A DNA stretch of 64,000 nucleotides from Dacryopinax spathularia (lineage: Eukaryota; Basidiomycota; Dacrymycetes; Dacrymycetales; Dacrymycetaceae), in the NCBI GenBank assembly GCA_037974965.1, contig JBBPFI010000006.1, forward strand, positions 1,798,001-1,862,000, in the 5' to 3' direction. Below, piece by piece: positions 1 through 64,000 of this stretch. The translations under genes and the position numbers were made by a program. The notes beneath the pieces are model-generated. The model was not told the DNA's origin. It made no database searches and saw only the letters and a list, made by a program, of their open reading frames with translations. Numbering within the stretch: the first letter of the stretch is position 1; each line of letters starts with the position of its first letter.

Positions 1-934
1 TTGGTCAATTCCGCTGCTACAGGAAAGGGAAAAGGAGCAAAGGAAAGCTTACAGTCTTGACTACCTTTCCTATTAGGCCGCAGCAACAATCATTAATTCC
101 ATTGTTGAGAATGGAACGATGCGCGTCAACAGGTCGGACAGGCACGGCCGCCGCGCCTAGGACAGCCGGACCCTAGCCGTGCCTGCCGTGCCTGCTGTGC
201 CCTCGAGCCGTCCCAGCAAGGATAACCCTCAATCCAACCCTTTTCAGCACTCTGATATCCCTTTCCTTCCCCTCAGCCCAAGCCTCCTGTACCGCCCCGC
301 CAGCTCCAGCTTTCCCTGGAAGAATCGATAAGCAGGTTGTTGAGAAAAGAGTGTTGCAGCGTCGGACATCCAGACACAAGACCCTAAGATGTAGTTAGCC
401 CGGAGAAAGAGAAAGGTGTGTGCAATCCACGCACCTTAGCTCCTTCCAACCCCCTTTCAACCTCACCAAACCATCACTTCTCCCTTTCCCTTCCTTCTCC
501 CCTTAGCCCAGTCCAATTTGAAGGTCGGATGCTTGAGAACAGGCGGAGTTGCTGTTGTACGAGGCAGTGGTTGCTGGCTGAGACTAGGACTGGACGCGCA
601 ACCAGGGTCTTCAAGGGGAAGGGTCCTCCGTCTCTGAGTCCCTTTCCCTGCATGACGGAGCTGCCCCCTTGGGAGACGGAGGAACACGGACTTAGGGTCC
701 CTCTCACTGTGACGGAGCTGTTTTCCCAGGGGACCGGCCGTTCTCCTCCGTGACGGAGCTGACCCTCCCTCGTGGTGGCCTCGCCTTGCAGGCACGGCTC
801 CCACGTTGTATACGGGAGCAAATGGTTCAATTGATCCCTGCCGGCGCAGCCAGCATTATCAATCCTCTTATCATCCAACGTCCACCTCGACCAATCCCGC
901 CAACAACCCCCACCCACCAAGCCTTGACTGCACC
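1..934. other. left-edge flank with three dyad half-motifs
   Basis: I see no convincing gene here. Three copies of the element TGACGGAGCTG or a close variant lie at about 653, 710 and 751, within 300 bp upstream of the first gene. The same element forms the arrays found in most other intergenic gaps down to 23.2 kb, so this gap probably holds the 5' flank and promoter of the gene at 935. Confidence 0.5.
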
Positions 935-2118
935 ATGTCTCATCGCAGGGTTTACGCGGACGTCCAATTCACCGAGCCCAGTCTGAGGACGAAGGTTCAC
1001 TTGGATTTCCCCAACCCTCCCGATTCCAATGGCCACAAGGAGCTCGATGTCTTGATCCTGCATGCTTGCAAAGAAATGCAAGCCATACTTGACGATGTCA
1101 TCCCCGACCCGTCCCTCCGGCCCAAACTTGACAACAATGTGAAGGCCGGCTTAGGTTGGTCTCGTCGTTCTCTTCGCTTTCCAGCCCACTGACCATGTGT
1201 GGGATCAGGCGGCACCACCGACCTCAACAAACCCCTGCCTCATGGTGCGCAATTCACCCTTACCTTTGGCCTCGGCAACGAGCAGAAGCCTGCCTCGTCA
1301 CCTCTCCGCGATGCAATGCATGCAATGCACAGAAAGCTCGCTGAGGAAACTGCGGCTTGTCACGGGGCTGAGCTGCTCCTCCTCGATAAAACATCGCCAG
1401 GTGAGTGCACTCCCATCTACCTGCAGCCCTTTCGCTGCTAACGGACTATGCAGCGCCGACAACCAAAGCCACCAAGGCCAAGGGGAAGCCCAAGGGAACG
1501 GATGAGATCACTGCACCCGTTCCGGCCCAGCTCAGTGACCCGGCATACGTCTTGAGCGTCTTGGAAGAGAACACGCGGATCATGGCCGAGAACAAGAAGG
1601 TCATGGCGGAGTTCACAATGGTCTTGGCGAAGAGCAATGAGCAGGTTAAAGAGTACCAGGCGCTGTGGGCACAGCACCAGGACCAGCTCTATGCAGTTGG
1701 GATCATGGCACTGGTGCGTTGATCTTTCACCTATGCATGTCACAATGCTGAGCTTTTTGTGCAGCACCGTGATGAGCTCGCCAAGATCCAGCGACGTGAA
1801 ATCATCGGTCGTGCTCGCAAGCTGCTCATCCTTCTCCTTGGTGCCTCCCCCTTTATGTCCTGGAGCGACTTTCAGTCCCAGTACCCTCTTGAGACGGTGC
1901 TTGCGGATCAGCGCTTCAGGACGCACCAGGCCTGGAGGCATCTCCGTCGTCGTGAGCTTGAGTTCCTCTATGGCATGCATGGTGGCGACGAGACCTACAG
2001 GATGGGTAACGTCGCTGCTCACGAGTTTAGCAACCATGTGCTGGTCATAGCTGCTCGTGAGACTGAGGGTGAGCAAGCCACCTTGCTGGGCTCCCTTGTC
2101 GACCTCTTCTCCAACTAG
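935..2118 (+). CDS. hypothetical coiled-coil protein, paralogue of the next gene
   Basis: Four exons fit without a break: 935-1154, 1209-1400, 1454-1713 and 1765-2118, giving 341 residues. The introns are 51-54 nt with donors GTTGGT, GTGAGT and GTGCGT, and all phases agree. I do not recognise a family. The middle (exon 3) is charged and likely forms a coiled coil (EENTRIMAENKKVMAEF). Exon 4 carries a block with IQRREII, a Trp in SWSDF, TVLADQRFRTH and HLRRRELEFL. The same block occurs in the gene at 2549-3410, where the last intron sits at the same place and phase just before it. The two are therefore tandem paralogues that have diverged strongly at the N-terminus. No signal peptide or membrane segment is evident. 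The function is unknown; the conserved C-terminal block suggests a binding or oligomerisation module. Confidence 0.72.
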
Positions 2119-2189
2119 TTGTCTTTACCCCGTCCACGTTACCTGTTGCATGTGATACCGCCAATGATATATCTGTGTCCTGCCAATGA

Positions 2190-2470
2190 CAGAGTGCACC
2201 CAACATGACGGACTGCACTCAGTGTAATGGAGTACACCCCCGTGACGGAGCTGATTCAATGACGGAGTCCACCCGCATGATGGAGCAAACACAGTGTGAC
2301 GGAGCTGATTCAGTCAGGGTCCACTCCCGCATGACGGAGTACACCCAGCATGACGGAGCTGATTCAAAGAGGGTCCACTGCCGCATGACGGAGTACACCC
2401 AGCATGACGGAGCTGATTCAATGAGGGTCCACTCCCGCATGACGGAGTACACCCAGCATGACGGATCTCA
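2190..2470. repeat. minisatellite of TGACGGAG units (54-bp higher-order unit)
   Basis: The element TGACGGAG recurs about every 20-33 bp. From about 2329 it forms a higher-order unit of roughly 54 bp (element + TACACCCAGCA + element + CTGATTCA + AGGGTCCACT...) repeated about 2.5 times. The array fills most of the gap between the two paralogous genes and ends about 80 bp before the second start codon. Confidence 0.8.
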
Positions 2471-2548
2471 GTCCGGATGCAAATCAGCTACCTTACAACG
2501 TCACACAAGCACATCCTCTCCTTCGCATCTCATCTCCCCGACCCCACC

Positions 2549-3410
2549 ATGTCCCCGCCGTCAACAAGCACTCTTCCCTCCCCCTCCTTCTTCCACAGCT
2601 CCCCAAAGATGGCTACGCAAAAAGCTGAGAGCCCCGACGAAGGTGTTGGCGAGGAAAGCAAGAGCCTGGGAGAGCATCCTTCCTCCGGTTAGTCCCCAAC
2701 CATGCGCATACATCAGACTTACTCCGTTCTTTGCATAGACGCTCAGGACAAATGTCAGTGCGCGCATCTGGACATTGCAGCTCTCCAGGCCGATCTCCGC
2801 AACATGGTTATCCGGATCCGCGATCTCGAGCAAGAGGGCAAGACCCAGTGGGAGCGGGGAGACGATGTGCAGAACGAGGTCGAGGCGCTTCAGGAACAAG
2901 TGGATGCTTTGAAACAGCAGAACAGGCTGTTTCAACAGGAGAACGAGCTGCTCTGGCAGAATGTTAAACATTTGCAGGCCAGTACACTCGTGCGTCCCAC
3001 ATACTTCTTCCGCTTGGTCTGTGTTCTTACTGTTCCAGCAGCACAACAACCTCTGCACAAAGCTCCAGTGGAGGGAGATTATCATGGTCGGTCGCAAAGA
3101 GCTACTCAAGCTACTCAATTGCAACAACCTCCTCTGGAGCGAATTCGTCGTCTCCCACCCAATCAGCACCATCCTTGCCGACAAGCGATTCAAGCAGCAT
3201 CCCAAGTGGAAGCATCTAGGCCGTCGAGAGCTCGAGTTTCTTTGCGATAAGCAAGGGGGCAAGAAGATTCGCGAGGCTGGCTTGGGGACCACAGAGGAGG
3301 TGACATTCTCTCCTCTTGGCCTGTTTGAGGCAATCGAGGAGCGGGGCCTTGACCAGCATCAGAGAGCGATGTTGACCAATCTCCTGTCGGTCCATCCCCT
3401 CCATTCGTAG
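2549..3410 (+). CDS. hypothetical coiled-coil protein, paralogue of the preceding gene
   Basis: Three exons, 2549-2687, 2739-2989 and 3042-3410, give 252 residues with consistent phases. An in-frame second ATG lies at 2609. Exon 2 encodes a long heptad-like coiled coil (residues about 50-130, rich in Leu, Glu and Gln, e.g. EVEALQEQVDALKQQNRLF). Exon 3 carries the block LQWREII, LWSEFV, TILADKRFKQHPKW and HLGRRELEFL shared with the gene at 935-2118, preceded by a phase-0 intron at the equivalent position. The last intron's acceptor could also be placed 3 nt upstream, adding one Gln. No catalytic motif is visible. The family and function are unknown. The pair most likely arose by tandem duplication, and the coiled coil suggests a structural or adaptor protein. 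Confidence 0.72.
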
Positions 3411-3479
3411 GCGCTTGCCATCCATGCATAGGCACTCCTGTATATTAGAAAGGTCCCTCAGCGTTAGGGCTAATAATGA

Positions 3480-3860
3480 AGATGATCCGTCATAGTGCCT
3501 ACAAGCCGGAGAGGTCCATCACCGAGAGTACAATATGCCCGGACTGCTCCATTGAAGTGACCCAGCTCCGGCATAGGGTCAGCAGCTCCGTCTCAGTGAG
3601 AGCAGTTGGTCCCGTCATAGGCACTAAGACTGCTCCGTCGCGGTGAGCGGAGTAAGGGTCCCACTCTAATTGAGCCTACTCCGTCACGGGGGAGGAGCAG
3701 CTCCGTCTCAGTGAGAGCAGTTGGTCCCGTCATAGGCACTAAGACTGCTCCGTCGCAGTGAGCGGTGTCAGTAGGGTCCCTCTGCATCTCCGTCACAGTG
3801 AAGTAGGGCTCCGTCTCCATTGTGCTGGTGACACTTGCAGGGTCCAACTTCATTATCCAT
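3480..3860. repeat. CTCCGTC minisatellite upstream of the RecQ-like gene
   Basis: A segment of about 70 bp starting GCTCCGTCTCAGTGAGAGCAG is present twice, at about 3587-3660 and 3708-3780. Around the two copies are further CTCCGTC(A/G)C(A/G)GTGA half-elements on both strands. It is the same motif family as the other intergenic arrays but with a different unit. From about 3861 to 4273 I see no repeat; this part is presumably the promoter and leader of the gene at 4274. Confidence 0.75.
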
Positions 3861-4273
3861 TGCTGACGGGCAGCTCGTGACCTGAATAGGGTAAGATGAT
3901 ACCTTTCTGTGCAATACGACCACTCTCCTTTCTTTATCACACCATCCTTTGGGCAGCAAGACACTCACTCTCATTTGGAATCACCAACTCTGGACCGCGC
4001 TATCACACCCAAAAAGGCGACATTCACACACTACAGCCTCCGGTCGACCTGCATCCAGCCGATCCTTGGAAGAACAACAGTGGTTGAATTTGGATAGGCC
4101 ATCTCCTTTCCAAGGACCACCCTCAAAGACGATGACGGCACAGCTCTCTCCACACTCTCATCCTTCACAGTATCACCCTCTTTTCCCCTGTCACACCCAG
4201 GCCGTTTCCCCGACCTTATATCCTAAAGGTAAGCTGCCCGTCCCCCCTTTGTGTCACCGCAGCCCCGCTCACA

Positions 4274-7200
4274 ATGGCTCAGTCGACCTCCAAACTCTGT
4301 GCGCTCTGTCAGCAATCCTTTCCAAACAAACACCAGCTCGACCGACATCGAGAAGCGGCTCACCAGGCTCACATCCAGCTTAAGACGCAAGATGGGCAGG
4401 AGCTTTGTACATCGCGCTCGGCCGATCAAGCTTTCCACTGCCCAGCAACCCATTGCTCCTACAGCAGCAAGTCGCCTTCCGCGTTTCGCAAGCACTGGAA
4501 CAAGAAACACATTCATAACGAAAACGCCCCCTGCAACCCCGTCAATGTCGACAAGGAGTCTTCCGTGCGCCGTCCATCTGCTTCTGATCCGTCCTCCGAC
4601 ACCGTGCTGGCAAAGGACGATGAGGACGAGGCAGATGAGGGTGGTGAGGACGATGAGGAGGAGGCAGATGAGGGTGGTGAGGACGACGGCAAGGAGGCAG
4701 ATGAGGGTGAGGGTGAGGACAAAGAGGACGAGGCAGATGAGGGTGACGAGGGAGAGGATGAGGAGGGAGAGGCAGATGAGGATGACGAGGGTGAGGATGA
4801 GGAGGATCAGATCGAGAGTAAGAACCAGCAGGATAGGTGTCTTTGACCCTAACCTTCATGCGCTGCTGACCATCGTCTCAGATCTCCATTTCCCTCCCTC
4901 TCTGTTGCCCTCTTCTCTCCTGCAAGCGGGTACTATGGTGGACCCGATAGAGACGAGCATCGAAGAGCATCCAGACCTCAGCCTCTACGACCTTGCCCTG
5001 GCCATCCCCTTCCGCATCATTGTGTGCCGTCGCTGCTCCTGCGGTGTACCGGTCGAACACCTAGCCGGGCATTGCCAGACAGGTGTACACCACCGCGCGG
5101 GTGATCCATCCCCTCAGCACCTCACTGCTCTTGCCCAGTCGCTCGCCATCACATCCAGCGACTGCACCATCCCACCCCTCGTCTTCAAGCCGCTGCCTGG
5201 TATCGTCAGCCCACATCAGGGCTGGCGATGCATCCACCATAACGAGGAAGATGCGCCTTATCACTGCCGCCGCCCTTATGCTTCCAAGACCGCCTTCAAG
5301 CAGCACCTCAATCAACATCACCCAGCCAGCGCACATCAAGTTCGTCGGGTGGAGACCAACTCGCAGAGATGCTGGCTCCAGGCGTTCTCCCTCGCCAAGA
5401 ACTTTGCATTGGGCCGCCCCTTCCTCGTCCAACCCATCAGTCTCGGTGCAACCGCATCCTCTGCCAACATCACAGCTTTTCTGGCCGACGCCAACCTCAT
5501 CCGCTCGCAGCGAACCCACTTTGTAGGGAACAGCGTGGAGATGTGCGCCCTGAGCCACTTTAACCTGCGTCGTCCCTGGCTCTCGCTCTTTGAGCAGCTC
5601 GACACGGCTGCAGTCGCTCAGCTGGGATGCTTGCAGTTTGACAACAGCAAGGGAGAAGCTCCCTTGCGCGCAATCAAGGAGACCTGCCAGCACTACATTG
5701 ACAAGATTCACGGCACTACAATTCCCAGCCTCGATGGGGATAGTGTTCGCCGTCGCCTGGCCATCACAAGCGGGCCGTTTACCCTTGGGCCGCCCCATGG
5801 TGCATACCTCCGCGCCCACTCAACCAAACAGCTCGGCACGCTCATCACCCATCTCGTCCTTGCCCTTGTCCGCCTACGTGGGTCGCATGCCCATCTCTAT
5901 CCCCCCTACATTCTTGACCTCTCTCCCAAGCAAGAGGAGTGCGCCCAGCACCTCATCAGCAAGGTCTACAACGAAGACCGCTTTGATGACGAGCTCCATG
6001 CCTTCCTCTTCTCCCTTATCGCCGAGAGGAAGGTCACCAGCCAGGCAATATGGGCGCCACTCGAACGCTTCCTCCTCCTCGCCTGTCTGCAGGACTCGGG
6101 CATCCTCAAGCCGGTCGAGCTCATCAGTCCGATCACCACCCGCTTCCTCCATCTCCTCCGTGATGTGCTCTGTGAGGAGATCAGCATTCGTGCGGGCAAC
6201 GTCTTTGACAGGCAGCTGGCGCTCGTCCATGAGCTCATCCCGCTCTATACCGAGGGAAACGACTATCCGATCGACGCCCTCCGCACCGTCTCCACCCTCG
6301 TCACCGCCATCATCCACAACAAGCCGGCCCTACCTGACACGCACTGGGACGAGGCACACGAGCATGTCATCCACAAGGGCATCCCCGTCAACATTGCCCA
6401 CTTTCGCTCTGGCGCGGTGGCGATTGTCGAGGAGGTGGAGCGGGCTCTGCAGCAGGATGTCTGCCATCTGCCATGGGCTCTGCTTCCCGGAGCTGGATGC
6501 ATATGTCGAACAGGTACTTGACGGCACCTGCTCCATCACCGATTACATTGCCGAGCAAAAGGGCGAGTACTCGTTCCTCACCGACCCAAAAAACATTGAG
6601 CTGGAACAGTTTCGTTCCAACCAGCTCCTCATCGTCGCCATGATCAACCACGATCAAACTGTGCAAGGCGTTCGGCCGCTGCTCACGCGCAGCAACATCC
6701 CTGCGCCCAGCCTTTGCAGTATTCTGGCCAAGCAGTGGCTCGACACGCTCCGGCCTTTCAAACTCCAGCTGCTCGTCGCCCTCCACATCACCGGCGGTGG
6801 GGTATGTCGAGGGACTGAGTCCCTCAACTTTCGCATCAGCAACGATGCCAAGGGATCCCGTTCGCTCGTCTTTATGGACAAGCGGCTCGTGTTTGTACGG
6901 GACTATCACAAGCTGAGCTGGGCCGACTCGCCCAGCAAGACCAGCCTCCGCTGGTTCCCTCGTAGGGTCAGCCGGCTGTTGCTGCTCTACCTCCTCCTCA
7001 TCCATCCCGCCGAGCAGTACCTGCGCGCCAAATTTGGCAGCCAAGAAGCTGCTACCCTCGCTGCAAACTACCTCAGCGCAGCTGGGGACAACCTCATCAC
7101 CTCGGAGGAGCTGTCCGCCTCCCTTCGACGACTCACCCTGAAGCATATGGGTGCAGAGCTTGGCCTCAGGGCGTACTGCCATGTCAACCAGGCTCTGTTG

Positions 7201-9492
7201 ACCCTTGTCACCGACCATCCACTAGGCGAGATTGAGCCTGAGGATGAGCTTGACAGCGGGCTGGATATGCAGAGCGGACACAGCGCCAGAACGGCCCGAC
7301 ACACCTATGACCGGCAATACTCGGTCTATGCGCATACATCTGCAGGCCAGATTGCCATGATGAGGAACGTCAGTCTCAGCTGGCACCACTTTCTTACGCT
7401 CGGACCCGCCGTGAAGACGCTCTCTAGCATGCCATTTGAGGAGACGACCCACCTGCAGTCTGAGGCATTCGTTCCGCCTGCAAAGCGACTACTGCAACCC
7501 AGGTCGAGTCCTGAGACGCCCATCCAAATTTTGCGAAGGGTACGCAAGGATCCCAGGGCCGAGTTCCGGTCAATGGAACAGGCCAAGCTCTGCGACCTCA
7601 TCGTGGCCCAAGAGAGGCACATCCTCGCCATCCTTCCTACCGCAGCCGGCAAGACCTTTGCAACGGCCTTTGCTTGGTGGATCCGACCAGCCTCGGTCAT
7701 CGTTTTCGTATCTCCCCTCATTGCTCTCCGCGATCAGATGTTTGATCGGCTGGCGGAGATGCATGTCCCTGCACATTCCTGGCGGTCGGGCATCTCTATG
7801 GAGCCTGGGTTTGTCCTCGTCAGCGTTGAGGAAGCCAGTGAGCAAGCGTTTCAGCGCTGGCTGCTGTCCAATGCGCAAGCTGGCATCGTGACCCACCTCA
7901 TCTTTGATGAGATTCACCAGGTCCTCACTGCCGAACACTATCGCAGCGCTCTACGCCAGTTTGCCTACCTTTCGACCGTCCCACTTCAGCTCGTCTTCCT
8001 CACAGCAACCCTGCCACTTGCCCATGTCGACCCGCTCTTGCGCATCCTCGAGCTCGATCCCACCGTGGTGGACATCCTTCGTGCGCCTTGCACTACCCGG
8101 ACGGAGCTCCGGCTGGACTTTGTCCACACCAAGTCGGAGCAGGATTCGATTGTGCATGCAACCTCCCTTGTTCGGGCACAGGTGCTCAGCCATCGTGAAC
8201 GAGGCATGGTCATCACCCGGACACGCCAACAAGCTGTTGAGTTGAGCAATGTGCTCGGCACCCATCTCTATGTTGGTGATACCGAACGAGAGGCACGAAG
8301 GGCGACTCCACATGGATGGATCAGAGGGGAAAAGAGCATGTGGCTGGTTGGTACCTCGGCAATTGAGCAAGGCATCGATTACGATGCGGTTCGACACATC
8401 ATCTTTGTGGAAGCACCCCACGGCATCACATCATATGTTCAAGGTGCAGGACGAGGCGGTCGACGCATACCCCGCTGTGACGTCGTTCTCTTCTACTCGT
8501 CCGTGCCAACTCAGGTGCTGCAAGGGGACGACTATGCCGGTCAGAATGCGATGGGAGTGCTCATGTTGACCTCGCTTTGCCGGATGCAGGTCATCTCTGC
8601 GCACTTTGACGAGCATCCGGTCACCTGCACCGAGCTCGGTCTGTCGGAGGGCAACCGCTGCGACCATTGTCAGCGGCCATCCACCAAACGCGTCGCAAGT
8701 CAGGAGTTGGAGACGGAACGACCAACCCAGCGAGCACGGGTGATACCGGTGCCTCTTATTCACCCACCCACACCTCCAGCGCCGGTTCCTCACACGGTCC
8801 CACCTCCACCATCGGCTCCTCGAGTATCTACGACCAGTTCTGGACCATTGATCATCGCCGCCTCGTCCCATCGTCAGGATGTACAGAGTGTGAGGACTGC
8901 CACCCTCGAGCAGCTCTTGCATTGCATGCAAAGGCTCCGACCTCGCGCTCCTCAGCGAGCAGTGTGCTGTCTATGCCAGTTTGCAAGCGCAGAGGCAGTC
9001 TGGCTTAAAGACCGAGGAATGCAGGACGCTCCTTTGGTGCCAGATACCAAGGAGCACAACTTTCCATTCCGATGCAGCATACATCAGGCGCTCATTCATT
9101 CAGGCAACCAGGATGTAACCAGGAGGGCCGCTTATCAACAGTTTGCGTGCATCGACACCAACCGCCAACTCGACATTTGCTATCTCTGTGCCTGGCCCAA
9201 CCAGGCTAGTCACTCTCCGCATCAAAGGCAGCCATGCACCAATACATCGCCCGACTATCCGGACACTGTCAAGATGCTTGCTTTTGTCGTGCACGGCCGC
9301 AAGCCCATCTTCAAGGCCACCCTCGACCGGATGAAAGTATCGCAACAGCGCAGGGAGACGCTTCAAAGCAATCTCACCCAATTCCAAGACTGGCTCTCCA
9401 GACGCGAGCTCGTCTATGGATCTTTCTGGCTCAAGTTCTTCCATGCCCTTGCCATTGAACTGGGCTGGATGGTCAACAGTACTCTGTTGTAA
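4274..9492 (+). CDS. C2H2 zinc-finger / RecQ-like helicase with a tyrosine-recombinase-like middle region
   Basis: The best model is 4274-4817, 4882-6458 and 6514-9492, giving 1,699 residues. Two C2H2-type fingers lie at residues about 8-31 and 54-79, followed by an acidic stretch (about 113-180). A second Cys/His region (about 229-326) resembles that of fungal RecQ-like telomere-linked helicases. Residues 800-980 show a tyrosine-recombinase-like residue order (R806, K840, R926, H963, Y972). The C-terminal half is a superfamily 2 helicase: LPTAAGKT near 1080 (ATP binding), DEIH near 1172, TATLP near 1204 and QGAGRGGR near 1349, then CDHC and further Cys pairs. It is presumably a nuclear 3'-5' DNA helicase. 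The second intron (55 nt, donor GTCTGC) is the weak point: it could instead be a frameshift near 6460-6513, because the skipped reading PELDAYVEQ also looks protein-like. RecQ-type assignment is firm; the recombinase reading is inference. Confidence 0.85.
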
Positions 9493-9589
9493 CTCGTCTC
9501 CACATGACTGCTTCCACCCAGACCGTGCCCACCCAGACCATAGTAGACTTTTCTCACTCTACCCTGAACACCTTGTACCGTTTTGCCAA

Positions 9590-9682
9590 GTTCAGTTCCG
9601 GTGCTGTGATGTAGCTCGTGTCTTGTACAAATAGTAGTTCCGGTGCTGTGATGTAGCTCGTGTCTTGTACGAATAGTAATTT
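9590..9682. repeat. tandem duplication of about 44 bp
   Basis: The segment containing TTCCGGTGCTGTGATGTAGC followed by TCGTGTCTTGTAC occurs twice head-to-tail, with one base difference near the end. It lies about 100 bp after the stop codon of the helicase gene, possibly in its 3' UTR. Confidence 0.8.
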
Positions 9683-9713
9683 GTGAATCCCCTTGCGTGC
9701 CTGCCAAAGTTAC

Positions 9714-10078
9714 CACCTCCGTCGCAGTCAGGGAACACTTCCGTCCCCACTGACCACCTCCGTCGCAGTGAGAGAGAACCTCCGTCCTCAGGGTCCACCT
9801 CCGTTGCAGTCAGGGAGCACTTCCGTCCTTAGGGTCCACCTCCGTCGCAGTGACGGAGCACCTCCGTCCTAGGGACTAGCTCCGTCGCAGTGATGGAGCA
9901 CCTCCGTCCTTAGGGTCCACCTCCGTCGCAGTGACGGAGCACCTCCGTCCTAGGGACTAGCTCCGTCGCAGTGATGGAGCACCTCCGTCCTAGGGACTAG
10001 CTCCGTCGCAGTGATGGAGCACCTCCGTCCCCAGGGTTCAGCTCCGTTGTGCTGGCCAGAATGGCTCCGTTGTCAGGG
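9714..10078. repeat. minisatellite of CTCCGTC / GACGGAG dyads
   Basis: About 15 CTCCGTC half-elements lie in a row. Many are paired as the perfect inverted repeat CTCCGTCGCAGTGACGGAG, alternating with CACCTCCGTCC and TAGGGACTAG spacers. The array ends about 155 bp before the SNF2 start codon. It is the most regular of the arrays in the window. Confidence 0.88.
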
Positions 10079-10233
10079 TCATATAAAGGCCTTTGCGGCA
10101 CTGCTTGGCCTTTTGGTTTTGACTGGAATGCAACACACCTAGACAACAACCTTTTCACTGCCGGTATATCCCTCACACCAACGCAGAACAGCCCTCATCT
10201 CTTTCCTCTCTCACTATTGTGTGCACGTCCGCC

Positions 10234-13200
10234 ATGATCTCCTTTACAGAAGACACCCTCCTCAACTGGGATGCAGCCAGCGTCGCGTCCGACGAGCGGC
10301 TTGATGAAGAGGACGAGTATGGCCCCTTGCCGGTGCCTCCCTTGCCAAAGGTACCGATGGAGTCTCCCGATGAGATGGAACAGGCATGGGATGAGCTGAA
10401 AGGGCGTTTGGCAAGGCTTGGCCGGAAGGGCGAGAGCAAGTGGGTTGACGCAGCACAGGCAGAGATGCTGGTCTTTGAGCAAGAGTTTGGGGTGAAGCTG
10501 GGCAAGGATCACCCTGCCGCGGCAGCTATCAAGGCAAACAATCAGGAGGATGACAACGATGGCGGCAACAGCAACGATGATGATGAGGATGACGACGAGG
10601 ATGAGGATGAGCTTGATGAAGAGTGCGTCCCCAATACTTTACTGTTTCCTTATGCACCAGCGCTCATGGTGGTGCAAGGGGTCAACCGAGAATGAAAAAG
10701 GAGGGGAAGGATATCACCCGTACGTTGCTTACTCTGATCAGTGCATCGTCTCCCTAAAAGCTGAACAGATGAGTGTCGTATGGCAATGGTCAGCCTGGGG
10801 ATTGTAAACAAGGATGACAACTTCCCCGGGATGACCATCCCCCTCTTCCATTACCAAGCGATGGGGGTGGATTTGATGGAGCGCATGGAGAGAGAGTCAT
10901 CGTGCGTACAACTTGGAAGGAGAGCATCAATGCACCGGCTGATTATTATATCTGCAGGCAAAGAGGTGGTATCCTCGCTGACGACATGGGGCTTGGGAAG
11001 ACAGTACAAGTGATCGCACACATCCTCAACACGAAGGCAGTCTCATGCTGCCCCTCTTCTCCCGGTTCCGGGCATACACTCATCGTCATGCCGGCCGGCT
11101 TGATCCCACAATGGGACTCGGAGATCCCGGCAAGGACGGAGCCCGGCGCCCTGACTCACTGGAAATGGTGGCAAGCCAATGGCATGCGTGACCCCAGTGT
11201 ACTCACAGACCACGATGTGATCCTCGCGTCCTACCACGGTGTGTGTGCGGAGAACAGCCCGCTGCTGTCAATACCCTGGCATCGCGTCATCCTCGACAAA
11301 GCGCACAACATCAAGAATCCCAAAGCGGTGCAGACCATCGCCTGTCTAAAGCTCAAGGCACACCATCACTGGTGTTTAACCGGCACACCGATTCAAAACA
11401 AGATCTCCGAGGCTGGGACGCTCATGAGCTTTGTCCAGGTGCCCTTCTACCGCCATCCGATCTTCTTTGAAGAAAAACTCGGATTTCTCGCCAAGGTGTC
11501 GCGCAACCAGGCCAAATCCGGTCTCTATGAAGTTTTCAAGACCTGCATGCTCCGTCGCAATTACAACGACACCTACAACGGTAACCCGATCATCAAGCTC
11601 CCTCAAAGGGATATCGTCCCTCAGATGATGAAACTGTCGCACAAGTGGCAGAAGGCGTACGACAAGATGCAAGACGCCGCTCGTACCCATTTCGAGCAAC
11701 AAAAAAAGATGTGAGTGTGGCTGTCTCCCGATCACCCGGACCAGCGCTGATTGGTCATTAGCAAAAGGAACGCCCAATCCCAGGCAAGAGCGCGTGAGTG
11801 GTGTCGCCTGCATGACACGCTGGGTGGGTGCTGATCGTTAGTATAGTCTGGGCAACGGGTCAACGCATGTGCCGCTTCTTGGCGCATCCGGTGCTTGCAA
11901 AGGCGCCACAGCTCAACCTGACTACAAAGGATCAAGAAGAGTGGGAAGAACAGCTGGCACAATGGACGGATGTGCGGTTGCATTGGTGGTCTCAGCGCAG
12001 ACAGCCGAAACTCGGCTGCAGCAAGTGCAATGCGAAGACCGAGCAGCAGGATATGTACTGCAGTCGGTGCAAACACATATACTGCAAGCGTGCGTGGTCC
12101 AGCAAATGAGCGAGAGGACATGGCTGACGGGTGAGGTAGGCTGTTGGGTGCTAGAAGGCATCCAGGAATTTGGGTGCCCAGTTGCGAAGTGCAAGGACAA
12201 GGGGGGCGGGGTGTATGCTGTCCCACGACGTATCATTCCCACTCCTGAGCTGCCGCGCAAGGGGCAATCCGCATTTGAGCATGTGAAGGCAAAGCCACAT
12301 GTGCGACTGGCATTGGAGCAGAACGTGCTCTGGAGCGACAAGGTACGCATGCATGTGGCGTTGGTCGTTATCGTTTTGCTCATCGTTTCCTAGTTCCTTG
12401 TAAGCCGGAGATTGTACGCTCGTGCTACATTGCTCATTCTCTGCAGCTCATCAAGGAGCTTATCTTGAAGCACATGCAGAAGGACAACGAGCGGATCAAA
12501 GCTCTGAAAGCACAGGGCAAGCCACTCGACAGCACAACCATTCCATCCAAGTTTCTCGTCTTCTCGCAGTGGACCGCGGTGCTTGACCTGGCATTTGTAG
12601 CATTCTCCACAGTCAAAGAGTTCAATTTGGCTCGGTAAGTGTCTCAACGTGGATGTCGCCCAGCATGCTGTTGATAATGGATTAGATACGATGGAACCAT
12701 GAGTATGGCGCAGCGTTCCAAGGCCTTGGAAGACTTTAAAACTTGGGACGGTGGGCCTAACATCTTGCTGATTTCGATCGGTGCGGGCGGCACTGGGTAT
12801 GACCTCTCTCTCTCTTTCTCTCTCTATCTCTCTCACTGACGCTTGCTCAGACTGAATCTTATGCGTGCCAACATCATCTTCACCATTGACCCACACTGGA
12901 ATGTTGCCAAAGAGATGCAAGGTGCGTCTTTGTTCAGGGGTTACAGAGCAAAGCACTTGACATGACGCAGCCTACAATCGTGCGTATCGCGTGGGCCAGG
13001 CCAAACGTGAGTATGGGAGAAGTGTTGTCGCATGCCTCTGAATTTGCCTGTGCAGGCGTGATCATCTATCCGCTCATCTACAGCAACACCATCGAGGAGC
13101 GCATTGTCAACAGGCAGCAAGACAAGCGTAAGATGATAATGCAAGCCTTTGGGAGGGGACACGTGGAGAGCGAATCCCGACTTGGCGCGCTCAAACAGCG

Positions 13201-13350
13201 TAAGTGCTCTCGACACAGCCCTTGGGACCTCCTCACTCATGCATTGCACCAGTTGTCTTCGGCGGTCCAAAGGGAGATGAGATGGACTATGAAGATGAGG
13301 AGGACTTTGAAGAGGAGGGACCGTACGAGGAGGAGGAAGAGTACTATTAG
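10234..13350 (+). CDS. SNF2-family (Rad5/Rad16-like) DNA-dependent ATPase with altered motif II
   Basis: Thirteen exons join without a break: 10234-10622, 10661-10719, 10769-10901, 10958-11710, 11762-11793, 11847-12089, 12155-12342, 12447-12634, 12686-12796, 12851-12921, 12971-13006, 13056-13199 and 13253-13350, giving 814 residues. An acidic N-terminus precedes the ATPase core. Motif I is DDMGLGKT (about 202-209), motif III CLTGTPIQN (about 332), motif V SIGAGGTGLNL (about 690) and motif VI AYNRAYRVGQ (about 722). A C4 zinc site, CSKC...CSRC..., lies near 512-534 between the two lobes, as in Rad5/Rad16-like proteins. Motif II reads DKAH (about 306-309) instead of DEAH, losing the catalytic Glu. 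The protein ends in an acidic tail. The reading frame is intact over thirteen exons, so it is probably expressed, perhaps with weak or no ATPase. A CT-rich microsatellite lies in the intron at 12797-12850. Confidence 0.9.
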
Positions 13351-13444
13351 CAGGGTGAAAATCCGATGGAGTACGACAAGTGGGACAATGTGTGATTGTA
13401 TTCGTAAATGATGTACATCTGTTGATTCTATCTACATGGCAGAA

Positions 13445-15360
13445 CTATGTTGTTGATGATGTACGCGCGACCCAAGTCACGCGCTTGATCTTCTCAAGTT
13501 TGCACTTGTAAAACTTGCTGATGATGTACTCCAGCTTGTCCTTTGCTGTCCGTAGCTGGGTTACACGCGTGTCGTGGTGAAGGGGTAGCTCGCCTGCCCC
13601 ACCATTGCTTTTCCAAGCCTGGGATATGGCCTCGCGGGGCCAGTCCGGAGCTTCCACCTCCATCACCAGCAGCCAAAGCGAGAGACGATGGCGAGTAAAG
13701 GACCCGCTGCCATCGTCCTCGTCTTGTTGTGGCACATACGCGAGCGGATTGAGGAGCATCCGCCGTAGGGCAGCCGCGTCCTCTTTTCGGATTTTGGCGT
13801 CTTTCTTGGGCTTGTCAGGCAGGTTGGAAGCATACGCCAAGAAGATGCTGTACCACGCAGTGCGTTCTGAATTGGTAGCATATAGGCCAATCGCGCACTC
13901 TTCCGTCATGCACTTCTCGACCCGCTCAAAGTCACCGAGGTCGAAGAGCTTGCCGGCGGTGAGGCTTGGGGTCGCTGTCCAGACCCAGTGTTTCCACCAG
14001 TTTGGCTGAATGCTGAGAGAGGGACTCAACACAGGAGGGGCTCGGGCGTGGTAGCGTACTCACATTTGCATGCCCGCTCTTAAAGGAATGTAGTACCACT
14101 CCCCCAGGTTCTCGCGGGTCTTGTCCGAACCGGTCGCCAAGTCATCATGGACACCTCTTGGGTCCTTGGCGATCCGCGCCAATGTAGCCTCATTCAAGCG
14201 AACATAGAACCAATACTTGAGTCCTTTGAGCTGAGCGATGTAGGTGTACCGTCCGCCAGCGTCGTGATGGACATTGGTGAAGACAAACTCCATTGAGATG
14301 AGCGCCCATGCAGCTTCTCGCAGTTCGGTTCGCTCGACGAGCTCGTCGGATTGGCCGGAGGTGGCGATGGAATACTCGACCGTTTGATTGTAGAATGCCC
14401 TGTGTATGCGTTGAGCACAGGGAAGGAAGGCTGACGGAGCACGCACCTCAAATATGGCGGCCAGCCCCAAGCCGGATAAGCACACTCTAGCAGATTCAAG
14501 TAGCTCTTCCTCGCCTTTGTCTTCGTCTTTGCCTTCTGGAACCGGTCGGCGTGTTGTTTGAAGAATGCTTGCATTGTGATAAACTGGTGGATTAAGCCTC
14601 CATCCTCGGTCGCGCCGGTCTCGCGCAAGTACATCTTCTTCAAGTCTAGGACAGTCGGTGAGCGAGGAAGATGATGTGTTTTAGTATACAACGCACCTAT
14701 GAACTGGTACGTGTGATCTCTATCGGGCCTTGCCATGCCTTTGCGCAGCACTGTCTCGTAGCTAAAGGGGGAGTCTTCCCAAGACTCGCCTCCGGTGATG
14801 CAGACGACATGCTGGGAGCGCAGGCGATTGGCAAGTTCACTCGGTGAGATGTCGAGCGACTGGTCGGGCCGGACTTGATAGTGCAGGAATTGGGGGTCCT
14901 TGTGTGCCGGCTGCGATATGTGGAAGAGGGAATCGACCTTGTTTGCCCAGTACCTCTGCAACCTTGATCAGCGAGATCGGGCATGTTTGGTGAACATGAC
15001 CGGGCGTACCATGGCCTCTGTGCTCTTCATCTCCTGGTCGGGCGGATAGATTGTCCAGTCAATCTCGTGGGGCGAAACGTCCAGTTGGACAGGTGCCTGT
15101 GGCTCAGTAGGGTGGCTGGGACGTCGAAACTGATGAAGCTGGGTTGCTGGGATTGAGCCAGGAAGAGGTCGAGGAGCGTCTTTGTCCCCGAGCAGCACCT
15201 TGGTCGTCCAGTGCGCCATTTCACAGCGCATTCGAGGGTTGAGCGGTTCCACACAGGCGCTCTCATCATGGCCTGCTTGCGCGCAGTTGAAGCAATAGAT
15301 TTCTTTAACGGTGAGCGACGACAAGCTGCTCGTGAGCTGACTGGTCTCGGTGGCAGACAT
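13445..15360 (-). CDS. CCHC zinc-knuckle protein with a JmjC-like 2-oxoglutarate oxygenase domain
   Basis: The minus-strand exons 15360-15010, 14955-14697, 14645-14447, 14399-14064 and 14012-13445 give 570 residues with all phases matching. The N-terminus has a CX2CX4HX4C zinc knuckle (C23, C26, H31, C36). The middle has a cupin/JmjC signature: HHD (314-316) in NVHHDAGGRYTY, then QLKGLKYWFYV, and a distal His (H390) in QPNWWKHWVWTATPSLTAG. The 76-residue spacing and the Gly-x-Lys-x-Trp strand fit basidiomycete JmjC-like proteins with an HxD...H iron site. It probably acts on chromatin or RNA-bound proteins, but the substrate is unknown. It converges tail-to-tail with the SNF2 gene (94 bp apart) and diverges from the gene at 15867 across a CTCCGTC array. 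Confidence 0.75.
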
Positions 15361-15424
15361 TGTGTGTGTTGGGTGAAGGAGGAGGAGGAGTGGGCCGCGC
15401 TGAGTCAGATCCCGTTACGGTTGG

Positions 15425-15745
15425 ACGGGGCTCGGTGTCACTGTGACGGAGCTGCTTAGGGTCCGTCCCCTGTGACGGAGCTACGACAACGGGATCAAGA
15501 GGGGACGGAGCTCACGAGCTAACTGCGACGGAGCTGCTTAGGGTCCGTCCCCTGTGACGGAGCTGCTCAGGGTCCGTCCCACTATGACGGAGCAACGACA
15601 ACGGGATCAAGAGGGGACGGAGCTCACGAGCTAACTGCGACGGAGCTGCTTAGGGTCCGTCCCCTGTGACGGAGCTGCTTTTGGGTCCGTCCCACTGTGA
15701 CGGAGCAACGACGACGGGATCAAAGGATTAAAAGTGCGACGGAGC
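15425..15745. repeat. GACGGAGCT minisatellite in a divergent promoter region
   Basis: At least nine GACGGAGC elements occur, organised in a higher-order unit of about 115 bp (ACGACAACGGGATCAAG, GGGGACGGAGCTCACGAGC, TGCGACGGAGCTGCTTAGGG, TCCGTCCCCTGTGACGGAG) repeated about 2.5 times. It lies between the divergent genes at 15360 (minus) and 15867 (plus) and includes fully palindromic GACGGAGCTC contexts. Confidence 0.85.
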
Positions 15746-15866
15746 TATCCAAAACTTCTCGTGCGTCTCCTCCCTCTCTCAACAACCACCACCACAACCC
15801 AAAAAGGTATGTCGAGGCGGGAACCTGACAATGCACACTTCTGACAGTGCTTTAAAAGGTACATCG

Positions 15867-16762
15867 ATGGTGCGCAAGAAGAAGGAAATGAAGAACAAGT
15901 CGACTGCTCAGGTGGCCTCCTCGCTGGAAAAGAGGGCAGCTGAGCAGTCAGAAGATGGTGAAGAAAGGGAGCACCAAACCAAGCGAAACTTACCGCCCGA
16001 CTGGCTGCGAACTGTGCGATCTCGGAAGAAGAACATTGATCGATCGTTTGGTTTCCACGAGGCCGATTACTGGATCAGGCGAGAGGAGTGGAAATTGGCG
16101 TATGACCGAGCTTCGGATGAGATCAAGGCGAAACTGGACCCATATCACATTGTGAGTTGTGGCACTCTAAACACCTGCGGCCGTGCTGATCCATCCCATT
16201 CCAGTGCACCGAATGTTTAGTTGCGGTCAAGGTTAACAAGGACCTGACCTTTTCATTCCCCGACACACCGTGCAAGATCACTCGGGAGGTTGAACGGACT
16301 GAGCGGGCCGACAGCAAAGGCGCAAAGGGCGAGAAGCCAAAGACCAGTCGAGCCCAGGTGGCCTGTACGGAATGTAGGCGCAAACACGTTGCCTGCAGTG
16401 CTCAAAGTGTGTCCGACCCTGCTGGGGGAAGAAAAGTGGCATTACTGACGATGGATATAACAGTTACGCTGCGAGCATTTCGTGGGTTCGAACCGCCTAT
16501 GCAGGTCCTAGCAGGTTGGGACCGGCACATACCACACGTTAAATACATATGGCGGGAAATCCAGCGGCGCCGAAAGGCTGGAGAGCCGCTCGATTCGGAG
16601 GATGAGGACAGGGTCGATGATATCGTGGTGTGGTCGGACGACAAGGCCAAGAAGTATCGCTTGCGCAGGAGGCCACCTCTGGAGCTGGGCGAAGAATTGG
16701 CCCAATTGGCCAGCATGAGGGCCACTGTTGATTCGGTGCTAGCGCGAGCGACAGTACATTAA
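15867..16762 (+). CDS. hypothetical Cys-motif (zinc-binding) protein
   Basis: Exons 15867-16151, 16205-16406 and 16464-16762 give 261 residues. I chose the ATG at 15867 because the upstream ATGs at 15809 and 15831 fall inside a likely 5' UTR intron (GTATGT...CTGACAG). The N-terminus is basic (MVRKKKEMKNK). The centre has two Cys clusters, CTECLV and CTECRRKHVAC, a pattern like the paired Cys motifs of many basidiomycete proteins of unknown function in which the second half resembles a partial Zn2Cys6 motif. The C-terminus is charged with a likely helical region. The second intron (57 nt) is a multiple of three, so its retention would also stay open. It lies 76 bp upstream of the next gene on the same strand, with no repeat array between. 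DNA binding is possible but unproven. Confidence 0.6.
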
Positions 16763-16838
16763 TAGCCGAATTACATGTCATGTTTGGTCAGAACCCTGAG
16801 CACCCGCGCGTCTTGCACTTTGCATTTGTACCACCACC

Positions 16839-19082
16839 ATGAACGCTCCGCAAGATCCCAATGACCAGTCCGACCTTCCCCCTTACAACGCCCCGCAAGA
16901 TCCCAATGGCCAGTCCCGCTACTGGTTCAGGCACTTGTGCAGTTGGGCTGCACGACCCGACTGGTGGACGTGGAGACTAGCAATGCAAGATGAGCAGTTC
17001 AGGGACAACATCGATGTGCGTGATACTGGCCCCCGTTTGGTGGCAACATTACTGACCCGCGGCACAGTGGGCCGTTCGCGACCTGATCACGCACGGCTGT
17101 ACCTTTGACGTGCTGGCGATTCCTCAAGCGATGTACACCGAATTGAGACCGAGGACGATCAAGATGTTGAAGGTGTTTTACGACGGCCTCAAAGAGGAGG
17201 CGGAGACGGCCACACCGGACAGTGTCAGGGAAGGGGGGGAAATCGCCGATCAGGACGCGTCTGAGAAGGCAGATGATGGTGCAGGGGGTGACGAAGAGGG
17301 AGCAGAGAAGGAAGACGATGGCGCCGGGCCCGGGGCACAGGAGTGTTTGCACCCTCACTGCGTTGCTCTGCGGGCAGAGATCGAGGTGAGCATCATTCAT
17401 CAATGGGCGCCCAACAACAAGGGTTGCTGATATTATAATCAGGGCGTCGAGAAGGCCAATCAGGCTCTAGCAGGTGAAAGGGCAAAGTTGGACGAGGCCC
17501 TCCAACGGCATCGGGCAGAGCTGGGCACGCAGCGCAAGCTTGTGCAGGACCGACTGGACACGCTCGTTCAGCAACTCAGCATCTGGGAGGGCCCATCCGT
17601 TCCTTCTCTCGACACCCCGTGCAGCAACGCAGAGATTGGAGCTTCTCTCGAGACGGATGACACGAGAGAATGGGGCAAAATCAAAGAGAAGATCGACAAC
17701 GTGCAGATCCGGGTGCAGCGCCTTGTTGAACTGAACAAGGAGGTGTTGGATAACGCGACCGAGCAATGGGAGAAGCAGAAGCAAAAGGCGGAGCGTGACC
17801 AGGCGGATCTAGAAAAGGTAGACACGCGCAAGACCAATGAATAACGGTTGCTGATATTATGAACAGAGGGTTGAAGAGCAGAATGAGCAGTTGGCGAATA
17901 ACCGCCAGCGGAGAGAGCTTGTGCAGGAGAGCCTGGACAAGATGCTTCGGTGGCTCCAGCCCATGGCGCCAGCATCCCGTCCGTTTCGCAAGACATTGGG
18001 CAGTGACGAAGAGGTCGGATCAAGCTCGGGTTCGTCTCGCGACACCTCGGTCAGTGACGACGAGGTCGGAGCAGACTTGGGTTCTGTCGACACCGATGAC
18101 ACGAAATGGGACAAAATGGAAAAGGTCATCGAGCGAACGCGATCCCATCTGATGGCCCGGTTTCAAGATGACGACGAGGCGTGGGAGGACTGGAAAGAGC
18201 AGGTGAACTCCCTCAGGGAGGCAAAGAAGGCATTCGAGAAGGACATCACGGATCTGCGCACCCAGCTCAGTGAGCTCCGTAAGCAGTCGAGTCAGTCTCA
18301 GTCTCGTAAGGTGATCACATACTCGAAGACGGCGCGCACGCTTCCTTCGTTCTGGTCTGGGGAGAGGGCCGCCTTGTCTTGGATGCCTGCATCAAGGTGT
18401 CCCATACCAGATCCTTGGGTCCAGCATGTGAGAGTGTATGAGCTGGGTTTGAACACGGCTGGTGAGTGGGCGGCACGTTTGCCATCATGGTCCATCGTGG
18501 TGACTGGTGTCAGCCGAACAGGAGAGAGTCTTTCCTCAAGTGCGGGCTGGTGCGAGCAAGGCACTCAAGGCGGCAAGGGACGAGATCGCGGCGCTCTGGA
18601 AGCTGCTGGACAACATGGTCACGAGCGATGAATGCATTCAGCAAGAGCTCCGCTATTGGGGACAGCAAAAGAGGGGTCAGTATTACGGTGAGCCAGACCG
18701 GGAAACGCGGGAGTTTGCGGAGAGGGTTTGGGGCGCTAAATGGGGCACCGGGCTGTTCGCAGCTAACATTCGTGTCTGTGCGTGCCTGGGTTACCTCTCA
18801 GATCACCAAAGTCGCTGACTGTGTGGTTCAGTTACCTTGCTTGACTTGTTCTCAAAGAAACGGACGGACACCACGCCCTGGTGTCATCAAGCGTTCGCCA
18901 AGACGTGTGGGCTGGGAAGCAGGATACGGAAGGCGGTGCAGCCCCTCTACGAGAGCCTAGTGTTCATGGCTTGGGGTGAGGGTAGGTTGGGGGACATTAC
19001 GGAATATAACAGGATCCAATTCCCAGGGGCCGACGGCCACACCAAGACTGCAGTGAGGTTTGATCAGAGGTTGCCCGTGTAA
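16839..19082 (+). CDS. hypothetical coiled-coil protein with a duplicated exon
   Basis: Exons 16839-17015, 17068-17385, 17443-17817, 17867-18461, 18514-18771 and 18832-19082 give 657 residues with consistent phases. Exon 2 ends in an Asp/Glu/Ala/Gly-rich segment. Exons 3 and 4 each begin with a predicted coiled coil and share a scheme: (G/R)VE..NQ.LA, R(K/E)LVQ..LD, then T(D)DT(R/K)W.K(I/M)..KI and a second charged helix. The introns before exon 3 and exon 4 also share GGTTGCTGATATTAT next to their acceptors, which marks a tandem exon duplication. The last exons encode a more globular region (ELRYWGQQKRG, KWGTGLFAANI, VFMAWGEGRLGD). No known domain is recognised. The short spacing after the upstream gene suggests close co-location, not an operon. 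A structural role is possible. Confidence 0.65.
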
Positions 19083-19154
19083 GTAGATAGTGCGACGCGA
19101 TTGTTGATTTGTATGAGATCAATTATGTCCTCTCGAGGGTTTGTAGCCACATAA

Positions 19155-19325
19155 GTCCGTCGCGGTGGGATAGCTCCGTCGCAGTGGGACAGCTCCGTCG
19201 CGGTGAGACTGCTCCGTCGCGGTCGGACAGCTCCGTCGCGGTGAGACTGCTCCGTCGCGGTGAGACAGCTCCCGCAGAGGTTGATTCCGTCGCGGTGCAT
19301 TTACTATCTCCGTCACGGTATCAAA
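19155..19325. repeat. CTCCGTCGCGGTGAG minisatellite
   Basis: About nine CTCCGTCGC(A/G)GTG elements lie in tandem with spacing of about 17-20 bp and spacers such as ACAG and ACTG. The array ends about 90 bp before the start codon at 19414. It is the same motif as in the other intergenic arrays. Confidence 0.85.
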
Positions 19326-19413
19326 AAAGGGGAGAAGACCCTTGTCATCGACCGCGGTTCTGCTCGTCGTCTCACTCTACTACACACGCCTCTCACAAGT
19401 GTACCAACCCCCC

Positions 19414-21072
19414 ATGGAAGCGGCATTGACGATAAAGGACATCGAGAAGGACAAGGTTTTTTTTACTCTGTTGAGCAGATACCAGCACGGGCCACAGGAC
19501 TCGCTCATCGACTGGTTTTCGGAGAAGGATGCTGTGAGTACGCGAGACACATGAGGCCTTTCCTGTCTGACCTCTATGTGCAGAAGGGCAAGTCGACCTT
19601 GGCGGAACGAATCATGGTTGGCGGGTTTGCCTTGCCGTCCGCAAAGTATTGGGCTGATGACTGGGGTGCAGGCGAAAGTGGCAAAGGCGCCTGGTTTGCA
19701 GGGGGCGATCCCAGTTTTGTGGCGGGAACTCCTGGGGAATATGAGGGAGAAGTGGAAGAATGACATGGCGGCGTGGAATGGTCCAAATGAGGCGTTGTTG
19801 GAGCAGGTCATCCAGGCTGGAAAGAAGCGCAAGAGGGAAGAGGAATCGGCACAAGCTGGTGCAAAGCGTCGGGCCATGGGAGGGGGAACGGCCGCCAAGA
19901 CGATTGACCAGGCAGAGGAGAAGCGGTCGGATGAGCAGTCGGGGAAGCCGGGTAAGGCGGTGTGATCGGTGGTAGGTCGAGAGGCTGATCATGTGCAGAT
20001 GGACAGGCAGCACCGCCAGCCCCGATCCAGGCAGGCCAACCGAGGGAGCAGGAGGAGAAGCAGTCGGATGAGCAGTCGGGGCAGCCGGGTAAGGCGGTGT
20101 GATCGGTGGTAGGTCAAGAGGCTGATCATGTGTAGATGCACAGACAGCACCAGCTCCGATGCAGGCAGGCCAATCGAGGGAGGAGGAGGAGAAGCAGTCG
20201 GATGAGCAGTCGGGGCAGCCAGGTAAGGTGCTGTGATCGGTGGTAGGTCAAGAGGCTGATCATGTGCAGATGCACAGGCAGCACAGCCAGCTCCGATGCA
20301 GGCGGGCCAACCGAGGGAGGAGGAGGTAGAAGCGGATGCCGGGGTCATCGAGGGGAGAACGGCCGGCAAGACGAAAGACAAGGTGGATGACAAGCAGTCT
20401 GGGAAGCCAGGTAAGACGGTGTGATCGGCGCTAGGTCAGACGCTGATCATGTGTAGATGCACAAGCAGCCCCTGCAGCCCCTGTCCAGGCAGGGCAATCG
20501 AGGGAGGAAGAGGTCATCGAGGTTAGAAGGGCCGGGAAGACAACAGAGAAGGCGCAGCAGAAGCGATCACCGAAGCCGGGTACTAAGGCCGTGTGATTGG
20601 GGCTGGGTCAGACGCTGATTCTTTGTAGATGCACAGGCACCACCACCAGCGCAAGTCCAAACTGGTGGTGCACAGTCCGCCTCAGTGAAACCTGCTGGGG
20701 CAAGACCTAAGGGGGGTCGCCCTGTGATCGCTGCACCGTTGAATGGGGTGGACGGGGAAGCCAACAAAGGTGCGTCGGAAAGAGGGTCGTGTTGTGGTCC
20801 GTTCTGACGGAATGTCTGCAGACCAACGCGATCTAAAAGAGGGAATTGAACGGTTAGAGGCTTGTCTTGAGTCAATCAAGCAAGCAGAGGTCCAGAGGAA
20901 GCAAGAGTTGGAGGACATGAATCGGTTGTACAGAGAGATTGCCCGTACAATCGCCCGGATTGAGGCTACCTCCCAAGCCCTATCTGAGAAGAGCAAAGAG
21001 ATTGAGGAAGCGCTGGCTGTCAATCGCGCGTTGCTTGGGCGGGTGCTTGGAGGAGGATCGGCGGGAACTTAG
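19414..21072 (+). CDS. hypothetical protein built partly from amplified exon-intron modules
   Basis: Nine exons fit: 19414-19533, 19584-19616, 19672-19951, 19999-20088, 20136-20222, 20270-20410, 20457-20579, 20629-20769 and 20822-21072, giving 421 residues. The N-terminal part (STLAERIM, VLWRELLGNMREKW) is helical and of unknown family, followed by a basic stretch (KKRKREEE) that could be a nuclear signal. Exons 4-8 repeat one module that starts DAQ(A/T)AP and runs through QAG(Q)(P/S)REEE to (K/Q)PG. All module introns split the same Gly/Asp codon in phase 1 and share GTAAGGCGGTGTGATCGG and GAGGCTGATCATGTG. The last exon encodes a coiled coil (LKEGIERLEACLESIKQ onward). Unequal crossing-over would change the module count without breaking the frame. 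The function is unknown. Confidence 0.68.
19920..20640 (+). repeat. tandem exon-plus-intron repeat inside a gene
   Basis: Five successive units of about 135-190 bp each carry a short Ala/Pro/Gln/Glu-rich exon and a 46-49 nt intron. Intron sequences are as conserved as the exons (GTAAGG at the donor, CTGATCATGTG(C/T)AG at the acceptor). The first units are most alike; the later ones have grown insertions in the exon. Confidence 0.85.
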
Positions 21073-21301
21073 GATAAGTCGGGCCATGGACGATCCTTTT
21101 CCTGTGTGTACCACACTGTGTAGATCGTGTGATGTAACGCTCTATATGATCAGCCACCGGTCTACTTGCTTTTTTTGGGTGAGATTCTTGCAGAGATGGC
21201 CCTATTGGCAACCATGATCGGCTGGGGCTGTGCGAGATAAAAAAAATGGGCCCGGCGCGATGGACGAGCGACCCGGCTGTTCTCTCCCTGCGACCTTCAC
21301 C

Positions 21302-22825
21302 ATGCCCCCACACCGAGTCTTGCTGATTGACGAACTGCTCAGGGCTGTCTTTGTTCAGGTCAACTGGGGCGAGCGCCGCGATGCTTATGCCAACTTTGTG
21401 CTCGTTTGCTCGCATTGGTATGGCATCGTGCGTGCACTCCAATTCGAGTGGACCGGAGTGTGGCGTCCAGAGAGGTTGATGGGCCTGCTTAGAAGGCACG
21501 ACCAATCGGTGAGTAGTAGGACAGGCCCGTCTGTTGAGAACCTAGCTGACGTCTGTACATAGCAAAACAACATCCTGTTGCCCACTGACGGGTTTCGATT
21601 TGTGGTGCAGCGGCTACGCGGCGTCTCGGTAGCGTGCACCGAAGTGCCCGCTCTCCAGATTTTGGCAATGTGTGCGCTCGTGCCGCAGGGTTTGGCCCGG
21701 CTACGCCATTTGCAAGTGCGGTGCACGAGCAATATGATGCTGGCGGCGATCATGGCCTGGCTCCCACGACTCCCTCAGCTGGAGACACTTGACGTGGATT
21801 TGCGGTGCCCAATCCTCGGCTTCTCTCTCGACAGTCCACTCCCCGTGCACCAACTCCTGCTCCACGCCAGCTCCCGTGAGCTCTGGGCCGACGCTCTGCC
21901 CGCTCTGCAGACCATCATGCCTGCGATTCGTTCTATCGACCTCTGCGATCCCCCATTGGACCTTCTCGATGCACATCTCGGGCGAGACAGATGGAGGAAT
22001 GCACGCGTCTGCTTCTTTTCGACTGGACCGACGCTTGTGGCGGGACGGTGGTCCGTCCTGGAGCAGCTCGAAATTGGTCCTTGCAATCGCCAGGCGGCCC
22101 TGGTCCTGCTCGCCTGCTTCCAATCGAGTCCGGTCCTCCGTTCGCTCACCGTTCTCATCCGGCCTATGGTTTCGGAGGAACCCGATGTTGGCGGACCGTG
22201 GCGACCGATGTTCGAGGCGATCAGCCATCACGGGGGCCTGGAAGAGCTGCATGTCGGAGTGATAATTGAAGCGGTGGAGAGCGATAGCTGCCTGATTGGC
22301 GACGATCTTCTCCCATTGGCTGCCTGCCGTGCCATACGGTCCTTTGCCTTTGGCTTTGCATTCGAGGCGAGCCAATCAGGAACGATGACGATGAGTTTGG
22401 CGGCTTGGGATGCCCTTTTCACAGCTTGGCCTGACCTGGGCGAGCTGATTATCTGTTGGCCCAATCGATCAAGATCGATCGGTCCCATGACCGTGCTTGG
22501 GACGACTCTGGAGGTCATCCCCCTCCTGAAGGAGCGGTGTTTCCATCTGGCCCGGCTAGAGCTGGTCGTCTGTGACCATGCACTGCTCTGGACGGACATC
22601 GAGCCGGATCCTCGCTCTGTGCTGGTGCGTTTGCGCACCGATCCAGCGATCAATCATGCACACACCCGCACCATCGTCAAAACAATATGGCCAAACGGAA
22701 CGGTGTATGCCGATCCGCTGGTCGAGCGGAGAGTGTCCCAGGTACAGAACGTGCTCCAGCAAAAGTTCTCAGATGGGCACAGGCGATTAATCGCAGCGTT
22801 GCCCAACCCCTATCATACCCTGTAA
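21302..22825 (+). CDS. F-box-like / leucine-rich protein
   Basis: Exons 21302-21508 and 21563-22825 give 489 residues. The N-terminus has an F-box-like signature (VLLIDELLRAVFVQV, FVLVCSHWYGIVRALQF..W), in the arrangement typical of the very large F-box families of basidiomycetes. The rest has irregular leucine-rich repeats (LARLRHLQV, LPQLETLDVDLR, LEQLEIG, LEELHVGV, LARLELVV). Such proteins usually act as substrate receptors of SCF ubiquitin ligases through Skp1; here that is inferred from the family pattern. The single 54-nt intron falls just after the F-box, a usual place. The target is unknown. It lies 229 bp after the preceding gene with no minisatellite between. Confidence 0.75.
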
Positions 22826-22924
22826 CAGCCTGAACTGTATGTGTAGCATAAGACAATGAATGCTTTGCCAGCTGTTCCGTGATCTGCGAAAACAACTGGG
22901 TCACGACAAGTGAGCTTGAGCGCC

Positions 22925-23190
22925 AAGTGAGAGGCAGTTCCGATGGGCTACTCCGTCGCGGTGAGAGGAAGCTCCGTCACAGGGACGGCTTACTCCGTCG
23001 CGGTGAGAGGCAGCTCCGTCGCAGGGACGGCTTACTCCGTCGCGGTGAGAGGGAGCTCCGTCGCGGTGAGAGGGAGCTCCGTCGCGGTGAGAGGGAGCTC
23101 CGTCGCAGGGACGGCTTACTCCGTCGCGGTGAGAGGGAGCTCCGTCACAGGGACGGCTTGCTCCGTCGCAGTGAGCATTACAGGGCCTCT
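22925..23190. repeat. CTCCGTCGCGGTGAGAGG minisatellite
   Basis: About 11 elements of CTCCGTCGC(G/A)GTGAGAGG(G/C)AG, alternating with CTCCGTC(A/G)CAGGGACGGCTTA, form a regular array. Unlike the other arrays it lies between two 3' ends (the genes ending at 22825 plus and 23321 minus), so a purely promoter role for the motif is unlikely. The rest of the gap (22826-22924 and 23191-23320) shows nothing else. Confidence 0.85.
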
Positions 23191-23320
23191 AAGGCCGGGT
23201 TGTACATTACAAAAGGCGTATGCTAGTGGAAATACAGTGGCATGTACAGTACACAGTACATTACGGCTGCCTGATTAGGTGGATATCGCGTTGTGCGCAC
23301 CCGTTTTCCTCCCGCAGGTT

Positions 23321-24109
23321 CTACTCGTCGTTGTTTTCGTCTTCGTCCGCCTTCATCGCTTCATCCTGGATGTCCTCTTCAGGTGATCCACCGTCACCGC
23401 CCGTCTCATCGTCCATCTCCTTGATCTCCTCGTCCATCGCCTCGTCCTGGCCCTGGTCCGCGCTCATCATCCCTGCCGGGAGGAACAGGTCGTCGTTTTC
23501 GTCTTCGTCGTCCTTCCTCGCTTCATCCTGGATGTCCTCTTCAGGTGATCCACCGTCACCGCCCGTGTCATCGTCCATCTCCTCGATCTCATCGTCCATC
23601 GCCTCGTCCTGGCCCTGGTCCGCGCTCGTCATCCCTGCCGGGAGGAACAAGTCCAACAGCTCGTCTTCCTGAGGTGGGTTGACTGGGTCGCCCGCCTCCT
23701 CGTCCTTGTCCTCGCTCCTCATCCCTGCCGGGAGGAACAAGTCCGACAGCTCGGGGTCGGCAGACGTTTGCCCTGCGTCGTCTTCATGTGCTGGAGCATG
23801 TTCGTTGTCCGCTCCATGCACCTCATCCTCCTCATCCTGCCCAGGGGCTTGCTCCTTGTTTGGATCGGCGACGGGCGGTGTCGGGTCCTGGGAGGTGAAG
23901 TCGGGGAGCGTCGGACAGTCGATGTAGCCGACGCTCCCTGCTTCCATCGGGACGTTAGGGGGGGCGATCCGGGCTCTCTTGCGCCGATCATCGAGGCTGT
24001 CGCTGTCGCATCGGGGCCGGCGAAGATGGGGTCGGTTGGGGGACGTTCTACGTGGGCGAGGCCCGGAAGGAGGGAGGGGGGATGAGGAGCGCCGGTTGGC
24101 CGCATCCAT
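23321..24109 (-). CDS. acidic repeat protein with a DLFLPAGM motif
   Basis: The frame is open on the minus strand from 24436 to 23321. I prefer the ATG at 24109 (262 residues) because the stretch above it contains CTCCGTC elements on the plus strand and abuts the composition boundary at about 24,435. Starting at 24436 would give 371 residues. The protein is low in complexity: an Arg/Pro/Ser-rich N-terminus with a basic cluster (DDRRKRARI, a possible nuclear signal), then a highly acidic C-terminus. There the motif DLFLPAGM appears three times, and a unit of about 54 residues (DQGQDEAMD.EI.EMDD, TGGDGGSPEEDIQDEA) is duplicated. Short hydrophobic motifs in acidic disorder often recruit a partner. 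The partner and the family are unknown. Confidence 0.55.
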   Translation of the reverse strand: MDAANRRSSSPLPPSGPRPRRTSPNRPHLRRPRCDSDSLDDRRKRARIAPPNVPMEAGSVGYIDCPTLPDFTSQDPTPPVADPNKEQAPGQDEEDEVHGADNEHAPAHEDDAGQTSADPELSDLFLPAGMRSEDKDEEAGDPVNPPQEDELLDLFLPAGMTSADQGQDEAMDDEIEEMDDDTGGDGGSPEEDIQDEARKDDEDENDDLFLPAGMMSADQGQDEAMDEEIKEMDDETGGDGGSPEEDIQDEAMKADEDENNDE

Positions 24110-24436
24110 GTCGACGTCTTCATTGGATGAGGGGGACGTCTGGCGGGGGGTCGGCGGCGCGATAGCTGGCTGAGAGGAGGAGATCTTGGAGCGGAGTGCA
24201 AGAATGCGGGCGCGCTGAGAGAGGGATGAGCGATTGTTCACCCCGAGCGGTTGATGTTGGAGAAAAGGAAGCGCACCGGATCGAAAGGACGGAACACAAT
24301 GGGGTGGTCGTCCTCCGGAAGGTCCATTGTGCAAAGTGGCAACTCCGTCGTGGACTGCCAAAAACCTGGCTCCGTCCAGCGCGACGCGACGCGTTCTCCA
24401 GGACCCTTGCACAGCCGCTAAAAATGCGAAATACAA

Positions 24437-25620
24437 CCATTATTGTACACTTTAGTAGTGATTCTTATTAAACTAGGAATAACTCAATAACCTACTTCTA
24501 AACTGGATCTGAAATCGAAATTATGGTAAGAAAACAGGGGTCAATCTATGTGAATACAGGTTGATTAAGGGGTTTATGAGTTATTAAAGGGTAGACACAA
24601 TATGGACTTGGGGTCACTAGCATTAATTGTACACTTTGTACATGCATTGGCTTGATATTAATATAGAGCAATGTCTGTCTTCACAATGTGATCTAAATTC
24701 AAAATGGTAGTAATAAACCTAAGGTTAATGTATTGGCATATATGAGGAATCACTGAATGAGGAAGAGCGAACAATGTGCAATCTTGTGGGCATGGCAAAC
24801 TTAGTAGAGAGAACAGTATACTTTGTGCACCAATTTGCTTAGCATTGTTATTGCATGATTTTTGCATTCAAAAGAAGCAATTGTATGGAAATGGTGGTAA
24901 TATAGTGGAGGTGAATTTGTGAGAGTATGGAAAGACTCAAGGATGCAAAAGATGGCCAGTGGGATGATAAGTGAATGCAGTTGATTTAATAATGTTAACT
25001 AAATATGGAGACTATGTAAATTTGCAGGTGATCAACATGTCATACTATTACGACTGAGTGGTGACCATATGATCATAAAGTTAACAAGAAATTGAAGACA
25101 AAGTGATATAACGTCATGTAGTTAGTAGATTGACCAGACAGGCATATTGTGATGTAACAGAGGAAAGATGCAGGAAAGGAGAAGTAGCTAACAGTGAGGA
25201 GTGATGTGTAGACAACCCGTTAGGATAATAAGCCTAATAATATAGTCTGGTGAGCGGTAGTACCATTACACATTTTCAAGAACTGTTTCCAAACGGTCTG
25301 AAAGGGCCCATAAGTGAAAGCAAGGGATATAGTTCCATGATTTAAAAGGAACTAGGGTTTGGGAAACAAGCAAACAACGTCTTTCCCCTCATATGAAAGT
25401 GCGCATATAAATAAGGAGGCCAGAGAAGGAAATCGCTGGAGCACAGCGAGAGGCAGAAAGAAAACATGTTGAATTAGATTTACACCACATTGTAAGTCAT
25501 ATGAACATGATTACCTAGCCATGCTTCAGAAGGGAACATGTTAAAGGAGAGGCAAGCAACTGAAATGAGGATCTGCGCGGGGGCGATACTGATGAATCAT
25601 GGGGGATATGGCCAAAAGAC
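24437..25620. other. AT-rich, CpG-poor non-coding stretch
   Basis: Base composition drops sharply at about 24,435, from GC-rich to clearly AT-rich, and recovers at about 25,560. No open frame over 70 codons looks genuine. A TATA-like ATATAAATAAGG lies near 25,405. No terminal repeats were found by eye. It could be an inserted or decayed mobile sequence, or a heterochromatic spacer. Confidence 0.5.
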
Positions 25621-25628
25621 TTTCACCT

Positions 25629-25720
25629 TTGGCAGTTTGGTTCAGTTGGTTGACGCTCGACTTGCAGAAGTCTTGTAATCGATAGAGCGGAGGTTGTTTG
25701 TTCAATTCCCGCTGCAGGGG
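25629..25720 (+). tRNA. decayed tRNA-like sequence (possible SINE head or tRNA relic)
   Basis: An A-box-like TGGTTCAGTTGG at 25638-25649 fits TRGYNNARNNGG, and a B-box-like TGTTCAATTCC lies at 25699-25709. Between them is an anticodon-like loop CTTGTAA flanked by TCGA on both sides, preceded by an extra segment that itself forms the hairpin GACTT-GCAG-AAGTC. The T-stem pairs poorly (GTTTG against CCCGC), so this is more likely a relic or tRNA-derived repeat than a working tRNA gene. Confidence 0.3.
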
Positions 25721-25740
25721 TTTCCTTCCATTTAAATGTG

Positions 25741-27600
25741 GAATACGCCCACGCCACTGACGCGCTTCCTCCTGCGGAGGACGGAGCTGTCCGGGGACCC
25801 GGAGGTCCCTGTGTCCACGGTAATAAGTGGACCGTCAGTGTGTGTCTGGTCACCACGACTGAATCGATGTCAAAGGGAGTTTTGCTTTTTGAATGTATGA
25901 GTCGTCTTGATAGTCGTGACCGGGCAAGTTTGAATACCCGCGGAGGTAGACATCCACTCCGGGTGAATCAAAAGATTGCGGCGGACCGGGAAGGTCGGAA
26001 CGAAGAACAAGCAGCGCATCGGGGCCGGCGGGCTACGGTTGGCACAGTATGTGGGAATAGGCCGGCGGGAGAACCTTATAGGTGGGACGGACAGTCGGAG
26101 GAAAGAGCGTTTATTTTTGAACAAGACCAATGTGGGACCAGGGGCCAATGGCCGAAGAAGCCGGCTGAACGGGAGGGGAAGCAGGGCCGGTCGGACAGCC
26201 TTTTATGCTAACTCGGGCAAAGAGAGTAGGAGGCGGCGTACAGAGGAAGCTCATGTGGGGCCGAACTGCGATCCGGTCAGCATGTACCGGTCATCAAGGC
26301 CCGCCAGACTCGGGCAAGGGTCGGACGTGCGCGGAGGGCCGGTGACGAAGGAAAATGACGCGGCACGTGAAACCGGGAGCTGTGGGTTGAAAGCCTGCGG
26401 GCGGAGTGACGGCGACGTCGAGCGGTGAGCAGGGACGGAAGCCTCATGGGCATAAGCTGGAGAACTCGGACCAGAGGGTGGAGATGCCAGACCAGGGGCC
26501 GGGGAGCACAGACCGGAGGCCGCAGAACTCAGGCCGCGGCCGAAGAAGGGCGACCCCGGTCCTCAGCGGCGTACCTGGAATCAACGGTCATTTGCTGGTT
26601 GCAGTTGGCGGTCGGGGACCGCCGGCCTGCTAACTGCACGGCAGTCGGTAATCGGTCGACGTGGACCGGTCAACAGGGCGGTCAGCAGGGTGGGAGGCCA
26701 GATAACTCGGGGAATTCCAGGCAGCGGACTCTGAGCTGAATGAAGAGGGCAGGTGAGGTGCGGGGTTGAAGGGTACCGGCCGAAGAAGGGCCATGTCGAT
26801 TGGTGACTGGAATGGAAGCCTCATGGGCAGAGGCTACAGATCGAAGAGCAGACGCCGGGGACGAGAGACCGGCGGCCGCAGGCCGCAGGCCTGCGGGCCG
26901 GGCGCGGGGGGTCGTGGACGGGAAGGGAGGCCGGGGACGGGAGACCGGAGGCCGGAGACGAAACGCCGGAAGCTGCCGGCTGAGCCGGAGACCGTTCCCC
27001 GCGCGCAGGCTGCCCATCGCAGAGCGGCAATCATGAACCCGCGACTTGCAGTTGCCGAGCGGCAACCAGCGGCCCGCGACAGGCACCGGCGAACGGCAAT
27101 CGGTATATGTAGACAGGCCAACCAGGGCCACCCGAAGAGCAGGAGGGGAGATAACTCCGTGAATTGTAGCCAAGAGGCCCTTGATGGTATGAGCGATAAG
27201 AAGGAAGCACGCTGTTGCCCATGTGAGGGGGCAATGCTCAACATAAGGATTTGGGCCCGGTGCGCACGGGCAGTTGGAAACGGTTTCGGCGATCCAGTCT
27301 AACACCACCCATGTAAGTAACTTCAATGTAATCGGGTTTTTCTAGAAAGTGGAACAAAGCGGTGGCCGACATCAAGCACGGCTGGCCGGTCCCTATTGAG
27401 TACTTTGTTGACCGGTACATGTGCTGTGTCGGGAGGTGGCAGGTGGGTCGCATGTGGAGTATCACGTGAGCGAACGAGAGGAAGCTTGTCAGAGGAACAC
27501 TAGGGCCTCCCCCGGAGCTCTCCTTTTTATCACTCCTGCAGTTTTCCCGCCTTTCTCTCGCTTTTCTGTGGAAGTTTTTTCTTCTCCCAGGCAACAAACT
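25741..27600. other. GC-rich low-complexity region without a clear gene
   Basis: The stretch is rich in GCCGG, GGCCG and CCGGAG words. There are short internal repeats: a block containing GGAAGCCTCATGGGCA occurs near 26,437 and again near 26,813, each followed by similar purine-rich DNA. GGCCGCAGGCCGCAGGCC-type reiterations lie near 26,875. The open frames over it are by-products of high GC, and I support none. The last 150 bp or so are the probable 5' flank of the gene at 27601. Confidence 0.45.
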
Positions 27601-28657
27601 ATGCAACGACAACAGCATCATTCCGACCGGCATTTCATGCGAAGGCGAAAGGTCGCTATCGGCGGCACCAGTCTTCCAAATGAGATCCTGTTGCACATCA
27701 TGGAGATGGCAGCAAGCGACAAGGTGAAAGGGGAAACCCTCTGTACGTTATGCAGGGCCTGGTCGCTTGGTTGTTATGTTGCAAGGAAGGAGCTCTATCG
27801 TGACCCCGGTCGTTTTCTGGGACGGCCGCCGAGGACCATGCGGCTGTGGAAACTGTTCCGGGCCCTTTTGGGACCAAACGGTGATGAATTGAGAAGACTC
27901 GTCCAGCAGTTCAACATCATGCTTCCGCATGACTTCGGAGCGAATGGGGAGAACGGATGGGCCTATCTGGAAGACTGTGCGGTCGTCCTCGGATCTCTAC
28001 CTTGTCTTCGGCAGCTGTCGATCGATTGCGACTTCAGACCCGGTGCTGCGAAGCAACTTGTGAAGCATGCAATCCAGAAGGAACACGCTCTGGAGCAGTT
28101 CTTGGGGCCATTGGATGTAGCCCGAGAGCTACTCTCTGTATGGAGTGCTCGTGACTTGATGCTCACCGATTTGATATCATCCGGCGGACACATCGGCCGA
28201 GCCGCGACCCCCCTGGAGAGAAACTTCGCGGACCTGGTGGAAGATCTCTCAGTCACTGTTTCGAAACCGAGCAGCTTCCTACGTCATTCCGCGAAGCTCT
28301 TTCCTTCTCGATTTCCGCGACTGCGATGCCTCAGGTTGATCATTATGGAATGGGGTGCGTCTGTAGGTGATGGTTGATTTGACATGCCACAGCACTCATG
28401 CTCACCTGACTCAGTCTCGGGCAGACCTCCAGTCGAAGTCACTGGGAACAATGTTGGCCCGGCTTGGGCCAATCCGGGTTCTATATCTCAATCCTGTCAA
28501 GAAGATCACGGCGGCGGAGGTGGAAATTGTCGGCCCCGCCTTGTTGAGCAACGTTCCTGGCTTGAGTTTGGTGAGGACGGGAAACTGGGCATGTTCTGTG
28601 TTGGACGGCGGAAAGGCGCTGATGGCAGGAACGGAGCAGGAATGTACCAACTTTTGA
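27601..28657 (+). CDS. F-box-like protein
   Basis: Exons 27601-28354 and 28425-28657 join in phase to 328 residues. The ATG at 27601 is followed by a basic, His-rich leader (MQRQQHHSDRHFMRRRK) and then an F-box-like segment, SLPNEILLHIMEMAASDKV with TLCTLCRAW downstream, the usual LPxEIL..I start. Weak leucine-rich stretches follow (LGSLPCLRQLSIDC, FPRLRCLRLIIM, LGPIRVLYLNPV). The 70-nt intron has donor GTGCGT, a CTGAC branch candidate and a GGGCAG acceptor; a nearer acceptor at 28392 would cause a stop. By family it would be an SCF ubiquitin-ligase receptor. The substrate is unknown. It is the only gene I trust between 24.4 and 39 kb. Confidence 0.65.
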
Positions 28658-29224
28658 TGGCGGAGCCCTGATCACATGTGAAGAACGTGGTGGAGTAATT
28701 TGTTTGTATTAATGAGCGACTGGACCTGGTGTCGCCCTCAGTTCATCCCTAGCGTATACGGAGGCGGAAGGAGCACAAGTGAGCCAGGGGTGAAGACAGA
28801 CCTCAGCGGGTCGCACGGGCTGAAGTGGAAACGGCAACTTCGGACTAAATCCAATTGTTGTTTCGACACTGCGGTATAGAAAGAGAAATTGGCGGGTGGC
28901 GCATAAGTCGATGAGAACAAATACGTTTAAGTCTAGGTTTGCAGTGGTCTCGAAGACAACATAGCCTTCTTTGTTTGTCTTAGGAGGCCGGCGAGGCGCA
29001 CAACTCATTTCCAACAGTGAGAAGCGGGTGTCTCGACTCTCCGGAGACACCCGGAGGCACACCGGAGCTAGGGCATGAAATTGCTCTGGGACCAGACTGC
29101 CGCGATCATTGGTCGGTGGTGATGGTTTCGTTCAGCCGAGGGACCGACCAGCGAACCAGGACCTATCGGTTCTGTAAGGGCAGCACCGTCTTCAACCGGT
29201 CCAGGACGGGTCTCAACAACACGT
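28658..29224. other. no recognisable gene
   Basis: Short open frames occur on both strands, but none has a start context, splice sites or motifs that I can support. The stretch is neither strongly AT-rich nor repetitive by eye. Confidence 0.35.
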
Positions 29225-29545
29225 GCCCAATTGTATGGAATGGACGTGGATGACGTAATATACAATCGAGGCTTGATGCCGCTGCAACAACAAGTTGTGG
29301 GACGGCTCATGCTGTTCTTTGCGGAGCAGCATTATACTCTCTTCGGTCCTCGTTTACTTGCAGGAGTATCTCAATCTTGGTGGGGCAAACACAATGTGGA
29401 AGGGACGAAACCGGGACCGGTCCAACACCGGACCCAACCGGGACCGAGACACTGAAGGACCATGTACCCGTTTTGCTGGAAAACAAGAACCGGTTCGTTG
29501 CTGGACCGGACAGAAGACGACCGATGCCATACGTAGCCTAGACGG
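29225..29545 (+). repeat. unclassified dispersed repeat, copy 1
   Basis: This segment matches, in reverse orientation, the segments at 31395-31725 and 32225-32585. Shared landmarks are GTGGATGACGTAATATACA, GTGGGACGG...TTCTTTGCGGAGCA, AAACACAATGTG, a CCGGTCC-rich part, and CTGAAGGACC...TTTTGCTGGAAAACA followed by AACCGG words. It has no coding capacity that I recognise and no visible terminal repeats. Confidence 0.7.
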
Positions 29546-29769
29546 AGCTGGTCAAGGTTCAGAGGTGTTCATCTCCGGGCTTTCAGAGGAAGGGGGCGAA
29601 GCAAAGATGGGCCCAAGCGGACAGTGCGGAAGGGGCCGGTCGGCTGTTACCTACATATTGGGGACCCTTTACTTCTGCAGCCGTGGAGACCATTCTGTGG
29701 CATACAACCAGTGAAGTTCACCTTCCCGACACAATCCGATTCCTCCCTTCACCTGTCTGACCTGGGACC

Positions 29770-30210
29770 ATGCCTTCCCGACGTCGTTCAACCATCTGTG
29801 AGTTATGCCTTCCACCCTCACCTTGCCTTCCTCTGCTGAGTATGTATTTAGCGTGGTGCTACCTAGCTACCGCCCATCATTTGATTTGGCGTCGCCTCGT
29901 CCTAGTAGTTCGCCGCACTCTGCCTCACCGATCGTCCAAGGCGATGTTAAAAATGCTTTCACTTCTCCGCCTCCGATTTGTCTCCAGGGCGCAACAGCGG
30001 GCTGAAGAAGACGGTCCCACACCGTCGCTAGAAGAGCTGTCACGGTTCGACTGCTGGCACTATACCTTCTCCATTGCTTGCCGAGAGGCATTGTTCGTGC
30101 GAGGACATGCCGGAATCCTTAACCGACTGGACCGCTCTCTGTTAACTTACGACGCTTCCATGGACCGCCTCTTTCTACAAGCTGCGGAACTCCCGGTCCT
30201 CCTTCGGTAA
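29770..30210 (+). CDS. possible truncated F-box-like protein
   Basis: An open frame of 146 codons starts at an ATG and has a pattern seen at the start of basidiomycete F-box proteins: ICELCL, then W.YLATAHHLIWRRLVL and HRSSKAMLKMLSLLRLRF. The rest shows no leucine-rich repeats, and the frame ends early. A possible intron (GTATGT at about 29,840) would alter the N-terminus. It lies beside dispersed repeat copies, and I think it is a fragment or a chance frame, not an intact gene. Neighbouring DNA up to 31,390 contains no other candidate. Confidence 0.25.
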   Translation: MPSRRRSTICELCLPPSPCLPLLSMYLAWCYLATAHHLIWRRLVLVVRRTLPHRSSKAMLKMLSLLRLRFVSRAQQRAEEDGPTPSLEELSRFDCWHYTFSIACREALFVRGHAGILNRLDRSLLTYDASMDRLFLQAAELPVLLR

Positions 30211-31394
30211 TTGTCCTGGAATGCAAGCATCGTGGCCCACGGCGTCGACCGCGGGACGCATACTTGCCGCCCTATTGTTTGCTTCAGACCGCTTTTCCTT
30301 TCGAACTGTATTCCCTGCGCATCGTTGTATTCGTGCACCCAGCTCGACTAGACTACTTTGACAGCAATTGCTTGAATATACAAAATACACCGCGTTGATA
30401 GGCAAGGGATGCGAAACGTGTCTCCTGCCCATAACCATCCTGTAAGAATTTGCCGCCCCCTCGCCATACTCGATGTGCACCTAGGGATGGATTCCGTCGG
30501 CCATGATTCGGCCCCATTATCAACAGTCATCACCTCCCTGGAAAGTCAGGTTTTGTTCAGTGACCTGCTCAGAACCGGTTTGAACCAGTTTTCCTTGGCT
30601 AGCTTTGCTTGGTTGGTTTGAAGTTTGGCTGGCGTATGTGGCGAGGGTTCAGCCACGGGAAGGCAAATAACAATCTAGCCAATCAGTTGAATCTCCCATT
30701 TGTAACAGTGATTAATTTCGCTCGTAACTGAATTCTTCCCTCTCATGCTTGGGGGTCCGTCCAATTACGCTGAGGAAGCCTTGTTAAGGAGAAGTCGGCA
30801 GTTCCCTGTCGCGTGCTATGAGAACTGCGATGACCGGTTGATACCGGTGCGGATCGCTTTTAGAAATGTGGAACAGGCGGCTATGGTTTCGGTTACGCTT
30901 CGGTAATCTATTGACACTTGAGCAATAAACGAGGTCAATCCGGTTAGGTGATAACCGCGAGTCATGCTTGTCCCCTGCTGTCTGTTCTCTGGCTTAGAGC
31001 GGTTGGACCGCACAGTCAACTTTGCAAACCGCTTAGAAGTGTTGTGGATACCTCCTCTCGGATCTCTGAAAGGAAGCACCTCCCGGGGGAGTACCCCAAT
31101 GCACGCAGACCGAGGCCACAACACCGAGGTAATTCTGGCTTTCCCTCCTGCCAAACAGACCATACTACGGCCATATCACCGCGCGTTTTAGGGCCATCGT
31201 TCCAGAAGACCGCCCGTAGGCCTGTATGTTGCCGGACATGTAATTTACCGATGTCTAGGCCGAATCGTCGCAGGGTGGGGACACCGTCCTGTCTCCAAAC
31301 TGATGTTGGCTGCGGGAGAACAGGCGGAAAAGTATCCAACATCCTAGTTGTTCCCTCTTCTCCTCACACACTTGCTCCGCAATGAGGGATGGGT
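30211..31394. other. no recognisable gene
   Basis: The stretch has mixed composition with scattered short frames on both strands. No domain, RNA gene or tandem repeat could be supported. Confidence 0.35.
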
Positions 31395-31725
31395 CCGGCC
31401 CGGTTCAGTCCGGTTCAGTCCCGGACCGGTTCCAGGCTTTGAGCAAACCCGGTCTTTGGACCTTCAGTGTTTCGGTCCGGTCAACAGTTTGCTTGGGCTG
31501 AGAATAGTAGAGACGATCTTCTTGTTGTGCCCTTTTGAGGCGCCCAAGGGTTGGGCGATGTCTGCCACTCATTGCAAGCCGCCTTGACGAGATAATTAAC
31601 GCGCTCCACAGAGAACAAGATGAACCACCCACAGCTTGTTTTTGTACCGGCATGAATTTTCGAGTGTATATTTACATTATTCATATGAATTCCAGATATT
31701 TTGTCATGCATTGGTAGGACCGGTT
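31395..31725 (-). repeat. unclassified dispersed repeat, copy 2
   Basis: Inverted relative to copy 1 and in the same orientation as copy 3. On the plus strand it starts with CCGGTTCAGTCCGGTTCAG words and ends with GTGTATATTTACATTATTC. The middle aligns with copy 3 through TTGAGGCGCCC-type and CACAGAGAACAAG segments. It is clearly diverged, so it is not recent. Confidence 0.65.
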
Positions 31726-32224
31726 GAGCTCCGGTTGAAGACAGTCTCCGGTTCTGCATCTTCCGGCTTGACCGGTCCTGTTTCTGTTGTCAGTCCCGGG
31801 AGTGAACCGAACCACGACCAAGAACCGGCGGTCGTCGCGGTCCGGTCCTGGACGGCTTCCATCCCTAGGTATGCTAAACAATACTGCCTTTTTCTTTGTC
31901 CTTACCTTGCTGAGAAGAGCCCGGAACACCGAGGTCTCGAAGCTCTTCGGCCCGGCCTTTCATGTGTGGTGTGGAGCCGGAGCGAGTGGCGTCGTCTGAG
32001 AGCGATAGCCACACCCCGAGGGGCTACTGTGCAAGATGTTGAAGGCAAGCGCCTGAGTCCGTCGTTATCCCGTTCAACCTTCTTCCGCCCGTCACCGGCA
32101 ACTCGGTACATGACTGCTAAGTGTTCGTGTCCACAGCCACTTTCCGGCAGATTCGATCTGGTGGCCCTTTCCCCTTCCTCCGTGCACACAGAGGAGGCCC
32201 TGCGGAACTTGAACAGCGGTGTTT

Positions 32225-32585
32225 GGGGCACTAGAACTGGCATTCGACCGGTTCCGTCCGGTTCGACACCGGACCGGTTCGTGTTTTCCAGCAAAGGCGG
32301 TATGCGGTCCTTCAGCGGTTTGGCCCGGTTCCGTCCAGTCTTGGACCGGTTCTGAACCGCTCCTTTGCACAATGTGTTTAGCTTGAGGAGATTTACCTTT
32401 TTTTTTTTTTTTTTTTTTTTTTTTGTGTCCGCCGTGGAATGGACTTGGGAAGCGAGAATCGCGGTGCTCCGGAAAGAAGAAGAAGGACCGTCCGACACCT
32501 TGCTTTGCACGGGCATGCCTTTTCAACTGTATATTTACGTCATTGACGTGGACGCAGTACATTTGGCGATGAGTTGCTAGCATCC
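32225..32585 (-). repeat. unclassified dispersed repeat, copy 3, with a 27-nt T tract
   Basis: Same orientation as copy 2. It contains ACCGGACCGGTTCGTG, TTTTCCAGCAAAGGC and CTGTATATTTACGTCATTG, all found in copy 1 or copy 2. An uninterrupted run of 27 T lies at 32398-32424 inside the copy. The other two copies lack this run, so it was gained within this copy. Confidence 0.7.
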
Positions 32586-33239
32586 GTTCACGACCGGATG
32601 AAGACATTCCTGCACGTCTGGCCGTGACCGGCCCTAGTCTTCTTGTTGGTCCGGGGGTTGGGTTGAACCGGAAGCATGGACCGATGGTGGTCACTGCTCG
32701 GTCCGGAACAACGCCATCCCGGCTCTGTTCCCGGCAGTGCCGGCCGGGGACAGTAAGGAGTCACTAAGGGCGTGGAAGAGTCGGGTGGCTTCATGGAGAT
32801 TGTTGTGGTGAAAGAGGGCATGACGGTGCGACGGATGGTTACAGTCCCCGGCCGAACCGGGAGGACCGCAGGTTCTGGATTCACACCCAGTCTTCCTGAA
32901 GTACGAACTGGGCCCACGGCTGCCTTTCCTGGAAAATGCAGAATGGCTTTGAACCGGCCGGAAACCTGTTTAATGCCGCAGCTAAGTCACGGGTTAAATG
33001 CTGACAATTGGCTGATGATGTAATGTTTACAGTGGAATGTTTGCTGTTTGCTCCCACCGCTGGGTTTGTATAGCAACGGTGATTCATGGGGTTTGGGGTG
33101 AAGTGGAGAAAGTCCTTTGGTTTCTTCGTCCGTGGTTTCAGAGGACCAAGACAAGCGGTTTGATGATTCATACAGGTCCTGGGAACGGCCGGATTGGGAG
33201 CTGCTTTTCCTGGAAAGAAGGCACATTCCCAAACTAGTA
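32586..33239. other. spacer with CCGG-rich words, no gene
   Basis: The first part still has GACCGG and AACCGG words like those bordering the dispersed repeat. Open frames are short and unsupported. Composition changes gradually toward the CpG-poor region that follows. Confidence 0.35.
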
Positions 33240-36200
33240 TTCAACCATGCTTCAGATATGAACTTAACTTGTGTCTGGGCAATCACTGGAACATCTTGTT
33301 ACTGGGGGCTACTAGAGCACTCCATCATTATGTCATTGCTGTGAGTTTCCTGGCCTAATTATGTCCTGAGTTGGCATACACCAGCATAGATGCACCTGAA
33401 GATGGTACATATATGTATGAGTAACTCTGGCCTTTAACAATCAGCACTGGAGAGCCTGCAGTGTTTGTTGATGTTAATATATATCTTGATATGTAAAGTT
33501 GACCAGTGAGTTGAATGAAACCTCCTAAAAAGGCAGAAGAACTGCTTACTTGCTGATGATTTCTTCTGTGCTTGAGGCAGGAAGGAGCTAGAGCAGGAAC
33601 ACATCTTAAAGGGGAACATGATGGCCAACAACCCTGGAGATCTCTGTTTTGTTGAAAGTGTTGCTTGCTGAATGGCCATGCAAAATGGCTTGCCAAACTA
33701 GGAGGTCATATCCCATGCAACTCTTTATAGATGTTGTTCTTACGATGTGATAGTGACTGGTGGTTAATGCAGACATGGGATAACTGAACAAAGTGCTCAT
33801 GTGAAGCATGCAATAGTGCCATAAGAACTTTGAGGTAGTAGCTGCTCACATTTGTGGTGACATGTTGCACCAATTGGTCAATCAAAGGAGCATGTTTATC
33901 CAGTCATATACAGTCACTTGGGCTGTTGTTCCAGGAATGCCCAGACATCATTTGCAGATGAATTCAGCAACTGGTTGGTCTCTTATCCACTCATGTCAGC
34001 TGGCAGATGTTACAAGCTATAAGAACTGCCTTGACCGAACTGGAGCTCTCTGGAGAGATCATCATTGGTAAGGAACAATCTTTCTGGTATACTGGCCACA
34101 TGTGAAATGACTTGTAATGAGTGCAAAACCATCTGTCCTGGGTTTTTGGGACTGTAGAAAATGGCCTGTCCTTGCTATTGTCATGATCAATACCTACCAG
34201 TCTGGAGTAGTTGCTGGAGCAGACATGACATAGGATTGGGGTGGTCCCCTCCTCTTGTAATTTGAAGATACAGCTTGAGGAATGTAGCAAGAATGAGGGT
34301 TGTTGTTGTTCATGGTGTGAGTGTTAGTGTTGGTATTGGTAGACAAGATTAGGTGAGATTGCCACTGGTATGGGAATGGCATGTAAAACACGGTTAGATA
34401 AGAAGATTCAAAGTCAAGTGTTGACAATGACTGTCCGCCTTGAGTACCTTCAGGTGTGTGATGCCCTCCCTGTGCCATGTTTGCACCATACAACTGACCA
34501 TCATTATGCATATATGCTTTGCAGGCAGGGACTCCATCAGTTGCAAGGGGATATGCCTGGTAAGCCGGAACAGATGCAGCATTTACATCACCAAACTATG
34601 CCCATTTGTTGCAGTTAATATGGATCACAGCAGGAAGAGCGGGCATTAATGTACCTGCTCATCAAATGCAGCAGTTTCCTGTGACATCCACATCATGCGG
34701 CTGTGTTTGTGCATCCACCTGAAATCAAACCTGAATGTGGCACTATGTGAAAGATCAGTGATGGCATGCATGAGTCAGGATGGACACATACTGGAACCTC
34801 GGCATTCTGGCGCCCGGTGGATGATTTCCCATTGCCCGCGTCACATCAGGTTTTCCTATGATCATCATACAGATCAGTGTTGCTTGAGGTTGGGTGTTCA
34901 AATTCACTTTGTTCTGCACCAGTCACAAGACCTGCCATTGTGGTTAACCGAATGACCGATCCCCTTGGAAAGACGAGCGGCCTGTCCTGAAGGCTTTCAG
35001 ACTTCTCCAGGAGTGGGAGAGGTGGACAACTCGTTAGGGCTGGTTGTGTTGGAGGACATGGGTGTGGTTTTTGTGAGCGGGTGACTGGGCTTGAAGAGGT
35101 GGGGTCGACAGGTGGCCCATTTATACCGTTTGCGAGGCTCTTTAACAAATCACAACTATATGTAAGGCTCTCCCCCATCCCCTCCTTCGATGCAGAGGGG
35201 CAGCGTTCCACTCCTGGGCACTTGGCTGTGGGAGACTGGCATGAAGACATGCACAGCATGCAGAAGATGTTCGACTGCTTCACAAAGTGGGATCTAGGTC
35301 AAAGGGTCTTGCAACAACCTAGAAACATTTGGATGAGGAAGTGACCCTGATATGGTGAGGAAGGGTGTTCATAGGTCAGAACAGAAGACATGCACCAGCA
35401 AACATGCCAGAGATCCGGATATGAGGGCACCACCCCATTTTCCTTTGCATGGATGCTGCTTTAAAAGTAGAATCCAGCCATCCAAAATGAAAGGCAGACC
35501 TCCTTGTCAGGTTGGACAATGTAGGCCACACATCTTCTTTCCCTGGCAGCTGCCACCAGAGTGGGTCAAGCAGGCAATGTTTATTATCCGGTTGGGAAAG
35601 GGACATCCGATACCAATGCACATAGACCTGGAACAACTGCAAGCCTTTCACAGCATTGTTAATCTATCCAGTGAGCCAAGGAGCACCATGCCACAGTGCT
35701 GGCTGTTGTGATATCATGATGATGTCTGAGAGTGCATCTTCTGGCCCTCCAGCCTATCACCGAGTCATTTGAAGAACACACCATTCACTGAAAGCAGGAC
35801 TTACAGGCAGACCAGGGGACCCCTCTTGCATTAACGATGCCACAATGATGGGACGAGAGCAGCTTCCACATACAGCGACCTTGGGGAGCACAACAAGAGA
35901 ACATGAACATGTGTTCCTTCGACTTCTTTTGCCCTCCTTTGACCCTAAGAGTGCAGCAAGCTTCCAACCATCTCTCTGAACGGGTACACCAGGAAATGAG
36001 AGCTGGCAAGCATCTGTAACACAAGCATGTGTAGGGCCCATGTTTACTTGAAGAAGCAATTTATCATCACATTAGAAGGTCCAACTGCTCAACATATTTC
36101 TTTTTATGTGTGAGATTGCTACTTCTCCTTCTGGTTTGTACTGAAGTACCACAGCATATCATGAAGGATAGCTGATCAGGAACAAATAATGTTTTTCCCT

Positions 36201-37090
36201 GTCTCAAGGAACACAAATCTTGCTTGCTGCAGCAATCCACAAGAAGGTGGGTCATACAGGCAAATCATGGAAGGACAAATATATTGCACAGGCACAAGCT
36301 TCCTATAAAGCCTTTCTTCACCCCTTTTTCTTCTTCTCCCACCAAGTAGAAGTGCAATGAAGACTATCCCAAATTTGTCTATTTATAGTATTAAGCCTTG
36401 GCTCTGGCTTTTCTCATATGAAGGTGAGAGCACAAATTCATTCTAACATACATTGCCTGTGCTGTGTGATGAAGGGCATTGAACAACCCGTTGGCAAAGA
36501 TTTTTCATGGAACTGTGACACTGGTATTTGAAGGATGACTTGCTATATGAAGACTATGTGTCCCTAAGCTCTGCTCTTTGCCATTCAACTCACTAGCACA
36601 TTTCTGGAAAGATTCCCCATTACCACAATTGACTAAACAGGCTACCCTCTGATGTTGTTGTCTCCTGGCACATGACCTTTTGCAACCTTGAAGATCTTGG
36701 TGCTGCATCCTTACCTGTCTGCAAGCTTAATGCAGACGTGCTCCTGCAGATGCTTGCCAGGATGGTTGGCAGGAGTGGCAACATGAACATTGTTCTGCTC
36801 TTTGCTGTCTCACACATGTACATGGCTTGGAGGTTGCTAGCAGTAGAGCAAGTGTGTCTGTATGTTATCAACTTTATGACACATCTGGCACCTTCATTTA
36901 ACAATGCTTACCAGCTTGGCAGGAAGTCCGGCTCATCCGCTCTGGCACCCAAAACGCTCTCCTGCGGGTGAGGCAATTGGAAGCAGTGGAACGGTTGGCA
37001 TGAGACCTTTGTGGAAGGGCAGAATGCCAAGAAATCCTCAAACAGCTCTCATCTTTATCCTTTCGTGGCTGTTCAGGCACCAGTATTGAG
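33240..37090. other. long CpG-poor relic, origin unknown
   Basis: For nearly 4 kb CG dinucleotides are almost absent and TG/CA are abundant, except for a more CpG-containing stretch at about 34.8-35.2 kb. This is the mark left by cytosine methylation and deamination on silenced repeats. Frames are short on both strands, and I could not recognise a transposase, reverse transcriptase or other protein. It probably represents one or more old, decayed mobile sequences. The family cannot be named from this reading. Confidence 0.5.
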
Positions 37091-38134
37091 GTTAGCAAGA
37101 GGCCGGATAAGTTGCATCATGTATGCCAAGCCGCAGTCTCCACCAAGACAGGTTACCTTATGGGAGCACCAGTGGGCAGGCGGGCAGGTACAGAGGATTG
37201 AACCTGGGAGGTGTTGATGGAACATGGCTAAGTAGCTAGGTACACATGCATTAAACTGTGGATATGAAGGCCTGGGTGTTGTTTGATGCGGTACACCCCT
37301 GACGTCTGGAGTGCTTGTGTGCCAAGAGCGGTGTGGCCCGGCTGTGGGGGTGCTTTGGTCGGAGCCGGAGGAGGTGCACCTGGGCAGGATTGGCGTGGTG
37401 GTGGCGGGCGGAAGGAAGGGGAATGAGGTGCTGGGAGTGGCCTCTTGACACCCCCCCCCCCCCCACCCCGGGCCCCTCCCCGCCCCCTATGCTGGTGTGT
37501 TTGCTTTTCGGTTCACTTACCGCCCACCCTTCATGGCCGTTATCCCCACAAGCACCACGTGCCTCGTTCCGGGGCCAGGGACGGCCAGGCTGGACGGCGT
37601 GGGCCCGCTGCACCTCCCTCGGTGCGGCTGGGTCGGGTGTGGGCGAGGAAGCCACCTCTCCGGCTACCTGGCCGGGGCAGGGGGAGGGGGCCCCAACACG
37701 GTCTCGTGTCCCGTGCTCCTGTCCATCTGGGTGTGTGGCCCTGGCGACTTCGGTGGGCACGCTGATGGACGTCACCGGCGCGGTCGCCCGTCCCGCCCGG
37801 TGGACGCGGTGGGGCGCTTCCTGCGGCCGGGTCTGCGCACTCTGGCCCTTGACTGGCAGCCCCGGCCGGTGGCCGGGGACAGGCGGCTCCGGGCGGAGCC
37901 CCTGCAGTGCCTTGAGGCCGGCTCATTCTCGCTGGCGACAACGTTGAGGGCTTGCCGGTATGTTTTGGTGCCTCAGGGGAGCTTGATCAACTGCCTCATT
38001 TGCGATAGCTGGCCGCTCATGGGCTCCCTGCGCCGGACGACCTCATCGTGGTGTTCTCGGCTGGAGGGAAAGCGAAGAGAGGGCCGATGGTGGGGAAGAG
38101 AAGAGCGATGCCGGGCGATGGCCGACGGTAGGCC
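37091..38134. other. GC-rich spacer with a 14-nt C run
   Basis: Composition jumps from CpG-poor to very GC-rich. A run of 14 C at 37451-37464 is followed by more C-rich DNA. Long open frames occur on both strands but are typical of GC-rich DNA. LRTLALDW near 37,840 hints at leucine-rich protein remains. Nothing can be called firmly. Confidence 0.35.
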
Positions 38135-39085
38135 GTGAGCCCGTGGATGTCATGTCTGCCCAAGGCGGAGCCGCTTGCGCTTCTCCGGCCGCGCCTGCGG
38201 TGGCGGACGTTGTGGGCGCCATGCGGAAATGCTCCGGATACGGAAGCGTTGGCGGCGGTCTTGGCGGACCTGCTGGGCTCACCCGTCGCACGGTTCGCTT
38301 GCCCGGACCTGTCGCCGGCGCTTCGCTGCTTGCAGCGGCGGCCGAGGGTCGTGGCGGACATCTTCGACGGGCTGGCCGGAGGGTGGAGCGGCCGGGAATG
38401 GCGGGCGGCAGAGGGTGATCGGTCCGGCTCGGTGTCGCTGAAGCATGAGGACCGGTCTCGGTTTCGGGCGTGGGTGGATGGGCGTGGTGAGGTGGCCGGG
38501 CAGAATCAGTGGGCCGCGGAGGGCCGAGAGGGACGTGGGGATGAGTGGGCGGGCCGGCTGCGAACCAGGCGGTCGCGCCGCCTGGTGTCCGGCGGGGCGG
38601 GAGCGAACGCGCTGACCAGGGTGTCTCGGCACAGTGCGGATCGGTACTGTTGCCCCGCGATGGCCGGTGTTAAGGTACTTGTTCCTGTAGTATGGGAAGA
38701 GTATGGGGAGGAGGCGCGTCAGCCTGCTGAGCTTGGTTTCATTTTACCAGAACCATGTTACTCGCTGAAGCCGCACCTTGTAGGTGTGGTGCAGTTGAAA
38801 GGGCGGCGAGTTTGCATAGGGGTATTGTCTTCGCATTCCATGGGTTCCCGTTTTTCGTTGCTCCTGTTTATGGATCAAGGAATGGTGTGTATAGCGTCCG
38901 GTGCACGTAGCAGAGGCAGTTACACTATGTGGCTAAGACATCCCACTACGTTTGGTGGTACAATGGAACTACTCGGATGGGTGCAAGCGCCTGAGGATCG
39001 GCTTACGTGCACGGTGCCACTATTCACTTGTGGAGGGCCTCCGGGAGGCAGTAGCGTGGGTGGGCCCTTTCCTGGAATGGACTAG
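38135..39085 (+). CDS. doubtful open frame, possibly leucine-rich remains
   Basis: A frame of 316 codons is open on the plus strand. Its first third (LRWRTLWAPCG, FACPDLSPALRCLQ) might derive from a leucine-rich repeat protein; the rest has no recognisable feature. Its last 66 bp overlap, antisense, the end of the better supported zinc-finger gene at 39020. No intron pattern or convincing start context is present, so this may be a chance frame in GC-rich DNA. Confidence 0.25.
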   Translation: MSPWMSCLPKAEPLALLRPRLRWRTLWAPCGNAPDTEALAAVLADLLGSPVARFACPDLSPALRCLQRRPRVVADIFDGLAGGWSGREWRAAEGDRSGSVSLKHEDRSRFRAWVDGRGEVAGQNQWAAEGREGRGDEWAGRLRTRRSRRLVSGGAGANALTRVSRHSADRYCCPAMAGVKVLVPVVWEEYGEEARQPAELGFILPEPCYSLKPHLVGVVQLKGRRVCIGVLSSHSMGSRFSLLLFMDQGMVCIASGARSRGSYTMWLRHPTTFGGTMELLGWVQAPEDRLTCTVPLFTCGGPPGGSSVGGPFPGMD

Positions 39086-40787
39086 GGCAGCTAACCGAGA
39101 AGCCCGCTGGGCTGTTGTGGTACTATGGAGAGATTCGCGGCGGACAACGGTAGGCGATGTGGCGGTAATAGACTTGGAGGGACGACAGCTTTTTGTACTG
39201 GCGGTAGCACTTTGCGGGGATCCCGCTGGGGAAGAAGTTGGAGACATGCTACGGAGGCGAGGTTTCTTCGCTGGAGGGCCAGCAGGGTCGGTGTCTGTTC
39301 CTCCCTCCCCGTCCACGTAGCCACGAGCATCCGGCCGAGACTCGCCCGGCGTGGTATTGGAGCCGGCCAAAGGCGCAGTGGGCTGAGGGCTGGAGCCGAG
39401 GGACCTGGCTTGGAAACGGGGTTGGTTTGTCCGCGGCGGCGGTCCCGGCCGGTCGCCGACGGTAAAGAGGAACGGTCGTTTGAGAGGTCGACGAGGTGGA
39501 GACTGTAAGTGCCGGACGTCCTGGAGAAAGGGCACACTTGTACTTTGTTCGATGCCCGAGCGCAGCGGAGGCTTGTCCGGCAGGTGAGCCATGTCTATCG
39601 GAAGGCTTTCTGTTTCTTCCGGAAAGAGGAGCGACCAGCGGTCTCCGTTGTGCTGCCGGCATGGTGGTAAAGTATTGCTGGCGATGTCCCAGCGGACAAT
39701 TGGGCCAAGCGCCATTTGGCCGAGTGCATTTTGAGCGGCTCTCTGATATGTACTCCATCCTCGGACGGGAGCGTTGGTGTTTCGGTCCAGTGCCGGGCAC
39801 GCCAAACAATGCCGCTTAAAGTCGGCGCTATTAGCATGGGAAAAGGGCAAGGCACCGTCGCGGCCGTGACCACGACAAATGCAGAAGAAGCGTGCATCAT
39901 CGGTGGTCACGGCGATCCGGGGGAAGCGAAAGGTAGCGCCCACCGGTAGGCCGGGAAATTCAACATCGATCTGCTGGTGATGTATAACGCGGGTGTGCCG
40001 CTTGCGTGCCTTCTGGTTGGGAAACAAGGTCTTACACTCCGGGCACTGGGACCTATTGCGGTCCGGACATGGTCAGGTTTATTTTCCGAGACTGGCAGAG
40101 CAGGGCATACTGGGGCGTGCTGTCAGCCGCGCGGACAGCGGTGCGTTCTGAGCCTGGTTGATTGAGCTGGTGCAGGAGCACCTGTGCCTTCTTGGCCTGT
40201 CGACGGCGCCGTGCGCTTTCTCGCTTAAGCTCTTGCGCTCTAAGGCCCTGTTCCTTTGCAATCATCTGGGACAACAGGGCTCGGACGGCGGGGTAGTCAA
40301 GCTTCCTTGCCTCTTCGTGGCCCAACCCTCTGGAGAATGCATCGCAGAAGAAGACTGTGGCGAGGTCCAGCAAAATGCGTGTGCGTTGTGTGCCAGTGCG
40401 GGAGAAGATGAAGTTTGGTGCAAGGTAGCGAACTCCGGCGAGGGTGAGCGTCTTGTTTGGACGTTTATCCGCCGCATGCTGTGGTCGGCCCAGTCCAAGG
40501 GCATCATCGATGAGGACTTTCAAAGTGAGATCGGAAATTGCGTGGGCGGCATCCTTGGGGCCTCTTGCTCTTAGAATGCTTGAGACGGTGCCAATCGCAC
40601 ATTGGGCCCGCACTGTTTGGGCGAGCTGGTCATTCATTGTGTTGAGATTTGGGGGAAGGGGCACGTCAAACCGTCCCAGACCGGTGAGTAAAAGGGGGAA
40701 TGTGAGTTCTCCCTGGTGCATTGCCGGCGACGGTCCAAGGGAGAGTCGGTGAAGGTCAGGAGAGGGTGCGGTTGCGGGTGCAGACAT
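39020..40787 (-). CDS. hypothetical C2H2 zinc-finger protein
   Basis: On the minus strand, exon 40787-40111 joins exon 40052-39020 across a 58-nt intron (GTATGC donor, CTGAC branch candidate, AATAG acceptor), giving 569 residues. The splice restores the first Cys pair of a classic C2H2 finger, CPECKTLFPNQKARKRHTRV followed by IHH, which supports the model. A second Cys/His group follows (FFCICRG, SHANSADFKRHCLAC). The N-terminal third is helical with a basic segment (KRESARRRRQAKK), and the C-terminus is Pro/Ser-rich with a nuclear-signal-like PAKKPRL. I chose the ATG at 40787 because it precedes the first well-formed protein sequence; the frame is open further upstream. It is probably a nuclear nucleic-acid-binding protein of unknown role. 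Confidence 0.6.
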
Positions 40788-42422
40788 GTGAGGGACTGTG
40801 GAATGTGTTACGGGCAGGGACCGGGAAAGGGGCGGAGGAAATAGCAGGGCTGGAGAACGCCGGCGGGAGCATACTTGAACTGTCATCTGTTCTGAGCGGC
40901 CTAGAACTGACTTGTGTTTGCTGTTGCCCGTTTGTGTCCTTGCGGGTTGCGGTGGAGGGTCATGCTGAGCTACCTCTGGGACAGTGGTATTTCCAATGAG
41001 ACCGCTCTGTGCAGTCTGCCCATTCGTGGTACGCCGGATGGGCGTGTCAGCGGTCGTGCCCAAAGCCGGTCAGGTGGATTTTCGATTCAAAAAGTCTTCC
41101 ATCACAGTCCGGTCGTCGAGCAGGCCGTGCGACAACGGAGACCTTCGAAGGATGTGCCTGGTCACTTTTCGGAAACCTGTGGGAGTGGCCGCCGAGGCGG
41201 CGATTTAAAGCGCTTAGAAAGGGATCGGCTGCCGCGTGAGATAAGGCGAGCTGCACTATGTTTCCACCGGGGCACCCGCACGTTAGAGTACCGGAATACG
41301 TTCAGGAAGGGTGCTGGAGGTGTCTGGAACCCTCGTTTTACTGGTGCCGGGCATGGTGGAGGTACGAACTGTCACTGGAAGGTGGAAGTAGGGGACCTTC
41401 GGACTGCTGGAAATCACAAGGGCAAGTGACGACATGAAAACGGCAACAACCGGGGTTGCTGTTTGATAGAAAAAAAATCTGGATAGCTTCCAAAGAGGAG
41501 TGGCAATTGATGCAAATCTGTGTGGTTGTTGTTGTTAATAACGGAAAAGGCGGGATGGTGTGCATTGAGTGGGGACCGTGCATGCTCTGTACTGGGATGG
41601 GTGTGTTCGCTGAAGCACTCGCTCCGGCGGTTGGTCTCCGCTCGCTGCAGACCCCCCGAGGAAGAGGGCGTTCTGTGAAAGTTGTGATTAACCCATAGCA
41701 GAAGGAGGGTGAGTCGTCTGGTTGGGCGGTGTTGATCCCCTTTGTCATCACAGTGTCTTCAGCAGCTTGATGTTCCGGCGTTGGGAACGGAGTAGGTCCT
41801 TTACCGAACCGCAAAACGGCAGGTTGGGCAATTCGGGCCCATTCCACGACCGGTTGTACCGGAGTGACCGAGCACTCGGCTCCTTCTGTCAATGCAAAGG
41901 GCGGGGACTATGTTGAAGGCGAGTCGATCATGGATGTGATGCGTTGTGGCGAAAAGAACTGGGGGTGAAGGGGTTGTTGGGGAGACTTTGTGACACAGGA
42001 AGCTCTTGGTCTAACTGTTGTCCCATTACAACAGAGGGTATTTGTGGCCGGCTTATGTATGTGAGTCTGTAGCCACCGAATAGACGGCTACGGGGCCATT
42101 GCAGCAAAGACGAAGTCCGCGAAAATAAGCCGCTGATTGCAGAAGCCCGGCCGACTTCGTCCGTTGCCTCCGGGCCGGGGCTTGTCGGGGTCATGGCATG
42201 GTATAGGGCACCCATGTCTCTTGGTACCCATCCGGAGACACTTGCGTCCACAACTTTTTGGTAGGAACAGGCAAGCAGCGTCGCCGTGGGCCGGTTTCTT
42301 TCGCTTATTCAGAACTCCCGTGGGCATATTGATGAACGGGATCGGTATGGGTATCTCCAAAGAACGTTATCAAGGGAGGAAACGGCGGGACAGGAAGCTA
42401 CTTGGAGTCCATTACAGGTCTT
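40788..42422. other. no supported gene
   Basis: The stretch contains open frames on both strands, the longest being 184 codons on the minus strand at 41338-41892 with a Thr/Pro-rich product. None shows a family pattern or a consistent splice series. The right part is the 3' flank of the F-box-like gene ending at 42423. Confidence 0.35.
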
Positions 42423-43405
42423 TCATGGAGAAGCTGCTCCCCAACCCTCCGTGTCCTCCAGTTTTGTCACCATCAAGGAGGGCCCAGTGTCTCTCGTTGG
42501 ACCTATTTCTGGGCAGTGCCGATACTGGAAGACACGCGTGCGGACCCGGCCATGAATGGTATCCCCTGTCACCGTTTCCAGTTTGGGTAACGCTCCCTGA
42601 AGGCGTTGTGCCAGTCGTCCCACAGCGTCCTGGCTCGGGAGCTGGCTTGTGGATGGAAACGTCAGGAGGATATTCCGGACGAGTGGAAGGGACCTGCTGG
42701 TTTGGCAGCTACGTCCATCTCGGCTGGGGTAGAAGATACCGGGAAGAGCATCCAGGGTAATCTGGAAGAAGGACAGTCATGAGAAAGAATAGAGAGGGCA
42801 GCAGTTTCATGCGGCTTTCTTACCTGTGTCAGTGGGGCATCTGTAATGGTTAGGCAGAGGTCGGTAAGGCTTCGAAGGGGATTCATGAAGAACGGTCGGC
42901 CGATCTCCACCAAGAGAGACACAGTTGTGGCCCGGAAATCAAATATTGTGAGGGAAGGAAATTCATCGCTGGCCAGGCGACATCCAAGCGCAAAGGACAT
43001 TGCTCGTGCGTTCGGCAGAGCGGCGTTGCAGTACAGGGTGAGAGCATTGAGCGGAGGGTGCCCGCGGAGGATCGGAAGGGCGAAAGACATGGAGCAGGTT
43101 AGGACCTTAAGGCGGGGAAGCTGAATGCAGGCTGAAGCCGGGAACGTGGTGACCTCGGCAGATGGCCCGTCTGGTGCGATAGAAAGCCACTGTAGTTCCC
43201 GCATGGAAGGAAGATGGCGAAAGAGAAGAGCAGCGGTGGCCCCCGTTGGGGTGGCATGTACCACCCGTATTTCGAGGATGCGCGGGTTCTCGCTGTGGCC
43301 GTCATGTGTATGTATACCCGCGGAGCTTCGTGCAAGGCGAGAATCATAGATGGCGGTGCCGAGGTGTTGGTCACCAATCCGCAACTTGTCTAACTGAACC
43401 GCCAT
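42423..43405 (-). CDS. leucine-rich, F-box-type protein, N-terminus uncertain
   Basis: Exons 43405-42824 and 42761-42423 on the minus strand join in phase 0 to 306 residues; the 62-nt intron has GTAAGA and TTCCAG ends. The protein shows irregular leucine-rich stretches typical of basidiomycete F-box proteins (LFRHLPSMRELQWLSIA, IQLPRLKVLTC, PPLNALTLYC, FPSLTIFDF, LRSLTDLCLTI). No F-box is visible at the N-terminus as modelled. One or more 5' exons may lie upstream (43.4-43.7 kb), or the gene has lost its start. If whole, it would be an SCF substrate receptor. The assignment rests on the repeat pattern only. Confidence 0.5.
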
Positions 43406-45192
43406 GATCTAGAGGATCGTGCGGAGCTTGGTCAAGGGCGTGCCTCTTAACGTGTAGCGCTGGTGGTAGGATGGGGTGGGAAGGGTGGATGACAGTTCGG
43501 CATAAATTGAGTTGTGGCCGCGTGCTTTGGCTCCGGTTGAAGATGGTCGCCAACCGCACCGGGAAGACTGGCTGTCCTTGATTCTGGCTGGGCTCCGTGC
43601 CGGGAGCAAACATAAGGACCGCAGGGACCGACTCCGTGAGACTGCACATTCTCACAGCGGAAGTGGGTATGGAAGGTATATGTGTTTCAGGCAGATGTAT
43701 CATTCACGCTCAAGGCCAGGTGAAAGCAGCCTGTCCCTCGATTGAGCTTGTCATAGAGTCAGTTTCCTGCGTTTCTACCCTAATGGAGCCTGCCTGCAGG
43801 GGAATGTAAAAGACTGCAGACATCCGACGTTGGGTCAAACACGGAGGCTGCATGATTTCCCTCTTTGGGCAAGGCGAACCGCACTTGAACCACACCAATG
43901 TGTACCCCTGGGAGCACGTTGTGAGCCGGATCGCACAATATGTTTCGCTTCCGGCTCAGCGACGTTTAGGCGTGGGGCAGTTGATTGGAAGCAGCGCCGG
44001 AATCCTCGACCGGTGCTCGTCAGCGGGCAGGCAAGGTGGTCGGGACCGCTGAAAGGGTTTGTGGAACGACGTGATGAGCAGCGTGAGCAGAACCGGGTTC
44101 CATCGTGCTGCAAGTCACGGACCTTGCGACTTCGTTGGGGGACCGGATGTTTATGCTACATGGCTGGTTCGGAACTTCGGCGTGCCAGGGCGCTGCAGAG
44201 CGTCCCGGGTTGGAAGGGTGGAGGTTGGCCAAACGATACAACGTCTCATATTGGCTCCGGGTGACCGCGGCTGGGTGCGGATGATCGGTGGACCAGAGAC
44301 CATGGGGTAACCGATGCGGACCATGGGTCGGTGCTGTCGTTGTTTTCCAGAGTCGGAAAGATGAGCCAGCACGGTGGAAGCCGTCCGGACTCTCTGTATT
44401 CGGCGCTTCCATCGGCTAGGCCAGGAGAGGGTCTGTTTTAATGCATACGCCCCGATCGGACGTTGGCCATGCCGCATCAGAGGCGGGCATGAGGATCCAA
44501 TGCACGGCGGTTGGCGAACGGGCTGCCGGCAGATAAGTCTTTCATCGCGAAGAGGAACCGCCAAGTGGCCGGCGGTGGGGTGGAAGCTGGCAATAGGTGT
44601 TGGGTCGGGAAGAAGCCAGTTTGGCGTCCCCCGGAAGTGGGGCAAGGTCGACCGGCCGGTCAAAAGCTCTCTCGGCGTCAGGGACGAGCCGTCGTACTTT
44701 TGTTCAGCCTTCCGGAGGGAAGCGGGCGCCTTGCGGGGGTGGGCGTGTGAACGTTTTGCCGGGGGCGACGGACTGCTACGGTTCTTTTCTTCATCTGTAT
44801 GCGGCGGAAAGCAGTTAGGGTCCCGGCCTTAGCTCACCCCCCTCATGGGTGCCGGCTGCACAACGTAGTCAGGGCGACGCGTTTGGGGGATGGTATGTGG
44901 TGTCTCGCACGGAAGCATGCAAGCAGGGAACCCATGGGCCTTAGTGAGAGTACAGCCCGGTGGCCCATGAACCGACGGTGGTAGAGTGAGAGGCGGTTGG
45001 GGCGCTGAGGGCTCAGCGTGTGAGGGTCTCTTATGTGGGTTACGCTGGCGTGAGCGTTGTTTTGGGCCAACTGCAAGGCCGCCCGCATGCCGGCGGACGA
45101 GGCACAGCCACTGTGGTCGTCGAAAGAGGTGCTGAAAAAGGCGGCGTTGTTGCCGCGCTTCACGCGCTTTGGCATCTACCTTCCCCCGACAG
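43406..45192. other. unassigned; may hold 5' exons of neighbours
   Basis: The plus strand has short protein-like pieces (for example YPWEHVVSRIAQYVSLPAQRR near 43,900 and DVYATWLVRNFGVPGR near 44,150), but I could not join them into a consistent gene. The last 150 bp resemble DNA upstream of the second paralogue at 60742 (shared GGCACAGCCACT and GGGCGGCGTTGTTGCC-like words). An unmodelled first exon of the gene at 45193 probably lies there. Confidence 0.3.
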
Positions 45193-47333
45193 ATGGAAGA
45201 GGTGAAGCGATTTCGTGCGGAGGAAGGAAGCCGGGCGCGCGTATGGATGGATGGGCGGGCATGCCCTGCCCTGACCGAAGGGATCGGCTCCGCTTTCGCC
45301 GAAGGTATGTCCGAAAACGGTGTGCCGTTCGTGACCGGCTCACGCGGTCTTTAGGAGCCATAGAGCAAGAGCGGTTGCAGACAGCAGACCGTCACTCGAG
45401 GCCTTTTTTCCCGCGGGCGCTGGTCACGGGAGAGGCAAGTGACGAACACCAAGTCGTGGGACATGCCAAGCCCGCCCCTCGGTCGGTGCTGGATTGGTTG
45501 AGGCATGTCTCAGATATACCCCGCGTTTTCTTGCCCCTGGCGGAGGAGGATCTCCTCCGACACCGTGTAAGCATCGATCACAGCCGGGCGCCCTGCAGCA
45601 GTATGGGACTAATGGAGAACTGGTACAGCCGATGGAGACTGCCGTGGTTCTAGAGCTGGAGAAAGGCTCAAGATTGCCATGGTAAGATGTCCTGCGAGCC
45701 GAGCCAGCCACGGGTCACTGAGTGACTTAGGGATGTGGAGCCGTCAGGGGCATTGCGGCACGTGGGTGGAGCCTTCCATACGTCTCTGTTTGAAACGCTC
45801 AACGCAGGGCTGGGACAGATGCTGGTGCTTGAAGGGGAGCCGTCGGCGACACTGGAGTGGACCTTGGTTCCCGCTCACTGCCGTATTGCGGCGGAGAAGC
45901 GTCTGTGGTCGATGGAGAAGCCGGCGGGCAAGGAGGGCTTCCACCTTGGCGAGAACGAGTTGGCCGCCTTGAGGCAGACGGTCGGGCTTTCCAGGGGCGT
46001 GCAAGCGATCGGCGAATTGATGAGCATCCCCGGTGAGGCATATAACTCGGTACGCGGTCGGCTTCCTGGTGCGGGGCGCCTGGCTTATGGACTCGTGATG
46101 TGCACAGGCGGTCGCCACCGGCCGTGTCGTGGTGCTCTCGTGGACGCAGGTGACCGTCCATAGCGCTGCGCGCCACGTGAGCCGTGGAATGTGGCGCCAA
46201 AACCGGTTCGTGCGGTTTCGCTCGTGGTGTGGGTGGACGGCGGGCTGATTGCAAGGCCGGCTGGAACAGGGCCTGTCGGCCGGATCCCTACAGTATCCGG
46301 GCCCTCGTCTACACTGCGGTGGAGAAGCACGTGAGTGAGCTCACATTGTTTGCTTTGGCCTGGAGCGCGGCCGCGACGGAGGCGGGGCAACTCCGCACCG
46401 ACGATTTCAGGCTGTTCGACCGGGCTCGAACGCTCTATCAGAGGGAAGCTGCCGGGAGGAAAGAATGGCCGCTGGGGTACGAAGCGACGCGGGCGAAGCT
46501 GGAAGAGCTCGCTCAGCTCTTGCCCGTCCTGGACTACGTGCTCGTCACCGAGGCGGGGTGGGACGAAGAGGCAAGGCTGGCGACGGAGGGTTGGACGCAT
46601 GTGTGCAGTTTCTGCCAGGGCGAGCTGTTTCGGGGATTCTACCTCTGTGGGTCTGCCGAGCCCTGCGGAGCACGCCTCTGTGGCTTGTGTGTTGGGACGA
46701 CACGGCGTTGTTCGTGTGACGCACCGATGCGGCCGGCTGCACTGGCGGACTTTGCGGACTACTTAATCGTTCGGAACGTGGCGTCCCTCGCATGCCGTGT
46801 CATGTCGTACCCGTCGCTGTACCCCAACGTCATTGCAGACGGCCATCAAATGTGAGTACAGTTCAGCCGACTGAACCACGCATTGACTGAATGGGACCGG
46901 TAGGGTGTGTCTTTTCTCCGAAGTGCCTGCGGTGCACCGGGTGGCGGCGGCGCTGTGTGAGCAGCAGGCGAGGAGCATGAGCTACGGAAGACGAGGTGTC
47001 ATGGACTGCGCCCACGAAGAAAGGTTGTATGTGACTGGGCGAGGCTCCGACGGCGTCTGCCTGCTCTGTCTGTGGACACGCGAGCAGCGTCATCCAATCG
47101 CTGTCTTGCAAGCTGCTTTGGGACTGGAGCGGCCTTCGGAACCGGAGTATGTGGCTTTCCCGCCATTTTCGGACCCCCAGCTTGGACTACGATGGCAGAT
47201 GGCGGGATTCGACGAACTTGACGGCTGGGAAGGGGTTGTGGCTGCGCTGCGATGTCCGTCCTGGGGGGCTGGCCGGGACGGCGGTATGCGTCCGGGGGAG
47301 TTTGACCATGGGTTGAGGGGAGCCTTCTCATAG
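45193..47333 (+). CDS. hypothetical Cys-rich (RING-like zinc-binding) protein, intact paralogue
   Basis: Seven exons join without a break: 45193-45304, 45355-45566, 45629-45681, 45731-46049, 46108-46176, 46256-46851 and 46904-47333, giving 596 residues. An extra 5' exon is likely because AG precedes the ATG in both paralogues. I do not recognise the family. Residues about 371-413 form a Cys cluster (CSFC, CGSAEPC, CGLC, CSCD) that could bind two zinc ions like a RING or related finger. Elsewhere there are conserved helical stretches (RALVYTAVEKHVSEL, ALADFADYLIVRN) and a second Cys pair (VCLLCL). The second copy at 60742-62876 has the same exon sizes but for one base. The two copies are almost identical in DNA over exons 4-6 and diverged elsewhere. 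The function is unknown; a ubiquitin-ligase-like or structural zinc role is possible. Confidence 0.68.
46014..46335. repeat. near-identical tract shared with 61562-61885 (gene-conversion candidate)
   Basis: Across about 320 bp, including two whole introns, only a handful of bases differ from the matching stretch of the second paralogue. The first intron of the two genes, by contrast, is hardly alignable. High identity over introns bounded by diverged DNA is the expected mark of gene conversion. Confidence 0.8.
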
Positions 47334-47793
47334 CATAGGCCTCAGGCAGGGATCTGTAGAAAGGTACACCTTGTTCTGAGAATAGCTATGTTGGTCGGAT
47401 GTGAATGATGTGGGACTGGTACGGACACGGTGGAGCCCAAAGCAAAAGTGATGGTGCTGTAAGTGTTAAGGATGGATCCCTTTGGGCTCGGTTCCGAGCC
47501 GGTTGTGAACCGTTCGGTATGTTCACCAGGCAAAGAGCCCAGCCGGGGCCGAGGATGGAGCTGGTGGGCCCCGAATACATGTGAGTGGGAAAGAGGAGAC
47601 ACCCTTGGGACTTTTGTAGGCCACGTCTCCTGGGATGCGGACCGGCTAGCCCTTACAGTGGCATTGTTGCGCTCCCATGTGAGATGGAACTGATTGAGGT
47701 GTGGTCGGCATGCAGTACCGGCTATTTAATTACATGAACGAGCCAGACTGTACTATTCACACCGCGCCTTCCCTCCGCGCTGTATCCGCATCG
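47334..47793. other. intergenic gap
   Basis: This gap holds the 3' flanks of the gene ending at 47333 (plus) and of the one ending at 47794 (minus). No repeat array or gene is seen. Confidence 0.5.
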
Positions 47794-49566
47794 TCAGTGC
47801 CGTCGCCCGCTGGTCTCGCCCTGCAATGTTTCCAGAAATGCGCGCAAAAGGACCCACACTGGCTCTTCCTTGCACTGCGCGGTGCACAGCCGGATCCGGC
47901 AATCGTCCAATTCGGAGAGAAGCAAAACGGCGGTGGCCAGTGCACACAGTCCTGTGGTTGAGGCTCGTGCTCCGAGCAGGCTCGGATGAATGCAAGGTGA
48001 GTAGGCGGACAGAGTGAGGTTGCGAGTGGGAGATGATCGGGAGCCGGCCGCCAACAGTCGGTCGTTTGCCAGTGCCCCCACCAGGTCAGGGAAGTAACCA
48101 ATCTGCAGCGAATACAACGACAGATAATGCAGGCTTGGCAAGGATTGGCAGGCACGGGAAACGCCGAGCACTGTTACTCCGCTATGGGAGCTTGTATTGT
48201 GTCCCCTGTTGGAAAGCCTCGGGGCGGTGTTGGGGTGGAACCACAGCTGCAGTTTCCGCAGTCGTGGGTGCGCTTCCGCGAAGGCACACAGCACAGGGTC
48301 ATCGAGGCCCATGTCCGGCCGGGCTTGCACATTGATGAGTACGATCGTGAGCTGCCGGCACGGGTCCAGGCCGGAAAGCGCGCTTGCCGGGAGAGGGCAA
48401 TGTCCGCTCAGTTGGAGGTGGAGCCGGTCGAGCGCCAGAAACCGGTCACCGATCTCCCGGAGGGGGTCCACCGAGATCTCTTCAGGTTGCTGAATTCGGC
48501 TGCTGAGGGAGACAGTTAGGGAGCGCAGACCCGGGGGGCACAGTGGCAGCACGCCGAGGAGCTGGAGGAGGGTGGCGTTCAGGTAGAGGTCGTGTAGTAT
48601 GGGAAGAGGACGGTGAAGCCCAGCTGGGATGGTGCTATACGGAAGCAGGTCAAGCCGGAGCTGCTTAATGGGCATTGTTGATAGTCGGTGGAGAGTGTCG
48701 GGTAGGACGCAGGTGTCCAGCCAGTAGCGCTCTAGGCGTGGAAGGTGCGTGAGAAGCTCGTTCAGGATCCTTAGCATACCCTCCTCCACGACCGGGTCAC
48801 GCAAGGGGGAAATAGAGCAAACGAGACATCGGAGTGTGCCCCCGGTTGTTCTACGAAGCTCCGCAAAAAAGGTGGAGAGGGCGGATACTTTCACCGCACT
48901 GGGTTCGTCCCTGTCCCAGCCCCACACATCCAGCTTGAGCGACACGAGACGGGTGGTGAAAAGGGAGGCGACGCATTCCAAGCCTTCTGGGTCCCCCACG
49001 TAAGCGGTGAGACTGCTCAGTCGCGGGAAGAGAGAGCCGGTGTCGAGTCCCGGCCACACGCGGAAGAGCAGTGCTCGCACCAGCTTCAGGGGCACCTCCC
49101 TCTGATCCAGCTGGATGTGCTCCACGAAGCGGCTGTACGAAGGGTTCGCGAGGGGTCTCTCCGCCTGACGGACCGGTTCAAACACCGTCCCCAAACGCTG
49201 CACTCTGTCGGCGCACCTGTGGTCGAGAGAGCATGCCCTCTGCAGCCCAAGCCCAGAGGGTAGCGGAAAGATACTGGTTTTCACGTCTATCAGTACCGCG
49301 CAGGAGCGTGCGCTGGTACAAGCTTAGCAAGCGCCTGGTGGCCGGGGACAAACAGGGGGGCTTACGGCCGGTGTAACGCCCAGCGCCTCCAACAAGGGAG
49401 GAAGAAGGGCACGGAATGGGACTCTCTTCCAAAGCAAGGGTGCGGCAGCATTGTGCCATGTCCGAGTGACGCGAATGAGATTGAAGAGATCTTGAGGAAG
49501 CCAGTCAATGGATTCGGCTATGATGCTTGCCAGTTCTGGGATCCGCGAGACTTGCTGTGCGGCCAT
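47794..49566 (-). CDS. F-box / leucine-rich repeat protein
   Basis: Exons 49566-49366, 49312-49217 and 49164-47794 on the minus strand give 555 residues; the introns are 53 and 52 nt (GTAAGC, GTGCGC donors). The N-terminus carries a clear F-box: SRIPELASIIAESIDWLPQD, LFNLIRVTRTWHNAAAPLLW, KRVPF. Leucine-rich repeats follow over the whole protein (LFPRLSSLTAYVG, LVSLKLDVWGW, LPRLERYWLDTC, IKQLRLDLLP, LRSLTVSLSS, LDRLHLQLSG, LRKLQLWF, LPSLHYLSLYSL). By family it is the substrate receptor of an SCF ubiquitin ligase, binding Skp1 with the F-box; its target is unknown. This is the most complete F-box gene in the window and shows no damage. Confidence 0.82.
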
Positions 49567-50096
49567 GGCGGCGTGCAGGATCCAGTGGTTCTCGGTGAGG
49601 CTGCGAGATCAATCGAGGAGCAGATTCGCCGCCCGCCGCGGCAAACGGCCTGGTCAGGTCGCACCCAGGGGTGGGTGGCGAAGCTTCCCGGAGCACGCGC
49701 GGGGCACCGGCTGGGTCCACCAGCTGCTGGGTGTAGGCAGGTGGAGGCCCTCTTTTCCCACACACTGCACCCCCGGGGGGAGGGGTGAGGGGCGCGCATA
49801 CACTGCCCAACGCAAGCTTCTTAAGCGGGAAGAGGATCGCGGGCTTGGCTTGACCGGAGGAACATGGTAGAGGGAGGAGGAGGAAAGCAAGACCGGGCCA
49901 GGGTCAAGGGCCTGGCTCTACTTGTTCAAGCTGGCCGTTTCCAACCCCGCCTGCTTGTGCCCTGCTTGCGGTGCCCTCCAGGGCCCCTACCTCGAAATGT
50001 GTAGCAAACACACGACCGGGCATTACAGAGCGACAGAACATCTGCTTAGTGGAGGACATGACGACCTGCAAGTCAATGGACATCATCATTCGGTAT
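49567..50096. other. no supported gene
   Basis: This gap holds the 5' flank of the F-box gene and the 3' flank of the gene ending at 50097. Open frames on both strands reflect GC content. Confidence 0.4.
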
Positions 50097-51156
50097 CTAC
50101 CGCTCAGCACCGGTGGCCGGCTGAGAAGAGGAGGCAAAGTTCCACACTTGCTCGTACACCTGAATTGCGGTTCCGTAGGCATCCCACTCCATAGCCTTCT
50201 GCAGTCCGGAAGTGGCGACTGCGTGCTTGAGATTGATGCTTTCCATAGCTTGTGTGCAGTCATCGAGGGCCAGTGCAGTGGGCAGTAGTCTGCCCCGAGC
50301 GATACTATGCATGACGGCCTCCGCTGCGTTGCGCACCCATGCTTCATCCACAGGGGGCGAATGCTGCACCGGCCCTGTCACTGCGGCATCGCGAAATGGG
50401 ACCTCTGACAGCGGGAAGGCTTTTTTCGTTATCGCGCCAAGGCCTATGGACGGTGCCGTGCTGGATGGGACAGGACGGGAGCCTGAAAAGACCGGCTCGT
50501 CCATGTCTTGACGGAGGTGAGGCCGGAACCCGACCATTCGCTCCCAGCCCTCCATAGAGCTGGGTTCAGGTATCAAAAGACTTCGCTCTCGGTGACTGCG
50601 TCCGGCCGGCCGGGCTACTTCGCACCTCCCCTTTCGCGGCGATTGAAGCATGTGGGCCAAGCATACCCGCCGGTCGGCCTCATCAATGGTCACACAGACC
50701 TTGAGTCCTAACTGCTGGCACAAACGGCACCGAGCGTTGGATCGGCGGACCTGAGAAAAGGGAGAGTGAGCTGGCTGCCAATGGTGTGTGTCGCGCCCGG
50801 GCGCGGGGGGGGGCGCTGACCTCGTATACCACGTTGTAGCCCGTGGGACCGATCTGTAACGCGCCCTGCAGTCGAACGCTGATGTAACTTTCGAGGTCGA
50901 GCGGAGGATTGTTCAAGTCGTACACTCCATCAAGGCTGACCGACCCGTGAGGAATGGCCTGCTGATGATAGCGAGGCGGCCGTTTCCGGCGCCGTGATGA
51001 CTGGACCGAGGGGCGGATACGGCCCATCGGCATGGCGGAAGTCCCGGCCGAGGCGGAGGGCGGCCGCGCTCTTTGGGAGAAAAGGCGGTCACCGAGAGCA
51101 AGAGCATGGGCGCCCAACGCCCACTGTTCCGGCGCAAGGCAATCTGTTCCGTGCAT
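50097..51156 (-). CDS. hypothetical protein with a paired Cys motif
   Basis: Exons 51156-50821 and 50750-50097 on the minus strand give 329 residues. The 70-nt intron begins GTCAGC and contains a C-rich run; phase 0 matches. The N-terminal exon ends in a region with SVSLDGVYDLNNPPLDLESY and a basic SSRRRKRPPRYHQQ. The splice brings in RCRLCQQLGLKVC and, further on, VCLAHMLQSPRKGRC. This spacing (CX2CX7C then C...C) recalls basidiomycete proteins with a degenerate Zn2Cys6-like motif and is similar in style to the gene at 15867-16762. The C-terminus is helical (DEAWVRNAAEAVMHSIARG). DNA binding is possible. The donor is weak, and the family is not recognised. Confidence 0.5.
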
Positions 51157-53235
51157 CGCATGTTCAAGTTGCCCCTAAAAACCATAAGCCCTAATGGTGA
51201 CGTGGAGGGAGTGGGTCAACGCACGTAGATAGACCGTGCCTCGTCCAGCTCCTCCTCATGAAGACCGAACGGCTGAACCTCATCTTTCTCCGATAGGCGC
51301 CACAGCCTAGATATGGCTGGAATCCACGCGGAGCGGGCGGCGTGATCCTCCGGCGTGGTATGCATGGGTGCCAGAACGAATCAACGTCGGCCAGAGGATA
51401 CACAAGGTGAGGCGGGAGATGCCCTGGCTTATATGGTTCTTGGCTGGAATGCTTGTGCACGCGGAGTTCTTCTCGCTTCCGAGCTGTGGGCCCTATGTCG
51501 CGAGTCGGTCAGTGGTAGGGAAATGGGCGGCAGCGCCGCAGTGCGGCGCACTCAAGCAGGGCGAGCAGGCCGCCGTGCATGCATGGCTAGCTCCTTACGC
51601 ATACCAGAATTCAAGTAGGTTGGGTCGGCCGGGAACACGATTAGGGAGGGGACGCCAAAGGAGGTCGGTCAGCGGGGAATGGAGGAGGGGGTCCAAGGAC
51701 AGGCAGACGGCGGTCTTAGGAGATGTTCTTACTTGCTAGGAGGAAAGACGTGGGTGGCTGGTGGACGCTGCAGCCGGCCCTGGAAGGGATAGACACCGTC
51801 GGCCCCGGAAGGCAAGGGTGAAACCCAGAGAATTGTTTTGGAAACAGGCGGTTTCGGTTCGGTCAGGGTTAGTCCTGGGTGAGAGCCGTGTGCACAACCG
51901 ATCATGAGCGGTCCGGTGTAGCGACTATGGAAGCCATCAAATTGTCCCTTTCAAAAGCAGCCTTTATTTGTGCCCATCAATTGCCTTCGAAAGGCGATCG
52001 TCGTCCGGGCGAAGGCTGTGACGAGCCCAGAGCTGAGTCGCTGCAGAACGGGTTGGAGACTGATGTATCACTTGAGCGCCCCGGGTCCCCGCCTGCAGAG
52101 TCGCTTCGTTTGGGTGTCAGTACCTTCTTAGATACCTCCGTTGAGGTGGCTTGAAAACCGGTGTAGAACGTGGCAAAAGCGGTCAACTGGTCGTTTGTTT
52201 CCAGAAGGACCGGGTCATGGCCCTCGTCATAGATCCCTGACGGAATTGATGAAACTGGACTGGAAACCTGGGGTCACTCCGGCCCGGCCATGACCGGGCG
52301 CACCTGCAGGTGCTGGTTTGGAGGAGTTGTCAGGGCTTAGGCGGAAAGAAGAAGGATGAACCGATATGTTGTCGCGGTTCTGAAGGTATACCTTCGGCGA
52401 CCGGACGGCTTAGGCCCTTACCTGAGAAGAGGTTGAGCCGGTCGGTGCAGGCAGCGGTGCAGGCTCTGGGCAGGAAGTGACAGTACCGTAACAGGGAGGT
52501 CCCATTCAGCAGCACCGGGACCGGCGGCGGCAGAGGGACGTCACATGCGCCGTCGCGGAATGTAGGGATAGCCCCGCGGACTGTGAAGCGAACACGGCGG
52601 TTTGCACGTGCCCTTGCCGCTGACGGTGACCAAGTGAACGGCGTCTGCCGGTAACGGCGGGGACGGCAAACCTGGCCTACCGTGACGGCGGAGACGGAGA
52701 GGATGGTGTTGCACCACCCCTTGGCCAACATGGATGGCAACCGGCTGGAGTCTGTGTGCAGCTCCGGTTTTCTGCTTTGACGTCGAAACGGGCCGTCACG
52801 CAAGGGCCCCTTTGGAAGAACTCTGTCACCGCTCAACTGGCCTCGGGAAGTAGCAGAAAACTGCAGGGCACTGTTTCGTAGAAGGGCTGGGTGGTGATGG
52901 GGAGGGTAGCGGGTCGTTGAAACAAGTCTGTCAACCGGTTAGATGTCCGCATGAAGAAGGAGCGGCCTTGCTCCGCGGTGGCAGGGGCCGGCGCACGCGG
53001 AGCGTGGAGGGCTTCGAGGCGGGTGAGTGGAAGGCGGAATGGGGGCGGTGCATGCCACCGCCAAGCACATCCAATGATGGTGAACGAGACAGGCCTGGTG
53101 CACACCCAAGTTACAGTTCTCACGGCGAGAAGGGCACTTGGGCTCTGTCAGCAACGGCGGAAGGTGAGTATGTACAGGTAGCCGGTGCACTTGAAGTGTA
53201 CCAAATCGAACAGGATGGAAAACTGAGACGTCCTG
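51157..53235. other. no supported gene
   Basis: Frames on both strands, up to 168 codons on the minus strand at 52330-52836, show no family pattern or splice series. Pieces such as LNGTSLLRYCHFLPRACTA might be decayed F-box/LRR protein, but this is a guess. Confidence 0.3.
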
Positions 53236-53297
53236 CCTAGGTTAGGGTTAAAGCGAGCGAAGCGAGCGCGTTCAGGTTAGGGTTCGGGTTAGTTTGT
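53236..53297. repeat. short degenerate interstitial telomere-like tract
   Basis: GGTTAGGGTTA near 53238 and GGTTAGGGTTCGGGTTAG near 53275 flank a 25-bp stretch of GCGAGCGAAGCGAGCGCG type. TTAGGG is the usual telomere repeat of filamentous fungi. The tract is short and imperfect. Confidence 0.55.
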
Positions 53298-54428
53298 AAA
53301 TATTATGTATAATTGGAGGTGGATCTGTGTTACAGAATAGTCTCGAAGACACAGCGCGGGGGTGCCCAACAAGAAGGTCAAATGATCGGTTTGGTTGAGA
53401 GTCGCTGGGAAAATGTGAACTCCAGAGGAGCGGCCGAGGCGGCTGCAGGCTGCATGAGGCAGTGCTGAAGGCGACTAGCGTTGTGAGCAAGTGGCTCGGG
53501 TGCTGGGGTAATGTTGGGCTGGGCGACGAGAAGGTTGTGAGGCCCACGAATGTGAAGCTCACGGTGCTGGTAAGGTCTCCAATCCATCGATGTTCTCGTC
53601 GAGTGAGCCTCCTCAACGCTCCGTTGCTCATTCCGTATCAGAAGCATGGACGTTGTGACCTCTCGAACCGAGGTAGACCGCTCCTAGTGCAGCCGTTGGT
53701 CAACGTACTCTCTGGTGCCCGACGTACTCGACATGCCCGTGGGCCAGTCTTTCATCGTAGTTGATTTGTATTTGGCGGATCATCACTGCGGAGGTGGCAA
53801 ACGACGCGGCTCCGATGCAGGGTGGCAGGGGTACTAGTATGTTGCTCACCATGGAAGACCACGCCACGACGGCGTCCCCAGCAAAGGTTCCAGCTGTTCT
53901 CTACTCCGGGTCTTGGAGGAGTTGCCTTCATCTCCTGTTTGGTTGCAAGGCCATGGTGGCGAGGCTAGATCGGATGACCATTAAGTACACCGCGGCGGAG
54001 GGTGGTCATAGTTCTTGGAACGAGACGGTCCCAGTGGTGTGATTACGTACTGGCGCTTGCACCGTTCTGGCCTGTCGGCACACTACCAGGGAGATTTTGT
54101 GAGGCACAAAGGGCGAGCCACGTTGCACCCTGCTGCGTTCCTGAGTGATTCGACCGCTGGGCGTTCTGGGTATTTTTCCGCAAAGCGCCAGGGAGACTCC
54201 GCTATGTTACTTTGAGTTTTTAGGCTGTCTGGCTGTCTACTTGACCCGGGTGTTGTCCCTCCATTTCTTCTCTTTCGTCGAACGGTGAAGGGTTGCGTCC
54301 CGGCCCCGCGGACCATTTCCGGACTCCGCGGAACGGTTTTTGCATCAGGGTCGAGTCCCACGTGGTGAAGTGATGGCATCCGGTCCGCCGGGCAACGCAG
54401 GCTGAGTCTGGGCAGCCATCCCAGCGCG
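53298..54428. other. no supported gene; possible 5' part of the dioxygenase gene
   Basis: Short frames on both strands are unsupported. The plus strand from about 53.8 to 54.2 kb has some protein-like pieces (VPAVLYSGSWRSCLHLLFG, LSAHYQGDFVRHKGRA) that may belong to additional upstream exons of the gene modelled from 54429. Confidence 0.3.
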
Positions 54429-55596
54429 ATGACCGCGTTTCAACACTGCGTGCCCGCCTCGGGTTTCAGTCCTTGGGGCGCGGGCGCTACCGCCAACGGT
54501 TATACTGGACAGGGTCGACCGCGGCCGGAAGTGCCGGCTCTGAGCGGGGACGGGGACGCTTGCGTCGCCATGCTGTGCCAGGATTATGGGTACCAATTGG
54601 TCTCCGATGACCACGAGTATGTCCCGGAGTGTGGAAAGAAACGCGCTGAATGACTTTACGTCCTAGTGTCATTGGCGTCAGCACACCGGAGGGGAGAGTG
54701 CCGATCCTGAAAGTACGGCGAAACGGGCTGTCCCTGGCTATATGTGATGAGCTCAAGGGGCCCTTACGAGCGCTGGAGTCGACGGTGAAGGTCGGTTCGG
54801 CCGGGCACCGTGGCGGTCACGCGCAGGTTCTGTGGGGGGTGACGTGCGGTCAGGGTGTTGAGGTGGGTTGTGCCGTTTGAAGGCGGGAACACGTGTTAAC
54901 ATGCGGGGAGACGCCGCACTATCGGAAGGTTGCCGGTTCCGGGCAGGCGGCCGCTCTGACCGCGTTTGCCCGCACGGCTGCGTGGGCGCGGTGTAAGCGC
55001 TACACCGGGCGTAAGTGAGGTCGATTGTTCATCATGGCCGGCATTGAGGTTTGATCACAGGAGAGTTTCGGCGCTATTTCCCGTACATCGCTAGCCGCTA
55101 CAATGATGCTTTGAGCATGGCCGTCCGGATCGGTAATTTGAAGGCGGAAGAAGGCGTGGATCCCCATGGATTGGACGGCCCATTTGCTTCCTTTGCGATC
55201 AACTTCAGCCCGGCGGTATCCAGACTGCATACCGACGTGATGAACTATGCGCTTGGCCTTTGCAGTGTTTTCACGTGCGGGGAATATGACGGTGGAATTG
55301 GTGGACACCTTGTGCTGCACGACGCGAAGCTAATCTTTCCCATGTGGCCGGGCGATCTCATTTTTTTCCCCTCTGCCCTAGTGCCACATGAGGTCATTCC
55401 AACGACCGGTGAGCGGATGTCCATCGTGCAGTGGCAGGACGGTGCGCTGCAGCGGCTGCTTGATACCGGGGGACGTTCGGTGAAAGAGTTTGAGGCGAGT
55501 CAGCCAGAAAGGGCAGAATGCTGGCGGGACGGAGTTGGACAGCGTTGGAAGGATGGCATAGAGTTGTTTCCTTCGTGGGACGACGTGGTAGGATGA
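54429..55596 (+). CDS. TET/JBP-like 2-oxoglutarate, Fe(II)-dependent dioxygenase
   Basis: Exons 54429-54616, 54667-54862, 54911-55010 and 55061-55596 give 339 residues; the introns are 48-50 nt with GTATGT, GTGGGT and GTAAGT donors. The last exon has the double-stranded beta-helix signature: HTD (H218, D220) in SRLHTDVMNYALG, a GGHLVLHD strand, PMWPGDLIFFPSA, a distal His (H271) in VPHEVI, and GER with R280 for 2-oxoglutarate. The order and wording match the basidiomycete TET/JBP-like family, known to be expanded next to KDZ-type DNA transposons. Such enzymes oxidise 5-methylcytosine or related bases. The upstream exon RVPILKVRRNGLSLAI also fits. The first exon is the least certain; more 5' exons may exist. 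All metal and cofactor residues are present, so the domain could be active. Confidence 0.75.
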
Positions 55597-56479
55597 GATA
55601 TGGCCTCCCGAGAAATGGGCAACCGGGGGAATGTCAAACCGACGGAAGGGCAGTCGTGGTACTGCCGTGTACTGAACATCAAGTGTTTGGATAGCGCTTC
55701 TCTTCGATGTAAACAGGTTTACCGCCGGCGTTAGGTTCTCCACCTGCCAGAAGCACCCGTGGGGAGAACCAAGGTGCCTCCGAATCCGGCTTGCCTGGGT
55801 ACAGGTTCGAGGCGTGCGTGAAGCGAATGGTGGCCTCCGTTAGCCGTTCTCGGCGAGGTCAGAGTCTCTTCTTCACCGCCGGAGGAGTAGGCCTACGTCG
55901 GTCGGGCCCAATCCGGGCCGGTGATCATGTTGAAGCGTTTTCTGGGCGGAGGCGGGTCCTGAACATGCCAGGGGGGCGTGAAACCTACAGATCATGTGGC
56001 TATGAGTGTTGGGGCCCTTTCATTGCGACAGGTGATGGGGTGCTGAAAGTTTTAGCAAGACATAGAGGGGAAAGCCGGCGGCGGATGCACGTTGTGGACC
56101 GCTCGCCGTTCTCCCGGTGTTCAATGGCGGTCAGCGAGTTGACTGGGATGAAATGGAGAGGATAACGCGGTTGCACCATTGTGTGTTGGATGCTGTGCAG
56201 AAGCAGGAGCCAGTATGGAAGGCAAAGCAGGAGAGGTCGAGTGGGGCAAGACGGACCGGGCCGAGTCTCACAAGAAAAGCAGGTGGGTGGGGTGTTCTCA
56301 TTTGTTGTCAGGAATAAATTTTGATTCTACTTGTATTCTAGCGCAGCTTGGGTGAGGGGGTTCTCGCAGGCCGGGCTTCTCGGAGGTCAAATTTCAGGAA
56401 ATGGAAGGAGAAGTGGATTTGCCTGTATGACGAGCAAGGCGGAAGGGGTTGCCGCGCTGTGCCAACTCTGGCGGGCGTG
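55597..56479. other. no supported gene
   Basis: A plus-strand frame at 55791-56165 (124 codons) has no recognisable feature. The rest is the 3' flank of the dioxygenase gene and of the minus-strand frames that follow. Confidence 0.35.
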
Positions 56480-57530
56480 TCACGCGGGCCTTCCCGCGGT
56501 CCAAGGACGGTCGGGGTGGGGAGGGAACTGGTGTATGATGTGGTTCGCCAGCCCATTCGCGGCCGTATCCAGCTTGGACGTCACCTCTTCCAGGAGGTCT
56601 CTACCGGTGAGAGAAACGGCCTTCACAACTTCACACGTGTCATTCCACCCCTCGGTCCACCGTTGCGCAAACTCGGCCCCTGAGCGACGCGGCACTGTGT
56701 CCTGAGTGTACTCGGCAGGGTGCTGGTGTCGGATAGTACCAGCCAGGGAGGCAAGAGCTGGGTCTGATAAGACACGCAGGCCACCGTGCTTGACGAGAGG
56801 TGCAGCGGCGGGGCGCGCCGAGGACGTTGCACGTTGCGTTGTCATCCGGCCTCCGGGTCGCCGGCGAGAGCCGGTCGGGGATGGAGCAGCCGTGGGCCGT
56901 TCTTGTGGGCAGGTGTTCGCAGTCCGGGTGTCGGCGACATCGGCATTGGGCAAGTCGATTTGAGCGTTAGTAGCTGGGCGCTCGTGCGACGAATGGTGAC
57001 GCGGGAAGCTGGTAGTAGAGGCGGTTAATCGCTTCGGGATGCGTTTGGGAGCTCGCAGATGACGGCGGGTCGGGACCGGTGTGGAGGTCGCTAGTAGCTA
57101 CATTGCATGAGGGTGAGCGTGTGGGGGGCAAAAGGGTGACGAGTATACGGGCCTGAGAGGACGCGGTGGTGCTGGTCGGGACAAAGGCCTGGTCGCAGGC
57201 TTCTCTAGGTAGGTTGTTCGATCCGGGACTAGTCGGCAGGATGCTTGTACCGCGGGGGTGGAGGGACTTTGACAGGGGCAGATGCGAGACGTGACTTCGC
57301 TGTGCGTACAAGGGAGATGGCGGAGTTGAGCAAGGGGACCGTGGTCGACGCAGGGGCATGATGTTAGGCCGTTCCGAAGGACAGCTTGACCCAAAGCGAG
57401 CCATTGGAGACAGGGACCGGAGCCACATTTGATGCCGGCCCTCGGTTCGGGCTGGGGATGGATGGAATATGGGGTCACAGGCAGGTGAAGTCCTCATTGT
57501 CGTGGTGCGAAGCGAAGGGGAGGAATACAC
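56480..57530 (-). CDS. uncertain Pro/Ser/Thr-rich open frames
   Basis: Two consecutive minus-strand frames (57530-56967 and 56953-56480) could be exons of one gene; a TACTAAC-like branch word sits between them. The upstream one is Pro/Ser/Thr-rich and looks disordered. The downstream one has a more ordered segment (ALASLAGTIRHQHPAEYTQD, EFAQRWTEGWNDTCEVVKAV, LLEEVTSKLDTAANGL). I could not fix splice sites that satisfy phase, so this is a tentative region, not a gene model. Confidence 0.3.
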
Positions 57531-57599
57531 GGTACGGATATCTACTACGGCTCGGTATTCTCTTCCGTCCTTTGGGAGTGACCGGGAGCCGGGTTGTGA

Positions 57600-58223
57600 T
57601 CAGGATGCTTTCCTGGTCGGTGAGGGCGGCGAGGCAAATGCAGGGAGATTTTCGTCTCGGCTCTCCTGCAGCGCGACCGTCTCGGAGATGCGCCGGGAGG
57701 TCCACCGGAGGCCCTCCCCAGAAGTGTGGATGTGGACCGATTTGTCCAATGATCCGAGCCAGGCGTTGAGCTCGCCCTCCAGATGGCCGTATTCGTTGTG
57801 GACAACCGCGTTCATGCGGCGAGCGAATGAGTCGCGCCAGAGTTGGTGCTGCGTGTTCACCTGCCTTTCGATATAAGCTTCTTCCTCCGGCGAGAAAGCG
57901 GGCTCGGATGAAGGAAGCCCCGAAGCGATCTGGGAGGTCTGCCTCAAATCTATCAGGTTCGAGCCCAACATGGAGCAGCAACATACCTTTTCCACGTCTC
58001 CTGGAGAGGAAGGCGCCATGCGCGGAGATAGCAGAGCGGGCGAAGACGGCAGGTTCGAGTTGTAGGTGAAGAGGCCGCAATAGCCTTGAAAGTCGGGGTC
58101 CGAGGCGCGCGCTTGAAGAGCATCGAATGGCCGTGGACTTGAGGCAGCCTTGGGCGGGAGAGCCGGCTGCTTCCCTTTGGAAATGCGAGGGAGCGGATGT
58201 GCCTGGGGCGGTTGTGTGGTCAT
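57600..58223 (-). CDS. hypothetical protein with a disordered N-terminus
   Basis: A single minus-strand frame from the ATG at 58223 encodes 207 residues. The N-terminus is Pro/Ser-rich (MTTQPPQAHPLPRISKGKQP), and the C-terminal half has a helical, protein-like segment (PEEEAYIERQVNTQHQLWRD, FARRMNAVVHNEYGHLEGE). A 48-nt in-frame intron is possible at 57989-57942 (GTATGT donor, GGCAG acceptor); its removal would also keep the frame. The family is not recognised. Together with the next minus-strand gene (59548-60388) it belongs to a set of proline-rich unknown proteins. Confidence 0.45.
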   Translation of the reverse strand: MTTQPPQAHPLPRISKGKQPALPPKAASSPRPFDALQARASDPDFQGYCGLFTYNSNLPSSPALLSPRMAPSSPGDVEKVCCCSMLGSNLIDLRQTSQIASGLPSSEPAFSPEEEAYIERQVNTQHQLWRDSFARRMNAVVHNEYGHLEGELNAWLGSLDKSVHIHTSGEGLRWTSRRISETVALQESRDENLPAFASPPSPTRKAS

Positions 58224-59547
58224 TGGGGTGAAAGGTATTTGATTGGGTTCCGAGGCGCGCCCATATTGCGAATGGGCGCTGTCGGCACAGCCACTAAAGG
58301 GGGTCGGGTGGACCGCGGCGTGGGCCATCTCCCCGGGACCACCCCTGGCTCCGGCGGTCCCCATTCGAGTGAGGCGGCCGCTTTCTGGTAGGATCGATCC
58401 TCCTTATTGGCTGTGACGGTTACTGACACCCTCCGCATTCAAGTGACCATCCCTCTAATAGACCGTCGGAGCGGTGAAAGCTAGTCATTCTCGAAGGACG
58501 TGTCAATATGTGGATTAGCCAGGTCAGGGAACGGGAGGAAGCCCGAAAGGGTGAGAAGTTTGTGCGGTACTGAAAAGGAGAGGCCCCAGCGGGGAGGGAG
58601 CTGGATAGCCAGTAGTAGGCCAGGAGCACAGTGACTAGCAGCCAGAAGGCACAGCTGAGGGATGACGCGCTTAGCGCGTCTATCGGCCGGGTGGCCTCAG
58701 GAATTCCTCCAGACGCTGACGCTGCTCGGGAGTTCCAGGAAGCCGGTCCGTGCGGCTTTGTCCCTTTCGATAACCCGAGCGGTGAGCAGGACGGCAGGCT
58801 GGCGCATAAGTTGAACAGCGTCTTGTAGCGTTACTCTCCGTAGTGATGAAGCCTGACTGAGGCTGGCACATTCGGCGCACAGATGGTGTGAAGGTAGCCG
58901 CGCTCTGCCCGAACCGTGTGTCGGGCGGATTACCGTCTTGGTAGAGGTTGTAGGTATGGAAGAAGTGGGTGAATTGTGAAAAGCGAGGGAGTTCAAAGAG
59001 CAGGTGAGGGAGGGGGGGCGCACAGGGGCAGTCCAGGGAAGACCGTGTGAGAGGATTTGGGTGGAACATGAGTTGGCTGAGTGCAGGGGAAGCCAGGACC
59101 GCAAAGAAGTAAGGGACACTGTTCCCACGTTGGTGAATGAGCCGGTATCTTCGGTCACACTGACGGCATTCTATCACCCTTAAAAGACAAGGATGGGCTG
59201 ATACCCTTCGGGCCACCTGAAACGATGCTCGCAACCTTTCACCGCCTAGGGATCCCTGTGATGAGGGCACGGGAACGCTTCATCGAGTCAGAAGGGGCAT
59301 GGATTACTGGCAATCTAGGAGGAGTGGGCTATAATTCAGCTACAGATCAAACGGAAAATGTGGTTGGCAACCCAATTCAGGAGGAGGTTGCACTCCCGCT
59401 TGGGGAGGGTTACAGAGGGCTCTTGGTGTGCCCCTCCGATGAGAGCAGGAGGGGCCGGGTAACGGAGACCTCCATCGAGTGAGGATGGAGCGATCTTCCG
59501 GCGGATGGCCAGAGGGCAGCGGGGTGTTGCCCTACCGCTCCGGGCGG
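58224..59547. other. no supported gene
   Basis: A minus-strand frame at 58680-59270 (196 codons) lacks any family pattern. Smaller plus-strand frames are unsupported. No repeats were seen. Confidence 0.35.
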
Positions 59548-60388
59548 TCACTGAGAACCTTCCCACTCCATCTCCGGAGTGGCGACCGGAGGACTGGGTG
59601 AAGAGGACATGACCGCGGAGTCGTTGGTCAGATCGATGAGCTCGTGCAGAGCCACAGAGCTGGCGTGGTCGTCGAGGGGCGGCGGGCTCGGCGATTGAAG
59701 CATTGAGAGGCTGCTGAACAATCCCGGGGCGGTGTTGTTTCCGAGGGAGACGTTGATTGGGTCATCTGGGGCCAGGATGGGATGGTGGCGGGAGGAGCGG
59801 GAATAGCCGGACTGGAGAAAGACGACGTCAAGAGGATTGCTGATGAGCGGACCTGAGAAAGAGCTTGGGAAGGACGAGCCGGGGGCGGACGCTCCCGCAG
59901 CTGACCATGGCAGGTGGTCATGGTCCTGGAGCAGACGTTTCAGCGCCTCACGGGTGAAGTTCGCTGCCTCTCCGTTTCCCTCGGTTGAAGTTGCAAACCT
60001 GGGAATGGGTGGGGGTATGCCGGGCAACCATGGTTCTGGCATTTGGTCCGGGGGACGGGAAGCGCTTGACGGTGTGCCTTGTCCGAGCGACGATGCGGGT
60101 AGAGATGTAGACGGTGGGACGGGGGGCCGGGCTGTAGCCTTGTATAATTGCAGATGATGAATGAGCCGGGGAAGTGCTGCTTCATCAGGCAAATCCTGGA
60201 CGGCGTTTCAAGCGACTGAGCGGGGTGAGCGGTGGCGTGCATGGGAGGCCACTTACGCCGAGCTCTTGCTTCGCCTCATCAAGGGGCCTGTCCCAAATCG
60301 GATTCCACGGCGCTTTTTGAAGCATTCCTGTCACGGCTGGTGCGAGGCGGACACGGAGATCAGGAGCTGACACCGCTGGGGCTGCCAT
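59548..60388 (-). CDS. hypothetical proline/serine-rich protein
   Basis: Exons 60388-60257 and 60195-59548 on the minus strand join in phase 0 to 259 residues; the 61-nt intron runs GTAAGT to CCAG. The N-terminus (DRPLDEAKQELG, then DLPDEAALPRLIHHLQLYK) is helical. The rest is Pro/Ser-rich and probably disordered, ending in an acidic patch (VALHELIDLTND). No known domain is visible. An in-frame TTG precedes the ATG. It lies 353 bp from, and diverges from, the Cys-rich paralogue at 60742. Confidence 0.5.
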
Positions 60389-60741
60389 CAAGAGAAGGCC
60401 TGGACTGGTTAGGATGAGGTCGCTGGACGGTCGGTTCAGGGTCTGTTGCGTCGGGCGAGTGCGATTCGACGGACGGAAGCAGGAGTGAAGCGCATGGAAG
60501 TGGAGGCGTAAGGGAGGGCGGAGTCCGATGCGGGTTAAGTCTTAGAGAAAGGGGAAGCCCTCGGTCGCCGGCAGAGAGACGGGCGTCAGTGTGCAACTCG
60601 CGGTGCCCCTGGGTGCCTGTGAGGGACTCCAGCTGATCGGTGCGAGTCGCACAGCCACTACGGTCGCGCTGCCGGTGGGTAGAAGGGCGGCGTTGTTGCC
60701 TGGGGCTATGCCAACTCTCGGTTGCAACCTCCACCCTCAGG

Positions 60742-62876
60742 ATGGATACGGTGAGGCGGTTTCAGGTGGAAGATGGGGGCATTGCGTATGGGTGGATGGA
60801 TGGACAGGCATGCCCGGCGCTCACCGAAGGGATTGGCTCCGCATTCGCGAAAGGTGTGTGCAAAAAGGGCATGCGGCCTGTGACCTGCTGAGACTAGCTC
60901 TAGGCATGATACGGCAGGAGCTGTGCCATGCCCCATTTGGTCCTTCGGTCCCGTTCTTTCCGCGTGCGCCGGCGGAAAGGAGGGGGCGCGACGGCACCCC
61001 TTACAGAGCGCACGCCATCCCCGCGCCTCATCCTGTGCAACAGTGGTTGAGGCATGTCTCACGCACGCCGCGTCCGTTCCTCCCGCTGGGGGAGCAGGAC
61101 CTCCTTCGTCATCGTGTGAGCCTTCTTTTCGTTCCAACCGGTTTTGGTGGTATTCGACTCACGGAGGCCCGTTCAGCCAATGGACACCGCGGTCGTTCTT
61201 GAGCTGGAGAAGGGGTCGAGGCTGCCGTGGTGGGTGGAACCCGCGGTTGGTCCCAGCCGGTGCTGACCGAATCGTTCAGGGACATCGAGCCGTCTGGTGG
61301 ACTGCGTCACGTGAGCTGAAACGGCTTTCCTTCGCTTTGGGTGGGTCTCACCAGGCGTGGAGACAGGTCCTGTTGCTCGATGGCGATCCCTCGGCGACAC
61401 TCGAGTGGACCTTGGTTCCCGCTCGCTGCCGTATTGGGGCGGAGAAGCTTCTGTGGTCGATGGAGAAGCCGGCGGGCAAGGAGGGCTTCCACCTTGGCGA
61501 GAACGAGTTGGCCGCCTTGAGGCAGACGGTCGGGCTCTCCAGGGGCGTGCAAGTGAGCGGCGAATTGATGAGCATCCCCGGTGAGGCATATAACTCGGTA
61601 CGCGGTCGGCTTCCTGGTGCGGGGCGCCTGGCTTATGGACTCGTGATGTGCACAGGCGGTCGCCACCGGCCGTGTCGTGGTGCTCTCGTGGACGCAGGTG
61701 ACCGTCCATAGCGCTGCGCGCCACGTGAGCCGTGGAATGTGGCGCCAAAACCGGTTCGTGCGGTTTCGCTCGTGGTGTGGGTGGACGACGGGCTGATTGC
61801 AAGGCCGGCTGGGACAGGGCCTGTCGGCCGGATCCCTACAGTATCCGGGCCCTCGTCTACACTGCGGTGGAAAAGCACGTCCGGGAACTGACATTCTTTG
61901 CTTTGGCCTGGAGCGCGGCCGCGACGGAGGCGGGGCAACTCCGTACCGACGATTTCCGGCTGTTCGACCGGGCTCGAACGCTCTATCAGAGGGAATCTGC
62001 TGGGAGGAAAGATTGGCCGTTGGGATATGAGGAAACCCTGGGCAAGATGCACCAGCTCGCTCAGCTCTTAGCCGTCCTGGACTACGTGCTGGTCACCGAG
62101 GCCGGTGGGGACACAGAAGAATTGGTCGGGGAGAGGGGTTGGAGTCACTGGTGCAGGTTCTGTCTCGGAGAGCTGTTCCGGGGCTTCTACATTTGTGGGT
62201 CGGCTGATCCCTGTCAGGCACGGTTGTGCGGACTGTGTGTTGGCACGACGCGGTGTTGTTCGTGCTCCGTGCCAATGCGGCCGGCTGCTCTTGCCGACTT
62301 TGCGGACTACTTGCTGGTGCGGAACGCGGCGGCTGTGGCATGCCGTGCGATGGGAAGGATGGTGCTGTATCCCAGTACCATTGCGGACGGCCATCAGATG
62401 TGAGTCTGTGTGAATGATTGAGGCAAGGACTGACGGAGCCGGTTAGGGTCTGTCTCTTCTCCGAAGTCCCTGCCGTGCACCGGGCGGCTGCAGCGCTGTG
62501 TGAGCACTGGGCGAGAAGCAGCAATGGCGCCTTGACCGAAAGCACGGACTGTGACCACGAGGGTATGTGGTACGTGGCGGGCCGAGGAGGCGACCGCGCC
62601 TGCCTTCTGTGTCTCTGTCGAGAGCACAAGCGTCATCCGATGGCTGTCTTCCAAGCTGGGCTGGGACTGGAGCGGCCCTCAGAGCCTGAAGACACGGCTT
62701 TCCCCCCTTTTACGGACCCAGGGCTCCGACTACGATGGCAGCTGCAGGGAATGGAAGACTTGGACGGATGGAGCGAGGCTGTGGATGCGCTCCTCTCTCC
62801 CTCTTCGGCGCCCTGGGCTACCGGGTGTGTTTGCCCTGGGAAGTTTGACCGGCCTCTGGGCGGTCCATGCGCATAA
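60742..62876 (+). pseudogene. second copy of the Cys-rich gene, frameshifted in exon 4
   Basis: The copy has the same seven-exon layout as the gene at 45193-47333: 60742-60853, 60904-61115, 61177-61229, 61280-61597, 61656-61724, 61804-62399 and 62447-62876. Exon sizes are identical except exon 4, which is one base shorter (318 against 319). Read with the same splicing, this gives a TGA near 61,317, so the product would stop after about 138 residues. The later exons remain open and well conserved, including the Cys cluster (CRFC, CGSADPCQARLCGLC, CSCS) and the C-terminal VCLFSEVPAVHR. The damage therefore looks recent, or a different splice choice rescues the frame. The upstream exon region is also conserved. 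Confidence 0.6.
61562..61885. repeat. near-identical tract shared with 46014-46335
   Basis: Partner of the tract in the first paralogue. It covers the end of exon 4, both following introns, exon 5 and the start of exon 6, with only a few base differences. Confidence 0.8.
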
Positions 62877-64000
62877 CGTAGGTGATTGAGAGGGGTATAT
62901 GTACAAGCGACCCGGCCTGTAGGCGCCGGTCAGGGGCAGCCGATGATGAATGATGGAGACCGCGTGGTCTGGTGAATACTAGCGTACTTTCTGCGGCTTT
63001 CTTTGTCGCCCAGCACTGGCCTGGTTGAATTGACCAGGTGCAACGTCCGGTTGTCGGTTGTGATCCTGGTCAGATTCAACCCTTATGCCCGGGTGTCTTG
63101 ATCCGAGCACATTTGATGGAGGAGGGTCTATTGGTTTAGAGGAAGCGATTATCAGTGGGCCTGTAATTGGTCTGTAAGCAGTCCAGCGGATTCTGGATTT
63201 TTATGTGTCTGATTGCATCCTGGACTAATTCGCGCGGCACGGCCCTATTCTAGGAGATAACCACCGCGGAGATTGAGGTTGCAGGAACGCGCAGGTACAT
63301 TTTGGGCACCGGGGGATCGTGCTAAGGGCTCGGCGGCTTGGACTGTGCGAGGGGTAGCGGTCGTATTCGCGAAGGCCTGGAAAGGGTTACCTAAACCGCC
63401 GACCCTCTGACTAGAGGAGATTCGGATTCAGTCATCCCGGACTGGTGTAAAGGAATGGGTTGCTGTGCCTTCCATAGCGATTTCCTTGTTCGGTGGTAGT
63501 CCTGACGGAGCTGTAACGACAATGTGTTAGGACAAAGTTGTTTGCAACCCATCCGCTACTGTCAATGAGGATGAAAAGCGCCAATGGATGGTTGGAACAG
63601 GAATCATAGTGTCGAGTACAGGAGCAACGGAGCCTCGCCGGCCGGAAGGTGCATGGACCGAGAAGAGGTCAGAGACGACCGGATCGGGCGACACAGGGCA
63701 CGGAACAGGCACGTCATCTGCTTAGGGCGGCCATGGACGGGAAGGACATGCCGGCACGAGCGAAGCTGGTTCGCTCCTTTCTCAGGAAGTTGAGGTGCAC
63801 CGACCGGGACGTTCCACCCTTTCCAATCGAGAGGCTGGGTGAGGCCTGGATGTATGGGGAGGCCTCGACCCAGGCTGCTGGTTGAAATGCCATCTCACGG
63901 TGCGGTTCGCTTGTAAGGGTACTTAGAAGGGGGTTAGTTTCAGCGACGGGTTGCCAGAGCCGGCCGCCTCAAAGGGTTGCTTCCCTGCACCTCTCTTCGG
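62877..64000. other. right-edge region without a supported gene
   Basis: I see no convincing gene. One isolated TGACGGAGCTG occurs near 63,505, not in an array. A plus-strand frame ending at 63885 (KLVRSFLRKLRCTDRDVPPF, IERLGEAWMYGEAS) could be a stray exon, but nothing supports it further. Confidence 0.35.

Follow-up and report, generated by a model that had tools for sequence, protein, structure and literature searches.

What is the block of genes that fills the first 24 kb of a 64,000-nucleotide window (the whole stretch of DNA analysed) from Dacryopinax spathularia? The first-pass annotation placed this block at 600..24435 and suggested that it may be either an undescribed mobile element or a telomere-linked helicase region. 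The block is real, but it is larger than that annotation saw. Window 1-24435 is the C6 copy of a multicopy element, termed element A, whose left edge lies not near 600 but at C6:1797939, 62 bp to the left of window base 1. This terminus begins with CCTAACC (CCTAACCGCCGCACCAGGGACC), holds the telomere-like CTAACC, and contains a palindrome at bases 15-40. The same left boundary is shared by six copies, and the adjoining sequence differs. Ten element A termini are found by pattern search. Near-identical copies are present at several chromosome ends, at different sites, in agreement with the mobile alternative. On the right, the sharp composition change reported near 24,435 is confirmed, the GC content being 0.616 at window 23-24 kb and 0.468 at 24-25 kb. 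Homology between the C6 and C14 copies continues to window 23410. No further copy of window 23411-24398 is found among the matches listed, from which most of the known C14 copy is absent as well. All counts for element A and for the other repeated units (B, F, G, H and I) refer to one genome assembly.

The features of the window are summarized in Table 1. The SNF2 ATPase named in the first-pass annotation is recovered as an N-terminal lobe, and among the matches listed this region stays collinear in the diverged copies of C13, C10 and C2. The JmjC-like identity given to the minus-strand protein at 13445-14967 finds no support in the Pfam search. Within this gene, window 14053-14502 shows ~70% DNA identity in diverged copies among the matches listed. 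The dyad-based minisatellite was described as lying in most gene gaps of the block and occurring as single copies beyond it, and this is what is found: 70 of the 80 seven-base dyad half-sites in the window lie within 1-24435, mostly clustered between genes, and the other 10 are scattered beyond. All 49 exact genome matches of CTCCGTCGCNGTGA are located inside element A copies (18 in C6, 16 in C13, 14 in C14 and one in C11), and the reversed control of this pattern gives no genome match.

Table 1. Features of the window (window coordinates unless a contig is named)
Feature	Position	Strand	Basis or remark
Element A, C6 copy	1..24435 (left terminus C6:1797939)	+	Shared left boundary; telomere side rightward
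OrsD/tyrosine-recombinase/RecQ fusion gene	4274..9492 (first exon ~4274-4846, rest from ~4953)	+	Intron inferred from frame change
OrsD (PF12013) zinc-binding domain	5007..5321	+	Pfam, E 4.4e-6
Tyrosine recombinase catalytic domain	6472..7374	+	Alignment and fold comparison
Recombinase residues, C6 copy	R 6808-6810, K 6910-6912, H 7279-7281, Y 7306-7308	+	Alignment
RecQ-family helicase core (DEAD + Helicase_C)	7579..8463	+	Pfam
Dyad-type minisatellite (CTCCGTC...GACGGAG) from 9712; different 42-bp repeat at 9594-9678	9594..10030	.	
ORF directly upstream of SNF2 lobe	10123-10695	+	ORF list
SNF2 ATPase N-terminal lobe	10818..11714	+	Pfam, E 6.6e-49
Protein without Pfam match	13445..14967	-	No Pfam family at E<=1 for its 3 ORF pieces
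Minisatellite array with dyad half-sites	15441..15723	.	
Uncharacterised cargo proteins	15732..16762 (ORFs 15732-16220, 16190-16762)	+	ORFs, domain searches
Coiled-coil-like uncharacterised protein	17855..18631	+	Weak matches only
Minisatellite array with dyad half-sites	19156..19272	.	
Uncharacterised cargo protein, 420 aa open frame	21563..22825	+	No Pfam match
Minisatellite array with dyad half-sites	22949..23175	.	
Acidic repeat protein, uncharacterised	23321..24439	-	ORF list, domain search
AT-rich stretch between element A and next repeated unit	24436..25232	.	Composition
Unit G, left terminus CCTAATAATATAG...	25233..33935 (right limit from the C12 match)	+	Terminus also at C12:1108081 and C9:6791, different flanks

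The lead protein was annotated as a C2H2/RecQ-like helicase whose middle region resembles a recombinase. This description is borne out by Pfam, alignment and fold comparison, and an OrsD domain is present as well. The OrsD score is 27.6 bits in the C6 copy, above the cut-off of 26.6, and 25.5 bits, just below it, in the C14 copy. The family profile matches RecQ-family chains with a best E of 8e-64. Foldseek alone gives no significant match in the PDB for the recombinase domain (best E 0.09). The predicted fold, modelled from an alignment of 62 sequences after a first model from five sequences was discarded (pLDDT 61), is closest to XerH, Cre and XerA in VIA-align, which re-examines the chains ranked highest by Foldseek itself, carries the fold argument, and gives no Z above 8.0. 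Each site of the catalytic R-K-R-H-Y set is present in 96-98 of the 104 aligned family proteins, the rest being gaps except in one or two rows. All five residues are found in order at six of six further loci of the same genome, and the domain shows a low dN/dS. These results indicate that a RecQ helicase and a tyrosine recombinase are fused in the lead protein. In the window itself this gene is damaged: compared with three other copies it has a frameshift near 6463, and a Cys stands in place of the second catalytic Arg at 7177-7179. The family contains fungal telomere-linked helicases (TLHs), one member (P0077) being named tlh1, so that the telomere-linked alternative holds together with the mobile one.

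The termini of element A and of its relative B (at most two mismatches, n=24) are all located 0.8-128 kb from a contig end and all point outward, on 17 arms. The distal ends of these copies are cut at differing points and are often capped by telomere repeats or by the next terminus. Telomere-like runs lie just outside the terminus in only two of 29 termini (C2L and C5L), and the flanks are mostly non-telomeric. A reading of B as a giant element that encodes a separate RecQ was set aside, because the B sequences at C18 and C2 are alike over only ~620 bp and those at C2 and C13 over ~1.2 kb, and differ thereafter. At A/B joints with a known uninterrupted target, the element's first three or four bases are shared with the target in seven of ten cases; the shared bases are CCT in six, and the TCTA joint rests on a stub of ~13 bp. 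The three joints without overlap are an A-on-A joint at C3 and two 31-bp tandem stubs at C9R. None of the four target remainders tested is found downstream as a near-identical continuation, and the assembly shows neither a true right end nor a reciprocal product nor an extrachromosomal form. The target-site duplication that the first-pass annotation proposed to look for is likewise not found.

The fixed terminus with differing adjoining sequence, the common orientation, the variable distal truncation with telomere or next-terminus caps, the CCT overlap at six of ten testable joints, the absence of the tested distal remainders, and the presence of recombinase and helicase domains together suggest that window 1-24435 is probably a copy of a giant, one-ended, chromosome-end mobile element led by a gene for a tyrosine recombinase-RecQ fusion. 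The centromere-side terminus (CCTAACC) would be its single attachment site, and its other side would be whatever extends to the telomere. We infer that the recombinase, with assistance from the helicase, attaches this terminus at a CCT triplet within the subtelomere of another chromosome by a single exchange or copying event, and that the product is one-ended, everything distal to the target being replaced by the element and the element's telomere. Later erosion would shorten the free end, which would then be healed by telomerase or receive a new element, so that chromosome ends would become chains of same-facing truncated elements.

Alternatively, broken ends may be captured passively, microhomology end joining or microhomology-primed replication connecting them with a linear element that gives only a defined free end. 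The overlaps are indeed short and are lacking at three of the ten A/B joints. Unit F, of which five ORFs match no Pfam family and in which no recombinase is recognised, has its initial three bases (CAT) in common with the target in three of three testable joints. Passive capture is nevertheless unlikely, because the overlap is exactly CCT in six of the seven overlapping A/B joints, whereas microhomology should vary in length and bases, and because the recombinase site is conserved and its domain has a low dN/dS. As in element A, the proximal starts of units F, G, H and I are fixed and their distal ends are cut; for unit G, the match to C9 stops at window 31874, 152 bp short of the end of that contig, and the match to C12 at 33935. 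The only testable joint of unit G has an overlap of 1 bp, and the joints of units H and I have overlaps of 0-1 bp. Because these patterns resemble those of A and B, part of the A/B pattern may be due to a general host process.

A further explanation is ordinary subtelomeric duplication, in which homologous or break-induced replication copies ends to other ends and carries the helicase gene along as a passenger. The copies are subtelomeric and co-oriented, as end-to-end copying predicts, co-oriented repeats with helicase domains are reported at all 24 subtelomeres of Colletotrichum higginsianum (PMC5576322), and some identical joints resemble duplicates, namely three H-on-F joints that share one F base and lie at C12 and C3. 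This process would give shared flanks and varied inner breakpoints, whereas the same terminal base is observed with different adjoining sequence. Simple segmental duplication is therefore not favoured as the main process, and this explanation is quite doubtful for element A.

An integration like that of Starships or Cryptons, in which a circle enters a subtelomeric CCT, both target halves are kept and the distal part is later lost by breakage, would account for the tyrosine recombinase in the lead protein, the 3-bp target identity and the giant size with cargo. It is improbable, because random orientation is expected and 24 of 24 termini point outward, because no copy is found with a right end followed by the target remainder, and because DUF3435 (PF11917), the domain of the captain at the 5' end of Starships, is undetected, at E<=0.1 for the lead protein and at E<=10 for the recombinase domain. 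The analogy with Starships drawn in the first-pass annotation thus stands only as far as a giant element with a tyrosine recombinase is concerned; neither DUF3435 nor a second end nor a target-site duplication is found, and the target remainders tested are not found downstream. Compared with Starships as characterized in PMC12134995, which are reported also in the basidiomycete Tremella fuciformis (PMC13066641), element A has one known end and no signs of cut-and-paste movement. Cryptons likewise encode a eukaryotic tyrosine recombinase and have short direct repeats at their termini, regarded as substrates of recombination, but they are two-ended, with 4-6 bp repeats and GCR1_C in the fungal type, and a helicase is unmentioned in the accessible text (PMC3212892). 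GCR1_C is absent from the Pfam matches of the lead protein and the recombinase domain of element A, of which one terminus is known. The telomere-targeting nimaviruses of crustaceans combine a link to telomere repeats with a tyrosine recombinase that usually carries a C2H2 zinc domain, but they are viral and have telomere repeats on both flanks, and the accessible text does not mention a RecQ fusion (PMC10871703).

A telomere-attaching retroelement of the Terminon, MoTeR or FoTeR kind, with an RNA 3' end at the fixed terminus and distal truncation by incomplete reverse transcription, would give the same topology, in which the proximal end is fixed, the distal end is truncated, chains are formed and the terminus holds the telomere-like CTAACC, but it is very improbable and is rejected as the identity of element A, because none of the 57 RVT_1 matches in the genome is in element A sequence (one lies in an insertion interrupting a truncated A copy at C16), no Rfam family, hammerheads included, matches at the gathering score in the four sources searched, one of them the window, the flanks are mostly not the telomere repeats in which MoTeR and FoTeR non-LTR retrotransposons are inserted, genes lie on both strands, and an intron is inferred. 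Terminons of bdelloid rotifers are also giant, multi-gene, arrayed head to tail at chromosome ends and truncated by telomere repeats, but they carry reverse transcriptase and hammerhead motifs, neither found here, and attach to telomeric repeats (PMC6431247). Element A lacks tested defining features of Starships and of Terminons.

The closest relatives are TLHs, which belong to the same protein family by name and by the OrsD/DUF3505 and RecQ core. RecQ-like helicase genes at fungal chromosome ends have been noted since at least 1998 (reference 30 of PMC7473861), and their role is described as still unsettled (PMC7473861, PMC12857005). TLH repeats include the Colletotrichum DHX/DTX families, Fusarium TLHcr and those of Agaricus burnettii, with Magnaporthe and Ustilago also named (PMC5576322, PMC12857005, PMC7473861). 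They are subtelomeric and co-oriented (PMC5576322) and occur as full and truncated copies (PMC12857005, PMC7473861). In the accessible text of these sources TLHs are treated as helicases, with helicase domains named and DUF3505 too in PMC5576322; PMC7473861 reports no domain besides the helicase core. Element A differs in its conserved tyrosine recombinase site, base-precise terminus, CCT targets and end-on-end stacking. A recombinase-RecQ fusion is not described in the open-access literature as searched by title and the start of the abstract, subscription papers and preprints lying outside this scope.

It is quite possible, and we propose tentatively, that TLHs combine a tyrosine recombinase with RecQ and are the drivers of a class of giant, one-ended elements that has so far gone unrecognised. 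These elements would have a single attachment site and the telomere as the other end, and would move by swapping or rebuilding whole chromosome ends at CCT triplets. Such elements would be a DNA-based counterpart of the telomere elements of Drosophila and rotifers, acting beside telomerase across Dikarya. If TLHs do join a recombinase to a helicase and use a defined attachment site, their role could be tested directly, and fungal subtelomeres would have an active driver of their instability. The replacement of a chromosome end by one-ended movement would, if true, represent a new route by which mobile DNA spreads.

The genome (29.2 Mb) is assembled in 24 contigs (C1, C2 and so on, with L and R denoting left and right arms) with TTAGGG ends, and the window corresponds to C6:1798001-1862000. 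Contigs C19, C23 and C24 look mitochondrial, because the frames bearing reverse transcriptase in their sequence contain in-frame TGA. C6 terminates in telomere repeats at 1925452, and the block, a copy of element A, therefore lies approximately 103-128 kb from the chromosome end. Among named proteins, a Calocera cornea protein with 40% identity is closest to the lead protein of A, which makes a basidiomycete likely as the source. Full-length copies of this helicase protein with 98-99% identity are found once at C14 and twice at C13, which also holds a copy with 65% identity. Relatives with 24-32% identity are found at six places (two at C18, one each at C6 and C2, and two at C12), and the partial matches lie at C10 (short, 76% identity) and at C7 (25%). 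DNA comparison locates, among the matches listed, further pieces of A at C11, C2, C3, C16, C10 and C13L. An exact-pattern search of the genome places the inter-gene minisatellite at 49 positions, all of them within copies of A, and the reversed control at none.

The left edge of A becomes visible once the 6 kb preceding the window are included. Six copies begin at an equivalent base with CCTAACCGCCGCACC, and the sequence adjoining this terminus differs in each of them. The C6 copy and the outer C13 copy both sit on F, another repeated subtelomeric unit (97% identity over 4.5 kb), at positions separated by 2.75 kb. The pattern of the A terminus is found at 10 places in the genome, and a looser pattern, which includes the terminus of the related element B (CCTAACCCTGGCACCCC...), at 32 places, compared with one for its reversed control. 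All 24 places with two or fewer mismatches point outward; they are spread over 17 arms, and their distance to a contig end is 0.8-128 kb. The eight places with three mismatches include five more termini of the A/B type; the others (C1:3052638, C4:1353810 and C11:130321) do not belong to it. A near-palindrome occupies bases 15-40 of the terminus and is CAGGGACCAATG-GG-CATTAGTCCCTG in A, where 7 of 10 copies have 11 of the 12 positions paired; in B, 8 paired positions are kept in 12 of 19 copies. By reading of the two sequences, A and B differ in both bases of one pair (G-C versus C-G).

The distal end of A is variable, as summarized in the table, and the cut points differ again at C3, C13L and C16. 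Copies are also joined in chains: the right end of C13 reads A, B terminus, 65% relative of A, F, A and telomere.

Positions of element ends, repeated units and neighbouring features
Feature	Position	Remarks
Inner terminus of A	base equivalent to C6:1797939	first base in six copies
Last base of A, C11	window-equivalent 4101	telomere, then contig end
Last base of A, C13	window-equivalent 19447	telomere, contig end
Last base of A, C14	window-equivalent 23410	telomere repeats (about 20) followed by other sequence
Last base of A, C13	window-equivalent 13148	B terminus directly after
Last base of A, C2	window-equivalent 1383	B terminus directly after
Internal telomere repeats (locus L032)	C14:17416-17541	about 20 repeats between cut A and further subtelomeric sequence; has the look of a former chromosome end to which sequence was later added
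Stub array (locus L057)	C9:1354982-1355068	F-terminus stub of about 13 bp, two tandem 31-bp B-terminus stubs, longer B stub
Truncated A	C16:820116-827347	interrupted by a reverse-transcriptase element, with 4 A bases on both sides; C16 terminates within A
Open frame	C13:1033081-1034496	immediately on the proximal side of the 65% relative of A; resembles Plavaka-type transposases
Unit G	window 25233-33935	
Inverted short F pieces	C3:2612433-2613973	right end of C3
Second, distant tyrosine recombinase-RecQ gene	C6:1880926-1883205	42 kb from the C6 telomere; all five catalytic residues present
Repeated stretch, outer C6	window 45102-46855; window 60649-62403; C6:1917401-1918228	copies 66-70% identical in DNA, with a similar open frame

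Units other than A and B are arranged similarly. All 17 matches of F that are 500 bp or longer and 95% identical or more (the query's own place included) point outward. Two short F pieces are inverted at C3, and a 67% match on C16 faces inward. Copies of F are cut at many differing points, some with telomere-repeat caps. Unit G has a precise start of its own, CCTAATAATATAG, and its copies at C12 and C9 are 99-100% identical with differing distal cut points.

Of the 29 A/B termini, 10 have a target that can be read intact in another copy, and the A/B overlaps given here refer to these 10. At three A joints, the target continues through CCT exactly at the element's own initial CCT; the joint at C6 is compared with an uninterrupted target at C1, that at C13 with one at C6, and that at C2 with one at C14. 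The same overlap is found at three joints of B on A (C2, C13 right and C13 left), and the frequency of CCT in targets is about 0.02. One joint, of B with an F stub about 13 bp long, has TCTA in common, and three joints (A on A at C3 and the two 31-bp tandem stubs at C9) have zero overlap. F was compared at the three joints whose target is known (with A at C10, with B at C13L and with F itself at C6), and all three have CAT, with which F begins, in common. The G joint at C9 has 1 bp in common with its target, and the joints of units H and I on F have 0-1 bp. The distal remainder of the target was sought in four cases. No match is found for 1.4 kb of the F remainder in the C6 window. In the outer end of C2, neither 3 kb of F2 nor the part of A past 1383 gives a match. 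A beyond 13148 gives only three 68-71% matches in the C13 chain, all in the 65% relative of A.

The base-precise inner end, the CCT identity with targets, the outward orientation and the missing distal targets are in keeping with one site-specific exchange (or a copying step) by which the chromosome would gain a new end. Only outward elements would be observed, because inward-pointing products, being dicentric or acentric, would be lost. The recombinase would be the natural agent of joining, and the helicase could act by opening the duplex or by driving copying. Passive capture through microhomology is a rival to be taken seriously, since other units, and most of all F, behave alike with no recognised recombinase. 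Since passive capture can combine with other explanations, the probabilities given to the explanations are not meant to sum to one.

As to cargo, the SNF2 ATPase lobe noted in the first-pass annotation is clear, and the order of SNF2 and the genes after it is kept in diverged relatives of A on C13, C10 and C2. SNF2-like frames are also seen by eye beside RecQ at C18L and C2R. The JmjC-like identity proposed for another protein of the block is unproven.

According to the available portions of published reports, Colletotrichum higginsianum has co-oriented repeats with helicase and DUF3505 domains at 24 of 24 subtelomeres (PMC5576322), telomeric retrotransposons adjoin telomere-linked helicase (TLH) regions in Fusarium oxysporum (PMC12857005), and the TLH of Agaricus is described as a helicase core in which no further domain was found (PMC7473861). 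In the accessible parts of their descriptions, Terminons, which are made by reverse transcription, have the layout closest to A (PMC6431247), and nimaviruses have the closest enzyme-target pairing (PMC10871703). The openly available literature searched (titles, abstract openings and some passages) yielded no description of a recombinase domain in TLH proteins. The block, which may found a new class, is therefore placed among TLH-bearing elements as a new form.
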